DNA from: Kocuria sp.
Lineage (GTDB): Bacteria > Actinomycetota > Actinomycetes > Actinomycetales > Micrococcaceae
Assembly (NCBI RefSeq): GCF_030538595.1
Contig: NZ_JAUNTS010000012.1
Coordinates: forward strand, 1 to 64,000
DNA length: 64,000 nt
Direction: 5' to 3'
This document shows positions 1-64,000 of this stretch, piece by piece. Position numbers and translations under genes: made by a program. Position 1 is the stretch's first letter; every line of letters starts with the position of its first letter. The notes beneath the pieces were generated by a model that did no database searches, was not told the origin of the DNA, and saw nothing but the letters and a program-made list of their open reading frames with translations.

Positions 1-58
1 GCGCGCCCCCCACCCCCCCGGCCGCGCCCCGCCGGCGGTTTTTGTTGGTGACCACCCC

Positions 59-89
59 CTGGAAACGACCAAACTCGGACGCTCGGCAG
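59..89. repeat. Half copy of palindromic repeat family A
   Basis: This stretch matches the right arm of the long inverted repeats at 1606-1670 and 6123-6187 (shared core GGAAACGACCAAACTC, then CTCGGCAG), with two substitutions near the end. The left arm is not visible, so it cannot form the hairpin. It lies upstream of the MHS transporter gene and is probably a decayed repeat copy. Confidence 0.6.
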
Positions 90-126
90 TTGTGGCGGGG
101 CAAGGGGACCGTTGGGGAAAGTAATC

Positions 127-141
127 ATTGAAATTTTCAAC
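127..141. promoter_or_regulatory. Putative MarR-type operator, site 1
   Basis: An imperfect palindrome whose reverse complement reads GTTGAAAATTTCAAT. It is nearly the same as the sites at 10316-10330 and 10946-10960 beside the MarR-family gene. It lies about 110 bases upstream of the transporter start at 255. I infer that the transporter belongs to the regulon of that MarR protein. Confidence 0.55.
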
Positions 142-254
142 TATTGGGCTTACTCTGCACTGTGAGGTGGCTCACTTGCATACCGTTCCCGTGGGCACCT
201 CAATTACAGGTCTCGGGGACTCGGGTTCCCCGCCCAACGGAGAGGGGGACCGTG

Positions 255-1589
255 ATGAGTGCGGTCACGGAGCCAGCCGAGCTGCAAAGCATGTCCACCA
301 AGGCTCGGCAGAAAGAAGCACGCCGTGTGGTGTTGTCCAGTTATCTGGGTTCCACCATCGAGTTCTACGATTTCCTGCTCTACACCGCTGCTGCCGCCCT
401 GGTGTTCCCCCAAGTGTTCTTCACGGACATGACTCCGGTGGCTGGCACCATCGCCTCCTACCTGACCTTTGCGGCCGGTTACGTGGCCCGGCCGATTGGC
501 GGCATGATCTTCGGGCACTTTGGTGACCGTCTGGGACGCAAGAAAATGCTGGTGTTGTCCATGTTCATCATGGGTGGCGCCTCCACTTTGATCGGTCTGA
601 TTCCCAGTGCTGAAACCATTGGAATGGGGGGAGCTTTCATCCTGCTGACCCTGCGCCTGATGCAGGGCATCGCCATTGGTGGTGAGTGGGGTGGAGCTGC
701 GCTCATGGCTCTGGAGCACGCATCCCCCAAGGACCGCGGGTTTGCGGCGTCCTTTGTGAATGCGGGCGCACCGTCCGGTGCCGCACTCGGTACGTTTGCC
801 ATGGGCCTGGCTGCCTCCCTGCCGGAGGAGCAGTTCTTCAGCTGGGGCTGGCGTGTGCCGTTCCTGGTCTCTGCGTTGTTGCTGGTCATCGGCTTGGTGA
901 TCCGGTTGAAGATCAGCGAATCCCCGATCTTCGAGGCCGCCGTCGAACGCGATGCTGCCAAGGACAAGCCCCGGGAAGTCCCCATCCTCAGCGTGATCAA
1001 GCGGCCCAAGAACCTGCTGCTGGTGATGTTCGGCGGTGCCGCAGGCTTTGCGTTGCAGACCCTGCTGGCCACCTTCACCGTCGCTTACGCAGTGGCCCAC
1101 GGCGCTGAACGCCAGCCGGTGCTGTATGCGTTCGCGTGTGCCTCCGTGCTCTCAATCGGCATGGTGATTTTGGCCGGAAGAATCTCCGACCGTGTGGGTC
1201 GCCGACCCCTGATGTTGCTGGGCATGGTGGCGTTCATTGCGTTTGTGTACCCGCTGTTCGCGCTGATGCGCACCGCGGACACCTTCCTGATCTTTGTGGG
1301 TTTTACCGTGGCTCTGCTGTGTCACTCCACCATCTATGGTCCGCTGGCGGCGTTCATCTCCGAGCAGTTCGGTACCGCGGCTCGCTACACCGGCGCCTCA
1401 GTCGGCTACCAGATGGCCACGCTGCTGGGCGCGGGCTTCACTCCCACCATCCTGGCGGCCATTTACGGCGGCGACGGCCGGATCGGCGCCGTGGTCACCT
1501 ACCTCATTGTGCTGACCTGCATCTCCGGCCTGGCGATCCTGCTGACAAAGGAGTCCAAGGACATCGACCTGACCACCTACGAGCACTGA
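255..1589 (+). CDS. MHS-family major facilitator superfamily transporter
   Basis: A proton-coupled permease of the metabolite:H+ symporter family (ShiA/ProP type), which import small organic acids or osmolytes. The protein has about 444 residues and twelve predicted membrane segments. The MFS signature GHFGDRLGRKKML follows the second or third segment, and its second-half counterpart is GRISDRVGRRPLM; RLMQGIAIGGEWGG is a hallmark of this family. ATG at 255 was chosen because GGAGAGGGGG lies just upstream; a GTG three bases earlier is equally possible. The gene stands alone. A GTTGAA-type operator at 127-141 links it to the MarR-controlled acyl-CoA genes at 6.6-12.6 kb, so the substrate may be the organic acid degraded there; that link is inference. 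Confidence 0.85.
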   Translation: MSAVTEPAELQSMSTKARQKEARRVVLSSYLGSTIEFYDFLLYTAAAALVFPQVFFTDMTPVAGTIASYLTFAAGYVARPIGGMIFGHFGDRLGRKKMLVLSMFIMGGASTLIGLIPSAETIGMGGAFILLTLRLMQGIAIGGEWGGAALMALEHASPKDRGFAASFVNAGAPSGAALGTFAMGLAASLPEEQFFSWGWRVPFLVSALLLVIGLVIRLKISESPIFEAAVERDAAKDKPREVPILSVIKRPKNLLLVMFGGAAGFALQTLLATFTVAYAVAHGAERQPVLYAFACASVLSIGMVILAGRISDRVGRRPLMLLGMVAFIAFVYPLFALMRTADTFLIFVGFTVALLCHSTIYGPLAAFISEQFGTAARYTGASVGYQMATLLGAGFTPTILAAIYGGDGRIGAVVTYLIVLTCISGLAILLTKESKDIDLTTYEH

Positions 1590-1605
1590 CCTCCTGCCGC
1601 CCCTC

Positions 1606-1670
1606 CTGCCGAGTGTGTGAGTTTGGTCGTTTCCGGCCGCTGGAAACGACCAAACTCACACACTCGGCAG
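1606..1670. repeat. Palindromic repeat family A, perfect copy
   Basis: Two perfect 29-base arms (1606-1634 and 1642-1670) separated by a 7-base loop (GGCCGCT). Arm ends are CTGCCGAGTGTGTGAG and CTCACACACTCGGCAG. A second, slightly diverged copy is at 6123-6187 and a half copy at 59-89. It follows the transporter gene and could serve as a terminator, but it has no T-run and recurs with high sequence identity, which is more like a mobile or REP-type intergenic repeat. Confidence 0.85.
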
Positions 1671-1679
1671 CTCTGTGTT

Positions 1680-1713
1680 GACACATATAGTCGTCTAAGC
1701 GACTATATGTGTC
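1680..1713. promoter_or_regulatory. Palindromic operator abutting the HTH gene start
   Basis: Perfect 14-base arms, GACACATATAGTCG and CGACTATATGTGTC, with a 6-base spacer. The right arm ends exactly at the ATG at 1714. A TTGACA hexamer (1678-1683) overlaps the left arm and AT-rich bases that could serve as a -10 lie in the right arm. With no room for a ribosome binding site the mRNA is probably leaderless. The position suggests autorepression by the HTH protein it precedes. Confidence 0.7.
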
Positions 1714-2403
1714 ATGTCGATGACAGTGGCCAAGGCTGCAGAGCATCTGGGCGTGACTCCCCGGCAAGTTCAGCGGTTGGTGGCAGCAGGCGTGATCCCG
1801 GCGCAGCGAGGTGTTGGTGACTCATGGTTGCTTGATTCTCATGCGGTGCGCGAGCGGATGCTCCTGGGCGTGAAGCAGGGGCGTAGGTGGAATCAAGCCA
1901 CGGCGTGGGCTGCCATTGAATTGTTGTCCGGCGGCACTACGGAACGCCTGCAAGGAAGTGCGCTCTCGCGTCTACGCAGATCACTGTGGGGCATCACTGT
2001 TCAGGATTTTGTGTGTCAGGCGCAAGGGCGCTCCCGGAGTGTGCGTGTTGTTCAAACTCGACGGCGACGCAGTGACCTCAGTAGCGAACTTCAGCTCACC
2101 GGCGCGTCAGCTCTGGAGGACCCAGACTTGGCACGAGCGTTTGGCTTGACGCCCGGGGCAGCAGCCATATTGGAGGGATACTTGGTTGAATCTGCGTGGG
2201 AGCACATCAGAGAACGTTACGGCTTGGTGCCTGATGTTGACGGTGATGTTCTCATTCATCTCACGGGTGGTGATCAGCCCGACGTCACTCGACTGGTAGT
2301 TGCCCTTGACCTATACATCCGGGGGTCAGCCAGGGAACAGTCCGCAGCGCTTTCAGTGCTCAGTGGGCACCTCCAGGAGGGGGCTGGTCAGCGTGCCCAT
2401 TGA
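1714..2403 (+). CDS. Helix-turn-helix protein, antitoxin-like partner of a nucleotidyltransferase
   Basis: A 229-residue protein. The N-terminus (about residues 3-45, VAKAAEHLGVTPRQVQRLV followed by AGVIPAQR) is a MerR/excisionase-type winged HTH. The rest is not recognised. The gene overlaps by 11 bases a downstream gene for a protein of the AbiEii-like nucleotidyltransferase type, the usual order of antitoxin-regulator then toxin in type IV-like modules. A perfect 14-base-arm palindrome ends at its start codon, which fits autoregulation. The function as antitoxin is inferred from the arrangement; the C-terminal part does not show a clear AbiEi signature. Confidence 0.6.
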   Translation: MSMTVAKAAEHLGVTPRQVQRLVAAGVIPAQRGVGDSWLLDSHAVRERMLLGVKQGRRWNQATAWAAIELLSGGTTERLQGSALSRLRRSLWGITVQDFVCQAQGRSRSVRVVQTRRRRSDLSSELQLTGASALEDPDLARAFGLTPGAAAILEGYLVESAWEHIRERYGLVPDVDGDVLIHLTGGDQPDVTRLVVALDLYIRGSAREQSAALSVLSGHLQEGAGQRAH

Positions 2404-3197
2404 GCCTACGCGGCCCGAATGGTGGGTGGAAGAACCAGCTGAAGGGTTCGGCGAGCCGTGGCCCCTTGTCTATGAGCTCTGCGATGTCCTGCCGTCCGGA
2501 TCATGGACGTTGGTGGGTGGGCTGATGGTCCAACTTCATGCCCACTGCACAGGAATACATCCGCAGCGGGCCACCACAGATGTGGATCTGTTGCTACACG
2601 TGGAGATTGGCATGACGTGGTCAAACGCCAAGTCAGCTCTGCTGCCTGCGGGATTCCAGCAGCAGAAATCGCTGTATCGAAACGCTGCTGCGCATCGGTT
2701 CGTCAGGGTCCGTGCGGAGGGTGGTGAACATGAGGTTGTGGATGTCATGATCGCTGACCATGTGCCACCGTGTGCTGGAGCAGAGCACCCGCGGTGAGAG
2801 CCTGGTGCAGGTCCCAGGCGGTACCAGCGCACTTCGGAAGACGGTCAACTGTCACATCACCACAGCCAGCGCAGCGGAAGTGATGGTCAGTCTGCCCAAC
2901 GTTCTGGGAGCGCTGACCTTGAAGGGTGGGGCCTACAAGACAGATTCCCGCGACAAGCAGCGACACCTGGAAGATGCGGTTGTTCTTCTGATCACTGTGG
3001 AGGACGCTGACGAGATTGTTGAGGACACCGAGCAGTGGACTCAGAACGATGGGAGCAGGCTAAGAACACTGCACAAAGCCTTAGATCATGACCACCCCGC
3101 CTGGCAGCTGATCACGGAGGAATCCGAGCGAATGAGAGCGCAAAAGTCCCTCGAAATCTTGGCGGAGGGCGCCAGGAAGAACCACGCGCGAGTTTGA
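2393..3197 (+). pseudogene. Frameshifted nucleotidyltransferase, toxin-like (AbiEii-type)
   Basis: The first part (GTG at 2393, after CCAGGAGGGGG) contains the nucleotidyltransferase-fold signature: GG in TLVGGLMVQLHAH, then RATTDVDLLLHV with the two metal-binding aspartates. This is characteristic of AbiEii/MNT-type toxins that transfer nucleotides to RNA targets. Near 2765-2772 the frame must shift by one base to continue into the second part, which runs to 3197 and keeps protein-like character. Either the gene is inactivated or there is a sequencing error. It follows the HTH gene with an 11-base overlap. Its final codons, Arg-Val-stop, are built by a family B palindromic repeat. Confidence 0.65.
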
Positions 3198-3249
3198 CAG
3201 GGAAATGGCCGCAAAACCGTGCGGTTCAGCGGCTATTTCCCTGTCAAAC
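3192..3249. repeat. Palindromic repeat family B, copy 1
   Basis: Near-perfect inverted repeat with outer arms GTTTGACAGGGAAAT and ATTTCCCTGTCAAAC and an inner AACCG/CGGTT core. The 13 bases before it (GGAAGAACCACGC, 3175-3187) also precede the second copy at 6534-6591, so the repeat unit is larger than the hairpin. The convergent genes on both sides take their stop codons from the two arms (GTT TGA on each strand). Confidence 0.8.
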
Positions 3250-4341
3250 GCGGATGAGGCCCAGGTGGGCGGCGCCATCTTCGAGCCGCTGCAGACCGAA
3301 AACCTCGACCGGACTCAACACACCGGCTGGGAACGAACCGACGGCCAGCTCACGTGCGCCCCAGGCCAGAAGTCGAGCCGTGAGTGTGTACGTGTTCGGA
3401 CCCTCCAAGCTCACCTGAGACAACGCATTCCCACGCCCATCAAGAGCCACAGCCACAACGCTCATGCGCTGACGCTCACGTTGCTGGGTATCCGGCCCAC
3501 CAGTACCGATCATCCACCCAGGTGCGGAGGCCATAGAAACCAAAGGCAGTTTGGCCATCACGCCAGACACCGCCATCAGCGCCTGGGCGGGGCGGGTGGG
3601 GAACCACCCGTTGTAGACCTCAACAGTGTCCAGGCCTGGAAGTGAGCGGGGGAGAAAGAGCACTTCGGTGCCACTGAGCCGCAACGCCCGCCGACGTTTG
3701 CCCGTAACGGAGAACACCGCACTGGCTGATCCGGGACGCAGGTTGACCAAGGTGGGATTGCGCCACGACGGCAGCGCCGAACCGCCCGAGTCAGCCAGGG
3801 TTTGCCGGGTTCCTGCGCTCAGATCGACCCACGGGTTCATGGGTCCGATGTGGAAATACCCGATCCGCAGTCCGCGGGCTTGAGCGCCAGCCGACTGAGT
3901 TGCAAGAGCGCCAGCCAGCAGACCCGGTACATAGTCGAATCCAAAAGCGGGAAGCATGGTGGAACCGGTGGCCTTGGCGTCGTCGTCGAGCCCCTTGATC
4001 AGTTCATGAACAAAGCCAACCTCTCCGGTGGAGTCGAGGTAGTGGCTGCCGGCGTGTGCCGCAGCCTCTGCCACCGGGCGGCCAAAGCGCTCAAAGGGAC
4101 CCACCGTGGAGATCACCACGTCCTCCGGACCAAACAGGGCCTTGAGGTCGTCTGAATCGGAAGCATCCACTACCGCCACTTCAAGGTTCCCGTGCTGTTC
4201 GGCAAGGTGCCGCAGCCGGGCAGCGTTGCGGCCAGCCAGCACGGGACGAACCCCCTGGGCAACCAGCTCCTGCCCGACGAGCCCTCCGGTGTATCCGGTA
4301 GCACCCAGCACGATGATGCGGCGTTGGCTGAAGGATTTCAT
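3244..4341 (-). CDS. Saccharopine dehydrogenase-like NAD(P)-binding oxidoreductase
   Basis: A 365-residue cytoplasmic protein. The N-terminal Rossmann fold is plain (IIVLGATGYTGGLVG at residues 9-23, then LAGRN), and the sequence STVGPFERFGRPVAEAAAHAG with a later Y-LDSTGE is typical of the saccharopine dehydrogenase/trans-acting enoyl reductase group (PF03435). True lysine-pathway enzymes differ, so a reductase acting on a lipid or other carbonyl substrate is more likely. It is divergent from the epimerase-like gene at 4507, and a TetR-type operator lies in the shared promoter region. The last residues and stop codon come from a family B repeat. Confidence 0.7.
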   Translation of the reverse strand: MKSFSQRRIIVLGATGYTGGLVGQELVAQGVRPVLAGRNAARLRHLAEQHGNLEVAVVDASDSDDLKALFGPEDVVISTVGPFERFGRPVAEAAAHAGSHYLDSTGEVGFVHELIKGLDDDAKATGSTMLPAFGFDYVPGLLAGALATQSAGAQARGLRIGYFHIGPMNPWVDLSAGTRQTLADSGGSALPSWRNPTLVNLRPGSASAVFSVTGKRRRALRLSGTEVLFLPRSLPGLDTVEVYNGWFPTRPAQALMAVSGVMAKLPLVSMASAPGWMIGTGGPDTQQRERQRMSVVAVALDGRGNALSQVSLEGPNTYTLTARLLAWGARELAVGSFPAGVLSPVEVFGLQRLEDGAAHLGLIRV

Positions 4342-4418
4342 GGGCGTATCCGTTCATCTGAGGTCAGGGCGCGGGTGAGGATGACCCCTGGCGGGTCTCA
4401 CTCCGGTGAGAGTGAGTC

Positions 4419-4453
4419 TAGCAAATACGAAACGGCTTGACTTCGTTTTGCTA
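4419..4453. promoter_or_regulatory. Divergent promoter with TetR-type operator
   Basis: Inverted repeat TAGCAAATACGAA (4419-4431) and TTCGTTTTGCTA (4442-4453), differing by one inserted base. A -35-like TTGACT (4437-4442) lies between and within the arms, with CATTGT (4460-4465) 17 bases downstream as a possible -10 for the gene at 4507. The TetR protein encoded at 5550-6137 in the same operon is the likely ligand-responsive repressor. Confidence 0.6.
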
Positions 4454-4506
4454 AAGGTGCATTGTGGTCCCGTCACATCGACCATCGTCAACCCAGGAGA
4501 GGGCTC

Positions 4507-5553
4507 ATGAATCACACGATCGACACCGCGGAACCAGTCCTGGTGACTGGCGCTACAGGCTATGTTGCTGGCTGGATCATCAAGGGGCTGCTTGAGGCGG
4601 GTGTGACCGTCCACGCCACCGTGCGCGACAGCTCCAAAGCGAAGCGACTGGCCCACCTCAACAGCATTGCCGAAAAGTCGCCCGGTCGAATCCACTTCTT
4701 TGACGCGGACCTCCTGACTGAGAGCTCATTCGATGAGGCCATGTGGGACACTCGCGTGGTTTTCCACACCGCCTCGCCCTTCATTCGTGACGTCACGGAC
4801 GCTCAGCGCGACTTGGTGCAGCCTGCGGTCCAGGGGACAACCAATGTTTTGCGGACGGCCAACCGTACCCCCAGCGTGCGCCGCGTGGTCCTGACCAGCT
4901 CCGTGGCGGCCATGTTTGGGGATGCCTCTGAGTTGGCAGCAACTGACGGGCACCTTGATGAGTCCTGCTGGAACACAACGTCCAGCCTGACCCACGAGCC
5001 TTACCCATACTCCAAGACGTTGGCAGAGAAAGCTGCCTGGGAGATTGCCGAGGAGCAGGACCAATGGGACCTGGTGACCGTCAATCCCGCGCTGGTCCTT
5101 GGAGCTGCCCTCAATGACAGCCCCACGAGCGACAGTTTCTCAATCGTGGAACAACTCATGGGCGGACTTGGTCGGTTCGGTATTCCAAACCTGACCATGA
5201 CCGTGGTGGATGTCCGCGACGTTGCTGCGGCCCATATCGCGGCCGCCTACACGCCCGAGGCCCACGGCCGCTACTTGGTGGCGGCAGAAGCCACCGATCT
5301 TGTGGACCTTGGGCGTCGACTCAAGCCACACACCGCACGTCCCCGCCTGGTGGCTACTCGCGCGCTGCCCAAGCCCCTGGCCGTCCTCATTGCGCCCGTG
5401 GCAGGTATGGACCGGGCCTACGCGCGCAACAACATTGGGCACCCCGTCCACGTGGCAACAACCCGTACCCCTGATGAGCTGGGGGTCACGTATCGGGCCA
5501 TCGACGACGCCCTGGGCGAGATGGTCAACCAACTCCAGGCAGTGAAGTCATGA
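4507..5553 (+). CDS. NAD-dependent epimerase/dehydratase family reductase
   Basis: A 348-residue protein of the extended SDR family, close in pattern to dihydroflavonol-4-reductases and bacterial aldehyde reductases. Visible motifs are the cofactor loop VTGATGYVAGWI near the N-terminus, VVLTSSVAAMFG around the catalytic Ser, and YPYSKTLAEKAAW carrying the catalytic Tyr-x-x-x-Lys. ATG 4507 follows AGGAGAGGG at a good distance. It overlaps the TetR gene by ATGA, so the two are co-transcribed and the enzyme is probably induced by its own substrate through TetR. The substrate cannot be read from sequence. Confidence 0.8.
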   Translation: MNHTIDTAEPVLVTGATGYVAGWIIKGLLEAGVTVHATVRDSSKAKRLAHLNSIAEKSPGRIHFFDADLLTESSFDEAMWDTRVVFHTASPFIRDVTDAQRDLVQPAVQGTTNVLRTANRTPSVRRVVLTSSVAAMFGDASELAATDGHLDESCWNTTSSLTHEPYPYSKTLAEKAAWEIAEEQDQWDLVTVNPALVLGAALNDSPTSDSFSIVEQLMGGLGRFGIPNLTMTVVDVRDVAAAHIAAAYTPEAHGRYLVAAEATDLVDLGRRLKPHTARPRLVATRALPKPLAVLIAPVAGMDRAYARNNIGHPVHVATTRTPDELGVTYRAIDDALGEMVNQLQAVKS

Positions 5554-6137
5554 GTGAGCGCCCCGTGGGACGCCCCATGAATGTCAGCCTGGACAAGAAA
5601 TTTCTGGATGCGACCATCGAGCTGATCTCCGCACAGGGTTATCGCGCGGTGTCCACCGCGGCAGTGGCCAAACGCGCAGGTGCCTCCACGGCCAGCCTCT
5701 ACCGCCGCTGGCCAACCAAACGCGAGCTGGTGCTGGCCGCCGCACGGGCCTTTGCTGAGCAAGAGCAGGAGCCAATCGACTCGGGCTCACTGATTGGCGA
5801 CCTCACCGCTGAAATTAGGTACAAACAAGATCTGATGACCCGCGTGGGCCCCGTGCTCCTGGGGTTGCTAGCTGAAGCACAGCACGACTCTGAACTGTTG
5901 GGGGTGCTTGACCAGGCGTTGTTCCAGCCAACTCGGGACTGTCTCCGGGACATCCTTGACCGTGCGATTGATCGCGGGGAAATCTCCTCGACCAGCGCAC
6001 CCCACGCAGAAATGCTGACCGACCTCATTCTGGGCAGCACCATGCTCAGCAGCACTCAGGGTCCATCGGGCGGGAGCCCAATCGCCCCCGAAACGCTGGC
6101 AACCACCCTCGCCGCTTCCCTACTGCCGAGTGTGTGA
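5550..6137 (+). CDS. TetR/AcrR family transcriptional regulator
   Basis: A 195-residue repressor-type protein. Residues 12-60 form the TetR HTH (FLDATIELISAQGYRAVST, then AAVAKRAGASTASLYRRWP and TKRELVL), and the rest resembles the TetR_C_16-type ligand domain. The start ATG overlaps the stop of the upstream reductase gene. The operator at 4419-4453 in front of the operon is the likely target. The C-terminal Pro-Ser-Val and stop codon are encoded by the left arm of repeat family A, showing that the repeat inserted at the gene end. Confidence 0.85.
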   Translation: MSERPVGRPMNVSLDKKFLDATIELISAQGYRAVSTAAVAKRAGASTASLYRRWPTKRELVLAAARAFAEQEQEPIDSGSLIGDLTAEIRYKQDLMTRVGPVLLGLLAEAQHDSELLGVLDQALFQPTRDCLRDILDRAIDRGEISSTSAPHAEMLTDLILGSTMLSSTQGPSGGSPIAPETLATTLAASLLPSV

Positions 6138-6187
6138 GTTTGGGCGTTTTCGCCCGCTGGAAACGGCCAAACTCACACACTCGGCAG
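6123..6187. repeat. Palindromic repeat family A, diverged copy
   Basis: Same 65-base architecture as 1606-1670 with a few substitutions in the inner stem (GGGCGTTTT against GGAAACGGCC). The outer arms CTGCCGAGTGTGTGAG and CTCACACACTCGGCAG are unchanged. The left arm encodes the last codons and TGA stop of the TetR gene. Confidence 0.8.
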
Positions 6188-6262
6188 GTGTGGCGGCGGG
6201 ATGGCGGAGAGGGCGGCGGCCATGGCTGCCGTATCGGTCGGGATGCTTCCGCTGAGTCAATG

Positions 6263-6499
6263 TCATCTCGTGATGGACGCTCGCAGACGCGTGAAGTGGT
6301 CATCAGCATCCACTAATTCGACCGATCCGGAGCGTATCTCGGCCAGCCGCTGAGTCGCCTCAACGCGCCATGTGGCGTCAATGTGCTCCGTGCCCTCTGA
6401 CCCGTGGAGGCTCTCAATCAAGGCGTTGGCCACAACTGCACGCTGATCAGCGTCGAGCGCCAAAGCGTCTCGCATTACGTCCACAGTCTCCGGTGCCAT
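6263..6499 (-). CDS. Orphan addiction-module antitoxin-like protein
   Basis: A 78-residue acidic protein. The segment ALALDADQRAVVANALIESL matches the helical N-terminus of the putative addiction module component family (TIGR02574), which normally pairs with a RelE/ParE toxin encoded just downstream. Here downstream space (6188-6262) is too short for a toxin and is bounded by repeat A; repeat B lies just upstream. It is therefore an orphan or the remnant of a module. Confidence 0.6.
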   Translation of the reverse strand: MAPETVDVMRDALALDADQRAVVANALIESLHGSEGTEHIDATWRVEATQRLAEIRSGSVELVDADDHFTRLRASITR

Positions 6500-6533
6500 G
6501 CTGCCCAGTGTACGTCGGAAGAACCACGCTCAC

Positions 6534-6591
6534 GTTTGACAGGGAAATGACCGCAAAACCGCATGGTTTGGTGGTTATTTCCCTGTCAAAC
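6534..6591. repeat. Palindromic repeat family B, copy 2
   Basis: Same outer arms as copy 1 (GTTTGACAGGGAAAT / ATTTCCCTGTCAAAC) with a diverged centre. The 13-base sequence GGAAGAACCACGC (6517-6529) precedes it exactly as in copy 1. It lies between the orphan antitoxin-like gene and the end of the MaoC gene. Confidence 0.8.
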
Positions 6592-6641
6592 GTGAGAGAG
6601 CCCGGGCGGCGGCCCCGGCCGGTGCCCAGGCAGGCCCACAC

Positions 6642-7112
6642 TTACGCGTAGAAGCGATTCAGGAACGTGGCCACCACCGCCGGGCGCTCCTGGCCCTCGA
6701 TCTCGATGGTGCCATCCGCCACCAGGTGCAGGCCGTTGCCCTTGACCTCCTGCACGTCCGTGATGGTTACGGTCAGACGGATACGTGCGCCCACAGGCAC
6801 GGGGGATGTGAAGCGGCATTTGTCCAGGCCGTAGTTGACCTTGGTGGACACCCCGGTCACGTCAAAGAGCTCGGACCACATGGGGATCAACAGGGACAAG
6901 GTCAGAAATCCGTGCGCAATGGTCCCCCCAAAAGGACCGCTAGCAGCTCGCTCGGGGTCCACGTGGATGTACTGGTGGTCATCGGTGGCATCGGCAAACA
7001 GGTTGACCTGATCCTGGGTGATCTCCCGCCAGGAGCTGTAGCCCAGGTTCTCGCCCACAAGGTCCTTGACCTCGTCAAAGCTCACCACGGTCTGTGCAGT
7101 GTTCTCCGTCAT
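6642..7112 (-). CDS. MaoC family (R)-specific enoyl-CoA hydratase-like dehydratase
   Basis: A 156-residue single hot-dog domain. The hydratase 2 active-site pattern is visible as ADATDDHQYIHVDPERA followed by GPFGGTIAHGFLTLSL, with the catalytic Asp and His. It hydrates or dehydrates short or medium acyl-CoA in the cytoplasm. It follows the SDR-amidohydrolase-dehydrogenase operon on the same strand; the 56-base gap contains two GTTGAA half-sites, so it may have its own MarR-controlled promoter. In the pathway it would supply the hydration step after acyl-CoA dehydrogenation. Confidence 0.8.
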   Translation of the reverse strand: MTENTAQTVVSFDEVKDLVGENLGYSSWREITQDQVNLFADATDDHQYIHVDPERAASGPFGGTIAHGFLTLSLLIPMWSELFDVTGVSTKVNYGLDKCRFTSPVPVGARIRLTVTITDVQEVKGNGLHLVADGTIEIEGQERPAVVATFLNRFYA

Positions 7113-7123
7113 TGTTCAGTTCC

Positions 7124-7143
7124 TTTCAACATAAGAGTTCAAC
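7124..7143. promoter_or_regulatory. Putative MarR-type half-sites, site 2
   Basis: On the minus strand two directly repeated GTTGAA half-sites (one within ATAGTTGAA) are spaced upstream of the MaoC start at 7112. The extended half ATAGTTGAA is the same as in sites 1 and 4. The second half is direct rather than inverted, so binding is less certain than at the other sites. Confidence 0.4.
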
Positions 7144-7168
7144 TATGACGTCGTCGTAGTCCCGTAGG

Positions 7169-8341
7169 TCACACGAAAGCCGAGCGGCCGGAGATGGCGC
7201 GCCCCACCACCAGGGCGTTGATTTCGTGGGTGCCTTCGTAGGAGTAGACGGCTTCGGCATCGGCGTGGAAGCGGGCCACGTCCGTGGCCAGGGTGATCCC
7301 GTTGCCGCCCACCACTTCCCGGGCCAGAGCAACGGTTTCGCGCATGTGCAGACTGATCCACATTTTGGCCAGCGCGGAGTCCTGATCCCGGTACACCCCG
7401 GCCTGCTGTTGGGCGGCCAGTTGGGAGGCCATGGACAACGACGCCGTCACATTGCCCAGCATTCGCGCCAACTTCTCCTGCACCAGCTGGAAACTGGCCG
7501 TGGGACGACCGAACTGTTCGCGTTCGCGGGTGTAGCGCACCGCTGCCTCGTAGGCACCGGCCTGGATGCCGCAGGCAATCCAGGCCACGTCCGAACGCAT
7601 CTCCCGCAGCATGGCCGCCACAACCTTGAAGGAGTTGCAGTTGTGCAGCCGCGAAGATTCCGGAACCCGCACCCCGGTCAAGGTGATGTGGGCGTTCTGC
7701 ATCATCCGCAGGGAGGTCTTGCCGTGGATCTTCTCCAGGCTCACCCCGTTGGCCTCACGAGGGACCAGGAAGGCTTTGACCTGGGAATCGGCAACATCAC
7801 GGGCAAAAATGCACAGGAAGTCTGCGGTCAGCGCACCACCGATCCACCGTTTGGCGCCGTCGATCACCCACTCGTTTCCGTCACGACGCGCGGCCGTGGC
7901 CAATCCGCCCGCAATGTCCGAGCCGTGCTCCGGTTCTGTCAGGCAGAACACCCCGGTCATCTCAAAGGACTGGATCTTGGGGTCCCATTCGGCGAACTGC
8001 TCGGCCGATCCGCCTACCCGGCAGGCCGTGCGGAACAGTCCGGCCTGGGCGGTGTAGAACGTGGCAATCGAGGCATCGCACCTGGCCAGCTCAAAAATAC
8101 GGAACCCGTGGTACAGCGCCCGCGGGGTCTGACCCACCAACTCGGGTGGGTGCATCAGCTGGAGTTCCTGCAGTGGTGCGGCAACCTCCGTGGGGAAGGT
8201 TCCCGCCTCCCAATGCTCGGCCAACAGCGGCCGCACGGTGGAGTCCAGCACGGACCGTAGGCGCAGCAGCGGGGCACGCTCGGCAACCGTTAGGGCATCG
8301 GCGACGCCGAATGGGTCACTGTCCGGGTAGAGCTCGCTCAT
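7169..8341 (-). CDS. Acyl-CoA dehydrogenase (glutaryl-CoA dehydrogenase-like)
   Basis: A 390-residue FAD flavoenzyme introducing a 2,3-double bond into an acyl-CoA. Signatures: LTEPEHGSDIAGG (FAD loop), KRWIGGALTADF (the second acyl-CoA dehydrogenase signature region in glutaryl-CoA-type enzymes), and the C-terminal YEGTHEINALVVGRAISG with the catalytic Glu. Its start overlaps the end of the amidohydrolase gene by four bases, so the genes are translationally coupled. The group includes glutaryl-CoA and related dehydrogenases; the true substrate here is unknown. Confidence 0.85.
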   Translation of the reverse strand: MSELYPDSDPFGVADALTVAERAPLLRLRSVLDSTVRPLLAEHWEAGTFPTEVAAPLQELQLMHPPELVGQTPRALYHGFRIFELARCDASIATFYTAQAGLFRTACRVGGSAEQFAEWDPKIQSFEMTGVFCLTEPEHGSDIAGGLATAARRDGNEWVIDGAKRWIGGALTADFLCIFARDVADSQVKAFLVPREANGVSLEKIHGKTSLRMMQNAHITLTGVRVPESSRLHNCNSFKVVAAMLREMRSDVAWIACGIQAGAYEAAVRYTREREQFGRPTASFQLVQEKLARMLGNVTASLSMASQLAAQQQAGVYRDQDSALAKMWISLHMRETVALAREVVGGNGITLATDVARFHADAEAVYSYEGTHEINALVVGRAISGRSAFV

Positions 8342-9276
8342 GAGTCCCCTCCTTCCGCCACAGAAACACCGGCCGCATCAGAGCCCGTCAGGCCCAACAG
8401 CCGTGCGGCGTTGTGTTTGAGGATTCCCGGTCGCACCTCGTCCTTGAACGGTGCCTCCGCAAAAGCCCCCAACCACTTCTGCGGGGTGATCAGCGGATAA
8501 TCCGTTCCAAACAGCACCCGGTCTGGGAACATGCGGTTGGCGGCATGGATCAGAGACTCCGGGAAGTACTTGGGGGACCACCCGGAGAGGTCAATCCACA
8601 CGTTGGACTTGTGTGTGGCAATGGAGTTGGCTTCCTCCTGCCAGGGGACGGAGGGGTGGGCCATGATCACTTGCAATTCGGGGAAATCAGCAGCCACAGC
8701 ATCCAACAGTAGCGGGTTTGAGTACCCCAACTTGATGCCGTAGCCCCCGGGCAGTCCGGCGCCCATCCCGTTCTGCCCCGTGTGGAACAGAGCAGGCACA
8801 TCCAGTGCCTGGATCGCCTCCCACAAGGGGTAGAACTCAGTGGAGGAGGGGTCGAATCCCTGCAAGGACGGATGGAACTTGAATCCCCGCACTCCGTACT
8901 TCTCCACCAACATTCGCGCGCGGTCCACCGCGGCAGCACCCTGCAGAGGGTCCACGGAACCGAAGGGAATCAGGACATCGTTGTTGCGGGCCGCCCCCAG
9001 CGCGATCTCCTCGATCGAGTTGGGTTCATGCTTCAAGGCGGTGGTGGCATCCACCGTGAAGACCACCGCAGCCATGTTCCACTCCCGGTACCGTTCGGCA
9101 ATCGTGTCCAACGACGGCGACCGATCCTCCGCCTTGAAGTACTTGGACGATGCATCCACCAATGGCTGCGGCAAGGACAGATGCCCGTGATCCGAGCATT
9201 CGATGTGCACGTGCATGTCGATCGCATCAACCTTCTCAAGGTCGATCCCGAACTCATACGGAGTCACAGCGCTCAT
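8338..9276 (-). CDS. Amidohydrolase family metal-dependent hydrolase/decarboxylase (PF04909)
   Basis: A 312-residue TIM-barrel protein of the ACMSD-like amidohydrolase-2 family. Metal-binding motifs are visible: DMHVH near residue 20, FKFHPSLQGF, FHTGQ, MAHPSVPW, and FGTDYP near the C-terminus. Members perform hydrolysis or non-oxidative decarboxylation of cyclic or aromatic acids. It lies between the SDR and acyl-CoA dehydrogenase genes in one operon (six-base gap, then four-base overlap), so it probably acts on a ring or keto intermediate of the same acyl-CoA pathway. That role is inference. Confidence 0.75.
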   Translation of the reverse strand: MSAVTPYEFGIDLEKVDAIDMHVHIECSDHGHLSLPQPLVDASSKYFKAEDRSPSLDTIAERYREWNMAAVVFTVDATTALKHEPNSIEEIALGAARNNDVLIPFGSVDPLQGAAAVDRARMLVEKYGVRGFKFHPSLQGFDPSSTEFYPLWEAIQALDVPALFHTGQNGMGAGLPGGYGIKLGYSNPLLLDAVAADFPELQVIMAHPSVPWQEEANSIATHKSNVWIDLSGWSPKYFPESLIHAANRMFPDRVLFGTDYPLITPQKWLGAFAEAPFKDEVRPGILKHNAARLLGLTGSDAAGVSVAEGGDS

Positions 9277-9282
9277 GTCCGA

Positions 9283-10221
9283 TCAGCCCTGTGGCTTCAA
9301 ATCATCGGGCAGGGCCGGCATGACCTCACCGCACTTTTGCAGTTTGCCCTCGGTCAGCCCGTCGAATTCCGCAGCCAGATCCTCGTAGCTCCAACCACCC
9401 TCCTTGTACTCGGTCACCAAGGGGGCCGGGTGGGAGAACAACTGCAAACGGTCACCGCCGGCACCGATGGCCTGGCCGGTGACTCCTGCGGCGTCGTCGC
9501 TGGCCAGGTAGGTGATGAGCCCGGCAACGTCCCCTGCGGTCCCAAAGCCCAGGTCATGCCGGAAAAACGGCGGCATGGGCTCACCGGCTTCATCGGCCTC
9601 CACCGCAGCAGCAAAGAACGGGATGGTCTTGGTCATGGCCGTGGCAGCCACGGGGATCACAGCGTTGACGGTGACCCCGGCCTTCTTCATCTCCAGCGCC
9701 CAGGTGCGTACCATGCCCACAATCCCGGCCTTGGCCGCGGCGTAATTGGTCTGCCCAAAGTTGCCGTACTGCCCCGTGGGGGAGCCGATGGTGATGATCC
9801 GCCCGGCAACACCGTTGTCCTTGAAGTACCGGTAGGCCTCCCGCACGCAGGTGAAAGTGCCGCGCAGATGCACCAGAATCACCAGGTCAAAGTCCTCATC
9901 AGTCATCTTCAGCAGGGATTTGTCCCGCAGAATCCCGGCATTGTTCACCAGGATGTCCAGTCCACCAAAGGCATCCATGGCACCCTTGACCAGGGCTTCA
10001 GCAGTCTCGGTGCTGCCCACGGGGGCGACGACGGCGCTCGCGCGCCCACCGGCGTCCACAATCGAGGCGACGGCTGCATCCGCAGTGGCCTGGTCGACGT
10101 CGTTGATGACCACTGCAGCCCCGCGGCGAGCCAGCTCTTGAGCGTAAGCCAGGCCGAGCCCCTGGCCCGATCCGGTGACAACGGCAACTTTGCCGGCCAA
10201 AGGTGTGGCGGACTGGGTCAT
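9283..10221 (-). CDS. SDR-family 3-hydroxyacyl-CoA dehydrogenase-like enzyme
   Basis: A 312-residue protein. It shows the classical short-chain dehydrogenase motifs: TGSGQGLG cofactor loop, NNAG, catalytic Ser in IGSPTGQYG and Tyr-x-x-x-Lys in TNYAAAKAG. The longer C-terminal tail resembles the dehydrogenase module of peroxisomal multifunctional enzyme 2. ATG 10221 was chosen because AAAGGAG lies six bases ahead; an upstream in-frame ATG at 10329 would overlap the operator. First gene of the leftward operon and divergent from the MarR gene. Confidence 0.8.
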   Translation of the reverse strand: MTQSATPLAGKVAVVTGSGQGLGLAYAQELARRGAAVVINDVDQATADAAVASIVDAGGRASAVVAPVGSTETAEALVKGAMDAFGGLDILVNNAGILRDKSLLKMTDEDFDLVILVHLRGTFTCVREAYRYFKDNGVAGRIITIGSPTGQYGNFGQTNYAAAKAGIVGMVRTWALEMKKAGVTVNAVIPVAATAMTKTIPFFAAAVEADEAGEPMPPFFRHDLGFGTAGDVAGLITYLASDDAAGVTGQAIGAGGDRLQLFSHPAPLVTEYKEGGWSYEDLAAEFDGLTEGKLQKCGEVMPALPDDLKPQG

Positions 10222-10315
10222 GGTGTGTGCTCCTTTGCAACAACTGGTCAAGGTGGCCAGCATGGCGGGCTGACTGCGTGGACCATCAGGTTCAGTGTTC
10301 ATCACAGACCAAACC

Positions 10316-10330
10316 GTTGAAAATGTCAAC
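10316..10330. promoter_or_regulatory. Putative MarR operator, site 3 (divergent promoter)
   Basis: GTTGAAAATGTCAAC, a near-perfect palindrome between the divergent SDR operon (start 10221) and the MarR gene (start 10398). It extends to GTTGAAAATGTCAACGATTA, matching the GATT extension of site 4. The placement suits repression of both directions by the MarR protein. Confidence 0.65.
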
Positions 10331-10397
10331 GATTAAAGTACGCGACGGTAGGGGAGAATGACTGTGACAGTTCGGTGCGGATGAAGGCGGGTGGCGG

Positions 10398-10904
10398 GTG
10401 GCGCAGGCGACAACGCAGGTGGATGGCGACGACGAGCGCAGATCAGCAGTGGAACTGCAGCTCATGACGGGAAACTCGCGTTTTGAAGACGCTCGCCTGG
10501 CTCAGGAATCCATGTTCTTGATGAACCGTTTTGGCTCCCTGGGCTCTGCTCTGACCAACGGTTACCTGAGGGCGTGTGAGCTGAAAGTTCGCCACTACTG
10601 CGTGCTGTCGCTGGCTTGCGAGCAGCAGGCGCCTACTCAGCGTGAACTCAGCGACTTTCTGGTCCTTGACCCCAGTCAGGTGGTCGCGTTGGTGGATTAT
10701 CTGGAGGGTATGGACCTGGTGCGCAGGGCTGCGGACCCACGGGATCGGCGGTCCAAGATCATCGTCCCAACCGACCGTGGGCGTCAGGCCTTGAAGGACG
10801 CTGAGGCGCAGGTGGCGGCTGCATCCGACCGCTTGCAATCGAACCTCTCGGAGAGTGAAAGAGCGCAGCTGCAGGGGCTGCTGCACAAACTGGCCGCCAG
10901 TTAG
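10398..10904 (+). CDS. MarR family transcriptional regulator
   Basis: A 168-residue winged-helix dimer-type regulator. The recognition region reads TQRELSDFLVLDPSQVVALV, followed by the wing LVRRAADPRDRRSKIIVPTDRG, typical of MarR proteins that sense aromatic or acyl-CoA ligands. GTG 10398 is the only plausible start. It sits between the SDR operon and the acyl-CoA ligase, and GTTGAA-type palindromes flank it at 10316 and 10946, with related sites at 127 and 7124. It is the obvious candidate regulator of the local catabolic genes and the MHS transporter. Confidence 0.85.
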   Translation: MAQATTQVDGDDERRSAVELQLMTGNSRFEDARLAQESMFLMNRFGSLGSALTNGYLRACELKVRHYCVLSLACEQQAPTQRELSDFLVLDPSQVVALVDYLEGMDLVRRAADPRDRRSKIIVPTDRGRQALKDAEAQVAAASDRLQSNLSESERAQLQGLLHKLAAS

Positions 10905-10945
10905 CCCTGGACGCGCTTCATGTCACATCGTAGGATCTGCAAATA

Positions 10946-10960
10946 GTTGAAAAATTCAAC
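10946..10960. promoter_or_regulatory. Putative MarR operator, site 4
   Basis: Perfect palindrome GTTGAAAAATTCAAC inside ATAGTTGAAAAATTCAACGA. It lies about 90 bases upstream of the acyl-CoA ligase start at 11049 and after the MarR gene. It is the best match to the consensus drawn from the four sites. Confidence 0.65.
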
Positions 10961-11048
10961 GATTTGTGGCGGTGGCTGACGGTCTTGACACCAGGACGAT
11001 GCGCAAATTTGCCCATCCGCCGCCAATTTGCAGTGGCAAGGAGGGCGC

Positions 11049-12569
11049 GTGCGCAACTTCGGTATCGGATCTTGGCTGGAGCGTAGATTCCAACGTTCGG
11101 GCACCAAGACTGCATTGGTGGATGGGGAGCGCATGCTGACCTATGCCCAACTGCGTGATCGGTCAGCACGGATCGCTACGGCCTTGGACGCAGCGGGTGT
11201 CCAGCAGTGTGATCGCGTGGCGCTGCTCGGGGAGAACAGCGCCGATTTCGTAACTGTCCTGTTCGGCACAGAGCTGTTGGGCGCCGTGTTCGTTCCGCTC
11301 AATACGCGGTTGGCACCAGGTGAGATCGCCTTTCAGCTGGAAGACTCCGGGGCCAAGATCCTGCTGCATGATCCAGCATTGATGCAGGTGGCGGCCGCCG
11401 CCGTCGGAAATTTGGGGACTTCTGTCCCACTGTGGACCCTGGGGGAGAGCCAGGAAGGTTCCCTGTCCTTGGATGAGCAGATCAAGGACACTCAACCATG
11501 GACAGAGGACCAGGATGTCTCCCAGGACGATCTTGCGGTGATCCTCTACACCTCCGGCACCACGGGCAAGCCCAAGGGTGCATGTCTCACCCACGGCAAC
11601 CTGACCTGGAATGCGTTTAACGTTCTGGTGGATTTTGACGTTGCCTCCCCGGATGTCTCTCTTCAGATCTCACCCATGTTCCACGTGGCCTCTCTGGGAA
11701 TGGGTGTGCTGCCCGTGTTGCTGAAAGGCGCCACGTTGGTGGTCGAGCCCAAGTTCATCCCCGCGCGGACCTTGGAACTGATCGAGAAGCATGGGGTTAC
11801 ATGGCTGGCCGGTGTCCCCACCACCTACCAGCTCCTCACGGAGGACCCGGCATGGGAAACCACGGACATTTCCACGGTTTCCAAGATGACGTGTGGCGGT
11901 TCGGCCGTTCCGTTGCGGGTGATTGAAGCTTATGAAGCACGCGGTCTACGCTTCACCAACTGCTACGGCATGACCGAAACTTCCCCCGGAGTCACCACGC
12001 TGCCACCGGACAGATCCAGGGAGAAGGCGGGATCTTCCGGGATTTCTGAATTCTGGACCGATTTCCGGATCGTGGATCCCATGGGGGACGCAGCTCCTGT
12101 CGGGGAACCCGGGGAGATCCTGGTGGCCGGACCCAACGTGATCAGCCGCTACTGGAACCGTCCTGACGCTGCCGGTTCCTGGGAGGCAGGATGGTTCCGT
12201 ACCGGGGACATGGGGTACACCGACGACGACGGCTTCCTTTACATCTCCGACCGCATCAAGGACATGATCATCTCCGGCGGGGAGAACGTGTACCCCGCAG
12301 AAGTTGAGGCCGCCATGCTGCGGATGCCTGCCGTGCAGTCCGTGGCTGTAGTGGGAGTCCCGCATGAGAAGTGGGGAGAGGTACCCCACGCGGTGGTCGT
12401 ACTCCACGATGGTGCTGGATCCGTCACGGCGGCACACGTGGAGGAGTTCCTGGACGGCAAGCTGGCACGGTACAAGGTGCCCAAAACCTTGACGATCGTG
12501 GAGGAACTTCCCCGCACAGCCTCCGGCAAGATCCGCAAGAACGTCTTACGTGAACAACTCGGCGGGTAG
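11049..12569 (+). CDS. Acyl-CoA synthetase (AMP-forming), fatty/aromatic acid-CoA ligase
   Basis: A 506-residue member of the ANL adenylating family. The P-loop ILYTSGTTGKPKGA, the NCYGMTETSPG motif, the hinge region RTGDMGYTDDDGFLYISDR and the terminal PRTASGKIRKNVLR with the catalytic Lys are all present. It activates a carboxylic acid to its CoA thioester with ATP, the entry step of the pathway whose later enzymes lie on the opposite strand. GTG 11049 is preceded by AAGGAGG. A MarR-type operator is about 90 bases upstream. Dehydrogenase, hydratase, SDR and hydrolase nearby fit beta-oxidation-like breakdown of a cyclic or aromatic acid. Confidence 0.85.
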   Translation: MRNFGIGSWLERRFQRSGTKTALVDGERMLTYAQLRDRSARIATALDAAGVQQCDRVALLGENSADFVTVLFGTELLGAVFVPLNTRLAPGEIAFQLEDSGAKILLHDPALMQVAAAAVGNLGTSVPLWTLGESQEGSLSLDEQIKDTQPWTEDQDVSQDDLAVILYTSGTTGKPKGACLTHGNLTWNAFNVLVDFDVASPDVSLQISPMFHVASLGMGVLPVLLKGATLVVEPKFIPARTLELIEKHGVTWLAGVPTTYQLLTEDPAWETTDISTVSKMTCGGSAVPLRVIEAYEARGLRFTNCYGMTETSPGVTTLPPDRSREKAGSSGISEFWTDFRIVDPMGDAAPVGEPGEILVAGPNVISRYWNRPDAAGSWEAGWFRTGDMGYTDDDGFLYISDRIKDMIISGGENVYPAEVEAAMLRMPAVQSVAVVGVPHEKWGEVPHAVVVLHDGAGSVTAAHVEEFLDGKLARYKVPKTLTIVEELPRTASGKIRKNVLREQLGG

Positions 12570-12573
12570 GTTT

Positions 12574-12609
12574 GTACTCAGGTCCAAAGACCAGCAGGGC
12601 CCTGAGTAC
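12574..12609. terminator. Hairpin after the acyl-CoA ligase gene
   Basis: Nine-base arms GTACTCAGG and CCTGAGTAC with an 18-base loop, immediately after the ligase stop. No T-run follows and the right arm runs into the ribosome binding region of the next gene, so it is at best a weak terminator. Confidence 0.4.
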
Positions 12610-12623
12610 AAGGAGCGGCAGCC

Positions 12624-12870
12624 ATGGCAGCACAAGCGCGACCCACGGGAGCACCCACCTGGCTGGAATTGAGCACGGGGGACCCGCAGACAGCCAAGAA
12701 GTTCTACGGTGACCTGTTCGGGTGGGAATTCGTGGACCAAGGTCCGGACTACGGTCACTACACCATCATCCAGAAAGACGACGTCCCCGTGGGTGCGCTC
12801 ATGTTCACCATGGATGAGACCGGTCAGCCGGTGAAAGTGGTGACGGCAGCCTGGACCACGTTCCTGGCCA
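12624..12870 (+). pseudogene. VOC-family protein, N-terminal fragment cut by a transposon
   Basis: The first 80 or so residues (PTWLELSTGDPQTAKKFYGD, then LFGWEFVDQG and DDVPVGALMFTMDETG) match the first half of the double-VOC proteins like the intact one at 46556-47365. After AAWTTFLAT the similarity stops and the frame reads through an IS end into a transposase fragment, giving a chimeric open frame to 13523. The break near 12870 marks the left edge of the acquired island. Confidence 0.7.
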
Positions 12871-12983
12871 CCTGGGTTTCACACCTTGGGGCCGTTACGG
12901 TCCTCCCGGTAGCTATTAGTGCTTGTCCGGGCGTTTTGGTGGTGTGGTTTGGGGCACTAATAATATCGGTAGAATCAGCGTTC

Positions 12984-13456
12984 ATGACCCCGTTCCTGCG
13001 GAAGGTGAAGACCGCTTCCGGGGCGACGGCTGTCCAGATCGTGGAGAAGAAGCATGGGCAGCGCAGGATTCTGGAGCATCTGGGCTCCGCGCACACAGAG
13101 TTCCAAATGGCCGCGTTACTGCGGGTTGGGCGGGACAAGCTCGCGGCGAACCAGCCCACACTGGACTTCGACAACGGTTCCAAGGCCCGGCCCCGTGCCA
13201 GCGGTGCGGTCGTGGAGGGGGTGATCCGCTTCGCATGGGATCGGCTCGGGTTCGTCCGGATCGAGGATGAGGCGTTCTTCCAGCTCGTGCTGGCCCGGCT
13301 AGTGGAGCCGACCTCGAAGCCGGACAGTCTCCGGGTGATCGAGGAACTCTGCATCACTCCAAGCCATCACAACACCTACTACAAGTCGCTGCAGCGCTGT
13401 GCTGCGAAGGAATACCGGGAACGGCTCACGGCGGCGAGTTTCGAGCACGCCGGGCC
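12984..13456 (+). mobile_element. IS1634-type transposase, N-terminal fragment
   Basis: From ATG 12984 the frame reads FLRKVKTASGATAVQIVEKK, with DEAFFQLVLARLVEPTSK and SLRVIEELCI later. This is the N-terminal domain of IS1634/IS4-superfamily transposases. It stops after about 155 residues (LTAASFEHA); the catalytic DDE part is missing. The AT-rich 12878-12983 stretch before it is probably the IS left end. It separates chromosomal gene order from the RiPP cluster. Confidence 0.75.
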
Positions 13457-13527
13457 AAGGCGACTACGGGAGCACCCATGTGCAAAACCACCAATCACGT
13501 CAGGTGCTGCACTCACCCCCTGAAACC

Positions 13528-13602
13528 GCCGACCATTACCTCCTCCGGGCACTGCTAGACACCGGAGGTTTCAGGCCGCTCCTACGCCCTCTTTTGCGAT
13601 GC
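13528..13602 (+). mobile_element. Remnant of an ISL3 transposase C-terminus
   Basis: The plus-strand reading YLLRALLDTGGFRPLLRP matches the conserved end of ISL3 transposases (compare YITRCLLEIGGFRPQLHP encoded at 22263-22371). Only about 25 codons survive. A related ISL3 remnant lies at the other edge of the cluster (33950-34165). Confidence 0.5.
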
Positions 13603-13654
13603 GCCGCTGAATTCTTCGCATGTCATTCGACAACTGACATGCGAATCAGGGCCG

Positions 13655-13858
13655 TTATCGCGAATGGTCGGTGTCGGTGGGCCCTGAGCGGTCCTTGAAG
13701 CCTCCGTTCATCAGGAGCATTACGACAAAGATGATAGCCAGTATGGCAAGGAAGATGCCTGCCGTGGCTAGTCCTCCTTGGATCAGTAAGAATTCACCGA
13801 GGAGGAACATTACTATGGCGCCAACAGCGCCAATGACGAGCCATGGGGTAATACGCAT
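13655..13858 (-). CDS. Small two-helix membrane protein
   Basis: A 67-residue protein with two hydrophobic segments (about residues 6-25 and 30-52) joined by GEFLLIQGG and a charged C-terminal tail. AAGGAGA stands eight bases ahead of ATG 13858. It lies after the CPBP protease gene, separated by 231 bases that contain two small hairpins (13986-14004 and 14041-14082), so it may be outside the main operon. Small membrane proteins at cluster ends sometimes confer self-immunity; nothing in the sequence proves this. Confidence 0.55.
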   Translation of the reverse strand: MRITPWLVIGAVGAIVMFLLGEFLLIQGGLATAGIFLAILAIIFVVMLLMNGGFKDRSGPTDTDHSR

Positions 13859-14089
13859 GGTGAATATCTCCTTGATAACGAGTGAGACCTCAAATCAAGT
13901 TTATCAATCAGTGAGGCTGTAGATTCTGGGTTCACGACCCATGCTAGCGGGCATCTTCGACCTGAGTCCAACAATGACATGCCTACCACGCCCCTAGTGC
14001 GTGGCGCGGCTTGTGGAGCAGCCCCAGGCGCTGACTGTAGGTTCACGCTTGTTTGTCTCCGTGTCGTCTCACCTGCGTGAACCGTTTGC

Positions 14090-14749
14090 TCACCACTCGT
14101 CTGTGGGACGGCGTTGTACAAGGCGCGTGCCGGGTGAGGGGCGATATGTGTGCCGTCGCAGGCACATAAATGCGTTCCAGCTCACATGGAAAAAAACCGC
14201 TATGAGGAGGCCTAGAAGCCAAGTGGTAACGGCCATGAAGAGGGAAAAGATGGCGATGAAACCGAGGCCGCGACGACCATACCGCTCCAGGTGAATTGCG
14301 GTGAACCCCACCGTGATGATTATATGCGCCCACGGCATTGGGAGGCCGAGGTAAGCCAGGGATGAGATGCCCGCGCCGCGCCAGAGCACCTCCTCGGCAC
14401 CTCCTCCAAGACAGAGCAGGAGGCGGCGCATACGTCGAGGCTCGTGGAATGACGCGTCGTCCTGTGGTAAGGCTGCAAGGATAGTCACTGCGGTAGCCAG
14501 TCCTGCGAAGATCAGTGGATTCATAGGGAAGATCGCTGGGGGTGGCCCGATCGTCGAGAACACAATTATCCCCGCCACCGTAGCTAGTAAGACAGTACCA
14601 CCGGTATATAGAAGCTCAATCGTTGATCTGCTTAGCCGGCCTCGCATCAAGGGTGAACCTAGGGTGGAGGATATTCCACGCTCTGTGTAGACGATATGTG
14701 TGGCGCATGCGATCACGCCGATCCAAGCTGAGACCATGGGCGGGTTCAC
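14090..14749 (-). CDS. CPBP-family (CAAX/ABI) intramembrane protease
   Basis: A 219-residue polytopic protein with the three motifs of the CPBP glutamic protease family: EEVLWR (Glu119, Glu120, Arg124), a His at 153 in FTAIHLERYG, and FHVSWNAF (His188, Asn192). Members in streptolysin-type clusters (SagE) are thought to remove the leader peptide or give self-immunity. The start lies two bases from the stop of the SagB-like gene upstream in the same operon. The last enzyme gene of the leftward operon; best candidate for leader removal, since no other peptidase is in the cluster. Confidence 0.8.
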   Translation of the reverse strand: MNPPMVSAWIGVIACATHIVYTERGISSTLGSPLMRGRLSRSTIELLYTGGTVLLATVAGIIVFSTIGPPPAIFPMNPLIFAGLATAVTILAALPQDDASFHEPRRMRRLLLCLGGGAEEVLWRGAGISSLAYLGLPMPWAHIIITVGFTAIHLERYGRRGLGFIAIFSLFMAVTTWLLGLLIAVFFHVSWNAFMCLRRHTYRPSPGTRLVQRRPTDEW

Positions 14750-14751
14750 TA

Positions 14752-15573
14752 TTAGGTTGCAGTACCTAGGACTACGGAGTGCAACGGGGCGCTGTCAACG
14801 CCGTCCAGCCCGGGAATTAGCGCAGTTACCGGGTCGTCGAAGAACCCACCCCAAATACGACACTGGAGTCCGGACGCCTCTGCTGCAAGTGCTATAGATT
14901 GCGCGAGGTGACCCGCCTCCAGGTAACAGAACCTGGCCCCCCGCTGCCCGTATTTGATCCGAGACCGGGCGAACATGGCCGTTATGACGATGATGATGCC
15001 AGCATCAGACACAAGGGCATCATCCCCGTAGGCGTTAACGATATCGTGTCTGTCGGCATGACCCAGATCAGCGAGGTCGTGCCTAAACGGATCGTAGTAG
15101 AGGCATCGTTCCGTGGGGAGCGGGTCAGCGCAGTTCAAAGTGAGGAAGAAGACATCCAGGGGGTAGAGCGCCCCGGCCGACGGAGTGGGTCGGAAGCCGA
15201 CGATGCTTCCGGTGCGGTAAATAACACGGTAACTGTGATGCAGTACATTCGCCAAAGCCTGGACGGTGAGTGGTGAGCGACCGAATTCATCAGCGCTTTT
15301 CCTCCGTAGCACGATGTTTTGGAAGGTGTCCTGCGTGCGTAGGTCAGGTTCGGGTAAGGGAACGGATGGGCGCAGCGTGTACCGTCGACCAGCGCGCAGG
15401 GTCATCCTACGTAGCGCCTCCGACGACTGGAGGCGCTCCATGCCGGGCAGGTCAGTTCGGAGCGTCGCCTTGGAGATCTTGGAGGCCTCGAGGAAGCACT
15501 CTGATGCATCACTGTCTGAGGGGACACCGTCTGGGTAGACGACGTCCTCGAGGTTTGTGCTGTCGTACTGCAT
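14752..15573 (-). CDS. SagB-type FMN-dependent azoline dehydrogenase
   Basis: A 273-residue nitroreductase-fold protein of the SagB-type dehydrogenase family, which oxidises thiazolines/oxazolines to thiazoles/oxazoles with FMN. Motifs: VLRRKSADEF (about residues 88-97; FMN phosphate-binding Arg), RPTPSAGALYPLDVF (128-142), and a late YLEAGHLAQSIALAA helix typical of the family. It lacks the long N-terminal extension of some relatives. ATG 15573 follows AAGGAG. It is 11 bases downstream of the YcaO gene, which fits the BCD enzyme set of TOMM/LAP clusters. It indicates that the final product carries at least some aromatic azoles. Confidence 0.85.
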   Translation of the reverse strand: MQYDSTNLEDVVYPDGVPSDSDASECFLEASKISKATLRTDLPGMERLQSSEALRRMTLRAGRRYTLRPSVPLPEPDLRTQDTFQNIVLRRKSADEFGRSPLTVQALANVLHHSYRVIYRTGSIVGFRPTPSAGALYPLDVFFLTLNCADPLPTERCLYYDPFRHDLADLGHADRHDIVNAYGDDALVSDAGIIIVITAMFARSRIKYGQRGARFCYLEAGHLAQSIALAAEASGLQCRIWGGFFDDPVTALIPGLDGVDSAPLHSVVLGTAT

Positions 15574-15584
15574 CGAGGGGCTCC

Positions 15585-16907
15585 TTATGGAAATGGATGG
15601 GGGATGGGGTTTAAATCTGTCGTGTTCCTATCACGGGGTGGTGCGGTTGGGTCGGATAAGCGTGGATGTCCGAGGTAACGATGTCGGTAGGAGACATCGA
15701 GTGGCTGGAGGTCGGGAGAATAGGCCCGGACGACATATCCACCCATCTCCCGGACGTCGGGTGAGGTCACATCCATCGAGTACAGATTTATGCCTTGTTC
15801 AGCAAGCCGTGATGCGATCTTTCGGACGGCGGTCCTAGAGGGCATATTCAGCCTGGGCAGCTCGTTGAGGGAACGGATATTAGGGTTGGCGTCAAGAAAG
15901 TCTAAATGTTGGTACATGTCCCAGCGAGAAAAGAGGTCAATGTGGTCTTCGAAGCTGAGGATGGCGTTGTCCCAATCGTCTCCAATGCGCTCGTCGGCAC
16001 CTCGTCGACGACGCTGTTCGGCCCACGACCGGCTGCCAACTGCCTCGGTGATCGCCTTCATGCACGCTATCTCGGGTAGCAGTGCTGCTGATGCTCCGAC
16101 ACCAATAGGCCCAGGTTCGTCATTACCGGGCCTGGCGATGCAAGCCACGACGGGTAAACCGGTGAAACTGCTCAAGTCCATCACATGGACCCGCAATCCC
16201 GTGGGTTCAAGATGCTGTTCCGTGAATCGTGCAAGCCGTATATCGGACTGTAGGTCGATTCGGGGCATGGAGAGGCGGTGGTACCACGTGAGCATGAATG
16301 CATCGCGCTCTACCAGTTCCATCATGGCGGACACGAGTGCGCGGTAGGGATCTGTCCCGAAGGCAAGACCGTTCGATGTCGGAGTGTGGATCCGTGGTGC
16401 ATCGGGGATGACCCGCAGGAAAGCGAGTTGCGCTGGGATGAGGACACGGCGGCCAGTTGCGACCTCGGCAGTCTCCAGCCAAGGCGTCCTGGTGTCAGCG
16501 TCCAGTTGCGTGAGGCCGAAGCCATCTCTGCCTAGCTGTGCGTCGGTAAAGAAGCGGATGCGGTCAGGGTCCAGATGTACAAGACCGGCAGCGCTGAGGC
16601 TCCGAGCGCTGCCGTGGATAAACCGGCTGGGCTCGAGCCATGCCGCACTGTACCGCTCTAAGGCTTCACCCGTCGCGGCCCCCAACGCCTTGGAACGACT
16701 CGTTCCCTCGCCTCCGCTGTCACGTGTTACGGCGGTTCCGATGAGCGCTTCAGGTCGACTGATCTTCGCGCCCGCAGAGATGATGTGTAGGTCGGACACG
16801 TCGTGGAGCCGGAAATAGGTCTTCTGGACTATACCCACCAGGTGGGATCGGTAAGCCTGAAGCTGCGCTGGCCCCAACCCGTCGGTGTGCACTGTCTCGT
16901 CATCCAT
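15585..16907 (-). CDS. Azoline-forming YcaO cyclodehydratase (SagD-like)
   Basis: A 440-residue ATP-dependent YcaO protein that activates backbone amides so that Cys, Ser or Thr cyclise to azolines. ATP/Mg-binding motifs are intact: KALGAATGEALERYSA (Glu81, Glu84, Arg85), SAMMELVERDAF (Glu197, Glu200), and ITEAVGSR (Glu288). The C-terminus ends PIPHPFP, the PxPxP tail known in azoline-forming YcaOs and needed for catalysis. Its start overlaps the E1-like gene by eight bases, so the two subunits are co-translated. AGGAGAG precedes ATG 16907. Function as a cyclodehydratase follows from the family and neighbours; substrate is inferred to be the peptide encoded at 33621-33746. Confidence 0.9.
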   Translation of the reverse strand: MDDETVHTDGLGPAQLQAYRSHLVGIVQKTYFRLHDVSDLHIISAGAKISRPEALIGTAVTRDSGGEGTSRSKALGAATGEALERYSAAWLEPSRFIHGSARSLSAAGLVHLDPDRIRFFTDAQLGRDGFGLTQLDADTRTPWLETAEVATGRRVLIPAQLAFLRVIPDAPRIHTPTSNGLAFGTDPYRALVSAMMELVERDAFMLTWYHRLSMPRIDLQSDIRLARFTEQHLEPTGLRVHVMDLSSFTGLPVVACIARPGNDEPGPIGVGASAALLPEIACMKAITEAVGSRSWAEQRRRRGADERIGDDWDNAILSFEDHIDLFSRWDMYQHLDFLDANPNIRSLNELPRLNMPSRTAVRKIASRLAEQGINLYSMDVTSPDVREMGGYVVRAYSPDLQPLDVSYRHRYLGHPRLSDPTAPPRDRNTTDLNPIPHPFP

Positions 16908-17907
16908 CGCTCTCCTCCGCCGGTGCTGGGAACCAGATCTGAGGTGATCCTGTACCTCTCGCGGGGGAACAGGATGGGCAGCGTGGAACGCGCAATACCT
17001 TGTGCGTCGTGACGGATAACTCCGCGCGAGTGGTGGTCAGGGCGAAGAGTATTCCAGGTGCCGATGTCGCGCCGTCAAACGCGTCAACCGCGAAGTCGAG
17101 GACTATCTGCGAGATCATCCCTACGGTAAACCTGTGACTGAACGAGTTGGCACTGGAGGCTGGGCCTCGCGTCAGGAGCGTAGCCTTCTCCAGGTCCTTG
17201 GACACGGCGTCGTCTGGAAAGTTTGAAGTACGTCGTAGGGAATAGCACATAGCGCAGGCCGTTGTTCCGGGTACGATCATGGGTCCGACAAGTGCCCGGG
17301 CCCCGTCGGATGGTTGAACTAGAAGCCATGGTGTTCCATCGTCCAGCTCGAGGCGTGCCATGTTGAACTGATCTATGCTGCGGGCGTAGTCGCCCTCGGA
17401 CACGACAATTATGAGGTCCGCCTTAGTTTGGGACTGTGTCGTGCTTGAACTGACATAAACCCCGAGGTTTTCGACGGCCTCCAGAATAGCCGCACTCACT
17501 GCTCCGTGTCCGACGACGGCTACTCTGGTTCGTCCGAGGAGGCTAACGTATTCTTCCAACGAGAGGGTGCGCGAGGCGCGTCGGCGCATGTCGAAGTAGG
17601 TGTCTAGCGCCCTCGTCGCTTGCTCGTCCGAAGGGTGTCTCACAGCGAAGCCGAGCGTCTCGAGCGCTTTCATAAGCTCAGCTGCGACAGATGCCTCTGG
17701 CGTATCGAGTTGTCCTGGGAGCTCGACCTTACCCGTAGCCTGACGGAAGAGCTTTGCGGCAACATCGACGACGGTGGAATTTATAATTCGGTGAATGGTG
17801 AGGCCATTCTCGAGAAGCAGCGCGCGGGTCTCGGTTAGCCGAACACTGAGAGAAGGGTCCAGTAACCAGACTGTGTCGTCGGGGTCCGTTGTGCGTGAAG
17901 TTGACAT
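16900..17907 (-). CDS. E1-like leader-binding cyclodehydratase partner (TOMM C/F-type protein)
   Basis: A 335-residue protein. The region around residues 125-225 (RTRVAVVGHGAVSAAILEAV, then LVGPMIVPGTTACAMC) has the ThiF/E1-like pattern of the TOMM cyclodehydratase partner family. Two CxxC pairs (Cys218/221 and Cys310/313, the latter in VPRCPSC) form the expected structural zinc site. The N-terminal 90 residues probably form the winged-helix RiPP recognition element that binds the leader peptide. ATG 17907 follows AAAGGAGG; an upstream in-frame ATG at 17967 is less likely. It lies between the glycosyltransferase and YcaO genes in one operon. It hands the precursor to YcaO. Confidence 0.8.
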   Translation of the reverse strand: MSTSRTTDPDDTVWLLDPSLSVRLTETRALLLENGLTIHRIINSTVVDVAAKLFRQATGKVELPGQLDTPEASVAAELMKALETLGFAVRHPSDEQATRALDTYFDMRRRASRTLSLEEYVSLLGRTRVAVVGHGAVSAAILEAVENLGVYVSSSTTQSQTKADLIIVVSEGDYARSIDQFNMARLELDDGTPWLLVQPSDGARALVGPMIVPGTTACAMCYSLRRTSNFPDDAVSKDLEKATLLTRGPASSANSFSHRFTVGMISQIVLDFAVDAFDGATSAPGILFALTTTRAELSVTTHKVLRVPRCPSCSPARGTGSPQIWFPAPAEESDG

Positions 17908-17966
17908 ACGAGTCCTCCTTTGGATCGGGCGCGATCGGGGTGATGAGAGGCTAATCCTCGCACTCA

Positions 17967-19232
17967 TTAGTGCAGATGGGGGAGCTCAATCATGCGTTCC
18001 AGTTTGGGCACTAGGCTATGAGGTGGTGGTATGCGTTCAAGGTGCTCCTGGAGACGGTGGGCGGCAGCCCTGTGCGATGGATTCGTCAGCAGAGTGTTTA
18101 CGCGGTCTTCGATAGCGCTTGCGGTGAGGTCCTGTGCATGAACAGCGAGCGCCGCTCCTGTCGCCACCATGTCCTCCGCCACGCGCGACCCGCCCCACAT
18201 GTCGAGGCCGTCTCCCACGTACAGTTGTGGCAGACCATGCTTCACCACGGTGCCAAGAGTGTTGATGCCGAAGTGGCTTATAACGACCGCACAGTGGCGC
18301 AGGATGAGGTCAAGGGGCAGGTATTCGTACACATGCACATTTCCAGGTATATGGATTCCTTGTAGCTGGTCTGCGTTGAGGGTAGCTACGACGTCGATAT
18401 CGAGTCGGCTCAGACCCGTTAGGATCGCCTGCAGGTGTGGGGACGGGAGACCATACGCTCGCGAAGAGTAACCGAGTGTCACGCAGACGACTGGGCGTTT
18501 TGACGAGAGAAGCCAATCAGTGTCGATTACGCCGCAAGCATTCATGGGGATGAACCGACAGGGAAGATGCAGGCCGTGGTTGACTCTCCTTGCAAGGGGA
18601 GGAGGTAGGGGGTCGATAGTTGCCATGCCGAACAGAAGCTCGTGAAAGGCACCTTCCCCGTCGGGCACTTCAACACCGGGCGCGAACCTTGATCGCAACC
18701 ATCGGGACAGTGGGTTTTCCTGAGTAAGGCCGTGTCTTTGATGACTCTCCACCATGGCCGCGAAATAGTCTGGCCCGAAAAGCGTCCGGACGTGGGGAAG
18801 ATTAAGCGTCTGAGCCACGACAGGCCCGGTATAGGTGAGCGCGTCCCAGATGATCATGTCCGGTCGCCATGCTTGGGCGAAAGCCAGTGTGTCGGCAAGC
18901 ATCTGGTCGTCTGCCAGTTGGCCCGATATGAACTGACCATAGATGGTCAAAGCAGTCTGTGTGTACGCGGGAGTTAGGACTTGGGGATCACTCTCGGCGA
19001 TGTCCGCGGGTGCGTGGCGTCCGGGCAAGGGGCCGCCGCGCTCAACATAGCTGTTGAGCTCCAGAGGGTGTCCTACTTCAATCCCGGTGAGACCAAGTGA
19101 TCGCACCTCCGGCATAATGTCCGATTGGCTGGCTATGCAGACCTCGTGCCCGGCAGTGCGCAGGGCCCACGCGGCAGGAGCCTGTAGCTGCAGATGTGGC
19201 AGTGAGGCGAATGTCGTGAACATGAATCGCAT
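17967..19232 (-). CDS. EryCIII/DesVII-like TDP-sugar glycosyltransferase 1
   Basis: A 421-residue GT-B fold protein. The N-terminus MRFMFTTFASLPHLQLQAPA and the stretch PRELIGHEV-type AGHEVCIASQ are typical of macrolide/aminosugar glycosyltransferases (GT1, DUF1205-containing). The nucleotide-sugar region reads SHFGINTLGTVVKHGLPQLY and GDGLDMWGGSRVAEDM, the degenerate counterpart of the usual HHGGxGT...DQ motif. It follows AGGAGG at the start. Together with the ketoisomerase, aminotransferase and N-methyltransferase genes it should attach an aminodeoxyhexose to the modified peptide; acceptor residue unknown. It lies between sugar genes and azole genes, in one operon. Confidence 0.8.
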   Translation of the reverse strand: MRFMFTTFASLPHLQLQAPAAWALRTAGHEVCIASQSDIMPEVRSLGLTGIEVGHPLELNSYVERGGPLPGRHAPADIAESDPQVLTPAYTQTALTIYGQFISGQLADDQMLADTLAFAQAWRPDMIIWDALTYTGPVVAQTLNLPHVRTLFGPDYFAAMVESHQRHGLTQENPLSRWLRSRFAPGVEVPDGEGAFHELLFGMATIDPLPPPLARRVNHGLHLPCRFIPMNACGVIDTDWLLSSKRPVVCVTLGYSSRAYGLPSPHLQAILTGLSRLDIDVVATLNADQLQGIHIPGNVHVYEYLPLDLILRHCAVVISHFGINTLGTVVKHGLPQLYVGDGLDMWGGSRVAEDMVATGAALAVHAQDLTASAIEDRVNTLLTNPSHRAAAHRLQEHLERIPPPHSLVPKLERMIELPHLH

Positions 19233-19267
19233 TACTGGAGCCTCCTAGGGCGGGCAAGCCAGTTAAC

Positions 19268-19759
19268 TTAGGTTGCACTGCGTCCTATTGCTGCTGTTGC
19301 CAGGCGGAACTCATCGTATGAGCTGATGTAGTCATCAGGGTCGTACGGTAGCGAGGCGAGTACTGCGCAAATCGAGCCAGGAGAGGAGGAATGTAGACGC
19401 CGCCATACCAACGGTCCGACTTTGAGGGCATGCTTGCGTGAGTTGAGCAGGAAGCTCTCTTTCCGACTTCCGTCATCAAGTTCCACGGTCATGGATCCAT
19501 GGAGACAGAGGATCAATTGGTGAAGCCTCCGATGCGCATGGTTCCCACGCTCAACATCCTCACGCTCCGTGTAAAGGAAGTAGACACGTTGCAAGTCGAA
19601 GTCAGGGTCCTGGCTGAGCCCATCTGGAACGACTACAATGCATCCACGTTCGTCGAGGATTTCACCGACGTCAATGATTGACCATGGGTGCTGAACCGTT
19701 AGATCGCGCGTGACGCGTTCAGCTGTTGTAGGGGGTTCCGGCACTTGTGGTGACGTCAT
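19268..19759 (-). CDS. TDP-4-keto-6-deoxyhexose 3,4-ketoisomerase (FdtA/Tyl1a-like)
   Basis: A 163-residue cupin-fold protein of the WxcM/FdtA/QdtA family. The signature RGNHAHRRLHQLILCLHGSM carries the catalytic His pair, followed by DDG...FLLNSRKHALKVGPLVW and the family ending SYDEFRL. These enzymes move the keto group of TDP-4-keto-6-deoxyglucose from C4 to C3, giving TDP-3-keto-6-deoxyhexose ready for transamination. It overlaps the NmrA-like gene by four bases (ATGA). It forms the first cluster-specific step of the aminosugar route; the preceding RmlA/RmlB steps are not encoded here and must come from the host. Confidence 0.85.
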   Translation of the reverse strand: MTSPQVPEPPTTAERVTRDLTVQHPWSIIDVGEILDERGCIVVVPDGLSQDPDFDLQRVYFLYTEREDVERGNHAHRRLHQLILCLHGSMTVELDDGSRKESFLLNSRKHALKVGPLVWRRLHSSSPGSICAVLASLPYDPDDYISSYDEFRLATAAIGRSAT

Positions 19760-20610
19760 CGGGTCCCCTGCTCATCCTCTGGATCTGCAACCTCTGCTGT
19801 CGCTGCTCGGCCTTTGCCTGGCAGGTTGGTCCGTGAGTAGAGCTCCTTGGCAAACTCGTAGGCGTCGGACCAACCGCTACGAATCAGCTGCGAGGCGGGT
19901 CTCGGGCGGCGACCCAGGGCATGGAGGAGGGTATCGTTTGTTTCGATAGCCTCCGGTCCGGTGGAGAAGTCCATGTATTGCGCACGTTGGATGGCCAACG
20001 CTCTGCTGGTGCCCATCCGCTCAACCGCGATCACCATCTGCTCCAGGTCCATTGCCACATAGTGGAACGGTTTACCTGCCTCATTGCTTACGACGCGGGT
20101 AAGCTCACCGGGCGTCAGAGCTTCGGACCCGGTGAGTTCGTACGTCTTGGATCGACGTTCGGGGTCCATGGCTACCAGTGGAATCAGCTCAAGTACGTCG
20201 CGGAAGTCCAGCCATGGCACCGGCATCTCACGCCATGAGGCAAAGATTGACTCGTTGAGCGCGGTACGGATGGAGCCGAGGAACTCTTGGGCAAGCGGCA
20301 CGCAGCGCATGATGACCCACGACGCGGTCGTTGTAGAGATAACTTGCTCCTCAGCGGCCAGGAACTCCCTCTCTGTTTGTGTCGGGTGCTCGCTCCGACT
20401 TCCAGTCGTCAAGATGACGACGAGGTCGTCCTTCGGTAGGTGTGCCAGCTGGTCGCGTATCGGATCGGTCAAGGGCACCAACACATCCACGACGTGCACC
20501 TGGACCTCACCCGTGTCGGGGCCAGCCTTCTTCTCGCCTGCGAGGAACCTATCCTTCAATCCATCAGTCCACTCCAAGGAAGGGCGGAGGGAATGCCAGA
20601 TAATGGTCAC
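19756..20610 (-). CDS. NmrA/atypical SDR-like protein of unknown role
   Basis: About 284 residues. The middle and C-terminal parts are typical of NmrA/HSCARG-type atypical SDRs: SWVIMRCVPLAQEFLG, WLDFRDVLELIPLVAM, and KTYELTGSEALTPGEL. The expected N-terminal GxxGxxG cofactor loop is not visible; the protein begins MTIIWHSLRPSLEW. It may therefore not bind NAD(P), or bind it differently. GTG 20610 is favoured because GAAAGG stands eight bases ahead; GTG 20619 is the alternative. It lies between the aminotransferase and ketoisomerase genes, so a sugar-modifying or regulatory role is possible but unproven. Confidence 0.6.
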   Translation of the reverse strand: MTIIWHSLRPSLEWTDGLKDRFLAGEKKAGPDTGEVQVHVVDVLVPLTDPIRDQLAHLPKDDLVVILTTGSRSEHPTQTEREFLAAEEQVISTTTASWVIMRCVPLAQEFLGSIRTALNESIFASWREMPVPWLDFRDVLELIPLVAMDPERRSKTYELTGSEALTPGELTRVVSNEAGKPFHYVAMDLEQMVIAVERMGTSRALAIQRAQYMDFSTGPEAIETNDTLLHALGRRPRPASQLIRSGWSDAYEFAKELYSRTNLPGKGRAATAEVADPEDEQGTR

Positions 20611-20626
20611 TGAGTGCACCTTTCAC

Positions 20627-21769
20627 TTACTGACTCAATCGTACGATCTCATGGGATGTGGCGGTGAGGGCTTTGATGACCTCATCTATCTCGGTGCCGT
20701 TTAGGTATGGCCCCACGGGCAGCGTGAACGTAGAGTCAAGGAGCTGCTGAGCGAGGCGGGTTGTCTGATGAAGCCTCCAGCGCCCGGCGTAGAACGGCAT
20801 AGCTCCGACCGCTCTGGGGTAATGCTCGCCTGTCTGCACCCCTCTGGAGTGCAGACAACCGCGTACAAGTGGTTTGTGCTGGGTGGTTACGGGGAAGTGG
20901 TGCCAGACAGGTACTCCAGGGGTGTCTGCCCGTGGCGCACTCAACCCATCCAGGTTTTTCAGTGCCTCGGAGTAACGACGCGCTATCGCCGCACGTCGGG
21001 TGTTCCAAGACTGCAGGTGGGGGAGCTTGACGTTGAGGGCCGCGGCTTGCAGCTCGCCTAGGCGTGAGTTTTCGCCGTGCATTTCGATATTGTTTTTGTC
21101 CCTTCCCCCGTACTGTCGAAGCTTCTGGACTGTCTCACGCACCCGTGCATCGTTCGTCACGATTGCGCCGCCGTCACCCATAGCACCTAGGTTTTTCGTT
21201 GGATAGAAGCTGTAAGCGCGTAGCAAGTCGGGGTGCCCTTCCTCCTCGGTCACCAGACCATGAGACTGTGCGCAGTCTTCGATTACCCGTAATCCCTTGC
21301 GCTCGGCAAGTTCACGAAGGGGGCGAATGTCCACAGAATGGCCAAAGAGATGTACCGGCACAACGGCACGTGTGCGTGGGGTGCACGCTTCCTCACATGC
21401 TATGACCCCCATTAGATACGAGCTGATTGTGTACTCCTCGGTATCGCCGTCGCTGCCAACCGGCACAGGGGTGGCCCCGACGGAGTTCACAGCGAGCCAG
21501 GTGGCGACGAAGGTTATGGCGGGGACTAGTACCTCATCGCCTGGGCCCACGCCTGCTGCAATTAGCGCCAGCTTGAGTGCGTCGGTCCCGGATCCGACCG
21601 TAATGCAGTATTTCGCACCAATCTCGGTGGCGAAGCGTTCTTCAAACTCCCGCTCTTCTGGGCCGTTGAGGAAGACGCCTGATTCGATCACCTTAAGGGC
21701 TCGCTGACGTAGGGCGGGGGTGACACCGAGCCGATCATGTAGAACGCCTGCGTCGAACATCGGAATCAT
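20627..21769 (-). CDS. DegT/DnrJ/EryC1 sugar aminotransferase (FdtB/TylB-like)
   Basis: A 380-residue PLP enzyme of fold type I. The internal aldimine Lys192 lies in YSFYPTKNLGAMGDGGAI, and the cofactor Asp165 in RVIEDCAQSHG. The family converts TDP-3-keto-6-deoxyhexose to the 3-amino-3,6-dideoxy sugar, using glutamate. AGGAGG precedes ATG 21769. It is the first gene of the leftward operon. With the ketoisomerase (19268) and the TylM1-like dimethyltransferase (32745) it completes a mycaminose-type route. The region upstream (21770-21960) keeps a small palindrome GTGTAGTACAC but beyond that is IS debris. Confidence 0.85.
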   Translation of the reverse strand: MIPMFDAGVLHDRLGVTPALRQRALKVIESGVFLNGPEEREFEERFATEIGAKYCITVGSGTDALKLALIAAGVGPGDEVLVPAITFVATWLAVNSVGATPVPVGSDGDTEEYTISSYLMGVIACEEACTPRTRAVVPVHLFGHSVDIRPLRELAERKGLRVIEDCAQSHGLVTEEEGHPDLLRAYSFYPTKNLGAMGDGGAIVTNDARVRETVQKLRQYGGRDKNNIEMHGENSRLGELQAAALNVKLPHLQSWNTRRAAIARRYSEALKNLDGLSAPRADTPGVPVWHHFPVTTQHKPLVRGCLHSRGVQTGEHYPRAVGAMPFYAGRWRLHQTTRLAQQLLDSTFTLPVGPYLNGTEIDEVIKALTATSHEIVRLSQ

Positions 21770-21963
21770 CTATTCCTCCTCACAAGGTGATAAAGGGAGA
21801 GGTCATAGCGTCAGGTTCATAGAGCAAGTATGTGACAGCCACAGACCGATGCCGCCCGCGCCAGCAGGTGACGGATAAATCGATTCATTTGTGTAGTACA
21901 CACTGTAGACTCGTCTCGGGGCGTTGAATGACGACACTCCGGAAGGTGTCAAACTGTTGTGAG

Positions 21964-22248
21964 TCATTGACGGACGGTATCTAGATTGATACCAACGACA
22001 GCTGCTGGTTTTGGTGTGCGGGGTTGTGCCCGGAACCGGTCCTGGTGCTCGTCGTAGTAGCGCTGCAAGGCCTGGTTGCGGATCTGCCATGCCTGGCGCC
22101 AGAAACCATCACCGACTTGGGCCGGTGAGAACAACGCGATACCGGAGTGTTTGTGCTCGGTGTTGTACTACAGAACGTAGCGCTCGATGTAAGACCTGGC
22201 ATGTTCAAGATCGTGGAAGATCCGAGGATAACCGGGCTGGTACTTCAT
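21964..22248 (-). mobile_element. IS3-family OrfB transposase C-terminal remnant
   Basis: The minus strand reads YPRIFHDLEHARSYIERYVL, then an in-frame TAG where Trp is expected, then YNTEHKHSGIALFSPAQVGD and a Pro-rich end at 21964. This is the C-terminal end of an IS3-group OrfB (the rve domain's last motif). Only about 94 codons remain and one is a stop, so it is inactive. It is the leftmost element of the IS nest. Confidence 0.75.
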
Positions 22249-22262
22249 GGGTCTAGGCCGAC

Positions 22263-22371
22263 TCATCGAGTTTGGGGGTGGAGTTGGGGTCTGAATCCTC
22301 CAATTTCGAGGAGGCAGCGTGTGATGTAGTTGGTCAGGTTGCGGAACTCGAGGGCTGAGCCGCGGAGGTGT
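22263..22371 (-). mobile_element. ISL3 transposase C-terminus, severed from its N-terminal part
   Basis: Reads QLEHLRGSALEFRNLTNYIT followed by RCLLEIGGFRPQLHPQTR and stop. It joins in frame with the ISL3 fragment ending at 25584 (EALNGQL) if the intervening 22377-25578 block is removed, with the 5-base sequence CTAGC duplicated at both junctions (22372-22376 and 25579-25583). So the IS481 element landed inside this ISL3 copy. Confidence 0.7.
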
Positions 22372-22559
22372 TCTAGCTGTGATGTCCAGAGAGGTTGTCC
22401 CGACTCGCGACTGTGAGTTCGGCTGACAGGTGAAGAGGCTCTTCGCGATTGAGGGTGTACAGCCTGGCTCTGTGAGTGCGTCTGTGTCGTTGCCCGGGTA
22501 GACGTCGAGGCCTCCCTGAAGATGGAAGTTCCTACACTCTCTATTCGGAAGACCTCGAC

Positions 22560-23208
22560 ATGGACAAGCCTAGCTTCACGAGCCCTGATCTCGACGCGTT
22601 CTGCCTCCTCGACAACCTCAACCTGACCATCACAGGGCAAGCGGTCGATACCGATCAACCAATCCTGGAATGCCGAACCACCACCGACAGTCCGGTCTCC
22701 TGGTGTCGGGACTGCGGGGCGGAAGGCATCCGGCGCGGGACCGCGGTGCGCAGGCTCGTCCACGTCCCACTGGGTTGGCGCCCCACGCTCCTGCACGTGC
22801 GCCGCTACCGGTGTCCGTCCTGCGTGCGTGTCTGGCGCGAAGACCTCACCCCAGTCGCTGCACCACGAGCGAAACTGTCGCGGCCAGCCGTGCTGTGGGC
22901 GCTAAAATGCCTCGTGATCGACAGGATGTCCATCAGCCGTATCGCCGCGGGGCTCAGTGCGGCGTGGCACACCGTCAACACCGCGATCCTCGCCGCCGGC
23001 CAGCAACTGCTGATCGATGATCCCAACAGGTTCGAGGGTGTCACCGTCCTGGGAGTCGATGAGCATGTGTGGCGGCATACCCCGTTCGGCAGCAAGTAGT
23101 CACCGTCATGATCAATCTCACCCCGATCCGCGACAAGACAGGCCCTTCCCGCCTGCTCGACATCGTCGAGGGACGTTCGAAGAAGGTGTTCAAGACCTGG
23201 CTGGCTAC
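22560..23208 (+). pseudogene. ISL3 transposase, frameshifted and truncated
   Basis: Starts MDKPSFTSPDLDAFCLLDNL; the zinc-finger Cys pattern (WCRDCGAEG, RCPSCV) and the start of the DDE domain (VLGVDEHVW) are present. One base is missing near 23095 (GSK then TAG), after which the frame continues VTVMINLTPIRDKTG and ends at KTWLAT, where an IS481 end begins at 23210. An ISL3 left end (GGCTCTTCGCGATTGAGG) lies near 22437. Confidence 0.75.
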
Positions 23209-23338
23209 CTGTGATGTCCAGGGAAGTTGTCCCGACTCGCGATTGTGAGTTCGGCTGACAGGTGAAGGCCCCCGGTTGTGAAGTGGAGCTGTCTAGTTCA
23301 ACGCTTCACCGACCGGAGGCCTTCGTGTATCTCCTATG

Positions 23339-24430
23339 TCAAGCGGCTTGGGGAATGCAAGTCGTTAAGGTGGGTTTCAAGGTGATCGGGGTATCCCTGA
23401 TGGCTTGGGCATGAGCTCGGGTAAGGGCGCGCCAGATACGTCGAGCGATCGCGTTCTTCACGCAACGCAGGGCTTCCATCACGGTCTTACCCTGTCCACG
23501 CAGACGTTCGTAATACTCCTTACCCGGCCCCTGAAGACGGACCTGAGTGATCGCGATACGGTGGATCGCGCAGTTCAACTGCCTATTCCCACCCCTGTTC
23601 AACCGAACTCTTCCCTCGGTCTTGCCTGACCAGACCGGGATCGGGGCACAACCGGCGTACATCGCGAACTTCGACTCTGTAGAGAACCGTTTGATCCCAG
23701 CGCTCTCAGCAATAATCTTCGCCGCCGAGAGCTGCGCGCATCCAGGGATGTCCAGCAACACCGGCTCCACCTGACTCACCATGACCCGCAGCCGCGTATC
23801 AAGCTGCCTGATCGCTAGACACAGCCGTTGCAGATCGGCCAGGACCATACCCGCGATTTCGGCAACGATCCCATCGCTGGCCTCGATCACTGCCCACACC
23901 CGTGCCTGAGCAGGCCGATGAATCAGCGCACGTGGGGCAGGGTCAAGCTCGGGATCAAGCTCATGCACATGCCAGCGCAGACGATTGATCACCCGAGTCC
24001 GTTCCGCGACCAGGTCTTCACGACGTGCCAGGACCAGCTTGATCTCCCGCGCCGGCTCATCAGTGAACGCGATCGGTAGATCTTCTTCTCTGGCCATCGC
24101 TCGGGCAACCGAGAGCGCATCAATCGGATCGGACTTACCCCGAGTCCGGACCGCAGCGCGTTGACGGGCCATCAGCTTCGTCGGCACCCTCAGCACCGGC
24201 TCACCGTGGGCCAGGAGGTCGCGTTCAACAAGACCGGTGAGGTGGCGACAGTCCTCCACCCCCCACCGGCGGTCCTGGTCGATGAAGGACTTCTTGGCCC
24301 AGCGGTAAGCCTTCTCGTGACCGCTGTGAGTCGCTCGGACAGTGATCTGTCCGATCTGTTTGCCTGCCGCATCAACGGCGACGAAGGTATGCGAGTTCTT
24401 GTGGACGTCAGCGCCGATCAGTACCACCAT
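23339..24430 (-). CDS. IS110-family transposase, apparently intact
   Basis: A 363-residue DEDD-type recombinase. The N-terminal RuvC-like domain shows IGADVHKNSHTFVAVDAAGK (first Asp) and later KSDPIDALSVARAM (Asp pair); the C-terminal Tnp20 domain reads LLDIPGCAQLSAAKIIAESA, then FAMYAGCAPIPVWSGKT. No frameshift is seen. IS110 elements use a structured bridge RNA from flanking non-coding DNA; the 24431-24560 stretch upstream is the likely source. It lies inside the IS481 copy and is the only mobile element in the window that looks active. Confidence 0.85.
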   Translation of the reverse strand: MVVLIGADVHKNSHTFVAVDAAGKQIGQITVRATHSGHEKAYRWAKKSFIDQDRRWGVEDCRHLTGLVERDLLAHGEPVLRVPTKLMARQRAAVRTRGKSDPIDALSVARAMAREEDLPIAFTDEPAREIKLVLARREDLVAERTRVINRLRWHVHELDPELDPAPRALIHRPAQARVWAVIEASDGIVAEIAGMVLADLQRLCLAIRQLDTRLRVMVSQVEPVLLDIPGCAQLSAAKIIAESAGIKRFSTESKFAMYAGCAPIPVWSGKTEGRVRLNRGGNRQLNCAIHRIAITQVRLQGPGKEYYERLRGQGKTVMEALRCVKNAIARRIWRALTRAHAQAIRDTPITLKPTLTTCIPQAA

Positions 24431-24563
24431 GGTGGTTGCCTCCCTTGAATTCGAGTGGGGGTTTAACGGTCGGGCCGGTCGGTGGACAAACCTCAGTGGG
24501 GCAGCTGCACGCTCCTATCAAGTCACGCCGACCGGTCCTTCCCACCCTGTGACGGCAATACGC

Positions 24564-25582
24564 ATGCAAGCCAACTCAACGAACAGCGGCACCCAGCCTA
24601 GGAGCCAGTCACCAGGTGAAAAGGAATCCAACCACCACGACACCCGCGGCACCAACAAGCCTCACACTGAGTCCCACGCTAACGCGACCCTGACCCCACG
24701 TACCCGTTTGCGGCTGGCAAAACTGATCGTCGAGGACGACTGGGCCTATGCCGCCGCGGCCAAGATGTTCATGGTCGCGCCTCGAACCGCGAAGAAGTGG
24801 GCCGACCGTTACCGCGACGAGGGCCCGGCCGGCATGGCCGACCGCAGCTCACGGCCCAGCACCAGCCCCAACCGCACCTGCCCAGCGATGGTCCGCAAGA
24901 TCGTGCGACTGCGGTGGCGCCACCGTCTGGGACCGGTCCAGATCACCGGCCGACTGGGCATCGCCGCCGCTACGAACACGACCATCCCGGCTCGATGATG
25001 CACATCGACGTGACCAAGTTCGGCAACATCCCCGACGGTGGCGGCTGGCGCTACGTCGGCAAACAGCAGGGGCTACGCAATCGCGCAGCTACAGATACCG
25101 ATCGACGCAAAGACCCGGTGCCCGGCCCCCGTCTGGGCACCGCGTTTGTGCACACCGTCATCGACGACCACTCCCGGGTGGCATACGCCGAGATCCACGC
25201 CGACGAGAAAGCCGCCACGGCCATCGGGGTCCTCGAGCGCGCGGTGGCATGGTTCACCGACCGGGGCGTCACCGGCGAACGAGTGCTCTCCGACAACGGA
25301 TCCGCCTACAGGTCCCACGCCTGGCGTGATGCCTGCACCGACCTGGGAATTGTCCACAAACGCACCCGCCCGTACCGGCCCCAGACCAACGGCAAGATCG
25401 AACGCTTCCACCGCACTCTGGCCGACGGCTGGGCCTACGCCCGGTTCTACGAGAGCACCGATACCCGCAACAAGCGGCTACCGCAGTGGCTTCACTTCTA
25501 CAAGCACCATCGAGCCCACTCCGCCCTCGGAGGCCGGCCACCGGTCACCCGACTGACCAACCTCCCTGGACATCACACCTAG
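24564..25582 (+). pseudogene. IS481-family transposase with internal deletion
   Basis: First part includes the HTH region DDWAYAAAAKMFMVAPRTAK; second part has the rve DDE domain (MMHIDVTKFGNIPDGGG, VLSDNGSAYRSHAWRDAC, RPQTNGKIERFHRTLADGW) and the usual ending LTNLPGHHT. Around 24970 about 80 bases are missing (residues normally between GRLG and RRYEHDHPG), and the frame changes. The transposase is inactive. Confidence 0.8.
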
Positions 25583-25583
25583 C

Positions 25584-26458
25584 TGACCGTTGAGTGCTTC
25601 AGTGGAGTCGGTCCTGGTGCCAGGCCGGTCGAAGAGCACCAGAGAGTCGGCGGCGCGTCACTTCAGCGTCCTTCCAAGCTTGCGGATCTCGACCAACTCG
25701 GCTGGGACCCCGCTGGCGATGGAGTCGATCAAGCACGTCAGCAGCCAGCGGCCCAGTATTTTAGTCGTCGGCACGGTAGGCCCGCGCCAGACGCATGGTA
25801 GATGCCCCAGGTTGCTTCGACCTAGATGTGCTCGTCATGGTTGAACACGGCGGTGAGTCGGTCGGCTTGTTTGTCGGTGAGCAGATCAGCACCGGTCAGC
25901 AGAGTCCGGCGGGCTTGACAGAGCGGGTCCCGGGACGGCCGCGGTGGCCGAGAGTGGCTTGCTGAACCAGCTGGCGACATTTCTCCACCGCGTCCCCTGC
26001 AAGCTTCACCACATGGAAGGGGTCCATCACCGCTGTTGCAGTCGGCTGCTCTTCAGCGGCGGCGGTTTTGAAGCCGGTGAACCCGTCCATCGGCACTGTC
26101 TCGACCCGGTCGCGCCACGTCTTGGGCCTGGCCGCGAGCCAGGTTTTGAACACTTGTTTCGAGCGGCCCTCGATCATGTCCAGCAGCCGCGCTGATGTCT
26201 GGCGCCACACCAAACCGCCCCCGCACCAGCAGCCCCGTCGACCGCCACCCCAACGGCTCATGCGCTAACTCACGAGTCACCGTGTCACGGGGCCTGCCCG
26301 GGCAGCCACATTGGCGGCACCAGTCCTCGGGTGTCACACAGCCTGGCAGTCCAACACAGACCGCTATGCGGGTCTGCTGGCCGGTGACTTCCAGCCCGAG
26401 TTCCTCGAGGTAACAGAAGGTCTTCAGGTCAGGGGAAGTGAAGGTAGCGTTGGACACG
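25584..26458 (-). pseudogene. ISL3 transposase, multiply disrupted
   Basis: Begins at a GTG near 26458 (SNATFTSPDLKTFCYLEELG) with the Cys motif DWCRQCGCPG, then an internal deletion and frame changes, then DMIEGRSKQVFKTWLAARPK and MDPFHVVKLAGDAVEKCRQL, then a stop within HDEHI*VEATWGIYH, and ends at EALNGQL where IS481 begins. Its own C-terminus is now at 22263-22371. Inactive. Confidence 0.75.
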
Positions 26459-26567
26459 TCGACGTCTTCCGGATGGGCCGTGTAGGAACTTCCGTCCTCA
26501 GGGGAACCTCGACCCATTCCAAGCCACCGCCGACCAAACCCCGACTACACTCTCAATTGCGACACTC

Positions 26568-27640
26568 CTACAGTTCGCCGTCAAGCTGTGAGCGTTTCCT
26601 GTCGAGGATGGAGTATGTGAACGATGAGGGGTAGAGCTGCCGAACGAGGTAACGCTTGAGGCGGCGGATGATCTCCATCTTCTTCTTGCATTCGGTGGTT
26701 TGCGCGGCGTAGTCGCGGGTCTCTTGGTCGTAGCGTAGGTGCACGATGAGGACGTGGTAGAGCGCAGAGTTCGCTTGCCGATCACCGGCGCGATTCAATC
26801 GGTGGCGGTTCGTTTTTCCGGACCAGGCGGGGATCCGGCAGGACCCGGTGATTGCTGCGAACGCGGCTTCGGAGCGCAATTGTTCGGGGTTGTCGCCGGC
26901 GGTGATCAGCAGTTGGGCGGCGGTGTCGCGTCCGATGCCGAACACGCCCATCAGTGAGGGAGCATGGTCCTCCAATAGCCGCTGCATATGCCCGGCGAGA
27001 TCTTCGATCTGCTCGGTAGGTGTCTGTCAGCTCCGAGCCAGCAGACGCAAGCTGTATGCCGTCGCTTCGTCCGCAGTCACGGGTGCTGTGGTGGGCCGTG
27101 TCTCGGCTAACACGGCGATCACCTTCGTGTTTGACACTCCCCCGTACCGTGCACGCAGTTGCTCGGTACGGTGACGAGCATGCCCTTGATCTGAGTGATC
27201 ATCGCCGCCCTGGCCGATAATGCCGAGGACCTGGACGTGCGGAGCAGCCGCAGTGACTCGACGAAGACCCTCGCCGCCCTTTGGCGCTGCGGTAGCACGT
27301 CCGGAAGGCGCCGCCTCAGCGGCCGAGTAGGCATCGAAGAATCGGGCTTGCCCCGAAGTCTGCGATCGAACCGGTTGACCTCGACCACCGCTATTCCCCC
27401 GTCCCGGACGACGCGTGTCACCCCTGCCCCATATGAGCCGGTGCACTCGATTCCCACGCATACCAGCCCGTTCCACGACCCCAGGAAACTGCAACACCGC
27501 CCGATAGCCAGCTGCCGTGGTTGGCACCTGGACGTCTGTGAGACGGCGATCTGCCGTGTCGATCATCGCGATGTGATGGGTGGCGGCGTGTGTGTTGATC
27601 CCGCCGTAAACCTCGATTTGTTTGTTGTTGACCGTGGAAC
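26568..27640 (-). pseudogene. IS110-family transposase, frameshifted
   Basis: N-terminal part (near 27640-27480) reads EVYGGINTHAATHHIAMIDT; middle part (27119-27457) reads MGIECTGSYGAGVTRVVRDG; C-terminal part (26568-26987) reads MGVFGIGRDTAAQLLITAGD and AFAAITGSCRIPAWSGKTNR. The three pieces are in different frames, so the gene is dead. It belongs to a different IS110 lineage from the intact copy at 23339. Confidence 0.75.
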
Positions 27641-28364
27641 TGCGCCCTTCTGTGTTGATGGGTGTGCGGTCCGGCAGGACGTCAGTCAGGTCACTATCGG
27701 GGACTGGCCAGACTCCTATCAGGATATGGCGGCCCGCAGGGCTGCATTTCAAGAAAGTGAGCCGAGCTGACTGACACGTCGCAGACAGGGCAGCAACCAA
27801 GCGGTGGCGCCGGAAGAGCCGTGGGTCAGACCCGCCCACCAGACCATCGTGTGCCCGCTGGGTCGGAGCAGCCACATCCTTCAAAGAGTCAGACCATTCG
27901 ATCCACAAGATCCATAGTGAAGAGCCGAAAAGGCCCGTTGGCTACAGCCATCGATGACGTCGGTCACAGCCATAAGCTGCGCTCGCCTCGCCAGCGGCTG
28001 CTGGCGGCCTACAAGGCCACGCTTAGGCCTGCCTAGATCACCGAGACCCACCAGGAGCTGACCTGACTCGCGGGCTGCAAGGCCCGGCGCTTGGAGCAGT
28101 CGATCATCTGGAAAGCTCCCGACCCCGCCGGCCTCAAAACCCGCGCTGCCTAGCCACTGGTTTCCCAGGGAAAAGTATGTGTGATACCACGTTGACATGG
28201 TCGCGGATGGAGACGCCGTACGCCTGGGGTGTCGGTATGAATAACTACGACTTAGGGGACGTTGCGCCTCGGAGCAATGGTGCTGCGCCAACAGCGATGG
28301 TAGAGTGCGAATGGTTAGGTTCCTGGGAGAAAATGCGGTAAATGAAGGGCTGGAGGCGCAGGTG
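27641..28364. other. IS110 flank and unidentified degenerate sequence
   Basis: The first part is probably the non-coding end of the preceding IS110 copy. Around 27914-28150 the plus strand has a broken coding-like frame (GPLATAIDDVGHSHKL, two in-frame stops, then RRLEQSIIWKAPDPAGLKT) that I do not recognise. The remainder up to 28364 should contain the promoter of the rightward operon. A TTGACA occurs at 28192-28197 but no -10 at the right distance, so the original promoter may have been lost. Confidence 0.4.
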
Positions 28365-29732
28365 ATGAAGGTATTGTTTACATCTTTCGGAGCAAGCACA
28401 CATTTGAGCCTGCTCATGCCATTGGCGCACGCATTTACGCATGCTGGGCATCGGGTTTGTATTGCTAGTCACGCCGATGCGGTGCCTTTTCTCCAAAGGG
28501 CAGGACTTCCCTACGTAATCGTCTCCCCGAAATGGGATAAGAGCGCACTGGAGCAGACGGCAGGCGAGTATTCGCAGGGGCCGCGAGTGCCACCCGAGAT
28601 TGAGACGAGCGCACCGGGCCGATCCTTTATAGATTTCGATGATTCTGAGACCTCGGGGCAGATCGCCGCTAAGCTTGCGGTCCTCGCTTTCTTCGTCTCA
28701 GGTTATATGACGGATGACGCGTTCACGGCGCGGATTTGCGACTTCGCGCGGAGCTGGGATGCAGACTTGGTCGTGTGGGACTCGTTGACCTACGCGGGCT
28801 CTGTTGCGGCTGAGATCGCCGGCGCGACGAGCGTTCGAAGTCTTTTTGGCATCGATCAAGCCTCGAGTCTTCGGCGTCGGTACCAGGAACTTGGTGGGTC
28901 GGGAGACCCTCTGTCGAGTTGGTTGGCCGGGCAGGTGAAGCACCATGGCGGGCGGGTGCTCGATTTAGCGACCGAATCGGACAGGCTCGCATACGGGGAT
29001 CTCACCGTGAACCCGATGCCGGATGGAGTTCATACACCCCCCGATCACGCGAGGATCGATATCGCTAACCCAGGATTCTTCTCCAGTCCCATGCCGAGTG
29101 GCTCCTGGCTGGAGTCAAGGCATAAGGGCGGGCGACCTCGTGTCTGCGTCACCATAGGTCTGTCATCTCGAGAGCATAACCTGAAGATCCCCCCGATTGG
29201 GGTGCTTATGGACGCGCTGCGGGATCTCGACCTCGATGTCTTAGTAACACTCAATGAGGCTGAAGCGCGTAAGGCAGGGTTTTTCCGTGAAGGCTTCTCG
29301 TACACGGAAACGGTGAGCTTCGATGGACTGTTTCCTAGTATTGATCTTGTCATTCATCATTTCGGAACTGGGACATTACTCGCGGCGTACCGCAGCGGGG
29401 TACCACAGATACATTTCGAAGCGCCCGTAGATTACTGGGGTGAGCGTCTCCTCTCTCGTCGACTGCATCAGACCGGCCACGTATGGACGATCGATCACGG
29501 TGCTCTGTCACGGGAGGAGATGAGGGACCTAATCGTGGCCGCGCTCGCGGATCGTTCGGCTCGGGAGCGGGCTTTTGCTAGCCGTGATTCCTACATGGCG
29601 CGTCGATCTCCTTCGGTGGCCGTTCGCGACATCGTCGCCTTCGTTGAGTCGGGCGAACTAATAACGGGGTCCGCTGGGTGGGGCGCTGCGGACGACCCGA
29701 CCCAGGTGCGGCTCGGGGAGGAAACACTATGA
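28365..29732 (+). CDS. TDP-sugar glycosyltransferase 2 (GT1, EryCIII-like)
   Basis: A 455-residue GT-B fold protein. ATG 28365 (MKVLFTSFGASTHLSLLMPL) was chosen because GGAGG lies eight bases ahead; earlier in-frame starts lack one. The C-terminal sugar-binding region reads VIHHFGTGTLLAAYRSGVPQ and EAPVDYWGERLL, again a degenerate form of the HHGG...DQ motif. It is only distantly like glycosyltransferase 1 of the leftward operon, so it may attach a second sugar, use another acceptor, or act as a pair with it. It overlaps the next gene by four bases. First gene of the rightward operon. Confidence 0.8.
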   Translation: MKVLFTSFGASTHLSLLMPLAHAFTHAGHRVCIASHADAVPFLQRAGLPYVIVSPKWDKSALEQTAGEYSQGPRVPPEIETSAPGRSFIDFDDSETSGQIAAKLAVLAFFVSGYMTDDAFTARICDFARSWDADLVVWDSLTYAGSVAAEIAGATSVRSLFGIDQASSLRRRYQELGGSGDPLSSWLAGQVKHHGGRVLDLATESDRLAYGDLTVNPMPDGVHTPPDHARIDIANPGFFSSPMPSGSWLESRHKGGRPRVCVTIGLSSREHNLKIPPIGVLMDALRDLDLDVLVTLNEAEARKAGFFREGFSYTETVSFDGLFPSIDLVIHHFGTGTLLAAYRSGVPQIHFEAPVDYWGERLLSRRLHQTGHVWTIDHGALSREEMRDLIVAALADRSARERAFASRDSYMARRSPSVAVRDIVAFVESGELITGSAGWGAADDPTQVRLGEETL

Positions 29733-30298
29733 CTAGTGACGATTATGGCGTTCGAGGAAGTAAATCGTCCGTGACCGCCGATGTCACGGGAGGGTCTGTG
29801 ATCGGTGGCGGGGTGCTCGTACCTCGTGAACCTGCACTGCGTGTGGAGCGACGAGTGATCGCCCGATGGATGATTGGCGCGCTCCTCCGCTGGGGGCTCG
29901 TCTTCGCCGTGCTTGCAGGAGTTGCCGCGTTCTGGAATCCGTCTCGAGTGTGGCTGGCAGCGCCGATGCTCGTGATTGCCGCCCTCTTGCTGGTTACTTG
30001 CCTAATCGAGCCATTCTGGCGATATCACGTCCATCGGTGGGAGATTGGTGACAACGCTACCTACACCGTGACTGGGTGGCTCCGCGTTGAGTGGCGAGCC
30101 TCTCCAATCTCCCGGATTCAGACAGTGGACGCTATTCGTGGTCCTATTGACCAGATGCTGGGCCTGTCGACGCTTCGAATTACGACGGCGTCCTCCTACG
30201 GGGCTGTCAACGTTGTTGGGCTTGACGAGAAGACTGCTCGTGAGGCGGCAGAGCGGCTTGCGAGCCTCGCCGAAGTGACTCCAGGAGACGCGACGTGA
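29729..30298 (+). CDS. PH-domain membrane protein (YdbS-like)
   Basis: A 189-residue protein: a hydrophilic N-terminus, two membrane segments (about residues 48-70 and 73-95) and a bPH_2 domain (PF03703) starting after YHVHRWEIGD, with VEWRASPISRIQTVDAIRGP and LGLSTLRITTASSYG. In Bacillus subtilis the YdbS/YdbT pair of this family protects against antimicrobials made by related bacilli. It sits four bases inside the end of glycosyltransferase 2 and overlaps the larger PH protein by GTGA. A self-resistance role in this cluster is inference from family and context. Confidence 0.75.
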   Translation: MTSDDYGVRGSKSSVTADVTGGSVIGGGVLVPREPALRVERRVIARWMIGALLRWGLVFAVLAGVAAFWNPSRVWLAAPMLVIAALLLVTCLIEPFWRYHVHRWEIGDNATYTVTGWLRVEWRASPISRIQTVDAIRGPIDQMLGLSTLRITTASSYGAVNVVGLDEKTAREAAERLASLAEVTPGDAT

Positions 30299-31935
30299 AG
30301 GAGAGCGCGGTGGAACATCGCGGCGTTGTCACACGGGATCAAGTCGAGTGGCAACGCCTGAGCCGGCGGGTTATTTGGATCGACGTCGTTGTTGGTTTTA
30401 TCTTTGCGATCCCGGGATTTATAGCCCTCACCGCTGAGCCTTCGACCGGTGCATTTTGGATGTTGTCATTGATGGCAGCGCTCGGGCTCCTGGCGGCGGT
30501 AGGTGACGCAATCCGGTGGGCGACCACGCGATACCGAGTGACAGAAACAGAAGTTCAGCGCCGAAGCGGCCTATTCGTACGGCGCTCGCGTAGCGTTCAA
30601 AGGGACCGAATCCGTAGCGTTGACACGTACGCTCGTTTGCGGCATCGCCTCGGCAGGATGCGGGTCGTTACGGTCGGAGCGGGACAGCAGGCGACTGCAG
30701 GCGAGGCTGCGTTTGAGCTAAACGCGTTATCGCGAGCCGATGCCTTACGGTTAAGGCAGGAGTTGCTACGGCCCGTCGAATTTCGTCGAGATGTACCCGA
30801 AGCCCGCGAGTCTTCCATGTCGGAAGACGTGGTGTCTGGGGAGAGTCCCGTTTGCGATAATCCGGACCAACTTGGAAGGGAGTCCGGTCCCAGCGGCTTT
30901 GCCGACGTCGATCGTGAGCATGAGGACATATTGGAGACTTTCCGGTGGCACTGGGTGCTCTACAATATGTTCAGCTTTTGGACTGTTGTTATGACGGCCG
31001 GAGTCCTGTGGATCGGATATGGGATCCTGTCCACCTTTGGACTGGACTTGTTCGGCATGGCGGTTGATGTTATTAGCAAGAGCGGTCGGCACCCGTTAGT
31101 GCTCACCGTGGCCGGGCTCGCGGTAGCGATGGTGCTGGGTTCTTTATTCCTCGCTATCAGTTTCATCTTGGAGAATGGGAACTTTCGGCTGGCCCGAGTG
31201 CAGGATGGTGGTCCACCACATCTGAGGACCCAACGTGGTCTGCTGAGCACACGTGAAGTTAACCGAGATGAGACGCGTATGCGCGGCATCTCCATTGACG
31301 AACCGTTGATGTTCCGGTGGATGGGCATGGCGGATACACACGTACTGACCACGGGCCTCAGTCTGGACTCCTTCACCGAGGCGACGGCGCTAGTTCCTCG
31401 GGGGCCGATTTCTGTGGCCCGCCGGGTCGCCCGTGAGGTCGTCGGTGATGCCATAGACGCTAGCCTCCGGCTTGCTCGCCACCCGCGCGCGGCTCTGTTG
31501 CGTCGCCTGAATTGGGCGACACTTATCGTGATTGGCGTCATAGCCTCGCTACTTGTTCCCGTGATTAGTGGGGTGCTCCCGTTGTGGACTATCTGGGCTG
31601 CTGTGGCTTTGTGGCCGGTGACGCTGATTGGTGCAGTAATCGCCTACCGCGCACTCGGATACCGCGTGTACGGAGACTATGTAATCGCGCGATCTGGGCT
31701 CGCGAGCCGCTCCACGGCTGTTCTGAGACGTGATTCGATTAGTACTGTGGCTGTTCGCCAATCACTTCTTCAGCGCTGGTTGGGGCTCAGTACGGTGTCG
31801 TTTATGACCGCTGCGGGCTGGGGAGAATACGACGTTGAAGATATCGATGCCGCGGAGGCCTTCACACTTGCGGATGAGGCTGCACCGGGCGTCATGACTC
31901 CTTTCCTGGAGCGAAGCAATGCAGCACGGACGTGA
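30295..31935 (+). CDS. Multi-PH-domain membrane protein (YdbT-like)
   Basis: A 546-residue protein starting at GTG 30295. It carries three bPH_2 regions, each following a pair of membrane segments: TRYRVTETEVQRRSGLFVRR (about residues 77-100), a middle one near NFRLARVQDGGPPHLRTQRG, and YRVYGDYVIARSGLASRSTA near the end. This is the size and layout of B. subtilis YdbT. It overlaps the YdbS-like gene and the following methyltransferase gene, so all are co-expressed. Probably a membrane partner of the previous protein in self-protection. Confidence 0.75.
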   Translation: MKESAVEHRGVVTRDQVEWQRLSRRVIWIDVVVGFIFAIPGFIALTAEPSTGAFWMLSLMAALGLLAAVGDAIRWATTRYRVTETEVQRRSGLFVRRSRSVQRDRIRSVDTYARLRHRLGRMRVVTVGAGQQATAGEAAFELNALSRADALRLRQELLRPVEFRRDVPEARESSMSEDVVSGESPVCDNPDQLGRESGPSGFADVDREHEDILETFRWHWVLYNMFSFWTVVMTAGVLWIGYGILSTFGLDLFGMAVDVISKSGRHPLVLTVAGLAVAMVLGSLFLAISFILENGNFRLARVQDGGPPHLRTQRGLLSTREVNRDETRMRGISIDEPLMFRWMGMADTHVLTTGLSLDSFTEATALVPRGPISVARRVAREVVGDAIDASLRLARHPRAALLRRLNWATLIVIGVIASLLVPVISGVLPLWTIWAAVALWPVTLIGAVIAYRALGYRVYGDYVIARSGLASRSTAVLRRDSISTVAVRQSLLQRWLGLSTVSFMTAAGWGEYDVEDIDAAEAFTLADEAAPGVMTPFLERSNAART

Positions 31936-32689
31936 TAGGCCTGGGCGTCCTCACTCATGGTGGATAAAACGAATTTCACCAGAATTGGCGGCCCGCGACA
32001 GGTACGAGCAGCGTAACTCTGCGGCATTCGTTCAAGCAGCCTTCAAGGATATTCAGTGCCGAGTAGATGTCGGCTTGGCCTCAACTGTTGTGGACATTGG
32101 TTGCGGCGAGGGAGGGCTGTTGCGCCAGCTTCGCCAGGTTGGATGGGGTAGTCGACATGTGGGTATCGACCCCAACGCGCCAACTGCCCCAAGCAACGGT
32201 GTGGAGTTCATCGTCGCCTATGCGGATGATGTGGTTGACTGGTTGGCGGAGATCACTGACGATGTCACCGTGCTTTCCACTCTCAGCCTCGGCCTCTGGC
32301 CCGATCCTGCCCACACCCTAGTTGCGATCATGGGTGCTGGGCCCAACGTGAAAGGTCTTTTCATTTCTGACTTAGTACGCCCGATGAGTCAGGCTGCTAT
32401 AGATACATGGCTGTCATTTGCTCATGACCCAATCGAGCGCGAATATCTTGAGGATCAAGCTGAGATTCTCTTGACACCTAAGCGCTGGGTGCAGCTAGTA
32501 TCAAGTTTACGATCGACCTACTCGGATCTAGAAGTTCAGTTGACCTCATTTGATGTACGTATGGCTGGTGTTCAGGCTCGTAGTTGGGACCCTATGCATA
32601 CTGAGGATATGGCTGATTTTCTCAGCAATGTAGGTGTACCGACAGGGTTGACGGTCTATTTTTCGCGACTCGACAAAAATTGCTCGTAA
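31919..32689 (+). CDS. SAM-dependent methyltransferase of unknown target
   Basis: A 256-residue class I methyltransferase. Motif I is VVDIGCGEGGLLRQL (about residues 57-71), followed by the acidic end of beta-2, HVGIDPNA. The rest is not close to any family I can name. It overlaps the PH protein gene by 17 bases and belongs to the rightward operon. It could methylate the sugar, the peptide N-terminus or a side chain. Base composition is noticeably less GC-rich than the chromosomal genes. Confidence 0.7.
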   Translation: MQHGRDRPGRPHSWWIKRISPELAARDRYEQRNSAAFVQAAFKDIQCRVDVGLASTVVDIGCGEGGLLRQLRQVGWGSRHVGIDPNAPTAPSNGVEFIVAYADDVVDWLAEITDDVTVLSTLSLGLWPDPAHTLVAIMGAGPNVKGLFISDLVRPMSQAAIDTWLSFAHDPIEREYLEDQAEILLTPKRWVQLVSSLRSTYSDLEVQLTSFDVRMAGVQARSWDPMHTEDMADFLSNVGVPTGLTVYFSRLDKNCS

Positions 32690-32744
32690 ACGGGTAAGAT
32701 TAACAGGCCCTTGCTGGCGCTGTCAGAGGGAAAGGCACAAGATC

Positions 32745-33473
32745 ATGGTCTCATATTCCGGTGATTTCGTCTGGTTGTATGACTTCATACATATGGCGCG
32801 AGGGAAAAATTACAACCGCGAAGCAGCAGAGGTACTCGGGGCAGTCGAGAGCGGGTGGTCTCCTCGGTCGATTTTAGATGTTGCCTGTGGGACTGGGCAC
32901 CACTTAGCGGCGATGCAGGGCCAGGCGGGACTCGTCAGTTCGGATGTCGTTGGCATTGACTTGTCCGTTGATATGTGCAACAAAGCTCGGGCACTCCACG
33001 AGGGTATTGAGTTCCAGTGTGAGGACATGCGAAGTCTAAGGCTCGAAAGGTCGTTTGACCTCGTTACGTGCCTGTTCAGCTCAATCGGACACATGGAGAC
33101 GACGTCCGAGCTCATCGAAGCCATGACTACACTCGGTCGTCATGTGGCACCCGGCGGGTTCTGCGTGGTTGACCCGTGGTGGTCTCCTGAAAATTTCATT
33201 GACGGATACATAGACTCCTTTACTGGCACCTATGAGAACTTTACCGTAACCCGTGTCTCTCATTCCTCGCGTAGAGGACGCCGGGCAGTGGTAGCAGTAG
33301 ACTATCTCGTCACCTCGCCAACGAGCGGGACGCGGCATTTGAACGAGAGACACGAGATTTCCCTATTTACCCAGGATGAGTACGTATCGTCGTTCGAAGC
33401 GGCTGGCATGACAGTTCTCTACCATCCTGAGGCCCTGTCGCCTCGGGGCCTTTACGTTGGAACCCGCCGTTAA
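32745..33473 (+). CDS. TDP-3-amino-3,6-dideoxyhexose N,N-dimethyltransferase (TylM1/DesVI-like)
   Basis: A 242-residue class I methyltransferase. The N-terminal YDFIHMARGKNY, motif I ILDVACGTGHHL (residues 43-54) and CLFSSIGHMET match the pattern of TylM1 and DesVI, which doubly methylate the 3-amino group of TDP-3-amino-3,6-dideoxyglucose to make TDP-mycaminose or TDP-desosamine. Length is normal for that family. The ketoisomerase and aminotransferase that make its substrate are in the leftward operon. Last gene of the rightward operon, with a 55-base gap before it and a 46-base palindrome after it. Confidence 0.8.
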   Translation: MVSYSGDFVWLYDFIHMARGKNYNREAAEVLGAVESGWSPRSILDVACGTGHHLAAMQGQAGLVSSDVVGIDLSVDMCNKARALHEGIEFQCEDMRSLRLERSFDLVTCLFSSIGHMETTSELIEAMTTLGRHVAPGGFCVVDPWWSPENFIDGYIDSFTGTYENFTVTRVSHSSRRGRRAVVAVDYLVTSPTSGTRHLNERHEISLFTQDEYVSSFEAAGMTVLYHPEALSPRGLYVGTRR

Positions 33474-33533
33474 GTGAACGCTTAGGAGCTGCGCCAAGGG
33501 AAATATTCAGTGGTTACGATTGATGTAAAGTAC

Positions 33534-33579
33534 GACGATGGGGTTTCCTGCAACAGCTGTTGCAGGAAACCCCATCGTC
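33534..33579. terminator. Perfect 46-base palindrome between convergent genes
   Basis: Two 23-base arms meet without a spacer (33534-33556 and 33557-33579); the centre reads CAACAGCTGTTG and the outer ends are GACGATGGGG and CCCCATCGTC. It lies between the dimethyltransferase gene and the convergent precursor gene, the normal place for a bidirectional terminator. No T-run follows on either strand and the arms have no loop, which is atypical. Confidence 0.6.
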
Positions 33580-33620
33580 TCGGCAGCGTTACTATAATCG
33601 CTGCCGCAAGGGATCGTTCC

Positions 33621-33746
33621 CTAGGTATTGATGGTACAGTCACCACAGAAGCAGCTGCTTGAGCAATAAGCAGCGATCGGCTCGAAGTAGTTGATCTCGT
33701 TTCCGTGGGTGGTGATTTCGATGGTCATGCTTTTCGGTGCTTCCAT
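33621..33746 (-). CDS. Candidate RiPP precursor peptide with Cys/Ser-rich core
   Basis: A 41-codon gene. The N-terminal part (residues 1-26) is a plausible leader: MEAPKSMTIEITTHG, then NEINYFEPIAA with acidic and aromatic residues. The C-terminal part is YCSSSCFCGDCTINT, with four Cys (28, 32, 34, 37), three Ser and two Thr, all cyclisable by a YcaO. Met7 (33728) is an alternative start with a weak GGAAG ahead. It ends facing the rightward operon and is the only Cys/Ser/Thr-dense small gene near the azole enzymes. It encodes no dehydratase-type thiopeptide motif. The identification rests on composition and position; cleavage site and ring pattern are unknown. Confidence 0.75.
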   Translation of the reverse strand: MEAPKSMTIEITTHGNEINYFEPIAAYCSSSCFCGDCTINT

Positions 33747-33949
33747 GAGTATCGCATCCAATCCAGCTGTTCGGTTGTGGTCTGGTCATCGTCGAGAGGG
33801 TCGACGTACGTCACGATAGCAAAGGTGCTCCGTACATACCAGGATTGAGAGGGATTTATCTGCACTGGTTGCCAGGAAGCCTTGATGCCTGTCGCACGAG
33901 ACGGCGTATGAGCCTGGGTGCTTACCGAAAGTGCAAACGGTTAGTTGAC
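33747..33949 (-). promoter_or_regulatory. Upstream region of the precursor gene
   Basis: Should contain the precursor promoter. A perfect 10-base palindrome GACGTACGTC lies at 33803-33812, about 57 bases before the start. I cannot assign clear -35/-10 boxes. An in-frame stop shortly upstream excludes a much longer leader. Confidence 0.35.
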
Positions 33950-34165
33950 CGGCTCTTCCTAGTTGAGGATGTAACCGTGGTATGAATGGGGCGGCACGCC
34001 GTGCTGGGGTGAGTGTCGAGGTCTTCCGACGACGGGATTTCTCACACCGTCCATCCGAAAGACCTCGACATGGTCCACGCTACCTTCACCCTCGTTGATC
34101 TCGACTCGTTCTGCCGACTTGATGAGCTCGGTCTCACCGTCACGTGCCTCTATGGTTTTCGTCAA
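33950..34165 (+). mobile_element. ISL3 left end and N-terminal transposase remnant
   Basis: Contains GGCTCTTCCTAGTTGAGGATGT, similar to the ISL3 left end near 22437, and a short reading frame from 34070 (ATFTLVDLDSFCRLDELGLT) that matches the first residues of the ISL3 transposases at 22560 and 26458. It is cut off after about 30 codons by the IS110 element to its right. Confidence 0.65.
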
Positions 34166-34191
34166 GCGGCCAGGGCCACCGGTGACGGGGT

Positions 34192-35334
34192 CTAAAGCTC
34201 GGTGGGGTCTTGGCAGAGGGTGCCGTTGCGAACCATCGCGTAGAGGACGTCGGTCCGGCAGCGGGCCAGGGCGATGATTGCCTGGTTGTGGCGTTTGCCC
34301 TGGGCCCGTTTCCGGTCGTAGTAGGCCCTCGAGGGACCGTGGTTGAGTGAGGCGAAGGCCGAGAGGAACAGCGCCCGCTTCAGTTTCTTGTTCCCGCCTC
34401 TCGGGGCATGTTTGCCACGGATCGATGTTCCCGACCGTCCCGTGGCGGGGGCGGTTCCGGCATAGGAGGCCAGGTGCCCAGCATCTTGAAAGTCCTTCCC
34501 GTCGACCTCGGTGAGGATCCTTGCGGCGGTCCTGACGCCGACGCCGGGCATCGAGGTCAGGACCGGGGAAAGAGGGTGAGCCTCCACGAGGGCCTCGACC
34601 TGGGTCGCCACCTGCGCCCGCTGAGCGGCGAGGGCAGCCAGCTGCCCGGCCAGGATCGGGATCACGGTGGCAGCGGCCTCGGTGTCGGCGACCACCACGG
34701 TCTGCTGCCCCAGGACGGTGAAAATTTCCTCGGTGAGGGCCTCGGCCAACCGCGGTGCGTGTTTCTTCAGCCTCGCCCGCAGATGCCCGCGCCCGGCGAC
34801 CTGCAGCTTCCCCGGGGTCGGACAGCGACTGAGCAGGTCGGCCACCGCTGGGTGCCTCCCCCGCGGCCCCAGGACCCGCTCCAGTGCCGGGTGGATCTGG
34901 GTGAGTGTGCCTTGAAATCGTTTCGAGGTCGCGGTGATCTGGGCGGCGAGGTCATCATCGAACCCGGCCAGCGCTCCCAGCTCGGCGATCTGTTCCTCGT
35001 CCACCCGGATGTCGCGCAGGGTGTGCGGCATCGTGCGGGCTGCCTCGGCGATAATCAGCGCATCGCCAACCCGGGCAGGTACGCCACGTGTGCGTCGTTG
35101 GTGGCTTCGGCGACGGTCACCGGCAGCGCCCCGATGGTGGCCGGCTGGTCCACGACCATCAGCACCGGCCCGTGCTCGGTGGCCAGCTGCTCGAGGATGG
35201 CCCCCAGCCGGGCCTCGTCGTTGGGCCTTGTCCTAGACCGTGTTCCCGTCCGCTGTCACCGCCATCGCGTGGTGGTCGGATTTGCTGACGTCGAGACCGA
35301 CGAACACCGCCGGCAGTGGTTGCTCCGCCATGGA
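34192..35334 (-). pseudogene. IS110-family transposase with stop, frameshift and deletion
   Basis: Begins at ATG 35334 (MAEQPLPAVFVGLDVSKSDH), meets TAG after GNTV, continues in another frame (AILEQLATEHGPVLMVVDQP), loses the usual residues before DARDALI, and resumes as ALIIAEAARTMPHTLRDIRV to the end at 34192 with a normal Tnp20 domain (LTSMPGVGVRTAARILTEVD). Three lesions make it inactive. Forms the right edge of the island. Confidence 0.8.
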
Positions 35335-35585
35335 CTCATCCCCTTCTACTGCACCGGCATCTGCACATGCTGGCCGGCCGGGAGGTGGTCACGCTCGGCA
35401 TCCACGTTACCAGCTCCCTCGAGAAGAAGGTCGCGCCTCTATCAGCAATCCGTGACCACCGGACCGGTCCTCGGTGACAACACCCCCGGATCATGGGTGA
35501 CTGGGGGCAAACGATCACGCCGAGGACCGGCCGGTCAGCACCCTTCCATCCTGCTGGACGGACGAGCTGGAAAGAAGGTAACGGG
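35335..35585 (-). mobile_element. IS110 non-coding end, possible bridge RNA region
   Basis: The 250 bases upstream of the IS110 gene contain no ORF and include complementary segments (CCGGACCGGTCCTCGG and CCGAGGACCGGCCGG) able to fold strongly. In IS110 elements the non-coding end before the recombinase gene encodes the bridge RNA. The junction with chromosomal DNA lies within a few bases of the stop codon of the next gene (35588). Confidence 0.45.
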
Positions 35586-35587
35586 GA

Positions 35588-35761
35588 TTAGTCGCGCTCG
35601 CGATTCTGGGCCGCTGGCACCACCAGCATCAGGATGAACACAATGCTGACCACAATCAGCATGGACCAGGCAGGAGCCCGCATTGCACCTGTGGTCAGAC
35701 CCGCCAGCAGGGCCACCATGAGCGCGGCCGTGAATCGAACCCACCAGCTGTTGCGCTGCAT
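35588..35761 (-). CDS. Small two-helix membrane protein
   Basis: A 57-residue protein (start MQRNSWWVRFTAALMVALLA, ending AAQNRERD) with two hydrophobic helices. GGGAGGATG lies just ahead of ATG 35761. Chromosomal in composition. The IS110 element ends directly after its stop codon. Function unknown. Confidence 0.6.
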   Translation of the reverse strand: MQRNSWWVRFTAALMVALLAGLTTGAMRAPAWSMLIVVSIVFILMLVVPAAQNRERD

Positions 35762-35887
35762 TCATCCTCCCGCTCCGTCGTCGACGCTGCCGCACCACAG
35801 CGCCACTGCCAACCACCGTACGCAAGGCGGCGCGTGCGCACACACTCCGTCACCAACCTGTCCGCGCGCAGCGCTTAAAATTGTGGG

Positions 35888-36367
35888 GTGCTCGCCTGGA
35901 TCGAATCGCTGCCCCTGCTGTGGGCGGTGCTGTTTTTCTGGATGGTGGGCATTGTGCGCACGTCAATCGTATTCGGCCTGGGCCGGGCAGCGGCAGAGGG
36001 TTCCCGGCGCAGTGTCCGTTGGGTGCAGCGCATCATTGAATCTCCGGTGTACCTGCGTGCTGCGGCTTTTGTGAACCGCTGGGGTGTGTTGGCCGTCCCG
36101 GTGTGCTTTTTGACCATCGGCTTTCAGACCGCGGTCATCTTGACCACAGCCATCACCCGGATGCCGCTCATGCGCTGGATTCCAGCCATGTTGGTCGGCA
36201 CGTTGATCTGGGGTTGCATCTACGGCACGGTGGGCATGGCTGTGGTGTACGCCTGGATGGCAAACCCGCTGGTCACGGCCGGAATCATCCTGCTGTTGGC
36301 AGCTGCTGTTTACCTGGTTCACCGCATTACCGGGCGGTCACGTGCTCACATGCCCATCTCTTCGTAG
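35888..36367 (+). CDS. DedA-like polytopic membrane protein
   Basis: A 159-residue protein with about four membrane segments. The stretch RWGVLAVPVCFLTIGFQTAV and MPLMRWIPAMLVGTLIWGCI resembles small DedA/SNARE-associated (VTT) proteins, but the match is weak. GTG 35888 is preceded by TAAAAT at 35876-35881, a -10-like box just upstream, so the mRNA may be leaderless. Its end overlaps the convergent tctC gene by 22 bases. Confidence 0.55.
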   Translation: MLAWIESLPLLWAVLFFWMVGIVRTSIVFGLGRAAAEGSRRSVRWVQRIIESPVYLRAAAFVNRWGVLAVPVCFLTIGFQTAVILTTAITRMPLMRWIPAMLVGTLIWGCIYGTVGMAVVYAWMANPLVTAGIILLLAAAVYLVHRITGRSRAHMPISS

Positions 36368-37395
36368 AGGGTGGCAATTCGTTCGCGTTCGTCTTTGAGG
36401 AACTGTTCAAACTCATCACCGTCCATGTACGCCTCTGCCCAGGAATTACGCTGCACGGCGTCCTGCCACTCGGGGGTGGCAATGGTCTCCTGGACCAAGT
36501 CGGTCAGATTGGCCCGCTCTTCTTCCGTGATCCCGGGGGGAGCCACGATGGCGCGCCAGTTGGCCAGGTCAACGTCATAACCCTGTTCAGTCAGCGTTGG
36601 AATCTCCTCAACGCCCTCCATGCGCTCCGGGGCGGCAACACCCAGAGCTTTGAGGCGCCCGGCGTCGATCTGATCGGAGACGTCCCGGTAGCCAGAGGTT
36701 GCTGCCTGCGCGGTTCCGGTGATCAGAGCCTGGGTGGCTTCACCGCCACCTGAGTTGGGCAGGTAGGCGATGTTGGAGGGGTCCAAACCCGCTGCCAATG
36801 CGAACTCGGAGACCACCAACTGGTCAAAGGAACCACCGCCCGTCCACACAATGGAACGTGGATCTTCCTGCCAAGCCGACACCAGATCATCCAGGGTGTC
36901 GTAGGGGGAATTGGCGGGCACCACAACGACGTCGTACTCCTCCACCACACGTGCAATCGGGGTGACGTCGTCGTGAGAAACCGGGGCGCCCAACTGCTCC
37001 ACACCTGCCACCAGCCCGGTGCCGGTGACCATGATGTTGGACGCGTTGCCCTCCATGGTGGACAAACGCCCCAGCCCAATGGTCCCGGCGGCACCGGGCA
37101 CGTTCACCACCTGTACGTTGCCCACCAGATTGTTGGTGGTGTCTGCTTGCTGCATCTCGCGCATGAAGGTGTCCCAGCCGCCCCCCGGTCCGGCGGGGGC
37201 AATGAAGGTCATGTTGGCCCGAATGTCCTCACCTTCATCTGCAGCCTGAATGGAGAATGCAGTGGCCACACCCACAATGGCCACAGCGCAGATCGCCCAG
37301 GCGGTCATCAACAGCGGGCGGCGTTTCTTGGGTGCAGATTCAGCCGGAACCTCCGCGGAGGCGGAATCAGGCTGACTGTGGGGTGTGGTGCTCAA
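36346..37395 (-). CDS. tctC: Tripartite tricarboxylate transporter binding protein TctC
   Basis: A 349-residue extracytoplasmic solute receptor. A cytoplasmic stub with KKRRP precedes one hydrophobic anchor (about residues 28-50); the mature part has the family landmarks FIAPAGPGGGWDTFMREM, GNVQVVNVPGAAGTIGLG, and IPTLTEQGYDVDLANWR. It captures a di- or tricarboxylate outside the cell. The membrane partners tctB and tctA are at 50512-52612, 13 kb away. Divergent from the GMC oxidoreductase gene. Confidence 0.85.
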   Translation of the reverse strand: MSTTPHSQPDSASAEVPAESAPKKRRPLLMTAWAICAVAIVGVATAFSIQAADEGEDIRANMTFIAPAGPGGGWDTFMREMQQADTTNNLVGNVQVVNVPGAAGTIGLGRLSTMEGNASNIMVTGTGLVAGVEQLGAPVSHDDVTPIARVVEEYDVVVVPANSPYDTLDDLVSAWQEDPRSIVWTGGGSFDQLVVSEFALAAGLDPSNIAYLPNSGGGEATQALITGTAQAATSGYRDVSDQIDAGRLKALGVAAPERMEGVEEIPTLTEQGYDVDLANWRAIVAPPGITEEERANLTDLVQETIATPEWQDAVQRNSWAEAYMDGDEFEQFLKDERERIATLYEEMGM

Positions 37396-37544
37396 GGGTG
37401 CGTTCCTTAAGAGGGTCGGACGGTCATACAGCGTCGTATGACTCAGCTCACATGCAGAGTCACTTTACGTGATTACTCGCCCAGATGACGCGAGGTGCAC
37501 GCAGAGAACACTGCGGAGCACGCAACACCAAGGTTTTGAAAGTG

Positions 37545-39233
37545 ATGCAGGTCACCATTGGGTATATGGATCAGGTATCCGGAGTTTCCCGTCAAGATCA
37601 GGCTCATGGTGGTGGGCAGACCTTCAACCACGGTGCTGCGCGTTCGTTCATTGTTGTGGGCGCAGGCACAGCGGGCTGCATTGTGGCTCGTCGCCTGGTG
37701 GAGGCTGGTCACACCGTGACGGTTTATGAGGCCGGACCGTATGACGACAATCCGGCCATTCACCAAATATCTCGCTTGGGCGAGCTTTGGCATTCTGCAG
37801 AAGATTGGGATTACTTCACGGTGCCGCAGGAGCATTCCAACGGGCGTGTAATCCACTGGCCCAGGGGGCGTGTGACGGGCGGTTCTCACGCGCTGAACGC
37901 GGCCATCTGGGTACGTGGCGCGGCAGAGGATTATGACTCCTGGGCCAAGGATGGTTGCTCCGGCTGGTCCTGGATGGATGTTGAGCCTTGGTTCAAGGCA
38001 TTGGAAGATTTTGTGCCGGGTGATGACCACGCGATTGCGGCTACCCGCGGTCAAGGGGGCCCAATACCAGTCCGCCAGGACTACCCTTTGAATCCCGTTT
38101 TCAAGTCCATCATCCAGGCCGCGGGTGAAGTGGGGGTGGCCTACAACCCGGATTACAACAGCGGCGAGTTGGACGGGATTTCCCAACAGCAAATCAACGT
38201 GCGCGCTGGTCGCCGGTTCAACACGTGGATGGCCATGCTCAAGTCCATTGCTGATCACCCCAGGTTGAGGGTGGTGACTGGAGCAGTCATCCAACGGTTG
38301 GTTTGGGACGGAAACAACGCGGTGGGCGTGCAGTTTGCTCCTTTGGACACACCTGATGCAGAAGGCACGGTTGATCGAGCCGATGAAGTCATCCTGTGCG
38401 CGGGCGCCATTGACACACCCAAGATCTTGCTACGTTCAGGTGTAGGACCAGCTCACGATCTCAAGTCGCTGGGTATTCCTGTGGTGGCAGATCTTCCGGT
38501 TGGGGAGAATCTCCACGATCATCTGTTGGCTCCGGTCATAGCAGAGACCACGGGGCGTGAGATTCCACATCCGGATACGGATTGGTCCGTCACCCAGACG
38601 CATTTGTTCTGGCGATCAGAGCCGGATTTACCGCTCCCAGACACTCAGCCGATTCACTTCAGCGTGCCCATGTACGACGACGGCATGGAGGGACCAGCTG
38701 ATGGATTCACTCTTCATGCTGGCCTGGTCAGGCCATATTCTCGCGGGACCCTGAAGCTGACGGGCGCGCGGGTGACCGACCCCGTGGAGCTGGACCCTAA
38801 TATCTTCTCCGATTCGCGTGACCTTGATGCTTTGCATGCTTCCTTACGTCAAGCACGCGCCATGGTGGCTGCTCCGGCTCTGGCCGCAGATTGGGGAGCA
38901 GTGGAAATCTATCCCGGTGCGGAGGTGCAGAGTGCGGAGTCCGAGAGGGAGTACATCAAACGTTGGGTGACCACATATCACCATCAGGTTGGTACGTGCC
39001 GTATGGGCACGGAAGACCAGGCTGTTGTAGATCCGCAGACTTTGAATGTTTGGGGATTGCGCGGTGTGCGAGTCATGGACGCTTCCGTCATGCCCACGGT
39101 GCCAACCGGTAACACGAATGCATCAACTGCCATGATCGCAGCCAAGGGCGTGGCAGCTTTGCTGGCCGAATCATCTGTGGGTGCCGAAGTTCCTGGGGTG
39201 GGATTGGAGAATGGTGAAGGCAATCCTTTGTAA
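37545..39233 (+). CDS. GMC family oxidoreductase (choline dehydrogenase-like)
   Basis: About 562 residues. The FAD-binding loop VVGAGTAGCIVARRLVEAG is near the N-terminus; GRVTGGSHALNAAIWVRG is the first GMC signature (with a Ser where most have Ser/Thr), AGAIDTPKILLRSGVGP is the second, and the C-terminal TYHHQVGTCRMG holds the catalytic His. It oxidises an alcohol with FAD. The start is uncertain: ATG 37485, 37545 and 37566 are in frame and none has a strong ribosome binding site; 37545 is chosen. Confidence 0.8.
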   Translation: MQVTIGYMDQVSGVSRQDQAHGGGQTFNHGAARSFIVVGAGTAGCIVARRLVEAGHTVTVYEAGPYDDNPAIHQISRLGELWHSAEDWDYFTVPQEHSNGRVIHWPRGRVTGGSHALNAAIWVRGAAEDYDSWAKDGCSGWSWMDVEPWFKALEDFVPGDDHAIAATRGQGGPIPVRQDYPLNPVFKSIIQAAGEVGVAYNPDYNSGELDGISQQQINVRAGRRFNTWMAMLKSIADHPRLRVVTGAVIQRLVWDGNNAVGVQFAPLDTPDAEGTVDRADEVILCAGAIDTPKILLRSGVGPAHDLKSLGIPVVADLPVGENLHDHLLAPVIAETTGREIPHPDTDWSVTQTHLFWRSEPDLPLPDTQPIHFSVPMYDDGMEGPADGFTLHAGLVRPYSRGTLKLTGARVTDPVELDPNIFSDSRDLDALHASLRQARAMVAAPALAADWGAVEIYPGAEVQSAESEREYIKRWVTTYHHQVGTCRMGTEDQAVVDPQTLNVWGLRGVRVMDASVMPTVPTGNTNASTAMIAAKGVAALLAESSVGAEVPGVGLENGEGNPL

Positions 39234-39292
39234 CCCGCTGCGGACGCTCCTGTACGTTTGACGGTGCCGGAGACGTCGCTAGGAGTTCCACC

Positions 39293-40264
39293 ATGAAGGT
39301 CTTGATCGCCCCCGATAGCTTCAAGGGCACCTACACCGCGGTTGAGGTTGCGGCAGCCATTGCCGCAGGCGTCCGGGAGGCCGGTGGAGAAGCTGTGGAG
39401 CTGCCCATTGCCGACGGCGGAGAGGGAACGTTGACCGCCTTGGCCTCCACCACAGGCGCGCAGCTGCACACGGTCACGGTCAACAATCCGTGGGGTGCCC
39501 CTGTAGAAGCGAACTTTGCCGTGACCCCGGACGGTGTTGGCATTGTGGAGTTGGCGCAGGCAAGCGGAATCACGGTGGCTCATGACGGTCCGCGGGACGC
39601 CTTTTCCGCAGACACCTACGGCACCGGTCAGCTCATGCTGGCCGCCGTTGCAGAGGGCGCACGGGCCATTCTGGTTTCAGCCGGGGGTTCTGCCACCAGC
39701 GACGGCGCCTCCGGTGCCATCCGTGCCATCCAGCAAGCTGGCGGCCTGAACGGTGTATCTGTGACTGTCCTGACTGACGTGACCACTGCCTTTGAGCGTG
39801 CCGGAGTGGTTTTCAGCCCGCAGAAAGGTGCGGACCCTAAGACCGTGGAGCGCATCACCCAGCGCCTGCATCAGCAAGCAGCGCAACTGCCCAAGAATCC
39901 TGTGGGAGTTGCCCGCACCGGGGCGGCCGGTGGCTTCTCCGGTGGCATGTGGGCCCAGTTCGATGCGGAGCTGGTTTCCGGTGCGGATCATGTGTTGGAC
40001 TTCGTGGACTTTGAGGGGCAGGTGGCCACAGCCGACGTCGTTGTGGTGGGTGAGGGAAAACTTGATTCCCAGACGGGTGAAGGCAAGATCATTGACGCGG
40101 TGCTGGATCGTGTGCGGCGGATCAAACCGAACACGCCAGTGGTGGCCGTGGTGGGTTGTGTGGACCCGGACCTGGGCGATTACGCACAGAACTTCGCCCG
40201 GATCTTTGAGGCCACAGATGCTGAATTGATGCGTCAAGCCGGCCGTCAGATTCCGGGCCTCTGA
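39293..40264 (+). CDS. glxK: Glycerate kinase
   Basis: A 323-residue type-2 glycerate kinase (GarK/GlxK). The N-terminus MKVLIAPDSFKGTYTAVEVA, ELPIADGGEGTLTAL, and the glycine-rich ILVSAGGSATSDGASGAIRA are diagnostic. It phosphorylates glycerate with ATP, feeding glycolysis from glyoxylate or sugar-acid catabolism. AGGAG precedes ATG 39293. It is followed after three bases by an MFS gene. Confidence 0.9.
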   Translation: MKVLIAPDSFKGTYTAVEVAAAIAAGVREAGGEAVELPIADGGEGTLTALASTTGAQLHTVTVNNPWGAPVEANFAVTPDGVGIVELAQASGITVAHDGPRDAFSADTYGTGQLMLAAVAEGARAILVSAGGSATSDGASGAIRAIQQAGGLNGVSVTVLTDVTTAFERAGVVFSPQKGADPKTVERITQRLHQQAAQLPKNPVGVARTGAAGGFSGGMWAQFDAELVSGADHVLDFVDFEGQVATADVVVVGEGKLDSQTGEGKIIDAVLDRVRRIKPNTPVVAVVGCVDPDLGDYAQNFARIFEATDAELMRQAGRQIPGL

Positions 40265-40267
40265 GGG

Positions 40268-41461
40268 GTGAGCGGATCAGGATCCCTCACCTGGCTCTGG
40301 TTGCTGTGTGCAGCCGGTGCCCTCACCCAGAGCGGATTAAACCTTCTACGCCCCGTCACCAGCTACAAGCTCATGGCTTTGGGCGCCGGGCCAATCACCA
40401 TCGGTGTGGTGACCGCGCTTTACGCCCTGTTGCCCATGTTTGCAGCACTGTGGCTGGGCCGAGTTTCTGACCGGATGAACTCGCTGCGGCTCATGCTGGT
40501 GCTGGGCGTGGTGGCTCTGCTGCTGGGTGGTGCCGGATTGGCCTTGGCCCCCAACGTGGAGGTGGTGGCGATCTCCAGTGCCCTGCTCGGCATGGGGCAT
40601 CTGGGATTTACCGTGGCGGGACAAACCTCCATTGCCCGGACTGCTTCCAATGATCAGCTGGACGCCGGTTTTGGGTGGTTCACCGCCTCCTACTCCCTGG
40701 GGCAAATGGCCGGGCCGTTGTTGGGCGGTCTGGTTCTGGGGACCGCTTCCGTGACTGAATCCACGCAAAGCCTGGGGCGGATTGAGCTCGCTCTGTGGGT
40801 TGGTGCGGCACTTGCCGCGGCCGCGTTGCTTCCCGTGGCGCTCAAACCCCGCACTTCAACTCTGCGCCCGGTCATCACGGACGACGGCGCCCCCCGCGCC
40901 TCCATGCACAAAATCCTGACCACCAAAGGTGTGGTCCCGTACATGCTGGCCTCATTGGGGCTTTTGGCCATGATCGACATTCTCACGGCGTTCTTGCCCG
41001 TGGTTGGTGAGGAAGCTGGCGTGGCCCCCGTGGTGATCGGTGTGCTCCTGGCCATCCGCGGCGGCGGTTCCATTCTCTCCCGTGTGGTGCTGCCGTGGTT
41101 GTCCAGAAAGTTCCAACGCCGCACCCTGCTCAAAGCCAGCCTGGTGATCTCCGCGCTGACACTTGCAGTGCCACCACTGGTGATCGAACTGCACTGGGTG
41201 GCCGCCGTTTTTCTGGCGGTTGGCGGGTTTTTCCTGGGCTTGGGTCAACCGCTGACCATGTCCATGATCACCACGGCGGTTCCGGACAGTTGGCGCGGCT
41301 CTGCGCTGGCTGTCCGATTGATGACCAATCGCGTGGGCCAGGTGGGCATGCCGCTGTTGGCCGGTGTGGTGGCTGCGCCGCTGGGTCCGGCGGCCGCCAT
41401 CTGGATCACGTGTGGGGTGTTGGCGGCCGCAGGTGTGGAGCGCAGCATCCGGGATCGGTGA
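40268..41461 (+). CDS. MFS transporter
   Basis: A 397-residue twelve-helix permease starting at GTG 40268. The MFS loop WLGRVSDRMNSLRLML lies between helices 2 and 3, and GQTSIARTASNDQLDAGFGW and VRLMTNRVGQVGMPLLAGV occur in later segments. It is three bases after the glycerate kinase gene, so the pair is co-transcribed; glycerate or a related acid is a possible substrate, without proof. Confidence 0.75.
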   Translation: MSGSGSLTWLWLLCAAGALTQSGLNLLRPVTSYKLMALGAGPITIGVVTALYALLPMFAALWLGRVSDRMNSLRLMLVLGVVALLLGGAGLALAPNVEVVAISSALLGMGHLGFTVAGQTSIARTASNDQLDAGFGWFTASYSLGQMAGPLLGGLVLGTASVTESTQSLGRIELALWVGAALAAAALLPVALKPRTSTLRPVITDDGAPRASMHKILTTKGVVPYMLASLGLLAMIDILTAFLPVVGEEAGVAPVVIGVLLAIRGGGSILSRVVLPWLSRKFQRRTLLKASLVISALTLAVPPLVIELHWVAAVFLAVGGFFLGLGQPLTMSMITTAVPDSWRGSALAVRLMTNRVGQVGMPLLAGVVAAPLGPAAAIWITCGVLAAAGVERSIRDR

Positions 41462-41627
41462 TGCGCTGCTGGGTTGCCTCCGCAGGTTGCCCCGGGTGAA
41501 TTCCAAGGTTCTACCAGGCCCGCTTCATGAGAATCTGCGGTGCCGTTTCATGCGGGACTCATGACTGACGCGCACACTCCTGGGTATCGGGTTCACTCAC
41601 CCGTTCCCCGATCCTCAGGAGAGACCA

Positions 41628-42035
41628 ATGACTACTTTGACTCGTACAGTACACGCCGCCACCGCTCGATTCGCTGCCGCCGATGAAACCCGCCGGGGCT
41701 CCACGGGTCTCCGTGGCTTGAGCTCTTTGGGGCCGCGGGATTCCTCTCAGGTGACGGGCGTCGTCGTTGAGGTTTTGGGGGAGCAGGCTGCCGCAGTGGA
41801 ACTCGAACGTACCGGAGCCGGGCAGTTCCGGGAGGAGATCGTGGTCCACGGGCAGCCTGGCTGGACCAGCGAGCTGACTCCCGGTGCGCGCGTACACGCC
41901 ACCGGTGAATGGGAGCTGGCCGACTGGCACCAGTGGACCGCCGGCGAGCGCGCACACTACCTGGCCATCAGGGGACGGTTGGAGTTCCGCGTCCACGCGG
42001 TGCAGATCCTGGGTGCCCACAGCGTGGCGGCCTGA
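41628..42035 (+). CDS. Hypothetical protein
   Basis: A 135-residue soluble protein after a clear AGGAGAG ribosome binding site. The N-terminus is Thr/Ala/Arg-rich; the centre (VTGVVVEVLGEQAAAVELER) looks like beta strands. I do not recognise a family. It precedes a 17-base-arm hairpin shared with the convergent dehydrogenase gene. Confidence 0.55.
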   Translation: MTTLTRTVHAATARFAAADETRRGSTGLRGLSSLGPRDSSQVTGVVVEVLGEQAAAVELERTGAGQFREEIVVHGQPGWTSELTPGARVHATGEWELADWHQWTAGERAHYLAIRGRLEFRVHAVQILGAHSVAA

Positions 42036-42059
42036 GTCGGGCAGCTTCATGCCAGTGCC

Positions 42060-42100
42060 GGCCCGGCCTGAACTCGCCAGAGCCGAGTTCAGGCCGGGCC
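42060..42100. terminator. Bidirectional hairpin between convergent genes
   Basis: Perfect 17-base arms GGCCCGGCCTGAACTCG and CGAGTTCAGGCCGGGCC with a 7-base loop. The right arm covers the stop codon of the convergent dehydrogenase gene. Confidence 0.7.
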
Positions 42101-43477
42101 GCGGGAACCCGCCGCGTAATCCTGGAGTTGAACGGTGCCGTCCTGAATGGCATCCACGGCCGGTTGCACAATCCGCCAGCCCTGTTCGGCGGCCTCACCC
42201 AGCACCGAGAATGCCAGGTTGCCGTCCAGCAGCCAGCGCATCACGTTGCCGTAGGCCCCCAGCGGTTGAGGGCCGGTGGAGGAACTGAGGTTCAGACGGC
42301 TGAGCCCGCGGGCATCAAACGGCCCACCGGCGTTGATCTCCAACGTGATCTCGGCGTCCTCAAACCCCATGCGGAGGGCGTTGCCGGCGCAGGTTCCGTA
42401 ATGGTCGTAGTGGTGCGGCGCAGGTTTGAAGTGCACCACAATCTCTTGGCGCGGACTGCCGATCGCTTTGCCTGAACGCAGGGTGACGGGCACGCCGTTC
42501 CAGCGCCATGTGTCCACCTCCACCGTGATCTGACCAAAGGTTTCGGTACGCCCATGGGGGTCCACATCTTCCTCGGCAACGTAATCAGGTAGGTGTTTTC
42601 CACCCACGTCACCCTCCGTGTAACGCCCGGCCACAGTGGCCTCATGTGCGGTGCCAACCAAGCGCGTGTGGCGCAGAACTGCCGCGATCAAGGTGGGGAT
42701 TTCGTGGTCGTCCAGGGCAGCCGGCGGGTTCATCATGAGCACGCCCATGACCTGCAGGAGGTGGGACTGGATCATGTCCCGGATGGCACCGGTGCCCTCG
42801 TAGAAGTTTGCCCGACCTTCAAGGCCCAGCGTTTCATCGAACACGATCTCAATGCGTTCCACCTGATCCCGGTTCAGCAGCGGTTCCAGAATCCGGTTGG
42901 TCAGCCGCAGACCCACCAAATCCAGCACTGCAGGCATCCCCAGGAAATGATCCACGCGGAAAATGCGGTCCTGGGGCACAATCTGGGCCACCGCAGCATT
43001 GAGCCGCTGTGCTGACTCCTGATCCGTGCCAATTGGCTTCTCCAGCGCGATCCACAGGTCATCCGGATGCTCCACCTGAGCCAGCGTGGCCAGCGCCTTT
43101 TCGGTGATGGCCGGTGGCAGTGCGTAATACAGAATGACCTTGCCCACCGTGGCGGCCAGTAACTGGCTGAGGTCCGTGGGGTCAGTGGTGTCCCCCACCA
43201 CGTAACGAGTGGATGCCAGCGTGGCCTCCACCGCCGGACCGTGAGCGGAGACGGACTCAAAGGCGCTACGCACGGTCTGCTGCCAGTCCGCTGCCTCATG
43301 CCGAGCACTGCCAATCACGGTCAGCTCGCGGTCTGGGTCCACCGTGAGCACCTGCCCCACTGCGGGTAGCAGGAGGCGTTCGGTCACGTCTCCACTGGCG
43401 CCCACAATCACCAGAGTGGTGGGCTGCGTTCCGTGCTGCGGGTGGCCGGTCTGTGCGTCATGCCTGGAAGTTCCCAT
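42089..43477 (-). CDS. Glucose-6-phosphate 1-dehydrogenase paralogue
   Basis: A 462-residue G6PDH family protein with the NADP loop VIVGASGDVTERLLLPAV, EKPIG, catalytic His in FRVDHFLG, and GVPVTLRSGKAI. The usual Lys after DHFLG (which contacts the substrate phosphate in DHYLGK) is Met here (DHFLGMPAV), as I recall for some actinobacterial paralogues, so the substrate may differ from glucose 6-phosphate. It would oxidise a sugar phosphate with NADP. Divergent from the GH15 gene; the pair may act together on glucose from storage or trehalose. TAGCCT ahead of ATG 43477 may be a -10 for a leaderless message. Confidence 0.75.
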   Translation of the reverse strand: MGTSRHDAQTGHPQHGTQPTTLVIVGASGDVTERLLLPAVGQVLTVDPDRELTVIGSARHEAADWQQTVRSAFESVSAHGPAVEATLASTRYVVGDTTDPTDLSQLLAATVGKVILYYALPPAITEKALATLAQVEHPDDLWIALEKPIGTDQESAQRLNAAVAQIVPQDRIFRVDHFLGMPAVLDLVGLRLTNRILEPLLNRDQVERIEIVFDETLGLEGRANFYEGTGAIRDMIQSHLLQVMGVLMMNPPAALDDHEIPTLIAAVLRHTRLVGTAHEATVAGRYTEGDVGGKHLPDYVAEEDVDPHGRTETFGQITVEVDTWRWNGVPVTLRSGKAIGSPRQEIVVHFKPAPHHYDHYGTCAGNALRMGFEDAEITLEINAGGPFDARGLSRLNLSSSTGPQPLGAYGNVMRWLLDGNLAFSVLGEAAEQGWRIVQPAVDAIQDGTVQLQDYAAGSRGPA

Positions 43478-43536
43478 GAACAGTAGGCTACTGATCAAAT
43501 GCCCGCCATGCGCTTTGCGTGCAGAAAGACCGGTTC

Positions 43537-45471
43537 ATGAGCCAGCCCAAGACCACCCAGCCGCACACTGCACGTTCGATTCCACTGGAGGATTACGCAC
43601 TCCTGTCTGATCTGCACACCGGACCGCTGGTGTCCCGTCATGGCAGCATTGACTGGCTGTGCTTCCCGGATTTTGATTCCCCAGCGGTGTTTTCCGCCAT
43701 CCTGGGCGACGCCGACGACGGCCGCTGGCGCCTGTCCATCGCCGACGGCCACGTGGTGCAACGCCGCTACAGGGAAGGTTCCTTTGTGTTGGAAACCTAT
43801 TGGGAGTCGCCCACGGGGAAGGCGGTGGTGGTGGATGTGCTGCCCGCGGGGGATCAGGAAGCCAACTTGATCCGCCAGGTGACCTGCACCGAGGGCTCCG
43901 TGCAGGTGGAACACGACTTACGGATTCGTCCGGATTTTGGGCGCAGTGGCGCGTGGACCCGTAAGGCCGAATTGCCCGAAGGCGGTCAGGGGTTGGTGTC
44001 CGTGGCCGGCCCTGAAATGCTGGTCCTGCGCGGACCGCTGCTGGATGTTCACGAAGAAGACAACGGTGGTCCTCACTCACACCCGGTCCCGCTGGGTGGC
44101 CAACGAAGTGCGCGCATGGGTTGCCGCATGCAGCTGTGTGCAGACCCGCAGGTGCAGCGCGATCACGACGACGTCGCCCACCCCACCGCCACCTGGTGCC
44201 TTGCCTGGACAAAGTCCTGGAACCCCATCCCGGAGGCTGTGGACGCGGAGGCTGCCATTCGGGACACCATGCAGTTCTGGACGGAGTGGTCCGCGCGCGT
44301 GGACGTGCAGGGTGAGCGGGCGGCCATGGTGGAGCGCTCGCTTCTGGTGCTACGGGCCCTGACCCACCAGAACACCGGCGGAATTGTGGCAGCCCCAACG
44401 GCATCTCTGCCGGAAGATTTTGGGGGCTCGCGCAATTGGGATTACCGCTACACCTGGTTACGGGATGCCTCCTTGACCATTGAGGCACTTGTGGAACACG
44501 GGTTCACGGACGGTGCCAAATTGTGGCGGGACTGGCTGTTGCGCGCCGTGGCGGGGGATCCGTGGCGGGTGCAGATCATGTACGGCATTGACGGACGGCG
44601 GGAGTTGCCGGAAACGGAACTGGAGCACCTGGCTGGTTACGAAAACTCTCAGCCCGTGCGAATAGGCAACGGTGCGGTTGATCAGTACCAGGCAGACGTT
44701 GTGGGGGAAGTCATGCTGGCCTTGGCGGCGCTGCGTGATGCCGGCCGTGCTGAGGATCAGTGGTCCTGGAACTTGCAGAAGCACCTTTTGGCCTTCTGCG
44801 CCGAGCACTTTGACCGCAAGGATCATGGCATTTGGGAGATGCGCGGGGACGCCGCGTACTTCACTCACGGGCGGGTCATGATGTGGGCCGCCTTCAACGA
44901 AGGTCTGCGGGCCGTGAAGAATGCGCCCGCCGATTCCTGTGTGGCGGCCTCTGAACGGGAGCTGGAACAGTGGCATTCCCTGCGTGAGGCCCTGCGCAAG
45001 GAGATCATGGAGCAAGGTTGGAATGCCGAGCTCAACTCCTTTGTCCAGACCTACGGCCCGGGGCCGGGGTACCGGGAGGTGGATGCCTCACTGCTGCAGT
45101 TGCCCCACACGGGATTCATCAGCGCGGATGACCCCAAGATGATCGGCACCACAGAGCGGATTGAGCACGATCTCCTGGATGAACACGGGTTCCTGCACCG
45201 CTACCGCACGGCCTCCGGAATGGATGGCCTGGACGGGGATGAATACCCCTTCCTGATCTGTCTCACCTGGTTGGGGGAGCAGTACGCCAACACCGGGCGA
45301 CTTGATGAGGCCAACCAGATTCTGGATCGCCTGGATGAATGCTCCAGTGACTTGGGTCTGCTGGCCGAAGAGTACGCGCCGGCTTACGGCCGCCTTGCCG
45401 GAAATTTCCCGCAGGCCTTCAGCCACCTGGGTTACGTGCGCCTGGCGGATGCAGTGCGCCACCGCAGCTGA
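43537..45471 (+). CDS. Glycoside hydrolase family 15 protein (glucoamylase/trehalase-like)
   Basis: A 644-residue protein with an N-terminal beta domain (DYALLSDLHTGPLVSRHGSI, DWLCFPDFDSPAVFSAILGD) and the (alpha/alpha)6 barrel: SLPEDFGGSRNWDYRYTWLR, DHGIWEMRGDAAYFTHGRVM, GDEYPFLICLTWLGE and NFPQAFSHLGYVRLA. It hydrolyses alpha-glucosidic bonds, possibly trehalose. Between about residues 170 and 210 the sequence (GGPHSHPVPLGG...) fits the family poorly and another frame there looks equally protein-like, so a compensated frameshift cannot be excluded. ATG 43537 is taken instead of GTG 43519. Confidence 0.8.
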   Translation: MSQPKTTQPHTARSIPLEDYALLSDLHTGPLVSRHGSIDWLCFPDFDSPAVFSAILGDADDGRWRLSIADGHVVQRRYREGSFVLETYWESPTGKAVVVDVLPAGDQEANLIRQVTCTEGSVQVEHDLRIRPDFGRSGAWTRKAELPEGGQGLVSVAGPEMLVLRGPLLDVHEEDNGGPHSHPVPLGGQRSARMGCRMQLCADPQVQRDHDDVAHPTATWCLAWTKSWNPIPEAVDAEAAIRDTMQFWTEWSARVDVQGERAAMVERSLLVLRALTHQNTGGIVAAPTASLPEDFGGSRNWDYRYTWLRDASLTIEALVEHGFTDGAKLWRDWLLRAVAGDPWRVQIMYGIDGRRELPETELEHLAGYENSQPVRIGNGAVDQYQADVVGEVMLALAALRDAGRAEDQWSWNLQKHLLAFCAEHFDRKDHGIWEMRGDAAYFTHGRVMMWAAFNEGLRAVKNAPADSCVAASERELEQWHSLREALRKEIMEQGWNAELNSFVQTYGPGPGYREVDASLLQLPHTGFISADDPKMIGTTERIEHDLLDEHGFLHRYRTASGMDGLDGDEYPFLICLTWLGEQYANTGRLDEANQILDRLDECSSDLGLLAEEYAPAYGRLAGNFPQAFSHLGYVRLADAVRHRS

Positions 45472-45479
45472 GATACCTT

Positions 45480-45528
45480 GCACCACCTCTGGGCCGCTTC
45501 CGGACCGGAGGCGGCCCAGAGGTGGTGC
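45480..45528. terminator. Bidirectional hairpin terminator
   Basis: Perfect 18-base arms GCACCACCTCTGGGCCGC and GCGGCCCAGAGGTGGTGC, 13-base loop, between the GH15 gene and the convergent VOC gene. Confidence 0.75.
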
Positions 45529-45546
45529 CAGCACAAGTGCTCGGGG

Positions 45547-46023
45547 CTATTCGCCCAGTGCGGCCCGACGCATGGCCACGGAGTCCAAACGGGTCATGGT
45601 CAGCATGGCTTCCACGGCACGGCGGGCCACCGCACGGTCCGGGTGAAGGTAGAGCCGGTTCACCTCCGCAGGCACAATCTGCCAGCTCAGTCCGAACTTG
45701 TCCCGCACCCATCCGCAGGGCTGTTCGGAGCCTTCCCGGGAGAGTTCGGTGTAATAACGGTCAGCCTCTTCCTGGGTTTCGCATTCCAGGACGATGGACA
45801 CCGCCTCATCCAGCGTGAACATGGGGCCACCGTTGATGATCTGGAACTCCTGATCCTGCAGCCGGAAGTGCACCACCAGGTCTTCCCCCTCCGTGGTGTG
45901 CAGATTTCCACCGGGATCAACCATCACCTGGGTGATCTCGGAGTCGTCAAACAGGGATGCATAGTACTCAGCGGCTTCTCGGCCGTTGCTGCCAAACCAC
46001 AGGCAAGTGGAAATCTTGGCCAT
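45547..46023 (-). CDS. VOC family protein (PhnB/3-demethylubiquinone methyltransferase-like fold)
   Basis: A 158-residue vicinal-oxygen-chelate protein. MAKISTCLWFGSNGREAAEY then YASLFDDSEI begins the fold, and GWVRDKFGLSWQIVP is the usual second-half motif (CGWvxDkfGvsWQ). Despite the Pfam name, the function of these proteins is unknown. GAGGA precedes ATG 46023. It follows the cupin gene at 46 bases in the same direction. Confidence 0.75.
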   Translation of the reverse strand: MAKISTCLWFGSNGREAAEYYASLFDDSEITQVMVDPGGNLHTTEGEDLVVHFRLQDQEFQIINGGPMFTLDEAVSIVLECETQEEADRYYTELSREGSEQPCGWVRDKFGLSWQIVPAEVNRLYLHPDRAVARRAVEAMLTMTRLDSVAMRRAALGE

Positions 46024-46069
46024 GACGGGTTCCTCACTGTCCGGAGCAATATCTCCCGAGCCTATGCGC

Positions 46070-46462
46070 TCAGGAGGAAGTGTGGTTGTCCACCTCGGCC
46101 TGCTGCCCAGTATCAGTACCGGAATCATCATGGCTGGAAGTTCCGGGCACACCTGTGACGGTGGTCAGAAGGAAGACGGAATCCTCCAACGCGGTGACGC
46201 TGTGGCGGTGGTGCGTCAGCGGGGCAATGTGACCTGCCGCCAGCTCATCCGCATTCTGAGCCGTGACAGCAACCCGTCCCGTCAGCACCTGCATGCTGGC
46301 TGCCGGTGGCGAATTGTGTTCGGGCAGCTCGGTTCCGGCTGCCAGAGCCATCACGGTCTGCCGCAAAGGGCCGTCATGCACCACAAGTTGAGCTGCCCGG
46401 CCGTTGCCCGCCGCCCGTGCTTGCTCCAGAAGGTGTTGAGCAGTGTTCTGCAAAGAGTCCAT
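46070..46462 (-). CDS. Small cupin-domain protein
   Basis: A 130-residue protein with a single beta-barrel cupin: QTVMALAAGTELPEHNSPPA then ASMQVLTGRVAVTAQN and HIAPLTHHRHSVTALEDSVF. Related proteins are LuxR-linked or stress cupins that bind a metal or small ligand. ATG 46462 (MDSLQNTAQHLL) taken as the start. Probable operon with the VOC gene. Confidence 0.65.
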   Translation of the reverse strand: MDSLQNTAQHLLEQARAAGNGRAAQLVVHDGPLRQTVMALAAGTELPEHNSPPAASMQVLTGRVAVTAQNADELAAGHIAPLTHHRHSVTALEDSVFLLTTVTGVPGTSSHDDSGTDTGQQAEVDNHTSS

Positions 46463-46488
46463 GGCTCTAGTCTCCAACGTGGCGGCAA

Positions 46489-46529
46489 GCCCGCCTTGAC
46501 GTGCATCAAGTTCTCACATCAAGGCGGGC
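46489..46529. terminator. Hairpin between cupin and double-VOC genes
   Basis: Arms GCCCGCCTTGA and TCAAGGCGGGC, 19-base loop. It follows the double-VOC gene end on the minus strand and precedes the cupin gene. Confidence 0.6.
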
Positions 46530-46555
46530 AGGGCAGCGCAGTGCGGGCTACAGGA

Positions 46556-47365
46556 TCAGCGGAACTCCTCGGGGATTTCCATGATCTGGAAGCTGGCACC
46601 TTGTGGGTCCTCCACGGTGGCAAGGCGACCCCACGGGGAGTCCGCGGGACCATCCAGCAGGGCACCACCCAGTGACTTGATCTGGGCGATCGAAGCATCC
46701 AGGTCAGCCACGCCAAAGTAGACACGCCAGTAGGAATCAGCGTCCTCCGCAATCACGCCCTGAGCGTCACAGAGACCTGCCGCGGTGGTTTCCCCGGTGC
46801 CGTGGGTGAGGTAGCGGAATCCGCTGCCGTCATCGGGCATGGTGTGGACATCCCAGCTCAGTGCATCCCGGTAGAAAACCTGAGCGGAGTCATAGTCCTT
46901 GGACATGGACTCGAACCAGACCGGGGCTCCCACGGTGGCGCAGATTTCCAGGCCGTCAAAGCTCCCGGGCTGCCACAGCCCCACAACGGCACCCGCTGGA
47001 TCGGCGATCACTGCCATGGTGCCCATGTCCCCCACGGGCATGGGCGGCAGCAGAACGGTGGCACCGTGGGCGGCTGCTGCCTCAGTGGAGGCAGCAATGT
47101 CCCGTGTGCGCAGATACACCGTCCAGTTGGTGGGGGCCTGCGGTTCCTCGGTGGGACCCTCCGGTCCGGACAGCGAAGTCATGGCTCCGGCCACCGGCAG
47201 ACCATTCTTGAGCACCACACGGTAGCCACCGAACTCCGGATTGCCTTCCGGGAACTCCCAACCGAACAGTTCCGTGTAGAACTCGATTGCGCCATCAACA
47301 TCATGAGTGGTCAACCCAATCCAAATGGGTCCACCCTCAACTACCACCGGCTTTTGCGCGGTCAT
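46556..47365 (-). CDS. Double VOC (glyoxalase-like) domain protein
   Basis: A 269-residue protein with two tandem VOC folds: PIWIGLTTHDVDGAIEFYTE and ELFGWEFPEG in the first, APVWFESMSKDYDSAQVFYR and DALSWDVHTMPDD in the second. It is of the CFP30/hydroxylase-like type found in actinobacteria, function unknown. GGAGGG precedes ATG 47365. It is an intact relative of the truncated gene at 12624. Confidence 0.75.
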   Translation of the reverse strand: MTAQKPVVVEGGPIWIGLTTHDVDGAIEFYTELFGWEFPEGNPEFGGYRVVLKNGLPVAGAMTSLSGPEGPTEEPQAPTNWTVYLRTRDIAASTEAAAAHGATVLLPPMPVGDMGTMAVIADPAGAVVGLWQPGSFDGLEICATVGAPVWFESMSKDYDSAQVFYRDALSWDVHTMPDDGSGFRYLTHGTGETTAAGLCDAQGVIAEDADSYWRVYFGVADLDASIAQIKSLGGALLDGPADSPWGRLATVEDPQGASFQIMEIPEEFR

Positions 47366-47596
47366 GGAGATTCCCTCCGTCAGGCCCGGATATTTCTCCG
47401 AGCGATTAAGGATGAGCCTAAATCCATGCGCGGACAGCACAAGGGGCGGCGCCATCAGAAATTTCTGCCAGTATGAGCCCGAGTACCCCGTGGACGGTCC
47501 CGACCCCACGGCACCAGGCCGGGTGCGCAAGAGCCAGGTGCATGAAACCCGATGCACCAACCCCGGCCCCAAGTGCCCAGACCCACAAGGAGAACC

Positions 47597-48325
47597 GTGA
47601 GCCTGCCGTCATTGAATCTTCCTGAGTTGTCGCACCCGGACGGTTCTGCCGTCCGGGTGCTGGTGGTGGATGATGAACCCGCATTGGCGGATCTGGTGGC
47701 CATGGGGTGCCGCATGGTCGGGTGGGACACCCGGATAGAGCACGCGGGCCGAGCCGCTGTGGAGGCCGCCAAGGAGTTTGTGCCAGACGTTCTGGTACTG
47801 GATTGGATGCTGCCGGAGTATGACGGACCGGAAGTGCTCACCAAGATTCGACGCACTCAGCCCCAGGTCCCAGCCCTGTTTCTGACCGCCAAGGACTCCG
47901 TGGAGGACCGGATCGCCGGATTGTCCGCCGGTGGTGATGACTATGTCACCAAGCCCTTTTCCATTGAGGAGGTGCTGCTGCGGCTGCACCGCTTGGTGGA
48001 ACGCTCCGGGGTCACGGCCAAGGAAGCAGATGAGTTGGTGGTGGGGGATTTGGTGCTCAATGTCAGTACCCGCGAATGCAGCCGCGGGGGAGATCCCATT
48101 GATCTGACGGACACCCAGTTCCAGCTCTTGCGCTATCTCATGGAAAACCCCCGCGCTGTGCTCTCCAAGTCCCGCATCCTGGATGCCGTGTGGGACTACG
48201 ACTTCCAAGGTCAGGCCAACATTGTGGAGCTCTACATCTCCTACTTGCGCAAAAAGATTGACGCAGGCCGCGAACCCATGATCCACACCGTCCGTGGTGC
48301 CGGCTACGTGATCCGCCCGGCTTGA
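47597..48325 (+). CDS. OmpR-family response regulator
   Basis: A 242-residue regulator. The receiver domain has the acidic pair (VVDDEPALAD), the phospho-acceptor Asp in VLVLDWMLPEYDG and the Lys in GGDDYVTKPF. The C-terminal winged helix (ILDAVWDYDFQGQANIVELY then ISYLRKKID) binds DNA. GTG 47597 follows AAGGAGA. It overlaps the sensor kinase gene, so they form a two-component system. Confidence 0.9.
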   Translation: MSLPSLNLPELSHPDGSAVRVLVVDDEPALADLVAMGCRMVGWDTRIEHAGRAAVEAAKEFVPDVLVLDWMLPEYDGPEVLTKIRRTQPQVPALFLTAKDSVEDRIAGLSAGGDDYVTKPFSIEEVLLRLHRLVERSGVTAKEADELVVGDLVLNVSTRECSRGGDPIDLTDTQFQLLRYLMENPRAVLSKSRILDAVWDYDFQGQANIVELYISYLRKKIDAGREPMIHTVRGAGYVIRPA

Positions 48326-50055
48326 TCACCATGACCCCTCGACTTCCATTTCACCGCACCCTTGCCTTCCGCACGGTGGCTGGTGTGGTGTTGCTGCTGG
48401 CTGTGGTTCTGGCAGCCACCGGGGTGTTCATCACCGTGCTGGCGCAACGCACGCTGGATGCCCAGTTGGATGACGCCGTCCGCCAATCCATGGCTCGCTC
48501 CGCCGCCTTCACCGGTGGTGATCAGGTGTTCGCAGACAAGTCCGGCTCCGACCCGTTCGCCGGTGCCACTCCCAGCGGGTATCCCAGTGCGAACAGCACC
48601 GCCACCGACGGTGCGCAGGACTCCAGCGGCACACAGGACTCTGGCGGTACACAAGACCCAACAGATGCGGACGGTGATGTCACCACCGAACGTGACCCTC
48701 TGGAGGCGCCGGGACAACCTGCGGGGGTGCTCTCCGTTGAAGTGGTCCACGGAGAGATCAAACGAGCCACGTACTTGACGCCGCAAGGCACCGCGGAGGA
48801 CCTTCCGGATGAAGATCTTGACCGGCTGAAGCAATCAGATCTGACCAGCCAAGAGCAGGCCACCCCACCGGAGAATGTCAATCAGGCCACACTGCAGCGC
48901 ATCAAACTGTCCTTGGGCAACTACTGTGTGGGCGCCGTCGTCCTGGAAGGGCAGCAGTCGCCATCTGATCACAGCGGGGGGAGTGATGCGCAACGGGTGA
49001 TCATCACGGGCCTGCCCACTGACCAGGTGGATCACACGCGGGATGTGCTGATCACCGCCGTGGCTGGCGGATCTGCCGCGGCCCTGTTGGTCACGGCACT
49101 GCTGGGGCTGTGGTGGGTGCGGCGCTCGCTGCGGCCTCTGGCCCGGGTGTCTTCCTCGGCAGCCCAGGTGGCAGCTCTCCCGCTGGAATCCGGGGCGGTG
49201 CCGGTGCGGGACCACATGCTGCGCGGCGATCTGGCTCAGCCGGGCACGGAGGTGGGGGACGTGGGGTATGCCCTGAACCTGCTGCTGCTCAACGTGGACA
49301 ACGCTCTCCAACAACGCAACGCCTCAGAAGCCCAGCTCAGGCAGTTTGTGGCCGACGCTTCCCACGAGCTGCGCACCCCCCTGGCCTCCGTGCGCGGTTA
49401 CGCGGACATGCTGCGATTGAGTGAGCAGCTCACACCGGAAGGGCGCAGCGCTCTGGACCGTTTGCTGGCCCAAGCGCAGCGGATGGGCGGGCTGGTGGAG
49501 GACTTGCTGCTGTTGGCTCGTTTGGATGCCGGACGCGCACCGGAATCCAAGCCCGTGGACTTTGACGAAATTGTGGCCGAAGCCGTGATGGATGCCACCG
49601 CGGCCGGCCCGTACCACCGCTGGGCATTGGACGTACCGGAGGAATCGGTGGTGGTCATGGGGGACAAGTTGCAGCTGGCGCAGGTGGTGGGCAACTTGCT
49701 TTCCAACGCCCGCAAGCACACCCCCGAAGGCACGGAGGTGCGCATCACCTTGCGTACTCAGGCCAATCAGGCTGTTCTGCACATTGACGACGACGGCCCC
49801 GGGATCCCCGCGAATCTCCACGATCACCTGTTTGATCGTTTTGCTCGCGGGGACTCCGCCCGGACGTCCCATCACGACGCAGCCTCCGGAAGCCAGCAGG
49901 CTGCGGAAGGGTCCACGGGTCTGGGCCTTGCCATTGTGCAGACGGTGGTGGAGGCCCACGGTGGGCGAGCCGGCGTTGAGTCCCCGTGGCCGGGTGCTGA
50001 TGGCGGCACCAGATTCACCATTCGGTTGCCTCTGGCCTCCGGCTCCCGGCGGTGA
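48322..50055 (+). CDS. Sensor histidine kinase
   Basis: A 577-residue membrane kinase. TM1 near residues 15-38, an extracellular domain rich in Ser, Thr, Asp and Gln (residues 75-130), TM2 near 240-262, HAMP, then the H-box FVADASHELRTPLASVRGYA, N-box LLSNARKHT, and DDDGPGIP and GLGLAIVQTV of the ATPase. TTG 48322 overlaps the regulator stop (TTGA); ATG 48331 is the alternative. Partner of the regulator at 47597. The tctBA genes follow after the stress protein gene, so it could control carboxylate uptake, in the manner of TctDE; not shown by sequence. Confidence 0.85.
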   Translation: MITMTPRLPFHRTLAFRTVAGVVLLLAVVLAATGVFITVLAQRTLDAQLDDAVRQSMARSAAFTGGDQVFADKSGSDPFAGATPSGYPSANSTATDGAQDSSGTQDSGGTQDPTDADGDVTTERDPLEAPGQPAGVLSVEVVHGEIKRATYLTPQGTAEDLPDEDLDRLKQSDLTSQEQATPPENVNQATLQRIKLSLGNYCVGAVVLEGQQSPSDHSGGSDAQRVIITGLPTDQVDHTRDVLITAVAGGSAAALLVTALLGLWWVRRSLRPLARVSSSAAQVAALPLESGAVPVRDHMLRGDLAQPGTEVGDVGYALNLLLLNVDNALQQRNASEAQLRQFVADASHELRTPLASVRGYADMLRLSEQLTPEGRSALDRLLAQAQRMGGLVEDLLLLARLDAGRAPESKPVDFDEIVAEAVMDATAAGPYHRWALDVPEESVVVMGDKLQLAQVVGNLLSNARKHTPEGTEVRITLRTQANQAVLHIDDDGPGIPANLHDHLFDRFARGDSARTSHHDAASGSQQAAEGSTGLGLAIVQTVVEAHGGRAGVESPWPGADGGTRFTIRLPLASGSRR

Positions 50056-50067
50056 GAAGCCCGTGCC

Positions 50068-50427
50068 TCAGTGGTCGGTGGCCTTGACCGCCAGGACTGG
50101 GGCGTTTGCCTCCAGGAGCAGTTGCTGTGCCGAACTGCCCAGGAACAGCTTGCCCACGGGGCTGCGGTGTTTGATGCCAACCACGATCAGGGATGCGCCC
50201 ACCTCCTCCGCCACGTCCAGGAGGTCCCCGGTGGCGTCACGGCCGCGTGGTTGGGGAAAACGGAAGGTGACGGACACGCCGTCGAGCTGATCGGTGTCCG
50301 GATCAAGCTGCTCATTGTCCAGCTGGAAAATCACCGCATCCTCTCCGCGGCGCTTGGCCTCTACCAGCCCCGCAGCCAAAGCGGCTTCACTTTCCGGGCT
50401 CTTGCTACGGGCAATGACGACTGTCAT
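50068..50427 (-). CDS. Universal stress protein (UspA family)
   Basis: A 119-residue single-domain Usp, short for the family. VGIKHRSPVGKLFLGSSAQQ holds the ATP/phosphate loop, with LLEANAPVLAVK at the end. GGAGGA precedes ATG 50427. Divergent from tctB, with a short shared promoter region. Confidence 0.75.
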   Translation of the reverse strand: MTVVIARSKSPESEAALAAGLVEAKRRGEDAVIFQLDNEQLDPDTDQLDGVSVTFRFPQPRGRDATGDLLDVAEEVGASLIVVGIKHRSPVGKLFLGSSAQQLLLEANAPVLAVKATDH

Positions 50428-50511
50428 GCGTCCTCCAGGGTTAGACGTGGCATAAGATCCTGTGTGATCTGCACCATAATGGCATGACCGCACCACACTC
50501 AGAGGACCATT

Positions 50512-51105
50512 GTGAACCCTTCGTCAACGGAGACGGCCTCGGGGCCGCCCGACTTTGACTCTCCCAACTCTTCAGCTGATTCCACCGGCGGGGGGCTCAA
50601 TGGGAGCCAGCCCGGCAACGCAGGAGGCTTCCTCACCGGGCGTTCCGGCCTGATCGTGCCGCTTGTGTTGGCAGGGCTCAGCACGTACCTGGTGTTCGGC
50701 ATGGTCACCATGAACGTGCCGGAGAACACCGACTTCCCGGGCCCGCGGTTCTACCCGCTGCTGCTTGCCATCGCGGGCTACGTCCTGGCCGTTCTGCTGG
50801 TCCTGGACGTGTTGCGCAAACCTGAGCACCGCGAACCCGAAGACAGCGCCGCCTACCGATTCCATTCGGACTGGAAGGCTGTGGCGTGGCTGGTGGGTGG
50901 TTTCCTGGTGTTTGCCCTGGGTATTGAGTTCCTGGGCTGGATCATTGCCGGCGCATTGCTGTTCTGGTGCGTGGCACGCGGGGTGGGCAGCAAGCGCCCC
51001 GTCTTTGACATTTCCTTGGCCCTGGTGTTTTCCAGTTTGATCTACCTGGGCTTCTCCGTGGGCCTGGGATTGAGCCTGCCCTCCGGTTTGCTGGGAGGCA
51101 TCTGA
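50512..51105 (+). CDS. tctB: Tripartite tricarboxylate transporter small membrane subunit TctB
   Basis: A 197-residue protein with a Ser/Gly-rich N-terminus and four membrane helices; GPRFYPLLLAIAGYVLAVLL is characteristic of TctB. GTG 50512 preceded by AGAGGA. It ends one base before tctA. The binding protein tctC is encoded separately at 36346. Confidence 0.8.
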   Translation: MNPSSTETASGPPDFDSPNSSADSTGGGLNGSQPGNAGGFLTGRSGLIVPLVLAGLSTYLVFGMVTMNVPENTDFPGPRFYPLLLAIAGYVLAVLLVLDVLRKPEHREPEDSAAYRFHSDWKAVAWLVGGFLVFALGIEFLGWIIAGALLFWCVARGVGSKRPVFDISLALVFSSLIYLGFSVGLGLSLPSGLLGGI

Positions 51106-51106
51106 G

Positions 51107-52612
51107 ATGGAATCGCTGAATCTACTGGCTGAGGGTTTTCAGGGCGCTCTGACGCCCATGAACCTGCTGTGGGTGCTGGTCGGCTGTCTGTTGGGAACCG
51201 CCGTGGGTGTTTTGCCCGGGCTGGGTTCCTCCATGGCGGTGGCTCTGCTGTTGCCCATGACTTTTGCGCTGGACCCCACCGCCGCTTTCATCATGTTTGC
51301 CGGGGTTTACTTTGGCGGCCTGTTCGGTGACTCCACCATGGGCATCCTGATGAACACGCCGGGACAAGGTTCCGCCATCGCCTCCACGTTCGAGGGGCAC
51401 AAGATGGCGCTTGCCGGGCGCGCCCCGCAGGCTTTGGCGACTGCGGCCATCGGCGCGTTCATCGGCGGTATGATCGCCTCCGTCCTGGTGGTCTTCCTGG
51501 CCCCCAAACTGGCTGAACTCTCTGCCCTGTTCGGCCCGCAAGAGTTCTTTGCGCTGGCCCTGTTCGCCTTTGTGGCAACTTCCTCCGTGGTCGCTGATTC
51601 GGCGATCAAGGGTTTGGCTTCCCTGGTGATCGGCCTGGCCATTGCCACCGTGGGTATTGACGCCATGTCCGGTGTGGAGCGATTCACTCTGGGCGCCCCG
51701 CAGATGTTTGACGGTATTTCCTTGATCACCGTGACCGTGGCAATTCTGGCCTTGGGTGAGGTGCTGCACGTTGCGGCACGGATCAAGCGCGAGCGCGATC
51801 CCAAGCAGATCAACATCAAGGGACGGCCCTTCCTGAAGGCGCACGAGTTCAAGGAAGCCGCACCGGCTTGGGCGCGTGGCACCGCCATCGGGCTTCCGTT
51901 CGGTGTGATTCCCGTGGGCGGCTCGGAAGTCCCCACCTTCATGGCTTACGACGTCGAACGTCGCCTGGACCGTCGCCGCAAAGATCCGCAGTTCGGCAAG
52001 GGTGCCATCCGTGGTCTGGCTGCACCGGAGGCTGCGGGTAACGCCACCACCGGTACGGCAATGGGCGCCCTGCTGGCTTTGGGCCTCCCGGTGTCCTCCA
52101 CGGCGGCCATCATGTTGGCGGCCTTCCAGCAGTACGGTTTGCAGCCGGGTCCGTTGCTCTTTGATCGCTCACCGGAGCTGGTGTGGGCACTGTTGGCCAG
52201 CTTCTTTGTGGCCATGGTGGTCCTGCTGATCTTGAACCTGCCGTTTGCCCCGCTGTGGGCCAAGCTCCTGCTGATCCCCAAGCCGTACCTGTATGCCGGA
52301 ATCACGGTGTTCTGTGGCCTGGGCGTGTACGCCACGTCAGGCCGGATTTTCGATCTGCTGTTGCTGCTGGGGTTGGCATTGCTGGGCTTTGTCATGCGCC
52401 GCTACGGGGTTCCCCTGGCGCCCCTGATGATCGGCATGGTCCTGGGCCCCTTGGCAGAATCCAGCCTGCGGGATGCGCTGCTGAGCTCCGGCGGTGACTG
52501 GTCCATCCTGGTGACCGGTCCCATCCCGTTGGTGCTCTACGCGGTGCTGCTGTTGATCTTGGCCATCACCGTGCGCTCCAAGGTGGTCAATCGCACCCGC
52601 CGGGACGTCTGA
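51107..52612 (+). CDS. tctA: Tripartite tricarboxylate transporter large membrane subunit TctA
   Basis: A 501-residue twelve-helix permease. GVLPGLGSSMAVALLLPMTF, the repeat-like YFGGLFGDSTMGILMNTPGQ and RGLAAPEAAGNATTGTAMGA, and LGLPVSSTAAIMLAAFQQYG are family landmarks. It uses the ion gradient to import the carboxylate delivered by TctC. It follows tctB directly. Confidence 0.9.
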   Translation: MESLNLLAEGFQGALTPMNLLWVLVGCLLGTAVGVLPGLGSSMAVALLLPMTFALDPTAAFIMFAGVYFGGLFGDSTMGILMNTPGQGSAIASTFEGHKMALAGRAPQALATAAIGAFIGGMIASVLVVFLAPKLAELSALFGPQEFFALALFAFVATSSVVADSAIKGLASLVIGLAIATVGIDAMSGVERFTLGAPQMFDGISLITVTVAILALGEVLHVAARIKRERDPKQINIKGRPFLKAHEFKEAAPAWARGTAIGLPFGVIPVGGSEVPTFMAYDVERRLDRRRKDPQFGKGAIRGLAAPEAAGNATTGTAMGALLALGLPVSSTAAIMLAAFQQYGLQPGPLLFDRSPELVWALLASFFVAMVVLLILNLPFAPLWAKLLLIPKPYLYAGITVFCGLGVYATSGRIFDLLLLLGLALLGFVMRRYGVPLAPLMIGMVLGPLAESSLRDALLSSGGDWSILVTGPIPLVLYAVLLLILAITVRSKVVNRTRRDV

Positions 52613-52672
52613 GTCCACCACCCTCACCGAGTCCGTGACCGGGCCGGTCTGGCCGCATGTGTGCCGGGCGGG

Positions 52673-53395
52673 TCAGGCCGCGGACTCGGTCCGTTCCACC
52701 AGTTCCATGCGATACCCCACTCCGCGCACGGTTTTGAGACAGTCCCGCACATTGCGTTCGGCCAGCTTGGTGCGCAGCCCGGAAACTGCCTGCTCCACCA
52801 CGTTGGACCCCAATACCTCTGCCGGATCCCAAGCGGATTCCCGCAGCTGGTCCCTGGTCAAGGTGCGCCCGGCGTTGCGCATCAAAACGCTGAGCAGCCG
52901 GAATTGCACCGGGGTCAAATCAAGATCCTGACCGTTGGCCAGTGCTCGGTGACCCAGCAAGTCCACTGTCACCTCTCCGTTGGAGAACTCATCCGGCTCC
53001 CAGGTGGCTGGGCGCCGTGCCAGGGCGCGCAACCGTGCTCGCAGCTCCACCACGCTTGCAGGCGCACTGAGGACGTCGTCGGCCCCGGATTCCAAGGTTT
53101 TGGCTGCGGACGGGGGATCACTGCGTTGCGCCAGAACCAAAACGGGGGTGTGGACGCCTTGGGTCCGCAAGGCCTGGGTCACCACGGTGTCGTAGGTGCC
53201 TGCCGTGTCCACGGTGAGCACCACGGCATCGGGCTGGTGGTCAATACAGGCCCATGCCAATGACGACGGCCGGCCAATCACCTGCACCGTGTCCGCGGTG
53301 TCAGCCCAGTCCGGCTGAGTGCTGGCGGCGTCCGGTTGGATGTGGCTGGCGTCAGTCTGGAGTGTGGATCCCAGATCCACGGTGAAAATTCGCAT
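52673..53395 (-). CDS. Orphan OmpR-type regulator with degenerate receiver
   Basis: A 240-residue protein. The C-terminal winged helix is normal (LTPVQFRLLSVLMRNAGRTL; ESAWDPAEVLGSNVVEQAVS). The receiver lacks the expected phospho-acceptor (AVVLTVDTAG where VLDLxLP is usual), the acidic pair, and the conserved Lys (DDVLSAPAS instead of DDYLTKPF). It therefore cannot be phosphorylated in the normal way. No kinase gene is beside it. A palindrome overlaps its start, suggesting autoregulation. Confidence 0.8.
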   Translation of the reverse strand: MRIFTVDLGSTLQTDASHIQPDAASTQPDWADTADTVQVIGRPSSLAWACIDHQPDAVVLTVDTAGTYDTVVTQALRTQGVHTPVLVLAQRSDPPSAAKTLESGADDVLSAPASVVELRARLRALARRPATWEPDEFSNGEVTVDLLGHRALANGQDLDLTPVQFRLLSVLMRNAGRTLTRDQLRESAWDPAEVLGSNVVEQAVSGLRTKLAERNVRDCLKTVRGVGYRMELVERTESAA

Positions 53396-53396
53396 G

Positions 53397-53422
53397 ACAG
53401 AAAATATTGGTCAATTTTCTGT
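53397..53422. promoter_or_regulatory. Palindrome at the start of the orphan regulator gene
   Basis: ACAGAAAAT and ATTTTCTGT arms with an 8-base spacer, one base upstream of the minus-strand start at 53395. A plausible autoregulatory site, possibly also affecting a rightward promoter. Confidence 0.5.
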
Positions 53423-53672
53423 GCTGAGCCTGTGGCGCGCACCTGCCCGTGCTGAGTCCTCACTTCCGCACACGCTGGCGGTGGAGCGGGTGGTGCGGCC
53501 CGTTCGCAGCGACGACGACGCCCTCCCACCATCCCTCACATGAGCCCTGTCTGTGTCCGTCCAACAGAAATCCCTCAGAGTCCGGACACCCAAACCCTGA
53601 ACGCTGTTCGACGTAACCCGGCACGCAGGACGGCCGGGATCCAACACAGCAGTGAACTGAAATGGAGACAAC

Positions 53673-54332
53673 ATGACCAGCACGTTGACCACCACTCGTC
53701 GTCGTTCCTTGATGCGCCGCGGTGCTTTGGGGCTCGGTGGCGCAGCCCTGGTGATCGGTGCGGGCTTTGCCGCCGCACCTGCCCAGGCTGCCGACACCGG
53801 AATCCCCGCCCTGGAGCAGATCAAGACTTGTGAATCCGGCGGCGACTACACCGCAGTGAACGCATCCTCGGGTGCTTCCGGGGCCTACCAGTTCCTGGAT
53901 TCCACGTGGCAGTCCCTGTCCGCTTCTGCCGGATACGCCACCGCCTCCAGCGCGCCGGAATCCGTGCAGGACGCCGCAGCCATTGAGCTCTACAACGCTC
54001 AGGGCACCACCCCGTGGGCGGCTTCTGAGTCTTGCTGGTCCGGTGCCGTGACCTCCTCCACCGGTGCTGCAGACTCCAGTGACTCGGCTGCTGCCACCAC
54101 TGAAGACACTGCCGCTTCAGAGGTTGCCACGGACGAGTCCGTGCTCAGCGTGCAGGATGTTGCGGGTGCCCAGGAGGTATCGGCACCCCAGGGTGAGCCC
54201 AACTTCGGTGCCCCGGCTGATGGCCAGCGGCCCGCCGGTGACCAAGCCATGGGTGCCGCCAACGGATTCGGCGCAGAGGGAGCTCCCCAGAACATGGAGC
54301 AGGCCGGACAGCCCGCCGGAGCTGCTTGCTGA
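53673..54332 (+). CDS. Rpf-like secreted transglycosylase
   Basis: A 219-residue exported protein. The N-terminus has two arginine pairs (TRRRSLMRRGALGLGG), a hydrophobic run and an APAQA cleavage site. Residues 43-115 form a transglycosylase-like Rpf domain (PF06737): QIKTCESGGDYTAVNASSGA with the catalytic Glu, then SGAYQFLDSTWQSL. The tail is Ser/Ala/Glu-rich and disordered, ending in Gly-Ala-Ala-Cys. It cleaves peptidoglycan during growth or resuscitation. No c-di-AMP riboswitch is visible ahead of it. Confidence 0.8.
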   Translation: MTSTLTTTRRRSLMRRGALGLGGAALVIGAGFAAAPAQAADTGIPALEQIKTCESGGDYTAVNASSGASGAYQFLDSTWQSLSASAGYATASSAPESVQDAAAIELYNAQGTTPWAASESCWSGAVTSSTGAADSSDSAAATTEDTAASEVATDESVLSVQDVAGAQEVSAPQGEPNFGAPADGQRPAGDQAMGAANGFGAEGAPQNMEQAGQPAGAAC

Positions 54333-54351
54333 TCTTCGCGGTTTGAACATG

Positions 54352-54410
54352 CCGTGTGCGCCGTGGGTCGGCCCCTCAGAGGTTCGGGGGCCAACCCACG
54401 GCGCACACGG
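54352..54410. terminator. Bidirectional hairpin terminator
   Basis: Perfect 17-base arms CCGTGTGCGCCGTGGGT and ACCCACGGCGCACACGG with further inner pairing, between the Rpf-like gene and the convergent citE gene. Confidence 0.75.
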
Positions 54411-54436
54411 TCATGCCATACGTTCCGCGGTGCGGC

Positions 54437-55270
54437 TCAAGAGTGGTCCAGGATGGCTTGTGCCCGTGCGATCACCGGAGCTTCCACCATGGAACCGTTG
54501 ATGGAACTTGCGCCATCTTCTGCGTGAATGACTGACCGTGCCCACTCGATTTCGTCGGTGGAGGGGGCAAATGCCTCTGCCACGGCTTGGACTTGGGCGG
54601 GATGAATGCAGGCCTTCCCCGTGAAGCCGTCCTCCTTGGCGAGTCGGGCGGAGACCTGGACCGGGCGCAGATCCCGGAACTGCGGGGTGGGGGAATCCAG
54701 TGGTCCAGCAAGCCCGAGTGCACGGGAGACCGTGACCAGCCGGGCCCGCGCAGCGTCCATGGTGCGTGAATCCAAAGTGCAGCCAAGGTCTTGGGCAAGA
54801 TCCAGGGTGCCGGTTGCCAGCCGGAGCATTCCATCCTGTTGGGCCAGAAGCTCCAGATTCAGGAGCCCGGCCGCAGATTCAATGGTTCCCACCAGACTCA
54901 CCGTGGGCAAGGCTTCCCGGACCGCGCGGATGTGCTGGACCTCTTCCACCTTGGGCACCACCACGGCATCCAGCAGACTCAGGTCAGTCAACGCGGACAG
55001 GGCTGCCAAGTCCTCCTTCCCGGCTGCGGTACGGGGGGAGTTGATGCGCACGCCAACGGGGGTGCTCAGTGAACCCTGCGCGCTGGTACCCGCCAACAAT
55101 GCAGTGAGATTTTCCCGCGCCGTGGACTTGTCCTGCCCGGCAACGGCATCCTCCAGATCCACAATCACAACGTCGGCCCCGGACTCCTGGGCTTTGAGCA
55201 CCCTGTCTGGTCGGCTGGCGGGGGCGAACAGAGCGGTTCGGGCTGTGCTCAGCAGCGCGGTGTTCAACAT
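54437..55270 (-). CDS. citE: HpcH/HpaI aldolase, citrate lyase beta-subunit-like (CitE)
   Basis: A 277-residue TIM-barrel enzyme. RTALFAPASRPDRVLKAQES, VVIVDLEDAV, SLVGTIESAAGLLNLELLAQ and DGFTGKACIHPAQV are the usual CitE landmarks. Stand-alone CitE proteins cleave malyl-, citramalyl- or beta-hydroxyacyl-CoA, not citrate. No citD or citF neighbour exists, so the latter role is likely. Confidence 0.8.
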   Translation of the reverse strand: MLNTALLSTARTALFAPASRPDRVLKAQESGADVVIVDLEDAVAGQDKSTARENLTALLAGTSAQGSLSTPVGVRINSPRTAAGKEDLAALSALTDLSLLDAVVVPKVEEVQHIRAVREALPTVSLVGTIESAAGLLNLELLAQQDGMLRLATGTLDLAQDLGCTLDSRTMDAARARLVTVSRALGLAGPLDSPTPQFRDLRPVQVSARLAKEDGFTGKACIHPAQVQAVAEAFAPSTDEIEWARSVIHAEDGASSINGSMVEAPVIARAQAILDHS

Positions 55271-55375
55271 GGGCTAAGCCTAGAAGGACCGGGGTTCTCG
55301 GTGGAAGTGCGACGTGTGGTTGAGGGGGGCTGGTTCTGGGGCGTGGATGACGGACTCCGGCGCGGCTGGCCTGAG

Positions 55376-55428
55376 TTGGTACGCAAATCGCCACTGATCG
55401 AGGCGATTCGGGGACTTTTGCGTACCAA
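55376..55428. repeat. Long interrupted palindrome in a 400-base gene-free stretch
   Basis: Outer arms TTGGTACGCAAA (55376-55387) and TTTGCGTACCAA (55417-55428) and an inner AATCGCC/GGCGATT pair. It is followed by two direct copies of GGGCGAATGCGGAC (near 55433 and 55471). The rest of 55271-55673 shows no gene; it should hold the promoter of the lipoprotein gene. Confidence 0.55.
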
Positions 55429-55673
55429 ATGAGGGCGAATGCGGACCGCAGGTGGGAGCACGACGACGGGGCGAATGCGGACTCAAAATTCTGGACCGCG
55501 CAGAATTGAGTAAATGCTCAGTGACCTGCGTATTTGCTACTGCATGACACATTATGACGTTCGCTGTATTTGCAATCGTTAACGCCAGGTGTTTCACTTG
55601 TGATGTGCCGGTGATCCAAGGCACACACTGACCAACTGAAAACCCAGTGTCCTTTCTCCTCAAGGAGGTCGTC

Positions 55674-56576
55674 ATGACCAAGAACTACTCTCTGCGTACC
55701 CCGTTGACCGTGGGCGTTTTGGCTCTGACCGCGTCATTCGGTCTGGCTGGCTGTGTGCCCACCGGCAACGGTGGAAGCGACCCGCAAACCACAGAAACCA
55801 CTCAGACCCAGACTGCGGAGCCGACCACTCAGGAGCCCACAGCCACCGCGGAGTCCACGACCACCACGGAGCCTGCCACCAGCTCTCCGTCTGCTGACAA
55901 GACTGCAACTGGCTCCCCCAGCCCCACCAGTGGTGGTGGCGGGGTGGCCACCTCCGGTGATGTTGACACCACCGAGTTGGCGGGCGACCCCATCTCAACC
56001 GTGACCGGCAAGGGTGGTGACACGGTTGATGTTCCCGAGCACGACGGTCCGATCGTCGTGGTCTTTGAGAACACCTCAGCCGGCCAGTACACCTACATTT
56101 ACGCCACGGCAGATCACGGTGGAGTGCTCAGCGGTGTGGACACGGGTGAGACTTCAGTGAACTTTGTGGACCCGTACTCGTCCTACCGGCAGACCAACAC
56201 CAAGTCCTACACGGTCGAAGGCGACTCCGATGAGACCTTCACCATGAGCTTCTACGAGGTGGATGCGCTGCCCACCGCAGGCCCGGATGAGTCCATCACG
56301 GGTGAGGGATTCGGCGTCTTCAAGTGGGAAGGCGATGAGGACGTGACCGTCAAGGCCAGCCATGAGGGCAGCGGTAACTTCATTGTCCGCGGTGAGGACA
56401 CCCAGCCGGGCGGCCAGGGCACCCAGTACACCTTCAATGAAATCGGCTCCGGGTACGGCTACCTGGACATCGGAGCCGGTGAGTACTACGTGGTGGTGGA
56501 AGCTGACGGTGCCTGGAGCTTTGAGCCATCCAGCCCGGAGGAAGCCGACGCTGACAGCGGCTCCTCTGCTTCCTGA
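55674..56576 (+). CDS. Surface lipoprotein with Thr/Ser-rich linker
   Basis: A 300-residue lipoprotein. A signal peptide ends in the lipobox FGLAGC; a Thr/Ser/Pro/Glu-rich linker (residues 30-90) follows, then two beta-rich segments. The C-terminus (SHEGSGNFIVRGEDTQP, NEIGSGYGYLDIGAGEYYVV, ADGAWSFEP) closely parallels that of the protein at 58900. A perfect AAGGAGGT precedes ATG 55674. Anchored at the outer face of the membrane; function unknown. Confidence 0.75.
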   Translation: MTKNYSLRTPLTVGVLALTASFGLAGCVPTGNGGSDPQTTETTQTQTAEPTTQEPTATAESTTTTEPATSSPSADKTATGSPSPTSGGGGVATSGDVDTTELAGDPISTVTGKGGDTVDVPEHDGPIVVVFENTSAGQYTYIYATADHGGVLSGVDTGETSVNFVDPYSSYRQTNTKSYTVEGDSDETFTMSFYEVDALPTAGPDESITGEGFGVFKWEGDEDVTVKASHEGSGNFIVRGEDTQPGGQGTQYTFNEIGSGYGYLDIGAGEYYVVVEADGAWSFEPSSPEEADADSGSSAS

Positions 56577-56593
56577 TTCTCGACTCCTCGTCC

Positions 56594-56641
56594 GATGCCC
56601 CGTCGGAGTGTTCCAGCCAGGAGCACGCCCGGCGGGGCATC
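56594..56641. terminator. Hairpin terminator
   Basis: Arms GATGCCCCG and CGGGGCATC with a long loop, between the lipoprotein gene and the convergent TetR gene. Confidence 0.6.
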
Positions 56642-56675
56642 GTGCTGCCCGCAGGTGGTCGGGGTGATTGCCGGG

Positions 56676-57293
56676 TCAGTTCCCGGTGAGCAGCGTGGAC
56701 CACTGATGGGCCAGGCTGTCCAGGAACAGATCTTCTTCCCGGATGGCGTGGTGCAGCACCAGGGAGGACAGGCAGCGTTCGGTTCCCAGCATCAAGGCCA
56801 CCAGATGGGCCTGCTGCGCCAATTCGCTGCGCTGAGGGGTGGCAGCGCTGGTGCCGGTATGCCGCAGACTGCTGAATCCTGCGGCAGTTTGGCGGCACAT
56901 CTCAACGCGGGCGCGGTGGACATCACTGTCTTCGCTCATGGCCTGTTCCATGGCGTCCAGTTCGGCGGGGTGGGCCCGCCAGATGGCCACCACTCGATTC
57001 AGCCAGGCGCGGCAGGTTGCCACGGAATGCTCCGGCAGCTGATCCAGCTGGGTGTAGATCTGGTCCAGTTCGGGGCGCAGCTCCAACATCCACTCCAGCA
57101 CAATTTCGGACTTGGAGTGGAAATACAGATACAGATTGGCCCTGCTGGACCCCGCTGCTGCGGCCACCTGAGACATGGACGTGGCACCGTAGCCGTGTTC
57201 CCTGAACAGGGCCACGGCCGCGTCCACAAAACGTTGTCGAGTCTCCTCTGCGCGGGACACCGGTCCCGGCGCAGCCGTGGGTTGGGCAGTCAT
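56676..57293 (-). CDS. TetR family transcriptional regulator
   Basis: A 205-residue regulator. The HTH region is RFVDAAVALFREHGYGATSM followed by SQVAAAAGSSRANLYLYFHS. The ligand domain is not assignable. ATG 57293 lies 6 bases after a TATGTT -10-like box, which suggests a leaderless message; ATG 57329 is an unlikely alternative. The GTGTGA/TCACAC palindrome upstream is its probable operator. Confidence 0.8.
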   Translation of the reverse strand: MTAQPTAAPGPVSRAEETRQRFVDAAVALFREHGYGATSMSQVAAAAGSSRANLYLYFHSKSEIVLEWMLELRPELDQIYTQLDQLPEHSVATCRAWLNRVVAIWRAHPAELDAMEQAMSEDSDVHRARVEMCRQTAAGFSSLRHTGTSAATPQRSELAQQAHLVALMLGTERCLSSLVLHHAIREEDLFLDSLAHQWSTLLTGN

Positions 57294-57309
57294 GCCACAA
57301 ACATACCTA

Positions 57310-57327
57310 GTGTGAAACACCTCACAC
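57310..57327. promoter_or_regulatory. TetR-type operator
   Basis: GTGTGA (57310-57315) and TCACAC (57322-57327) around AACACC, immediately upstream of the TetR gene and overlapping its likely promoter. Confidence 0.55.
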
Positions 57328-57386
57328 ACTGTGACGGGCCCGTCAGTTCCACAAAGTGGGATTCACGGACGGTGCGGGCTGGATTC

Positions 57387-58541
57387 TCAGATCAACAGCC
57401 CCACCAGCACCAAAATCCCAACCAGCACGGCGGCTGTGATGCCCCAGTTGCGTAGCACGTTCTTTTCATCGGCACGTTGCGCCTCTGACATGGGACCGTC
57501 AAAAAGTGCGCGGGGATCGTAGGCCCGGCGTGGCCCCGGACCGGGCGGGTCCTGATCCGCGGATTGAGGATCGCTCCAGCGTTGATCCTCGAATCGGTCC
57601 CCGTACCGCGGTTCATCCTTGGGGCCGGTGCTCCCGCTGCCCCACCCGGGCGTGGCGTCCTGTGCCTTGGAGGCATCTTGAGATGTGGGACCGTCATGGA
57701 ACCCCACGGGGCGCCCGTACTGGGGATCTTCCTGCGCAGTGGGCTCCGCAGGTGGTTCAGTGTGTCCGGGGTCCTGATCGCGGCCCAGCAGATTGTCCAA
57801 TGCGCGGTCATCATGATCGGACCAGGTGCTCGGCTGGGCGTCGGAGGCATGTTCCGGGTGCCCCGTTTCCGACGACGCCGCAGCCTCCTCACCGTCCGCC
57901 TGCGGCTGCTCACTGGCCTGGGTTTGCTTGCCGCTGTCAGACAGCGATCTGGCCTCGGTGCTGGATTGCCCTGAAGCCGTTGCAGCGCCGCGAGTCTGGC
58001 GTGCTGTCTGATCGGCGCGGCCCAAGGCTTCGGTGAACTCCCGCAACTGGTCCTTGCGAGCCCGATGGGTTCCGCGTTGATCGGCCATCTGAACGGCACG
58101 TTGGGAAACCTTCTGGTAGATGGCGCCGTCGTCGTCAATGCCCAAAGCTGCTGCGGTGCGCGCGGTGGCCACGGGCGGTTCTCCGGGTGCAGCGCTGGAG
58201 GCCCAGGTCAGCAAGGACATGATCACGGGTTCACCCAGGATGTCCCGAGCGGCCGGCTGAAACTCTGCGGCCCAGGTCAGCTCCAGGACTGAAGGGTCCA
58301 CTGCTTCCTGCGCCGTGATCTTGGAGGCCGTGGAGTCTTGATCGAATACCGCCGCGAGCATCACGGCGGCGGCCACCTTGTCAGCGGGGGTGTTGCCGCG
58401 TCCGGTCACCACCTCGGTGAGGGTCTGCTGAGCGGAGTCACCGGCAGCCGCCACGTTGCGCTGCAGGCCGGTGGGGTCCGCTGTGAATGCCGCTGGGCGG
58501 CGAAGGGCGTCGTGAGCAGCCTGCGGATCTGCATCGGCCAC
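57387..58541 (-). CDS. C-tail-anchored hypothetical protein
   Basis: A 384-residue protein: a helical N-terminal domain (residues 1-150; SVLELTWAAEFQPAARDILG), a long Gln/Ser/Asp/Pro-rich disordered middle, and one C-terminal membrane helix (NWGITAAVLVGILVLVGLLI). No family recognised. Divergent from the membrane protein gene at 58900, across about 360 bases. Confidence 0.6.
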   Translation of the reverse strand: MADADPQAAHDALRRPAAFTADPTGLQRNVAAAGDSAQQTLTEVVTGRGNTPADKVAAAVMLAAVFDQDSTASKITAQEAVDPSVLELTWAAEFQPAARDILGEPVIMSLLTWASSAAPGEPPVATARTAAALGIDDDGAIYQKVSQRAVQMADQRGTHRARKDQLREFTEALGRADQTARQTRGAATASGQSSTEARSLSDSGKQTQASEQPQADGEEAAASSETGHPEHASDAQPSTWSDHDDRALDNLLGRDQDPGHTEPPAEPTAQEDPQYGRPVGFHDGPTSQDASKAQDATPGWGSGSTGPKDEPRYGDRFEDQRWSDPQSADQDPPGPGPRRAYDPRALFDGPMSEAQRADEKNVLRNWGITAAVLVGILVLVGLLI

Positions 58542-58899
58542 GGGGAATCACCTTTTTCGGGTCGGTTCTGGGCGTGTGCGTCATCTGGGGAGCACGCGGT
58601 GGGCGTGCTCCTGAGCCTACGCTGCCCACGACTGGCGGCCCCAGCCCTGGCAGCTACCGGCGAAAACTGGACAACCGCAGCCCTGGGGGGACTGCATCCA
58701 ACATTCCTACGGCCATGTCACACAAGGTCCGGTGGTTTGAATCCAACAGCAATTACAGTCACCTTGTATCCATACAGTTTGCCGGGTCCGTGACCCGGAT
58801 GGAGATGCTGCCACAAAAGTGCAACCTCACTGGTCCCTCCCAGTGCACCCTGTGGCGGGACGCTCCATAGTTTTTCGATCCACGTCATGAGGAGTACCC
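58542..58899. other. Gene-free divergent promoter region
   Basis: No ORF with coding character. GGTTTGAATCC at about 58733 resembles a tRNA T-loop but no acceptor stem or anticodon arm can be drawn. Presumably holds promoters for the two divergent genes. Confidence 0.5.
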
Positions 58900-60318
58900 A
58901 TGGCTCGCACCTTCAATCCTCCGCCCAACTGGCCCAAGCCCCCGGAGGGCTGGCAGCCACCTCCAGGTTGGCAGCCTGACCCCGCCTGGGGCCCCGCTCC
59001 GGAGGGGTGGGAGCTGTGGGTGGAAGATTCTGCCCCCGGGGAAGCCTCGGATTCTTCCACGGGTGCGCAACCCTCCTCGGATCAAACCTCCGGGGCCGCT
59101 GATGCCACCGGTGGCATCGGCGCGGGAGCCGCAGCCGGGGCGGCCACGGGTGGATCGCCGTCGGCACCGTCCTTTGGCGGGCAGAACGCCGGTACGGGAA
59201 CAAGCCGGATGCCGCAGTATCAGGGGTCGGACGCTCCCACCTCTCAGCAAGCGGTGAACTCACCCGAGCCCACGGTGCAGGACCACAACAGCGGCCAGTA
59301 CGCGGCCCACCAGTCGCCGCAGTACAGCCCGCAAGGGGGTGGCGCAGCCGCGCCGTATCAGGCGGCAGGTGCCGGAAATGTGCCGCCCAACTCCGGTGCA
59401 CCCTCCTCTGGCAACGGCGGTGGGTCCAAACTGCCTTGGATTCTGGGAGCCGTGATCGCGTTGCTCCTGGTGGTTCTGTTGGTCCTTGTCCTGGCCCTGA
59501 GCGGGGTTTTTGGTGGTAACGGGGAGCAGACCTCCGATGACCAGACACAGAGCCAGACGGAGGACACGGGAGGCGATGTCGAGCCTGGCAGCATGGGCAC
59601 TGCTGCGCCAGGTGGGGGTGCCACGGCCGGGGACACGCCCTCCGTGTCCGAGGAAGCCACCCGCCTGAATGTTGATCCCGAAGGTGCCACCGAGGTCTCC
59701 AACCCCACGGACCCCGTGGAAACCTTCACCCAGGACGACGGCGAAATTGAGTTGCCGCGCCCCGATGGCGACGACGCTCCCCAGCTGATCTCCGTGACCA
59801 CCAAGAACGGGGATTACGTGACCTTTGAGGCCGAACGCAAGGACGGCTCAGACGGCTATGTCAGCGGCGGTTACGGATCCACCGAAACCTTCCAGCTGAT
59901 TGACACCTACTCCTTTGACCGCGGTAACCCGGTGGTCAAGGTGTGGACCGAGGACGATGACGTTGAGTTCGAGCTGAAGGTTTACAGCCTGGATGACTTG
60001 ACCAATGTTGACGGTGGCAGCATCAAGGGCAGCGGAGATGCCGTATTCACCGTGGATGTGAAGGACGGCAGCACCTGGTACAAGATGAGTCACAACGGCA
60101 CCTCCAACTTCATTGTCCATGCCTCCGCGGATTATGAGGATGGCACGTACGGCAACAAGGAACTGGCCGCCAATGAGATTGGCCGATCCGTGATTTACAC
60201 CGAGTACGGCCAGGGCAAGTGGCTGGTGTCTGTTGACGCAGACGGCAAGTGGGGCTTTGAGGAGTCCACAGAGAAGTTGGCCCGGGAGGCTGCCGTGGCG
60301 GAGATCATGAACAACTGA
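58900..60318 (+). CDS. Membrane-anchored protein sharing a C-terminal domain with the lipoprotein
   Basis: A 472-residue protein. The N-terminus has the Trp/Pro repeat motif NPPPNWPKPPEGWQPPPG and then WQPDPAWGPAPEGWELWV, typical of actinobacterial cytoplasmic-facing tails; after a Gly/Gln/Ser-rich stretch comes one membrane helix (LPWILGAVIALLLVVLLVLV). The extracellular part ends in SHNGTSNFIVHASAD, NEIGRSVIYTEYGQGKWLVS, VDADGKWGFE, the counterpart of the domain in the lipoprotein at 55674. GAGGAG precedes ATG 58900. Function unknown. Confidence 0.7.
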   Translation: MARTFNPPPNWPKPPEGWQPPPGWQPDPAWGPAPEGWELWVEDSAPGEASDSSTGAQPSSDQTSGAADATGGIGAGAAAGAATGGSPSAPSFGGQNAGTGTSRMPQYQGSDAPTSQQAVNSPEPTVQDHNSGQYAAHQSPQYSPQGGGAAAPYQAAGAGNVPPNSGAPSSGNGGGSKLPWILGAVIALLLVVLLVLVLALSGVFGGNGEQTSDDQTQSQTEDTGGDVEPGSMGTAAPGGGATAGDTPSVSEEATRLNVDPEGATEVSNPTDPVETFTQDDGEIELPRPDGDDAPQLISVTTKNGDYVTFEAERKDGSDGYVSGGYGSTETFQLIDTYSFDRGNPVVKVWTEDDDVEFELKVYSLDDLTNVDGGSIKGSGDAVFTVDVKDGSTWYKMSHNGTSNFIVHASADYEDGTYGNKELAANEIGRSVIYTEYGQGKWLVSVDADGKWGFEESTEKLAREAAVAEIMNN

Positions 60319-60367
60319 TCTGTCCAACCCCGCTCCGCTTGGAGGTGGGCGCACAGGCCAAGAGGTA

Positions 60368-60399
60368 GGAGTCCGGTTCCAGGAAAGGAACCGGGCTCC
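60368..60399 (+). terminator. Rho-independent terminator
   Basis: GGAGTCCGGTTCC and GGAACCGGGCTCC arms with a 6-base loop, followed by GACTTTTCTG, after the membrane protein gene. Confidence 0.8.
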
Positions 60400-60461
60400 G
60401 ACTTTTCTGTGGCCTGCCGTGCGCCCGGGAGCACGTCCTGTGTTGGAGACCGTGCTCGTGC

Positions 60462-61376
60462 TCAGTCCGCGGCCAGATGAAGAACGCCCATCACCGGGTC
60501 AACACCCAGGACCATCACCTCTTCCAGACCGGCGGCTGTGGCCTGCTCCACAAAGGCCGTGTGGATGTGGTGCGAGTGCGCTATCAGTCCACCGCCCACC
60601 ACCACGGGGCCCGGTAGGTCCAGTTGGTCCGCGACCGTACGGGCGGCTGCCACAAGGTGCCGGGTGGCGCGGACCAGAAGGTCACTGGAATCGGTATGGC
60701 CTCCCGTGGCGCAGCGATCCACCACTTGCGCCAGTGCTGCCCAGTCCGTCCGTTCGGGGTGGCCGTGGAAATCTGCAATCAGTTGGTCACGGGTCTGCAC
60801 GTTTCTGGCCTGCAGGACGGCGCGGTCCAGTTCATCCACCGGATCTTGGGCGTCCTGCCTGCGTAAAGCGCGGCGGACTGCTTCCCGGGCAATCCACCAG
60901 CTGCTTCCCTCGTCACCCAGAAGATGACCCCAGCCGCCGCTGCGTGCTTCACGGCCGTCCGCGGCACGGCCCCAGGCCACGGAACCTGTCCCCGCAATCA
61001 CGGCAACACCCGTGTCCTGCCCACCTGCGGCCAGAATCAGGCGGGTGTCGTGTACCACCGTGATCTCAGAACCGGTAACTCCTGCGGCCGGTACCGCACG
61101 GGTGATCATGGCCCGGAGAGCATCTGCGTCAGCGGGGGTGTCCATGCCGCCGGCACCAGCCACCACACGCAGGTGACCGGGGGAGGTGGTGTCAAAGCCC
61201 AGCCGCGTGGCCACCGTCAGAAGTGACTGTTGAGCTGCTGCGTGGCTGACATTTTGCACATTGGCGCTGGGGCCTTGGAACTGATCGGTCACCACCCAGC
61301 CGGCCTCACCGCGTTCGGCCCGAATACCGTGCGTGCTGGTTCCTCCGATGTCCAAGCCGAACAAAAGTTGTTTCAT
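60462..61376 (-). CDS. BadF/BadG-type sugar kinase (N-acetylglucosamine kinase-like)
   Basis: A 304-residue ASKHA-fold kinase. The phosphate-1 loop is LLFGLDIGGTSTHGIRAERG, the second GVAVIAGTGSVAWGRA, followed by GGWGHLLGDEGSSWWIAREA and VVVGGGLIAHS near the end. It matches the eukaryote-type N-acetylglucosamine kinase group of PF01869. ATG 61376 chosen. It lies downstream of a strong terminator on the same strand, so it is transcribed separately from the small RNA upstream. Confidence 0.8.
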   Translation of the reverse strand: MKQLLFGLDIGGTSTHGIRAERGEAGWVVTDQFQGPSANVQNVSHAAAQQSLLTVATRLGFDTTSPGHLRVVAGAGGMDTPADADALRAMITRAVPAAGVTGSEITVVHDTRLILAAGGQDTGVAVIAGTGSVAWGRAADGREARSGGWGHLLGDEGSSWWIAREAVRRALRRQDAQDPVDELDRAVLQARNVQTRDQLIADFHGHPERTDWAALAQVVDRCATGGHTDSSDLLVRATRHLVAAARTVADQLDLPGPVVVGGGLIAHSHHIHTAFVEQATAAGLEEVMVLGVDPVMGVLHLAAD

Positions 61377-61424
61377 GAGCTGAACATTGCCTGATCCGTT
61401 GGTGGATTTCCATGGGCGCAAAAA

Positions 61425-61457
61425 GAACCCCTCAGCGTCGCGCTCGCTGTGGGGTTC
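61425..61457 (-). terminator. Rho-independent terminator of the small transcript
   Basis: On the minus strand: GGAACCCCACAGCG, loop AGCGCGA, CGCTGAGGGGTTC, then TTTTTG. It separates the upstream small transcript from the sugar kinase gene. Confidence 0.8.
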
Positions 61458-61618
61458 CTGTGTGTCTCGATCCTACTGCGGGTCAGGCATTGCCACCGTG
61501 CTTAGTCGATAGTTTTTGCCTGCGCCATTCACGGCATCTTCCGGCTTGTTGATGTCCCGTTCGGTTGATTACGGGTTCTATTCGTCATCCGGTTGAAGGT
61601 GTGGTCTGCTCCGGCCCT

Positions 61619-61678
61619 TTAGCTCACGGATTCTGCAGCCTTGCCCGCGTCGGTCTCGCTGAGTGTTCGCATCTCCAT
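61619..61678 (-). CDS. 19-codon small ORF
   Basis: Encodes MEMRTLSETDAGKAAESVS. AAAGGAG stands six bases before the ATG, and the promoter is about 30 bases further upstream. Ribosome binding is thus likely. The peptide is hydrophilic, without Cys or a membrane segment. Function unknown. Confidence 0.5.
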   Translation of the reverse strand: MEMRTLSETDAGKAAESVS

Positions 61679-61711
61679 CCGAACTCCTTTCGCTAGACAA
61701 CTTGTGCTTGA

Positions 61712-61740
61712 AAGATACGCCCGAGCCGTCAGGGGATCAA
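61712..61740 (-). promoter_or_regulatory. Sigma-A type promoter
   Basis: On the minus strand TTGATC (61735-61740), a 17-base spacer and TATCTT (61712-61717). One of the best promoter matches in the window. Confidence 0.65.
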
Positions 61741-61860
61741 TAGTTTTCACAATGTGCTGGCAACTTTTTTGCGGTGTTGGTTCGGAGGTGACGTTCCATC
61801 CGGTGACCCGTCACCGCCCTTGAGGTGAGTGGTTCACCTGTGGTGCGCGGTGGTGAGAGC

Positions 61861-62274
61861 ATGAGTGGCATGGCATCTGGCAGTCAGACACCGAATAGCG
61901 GAGGGGACGGCGGTCCGTCCTCGGTCCGCCTGGACGTGTGGTTGTGGTCGGTCAGGATCTTCAAGACGCGGGGCGCCGCCACCACGGCGTGCCGCGCGGG
62001 TCACGTGCGGCTGAATGAAGCCCCCGTCAAAGCATCACAGGCGGTTCGGGTGGGGGACACCGTGGTGGTGCGCAGGCCCGGGTGGCAGCAGGTGTTGGAG
62101 GTGCAGAAGCTGCTGCTCAAAAGGGTTGGTGCGCCGGTGGCAAGGGAGTGCTACAGCGATCTGTCCGAGCCCCCGCCGCCGCAGATTCGTGCAGCGGTAC
62201 CTCGGCGTGATCCGGGGACGGGCCGACCCACCAAGAAGGATCGGCGCAAAATGGAGGAACTGCGCGGTTACTAG
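61861..62274 (+). CDS. S4-domain RNA-binding protein (Hsp15-like)
   Basis: A 137-residue protein. The S4 domain reads VRLDVWLWSVRIFKTRGAAT, TACRAGHVRLNEAPVKASQA, VRVGDTVVVR, as in Hsp15/YrfH, which binds 50S subunits carrying stalled peptidyl-tRNA in the quality-control pathway. The basic C-terminus ends RRKMEELRGY. ATG 61861 follows GGTGAGAG. Confidence 0.85.
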   Translation: MSGMASGSQTPNSGGDGGPSSVRLDVWLWSVRIFKTRGAATTACRAGHVRLNEAPVKASQAVRVGDTVVVRRPGWQQVLEVQKLLLKRVGAPVARECYSDLSEPPPPQIRAAVPRRDPGTGRPTKKDRRKMEELRGY

Positions 62275-62361
62275 GCTCAGGGCCTACAGCCCTGAGTTCA
62301 CTGTCCAATCCGGCTCGTCGGCCTGACGGTTTGTGTGCACCTGCGGTTGGAAGCCAGATTG

Positions 62362-63792
62362 TCAGTCGTCATGGCGCTTGCGCAGGACGTACCCAAAGAT
62401 GGAGTCTGCCTCCACTGTGCGGTCGTAGATGTCACGTTCGGCTTCTGCCTTGGAAGGCGCACCCGTGCGCCGGACGGTACGCATTTGAGCGGTGGGAGCT
62501 TCCTGTGATCTGCCGGACGGTGACCTCTGCCGCCCGGCAGAACGCGCATCGGCCTCCTCGGCGGTGACACGGTCGCCAAAGTAGCCGCGTAATCCGCGAC
62601 CCCTGCCCCGCCCGGGTGCAGGCTGTGGCGTTGACTGATCCCCGCTTCTCTTCCGCACCCTGGAGCGTGAGTCGCCACGTGGTGCACCGTCTTCCGCTGA
62701 GCCCTGACGCCGTAATCGCGCCTGCCGAGCACGTTCGGCGGAGCGATCCACCAACTCCACGGGTTCCGCCGCCTGCTGCTGGTTCTTGTCACGCTTGTTG
62801 GCCTTGGACCGCGCACGGCCCGGGTGCAAGGGACTGCCACTGCCGTGATCGACCAGTGGAATGCGGCCGGTGGAAGTGTCTTCCGGGTGACGTGCTCCGG
62901 CGAATTCGGGGCCGGTGTCCGGATCCCGGTACACCGGGATCATGTCCGTGGTGTCGTCTCCGTAAGATGCCGGATCCTGCACGGCCTCTACCCGAACATC
63001 GTTGCCACGGTGTGAGCTCCGGGAGTCGTCTGCCATGGCCTGCCGCAGTTGCTGTTCGCGCTGGTAGGGATTGGGGTGAGGGGATGGCTGGTAGGCGGGA
63101 TCGTCGTCGTGATCCCAGGCTTCATCGGCCGTGATCACCACAACGCGCCCGCCGTCGCTGTCCGCAGCCTGTTGCCCGGGCCCCAGGGGCGGCTGTCTGT
63201 GGGTGCGGAAGTCCGTCCACGCACCCCAGGCGCGCCACGCCCTCCAACCCATCCAAGCCAAACTGACCAGCATGATCAGCGCGGCTCGACCGTACCCGGT
63301 GGCCAACCAAATGGTCAGGCCGAGCCCCACCAGCAGACCCAAGGCAAGGGGGAGCAGGGTCAGCGGGGTCTGCACGGGAATCCACCCCAGGGTGCGCGCG
63401 GAGAAAGCACCGTTTTCCGTACCCGTTTTGGGGCGCCAATTGCGCACACGCGCACCGCGCAGCACCGGGTCATCCTGACCCGGGTCCCAGGTCACCGCAC
63501 CGTGGGAGAGCAGCAGCCGATCGTTTGCGGTCACGGCCGTCAGCATGAGGTGAAGACCAATGGCCAGGCACCCCAGGGGCAGCGCGACGGCACACCAGAT
63601 GGCCAGCACCCGCAGCACCATGGCGGTTTGAGTGGCATCGAAAACCCGGAAGCCGAGCAGGTTCCAGGTGGCGTAGAACAGAGCGGCCCCAAACACCGTC
63701 AGGCACAGACCATTGACCAGGGCGCGCAACCGCAGCGGAGGCCACGACGGCAAGCCACCGTGGGTGATGCGCCCTCGAACGGAGCGGGCCAT
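62362..63792 (-). CDS. Large membrane-anchored hypothetical protein
   Basis: A 476-residue protein. The first 190 residues hold two pairs of membrane helices (ALVNGLCLTVFGAALFYATW, VLAIWCAVALPLGCLAIGLH, TLLPLALGLLVGLGLTIWLA and the one following) and the Trp-rich MGWRAWRAWGAWTDFRTHRQ. The remainder is a long charged, Arg/Asp/Gln-rich disordered cytoplasmic region. AGGAGGA precedes ATG 63792. No family recognised. Confidence 0.6.
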   Translation of the reverse strand: MARSVRGRITHGGLPSWPPLRLRALVNGLCLTVFGAALFYATWNLLGFRVFDATQTAMVLRVLAIWCAVALPLGCLAIGLHLMLTAVTANDRLLLSHGAVTWDPGQDDPVLRGARVRNWRPKTGTENGAFSARTLGWIPVQTPLTLLPLALGLLVGLGLTIWLATGYGRAALIMLVSLAWMGWRAWRAWGAWTDFRTHRQPPLGPGQQAADSDGGRVVVITADEAWDHDDDPAYQPSPHPNPYQREQQLRQAMADDSRSSHRGNDVRVEAVQDPASYGDDTTDMIPVYRDPDTGPEFAGARHPEDTSTGRIPLVDHGSGSPLHPGRARSKANKRDKNQQQAAEPVELVDRSAERARQARLRRQGSAEDGAPRGDSRSRVRKRSGDQSTPQPAPGRGRGRGLRGYFGDRVTAEEADARSAGRQRSPSGRSQEAPTAQMRTVRRTGAPSKAEAERDIYDRTVEADSIFGYVLRKRHDD

Positions 63793-64000
63793 GGTTCCTC
63801 CTGCGGCCGTGAGTGGGGAAGGAAAACGCCTGGATCGGCGGATTGGCACGCGATCACAAGGCGAGCAGGTTGGCCGGCTCGGGCGCTTTGTTGTCACGGG
63901 CCGCATCCCAAGGGTTCCACCTGCCAGGCTCAGGCTAGCAACTGCGGCCCAACAGGTTACGGTGGGGGCGCAGAATGGGTGGGTTCACCTGCGTGACCAT

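Follow-up and report, generated by a model that had tools for sequence, protein, structure and literature searches.

A divergent plantazolicin-type gene cluster with predicted amino-sugar genes in Kocuria sp.

A locus where genes for azole formation lie among genes for a macrolide-type amino sugar raises the question whether it encodes a new class of glycosylated TOMM, as proposed in a preliminary description of this DNA, or a variant of a known peptide family. We analysed the window, a stretch of 64,000 nt from a Kocuria sp. contig (NZ_JAUNTS010000012.1), and compared it with 12 plantazolicin-type loci. All the genes named before are present as open reading frames within 13655-33746 (Table 1). 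The glycosylated TOMM was retained in so far as azole and amino-sugar genes are best read as one pathway, while the new class was not: because the peptide machinery, the precursor leader and the N-methyltransferase are all of plantazolicin type, we regard the locus as a variant of that family. Judged from sequence, the cluster is a divergent plantazolicin-type cluster, and what is new in it relative to the family is a predicted dTDP-3-(dimethylamino)-3,6-dideoxyhexose pathway with two VinC/EryCIII-like glycosyltransferases. The product is very probably a plantazolicin-like azole peptide.

Table 1. Features of the cluster, with positions in the window and the basis of each assignment
Feature	Positions	Strand	Basis
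E, CPBP/Rce1-like membrane protein, presumed leader peptidase	14090..14749	-	PF02517 over cut-off
B, SagB-type azoline dehydrogenase	14752..15573	-	TIGR03605, 85.7 bits (cut-off 78.4)
D, YcaO cyclodehydratase (YcaO/SagD)	15585..16907	-	TIGR03604, 269.3 bits (cut-off 219); C-terminus PIPHPFP
C, E1-like, leader-binding part of cyclodehydratase	16900..17967	-	TIGR03882, 57.8 bits (cut-off 36.9); CAMC and CPSC
GT1, VinC/EryCIII-type glycosyltransferase	17967..19232	-	PF21036 and PF06722 over cut-offs; TIGR04516, 303.6 bits (under cut-off 440); top structure PDB 3wad, E 2e-65
FdtA/QdtA-type dTDP-hexose 3,4-ketoisomerase	19268..19759	-	PF05523, 124.8 bits
J, NmrA-like fold	19756..20619	-	tblastn to J of other plantazolicin-type clusters
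DegT/DesV-like sugar 3-aminotransferase	20627..21769	-	PF01041, 303 bits
GT2, VinC/EryCIII-type glycosyltransferase	28305..29732 (probable start 28365)	+	PF21036 and PF06722 over cut-offs; PDB 3wad, 8.5e-47
PH1, YdbS-like membrane protein, one bPH2 domain	29729..30298	+	PF03703, one stretch
PH2, YdbT-like membrane protein, three bPH2 domains	30295..31935	+	PF03703, three stretches
MT1, predicted PznL/BamL-type peptide N-alpha-methyltransferase	31919..32689	+	PDB, hhalign, alignment
MT2, TylM1-type dTDP-3-amino-3,6-dideoxyhexose N,N-dimethyltransferase	32745..33473	+	top PDB match 3pfg, E 1.1e-57
Perfect hairpin, 21 pairs, between convergent MT2 and precursor genes	33534..33579	.	fold -42.3 kcal/mol on either strand; z -9.6 and -9.1
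A, Cys/Ser-rich precursor peptide	33621..33746	-	leader MEAPKSMTIEITTHGNEINYFEPIAA, core YCSSSCFCGDCTINT

Peptide-modifying genes and precursor

The C-D-B-E set is present in plantazolicin order. The YcaO with a PxPxP tail, the E1-like partner with two CxxC pairs and the SagB-type dehydrogenase reported earlier all exceed the cut-offs of their models; so does the reported CPBP protease as a family member, its peptidase role being presumed. Homologues of C and B were found in all 12 compared loci and matches to E in 6 of 12 (E<=1e-3). In a tree of the window's YcaO, 11 plantazolicin-type YcaOs and two outgroups on long branches, D clusters with the plantazolicin-type proteins (support 96/97, 12 rows against 2 outgroups), to which it is 32-40% identical. 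It is the sole YcaO match in the genome.

We also detected a J gene, absent from the earlier gene list. The protein matches J of other plantazolicin-type clusters by tblastn (6e-24 for L039, 7e-19 for L038, 4e-14 for L044) and has a profile score of 40.1, the highest of 300 shuffles reaching 24.3; a fold search from a low-confidence model points to NmrA-like/atypical SDRs. Other plantazolicin-type clusters have J directly before C, here it lies between two sugar genes. As J-C-D-B-E are adjacent in L039, FdtA and GT1 interrupt a gene order that is otherwise conserved.

The short Cys/Ser-rich peptide gene proposed before held up as the precursor. It encodes 41 residues (an internal ATG at 33728 is a possible alternative start) with the leader motif YFEPIAA, and matches TIGR04218, plantazolicin family TOMM peptide, at E 1.8e-5 and 24.5 bits against a curated cut-off of 45. 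A model of seven other plantazolicin-type precursors placed it at the top of the 1002 window ORFs (E 1e-8, runner-up 0.088), and with a leader-only model it reached E 2.4e-5 (runner-up 0.021); since it ranked first by the precursor model and by the leader alone, the match is more than chance. There is no clear ribosome-binding site before 33746. The hairpin that follows the gene is a probable transcription stop, though without a T run. Residue 1 of the core is Tyr in this cluster alone; the 14 other precursors, which come from 11 of the 12 compared loci, have Arg (10) or Ala/Gly (4) there. An Arg start is typical and not strictly defining (10 of 13 clusters in Cox et al.).

A glycosylated thiopeptide-like product would also suit a Cys/Ser-rich core, and the glycosylated azole RiPPs that we met in the literature are thiopeptides (PMC11406533). 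This is extremely unlikely, as leader and C-D-B-E order are of plantazolicin type and, in agreement with the preliminary description, no match to a Ser/Thr dehydratase or pyridine synthase was found among the 15 cluster proteins scanned.

The methyltransferase MT1 had not been mentioned before. Its best PDB match is the plantazolicin methyltransferase BamL (5dly, E 2.4e-4), hhalign with the PznL-type profile A3 gave 98.6% over 137 columns, and at 19-25% identity MT1 retains residues outside the SAM motif (W, DL and DQ) that do not vary when it is aligned with its PznL relatives. PznL/BamL-type methyltransferases occur in 12 of the 13 clusters of Cox et al., and PznL enzymes are reported to appear to need Arg followed by a thiazole (PMC4603692), so action of the predicted MT1 on an N-terminal Tyr is a stretch. 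One might instead divide the sugar modifications between MT1 and MT2 (e.g. N,N-dimethylation and O-methylation) and leave the peptide N-terminus free, in line with the distance of MT1 from BamL and the Tyr start of the core. We find this rather unlikely given that the best solved relatives of MT1 are BamL and BpumL, that the residues named above are kept, and that 9 of the 12 other loci have MT1 homologues with sugar genes seen in none.

Amino-sugar genes and glycosyltransferases

The FdtA-type ketoisomerase, the DegT aminotransferase and the TylM1-like dimethyltransferase of the preliminary description were all recovered. The aminotransferase matches best 2oga (E 7e-87), which we take to be DesV, followed by QdtB 3frk (2.5e-60); the ketoisomerase matches 2pa7 (1e-25), presumably FdtA, and QdtA 4zu7 (9e-23). 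For MT2 the top structure, 3pfg, which we take to be TylM1, is deposited as dTDP-3-amino-3,6-dideoxy-glucopyranose N,N-dimethyltransferase; CalS10 follows at 7e-41, and the match to the PznL-type profile (95%) is confined to 68 columns around the SAM motif. RmlA and RmlB, both over cut-off, are encoded outside the cluster on contig C14. The predicted 3,4-ketoisomerase, 3-aminotransferase and N,N-dimethyltransferase activities for dTDP-3-dimethylamino-3,6-dideoxyhexose thus all appear to be present. None of the 15 cluster proteins scanned looked like a 4-deoxygenation enzyme, hence a 3,6-dideoxy residue of +173.105 is expected; the +157 Da given earlier suits a 3,4,6-trideoxy sugar (desosamine). 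Positions 17 and 97 of the FdtA/QdtA alignment, which we assume to decide the C4 configuration, are Arg and Arg, a mixture of the two types, and the predicted donor is dTDP-mycaminose or its C4 epimer (ravidosamine type).

Both glycosyltransferases are of EryCIII type, as had been noted. The model nearest to them is TIGR04516, described as 'activator-dependent', whose cut-off they do not reach, and the nearest structure is 3wad, which we take to be VinC. No P450-like activator was found in the cluster, and the two P450 matches of the genome are both on contig C13. VinC works alone. In the GT1 alignment His13 is kept and the nucleotide-binding motif has one His replaced by Ser. Homologues of GT1, GT2, FdtA and DegT were found in 0 of the 12 plantazolicin-type loci, as far as their available DNA extends.

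Gene arrangement and proposed export

On the minus strand DegT is followed by J (7 bp), FdtA (4 bp overlap), GT1 (35 bp), C (1 bp overlap), D (8 bp overlap), B (11 bp) and E (2 bp). On the plus strand GT2, PH1, PH2 and MT1 overlap successively by ATGA, 4 bp and 17 bp, and MT2 lies 55 bp further on. Both pathways are divided over the two halves, with J, C, D, B, E, DegT, FdtA and GT1 on the left and MT1, the precursor, GT2 and MT2 on the right, so the halves belong together; further, peptide and sugar genes are interleaved with overlapping frames, which argues for one pathway. Between the two operons lie about 6 kb of insertion-sequence debris (about 22263-28300), unmentioned in the preliminary description.

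These insertion sequences, the transposase genes reported near plantazolicin-type clusters (PMC4603692) and the location of rmlA and rmlB outside the cluster could fit an unglycosylated plantazolicin-type cluster into which an amino-sugar set for another metabolite was mixed. Such unrelated pathways, named earlier as a possible refutation, are very unlikely, as sugar and peptide frames overlap at J-FdtA and GT1-C, and from GT2 to MT1 via PH1 and PH2, and the scan of 15 cluster proteins showed no further pathway that could provide an acceptor.

A decayed cluster that now makes nothing is in our judgement unlikely. The debris lies where divergent promoters would be expected and may have damaged them, close YcaO matches were found in none of 26 genus mates, and the ABC proteins of L008, L026 and L031 have no homologue within the window. 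On the other hand, the genes of the cluster have open frames, several of them show ribosome-binding sites and conserved motifs, and the insertions lie between genes and inside none. By eye or from annotation, six of the 12 loci (L006, L007, L008, L010, L026 and L031) have an ABC transporter pair, a feature that is frequent and not defining.

The plus strand also encodes adjacent one-domain and three-domain bPH2 membrane proteins (29729-31935), unmentioned earlier; the start of PH1 was placed at 29729 instead of 29678 because of a ribosome-binding site and the ATGA overlap. PH2 is additional to a distant YdbT-like match on contig C3. According to PMC8657885, export of enterocin DD14 needs such a pair: DdE/DdF are likewise a one-domain and a three-domain protein in a bacteriocin operon, with the differences that the bacteriocin is leaderless and unmodified and that an ABC transporter is also there. 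By analogy, the YdbS/YdbT-like pair may replace the ABC exporter of other loci and serve both export and self-protection.

Proposed pathway and comparison with known systems

We consider it likely that the cluster makes a linear azol(in)e peptide of plantazolicin type, to which a dimethylamino-dideoxyhexose is subsequently attached; we infer product, acceptor and activity from the genes. The C protein would bind the leader at YFEPIAA, and the C-D cyclodehydratase would convert Cys/Ser/Thr of the core to azolines, which the SagB dehydrogenase would oxidise to azoles. E would then remove the leader after EPIAA and MT1 methylate the freed N-terminus. RmlA and RmlB would supply dTDP-4-keto-6-deoxyglucose, to be isomerised by FdtA, 3-aminated by the DesV-like enzyme and N,N-dimethylated by MT2, and GT1 and/or GT2 would transfer the sugar onto the peptide. 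The acceptor may be the phenol of the N-terminal Tyr, a choice based on one sequence, with Ser, Thr and Asn as alternatives; two sugars are possible given two transferases, and the cationic amino sugar might stand in for the Arg cation of ordinary plantazolicins. Taken together, an exchange of N-terminal Arg for Tyr with dimethylamino sugar(s) on its phenol, a cationic head thereby kept and a bPH2 pair exporting instead of an ABC pair, is a tentative proposal that we would not favour at even chances. The product is probably antibacterial.

With the plantazolicin family of Bacillus and actinobacteria the cluster shares the C-D-B-E set and order, J, the BamL/PznL-type methyltransferase, a leader ending in FEPxAA and a short core. 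It differs in a core that starts with Tyr and not Arg, the second half of the core, the sugar genes, two glycosyltransferases, the bPH2 pair and the lack of an ABC pair. Closest by YcaO are L038 and L039 (39-40% identity), which share the order J-C-D-B (E seen in L039), a leader VTTFGxExVYFEPVAA or similar and a core with CSSS/SSSS and without Arg; they have no MT1 or sugar-gene match and carry 4 or 5 Cys near the core end.

The preliminary description knew of no linear azol(in)e peptide with a mycaminose-type sugar, and neither azole formation joined with a dimethylamino-dideoxysugar nor any glycosylated linear azol(in)e peptide was found in the literature searched. Plantazolicin-type peptides are hydrophobic. 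The glycosylated thiopeptides nocathiacin and persiathiacin are azole RiPPs with deoxysugars, with persiathiacin carrying its sugar genes inside the cluster and glycosylation reported to raise the solubility of nocathiacin (PMC11406533). They differ in their dehydratases, pyridine core and P450s creating acceptor hydroxyls, none of which was seen in this cluster. The lanthipeptide cacaoidin combines N-terminal N,N-dimethylation with an O-glycosylated Tyr in one RiPP (PMC11447909), as predicted here. It differs in its lanthionine chemistry. Its sugar is a disaccharide without an amino sugar.

The enzyme set for dTDP-3-dimethylamino-3,6-dideoxyhexose is that of TylM1/DesV/FdtA-type pathways with VinC/EryCIII transferases, where the acceptor is a macrolide or macrolactam, whereas here a ribosomal peptide is predicted; and unlike activator-dependent EryCIII/DesVII systems, no P450-like activator stands beside the transferases. 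The cluster thus offers a small gene set for asking whether a macrolide-type glycosyltransferase acts on a peptide and what it recognises, and if a sugar cation can replace Arg. If our reading is true, a ribosomal azole peptide would be borrowing macrolide amino-sugar machinery.

Cluster genes and precursor peptide

The genes named in the preliminary description were confirmed between 13655 and 33746 as open frames with family matches, on a contig (C23) belonging to a 3.14-Mb genome. The Pfam scan took in 15 cluster proteins and five neighbours, and the NCBIfam scan 10 of those 15. The YcaO (D), E1-like (C) and SagB (B) proteins passed the curated NCBIfam cut-offs, and the CPBP protein (E), the ketoisomerase FdtA, the aminotransferase DegT and both EryCIII-like transferases (GT1 and GT2) passed those of Pfam. 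A search of the same genome gave the window YcaO as the sole match of its family and no second SagB-type match. In line with the preliminary description, the scanned cluster proteins gave no match to a Ser/Thr dehydratase or pyridine synthase, hence a thiopeptide was rejected.

The precursor frame matched the NCBIfam plantazolicin family TOMM peptide model (TIGR04218) with E 1.8e-5, below its curated cut-off. When the window frames were scored with a model of seven plantazolicin-type precursors from elsewhere, it ranked first of the 1002 window frames (E 1e-8), and its leader by itself gave E 2.4e-5 with the runner-up frame at 0.021. The leader ITTHGNEINYFEPIAA aligns with the leader ITTHGPSNELFEPMAA of comparison locus L031, and this alignment gives YCSSSCFCGDCTINT as the core. 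The small membrane protein gene had no Pfam match, and no homologue in the 12 compared loci described below.

Coordinates of features in the window and in comparison loci (L numbers)
Feature	Position	Strand	Remarks
Precursor frame	33621-33761	minus	46 codons; probable start 33746 or 33728
Small membrane protein gene	13655-13858		67 residues; behind E; possible cluster member
Hairpin	33534-33579		21 pairs, perfect; flanked by two convergent genes; without T run; highly stable, either strand
Insertion pieces	22263-28300, 34192-35031		piled pieces of IS110, IS481-type and ISL3-like
Chimeric frame	12624-13523		glyoxalase-like start running into transposase-looking sequence (read by eye)
L038 cluster	8291-12893		plantazolicin-like; no Arg cores, no MT1 match; a pair of precursors carrying four or five Cys close to the end, divergent from J-C-D-B
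L039 cluster	8520-13693		as L038
L031 precursor genes	14884-15252		two, behind the methyltransferase gene; leader and core end differ
L026 cluster	8070-14131		plantazolicin-type; mobilizable plasmid NZ_CP073097.1 of a Corynebacterium tuberculostearicum skin isolate
L026 precursor	9139-9300		with FEPTAARCSCSSSTCC; absent from the PLSDB gene table (table incomplete)
L010 cluster	8811-11293		Thermoleophilia MAG; plantazolicin-type YcaO; unlike-looking candidate precursor, ending in QCSCSCSYLCISLCCSI, directly before C

Relation to plantazolicin clusters

Plantazolicin-type YcaO proteins were taken from a genome contig scan, from sampled genomes and from one Corynebacterium plasmid. The contig scan requires exact short peptides, so distant relatives are missed. 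The genome samples (genus 27, order 396, family 395, phylum 396, class 384 and 297 from the family of genome G1342) overlap, cover each group partially and had a separate E limit each, some of them strict. Among the 396 genomes of the phylum sample no plantazolicin-type YcaO was found except the window's own. Twelve plantazolicin-type loci were compared. Left out of this count were L003, L011-L014 and L040, whose YcaO is more distant, L030, which shares its contig with L008, and L001, L002, L004, L005, L027-L029, L032, L033, L035-L037 and L041-L043, which are short stretches of counted loci or of the own genome; L034 is a genus mate's bPH2 match (see below), and further genes from the own genome make up L017-L025 and L045-L048.

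In the YcaO tree, from which L044 was left out, the window grouped with 11 compared loci (support 96/97, with two outgroups on long branches) and was placed outside the Arg-type loci, the nearest rows being those of L038 and L039 with 39-40% identity. Homologues of C, D and B were found in all 12 loci, of E in six (E<=1e-3) and of the methyltransferase MT1 in nine. The best solved relatives of MT1 were the plantazolicin methyltransferases BamL and BpumL, and it matched the PznL-type profile at 98.6% across 137 columns, against 95% for the second methyltransferase, MT2, over just 68 columns around the SAM motif. A TylM1-like role for both was rejected, as MT1 goes with BamL and the match of MT2 to PznL is the SAM motif region. 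The leader, MT1 and the gene order are all of the plantazolicin type, hence the proposed new class of TOMM was not borne out. The cluster is real and well bounded, and we assign its pathway with good confidence to the plantazolicin family, as a glycosylated member.

What sets it apart is the first core residue and the sugar genes. Eleven of the 12 loci yielded 14 precursors in total, and L010 gave none of plantazolicin type. Ten have Arg-first cores, all from the nine loci in which MT1 has a homologue; the remaining four, with Ala- or Gly-first cores, come from L038 and L039, both without such a homologue, and these two look like a separate branch within the family. None of the 12 loci had a homologue of GT1, GT2, FdtA, DegT, PH1 or PH2 at E<=1e-3, though each spans just 14-21 kb, so that distant sugar genes could be missed. 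A Tyr-first core, an MT1 homologue and sugar genes occurred together in the window only.

Cox et al. 2015 (PMC4603692) describe 13 plantazolicin clusters, in 10 of which the core has Arg, and no word starting with "glycos" occurs in the main text of that paper. Their list includes a Nesterenkonia cluster without the methyltransferase, which may be kin of the window cluster. Passages of PMC5719810, PMC9576775 and PMC7470986 describe no glycosylated linear azole peptide. The preliminary description knew of no linear azol(in)e peptide bearing a mycaminose-type sugar, and we found no glycosylated linear azole peptide in the literature by title and abstract start, where subscription journals are thinly covered. 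Within the searches made, a glycosylated plantazolicin variant was not seen elsewhere.

Gene order and origin

The minus-strand genes run DegT, J, FdtA, GT1, C, D, B and E, with spacings of 7, -4, 35, -1, -8, 11 and 2 bases. Those of the plus strand run GT2, PH1 (YdbS-like, one bPH2 domain), PH2 (YdbT-like, three bPH2 domains), MT1 and MT2, with an ATGA overlap (presupposing a PH1 start at 29729) followed by -4, -17 and +55. Peptide genes thus overlap sugar genes at J-FdtA and GT1-C, and as J adjoins C in L039, FdtA and GT1 lie within a conserved order. Further, the peptide and the sugar pathway each have genes in either half, an arrangement that suggests a single cluster split by insertion debris. 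This interleaving supports the earlier assumption that azole and sugar genes serve one pathway.

Judged from sequence comparison, the weakly NmrA-like gene between DegT and FdtA can be identified as the J protein of plantazolicin-type clusters. By tblastn it matched L039 (6e-24), L038 (7e-19) and L044 (4e-14). A profile of six relatives had given a weak result (26.3, against up to 24.0 in 100 shuffles), and the identity was settled with closer relatives in a profile of seven J proteins (40.1, where 300 shuffles reach at most 24.3). A weak TIGR03649 match is common to two of six J proteins, and the predicted fold resembles NmrA-kind atypical SDRs, which from a low-confidence model (mean pLDDT 58) is weak support. 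No J was seen in L010 or L026.

The two halves have a GC content of 0.588 and 0.571, and the flanks reach 0.617 and 0.633. This lower GC, along with the lack of a close YcaO match in any of 26 genus mates (two of them less than 80% complete), points to horizontal gain of the cluster. One genus mate (genome G019, locus L003) has another YcaO gene, 25% identical to that of the window and adjoined by a weak E1-like match. One insertion piece is 86% identical to the ISL3 transposase of a Brevibacterium plasmid, and the chimeric frame suggests that a gene at the edge of the cluster was disrupted by an insertion.

Predicted sugar, export and product

Among solved structures, the ketoisomerase was closest to 2pa7 (FdtA) and QdtA, the aminotransferase to 2oga (DesV), MT2 to 3pfg (TylM1), and both GT1 and GT2 to 3wad (VinC). 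The genes for RmlB and RmlA are neighbours on contig C14 of the same genome. As the scan of cluster proteins revealed no gene for 4-deoxygenation, the expected sugar is 3-(dimethylamino)-3,6-dideoxyhexose, of gluco or galacto configuration at C4, with a residue mass of 173.105; the 157 Da predicted earlier corresponds to a 3,4,6-trideoxy sugar and was not upheld. A plasmid search with GT1 gave 937 records, 924 of them over most of GT1, with identity below 60% throughout and Escherichia and Klebsiella entries among the matches listed.

The YdbT-like gene is extra to a distant match on contig C3 of the own genome, and 25 of the 26 genus mates have a YdbT-like match, hence we rejected it as the housekeeping copy. 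As a search of the window for the ABC proteins found in L008, L026 and L031 gave no homologue, we predict that the bPH2 pair would export the peptide product and protect against it. A bPH2 pair of like kind is required for enterocin DD14 export, according to PMC8657885.

Cyclodehydration and oxidation, removal of the leader, N-methylation and synthesis of the sugar can be assigned by homology. GT1 and GT2 would then act on the peptide, with the first core residue, Tyr1, as the likeliest acceptor; we hold to this Tyr tentatively, about half as firmly as to the pathway itself. If Tyr1 bears a cationic sugar, the charge given by Arg1 in other plantazolicins would be restored. Cacaoidin, as described in PMC11447909, is one RiPP with both N-terminal dimethylation and Tyr glycosylation.
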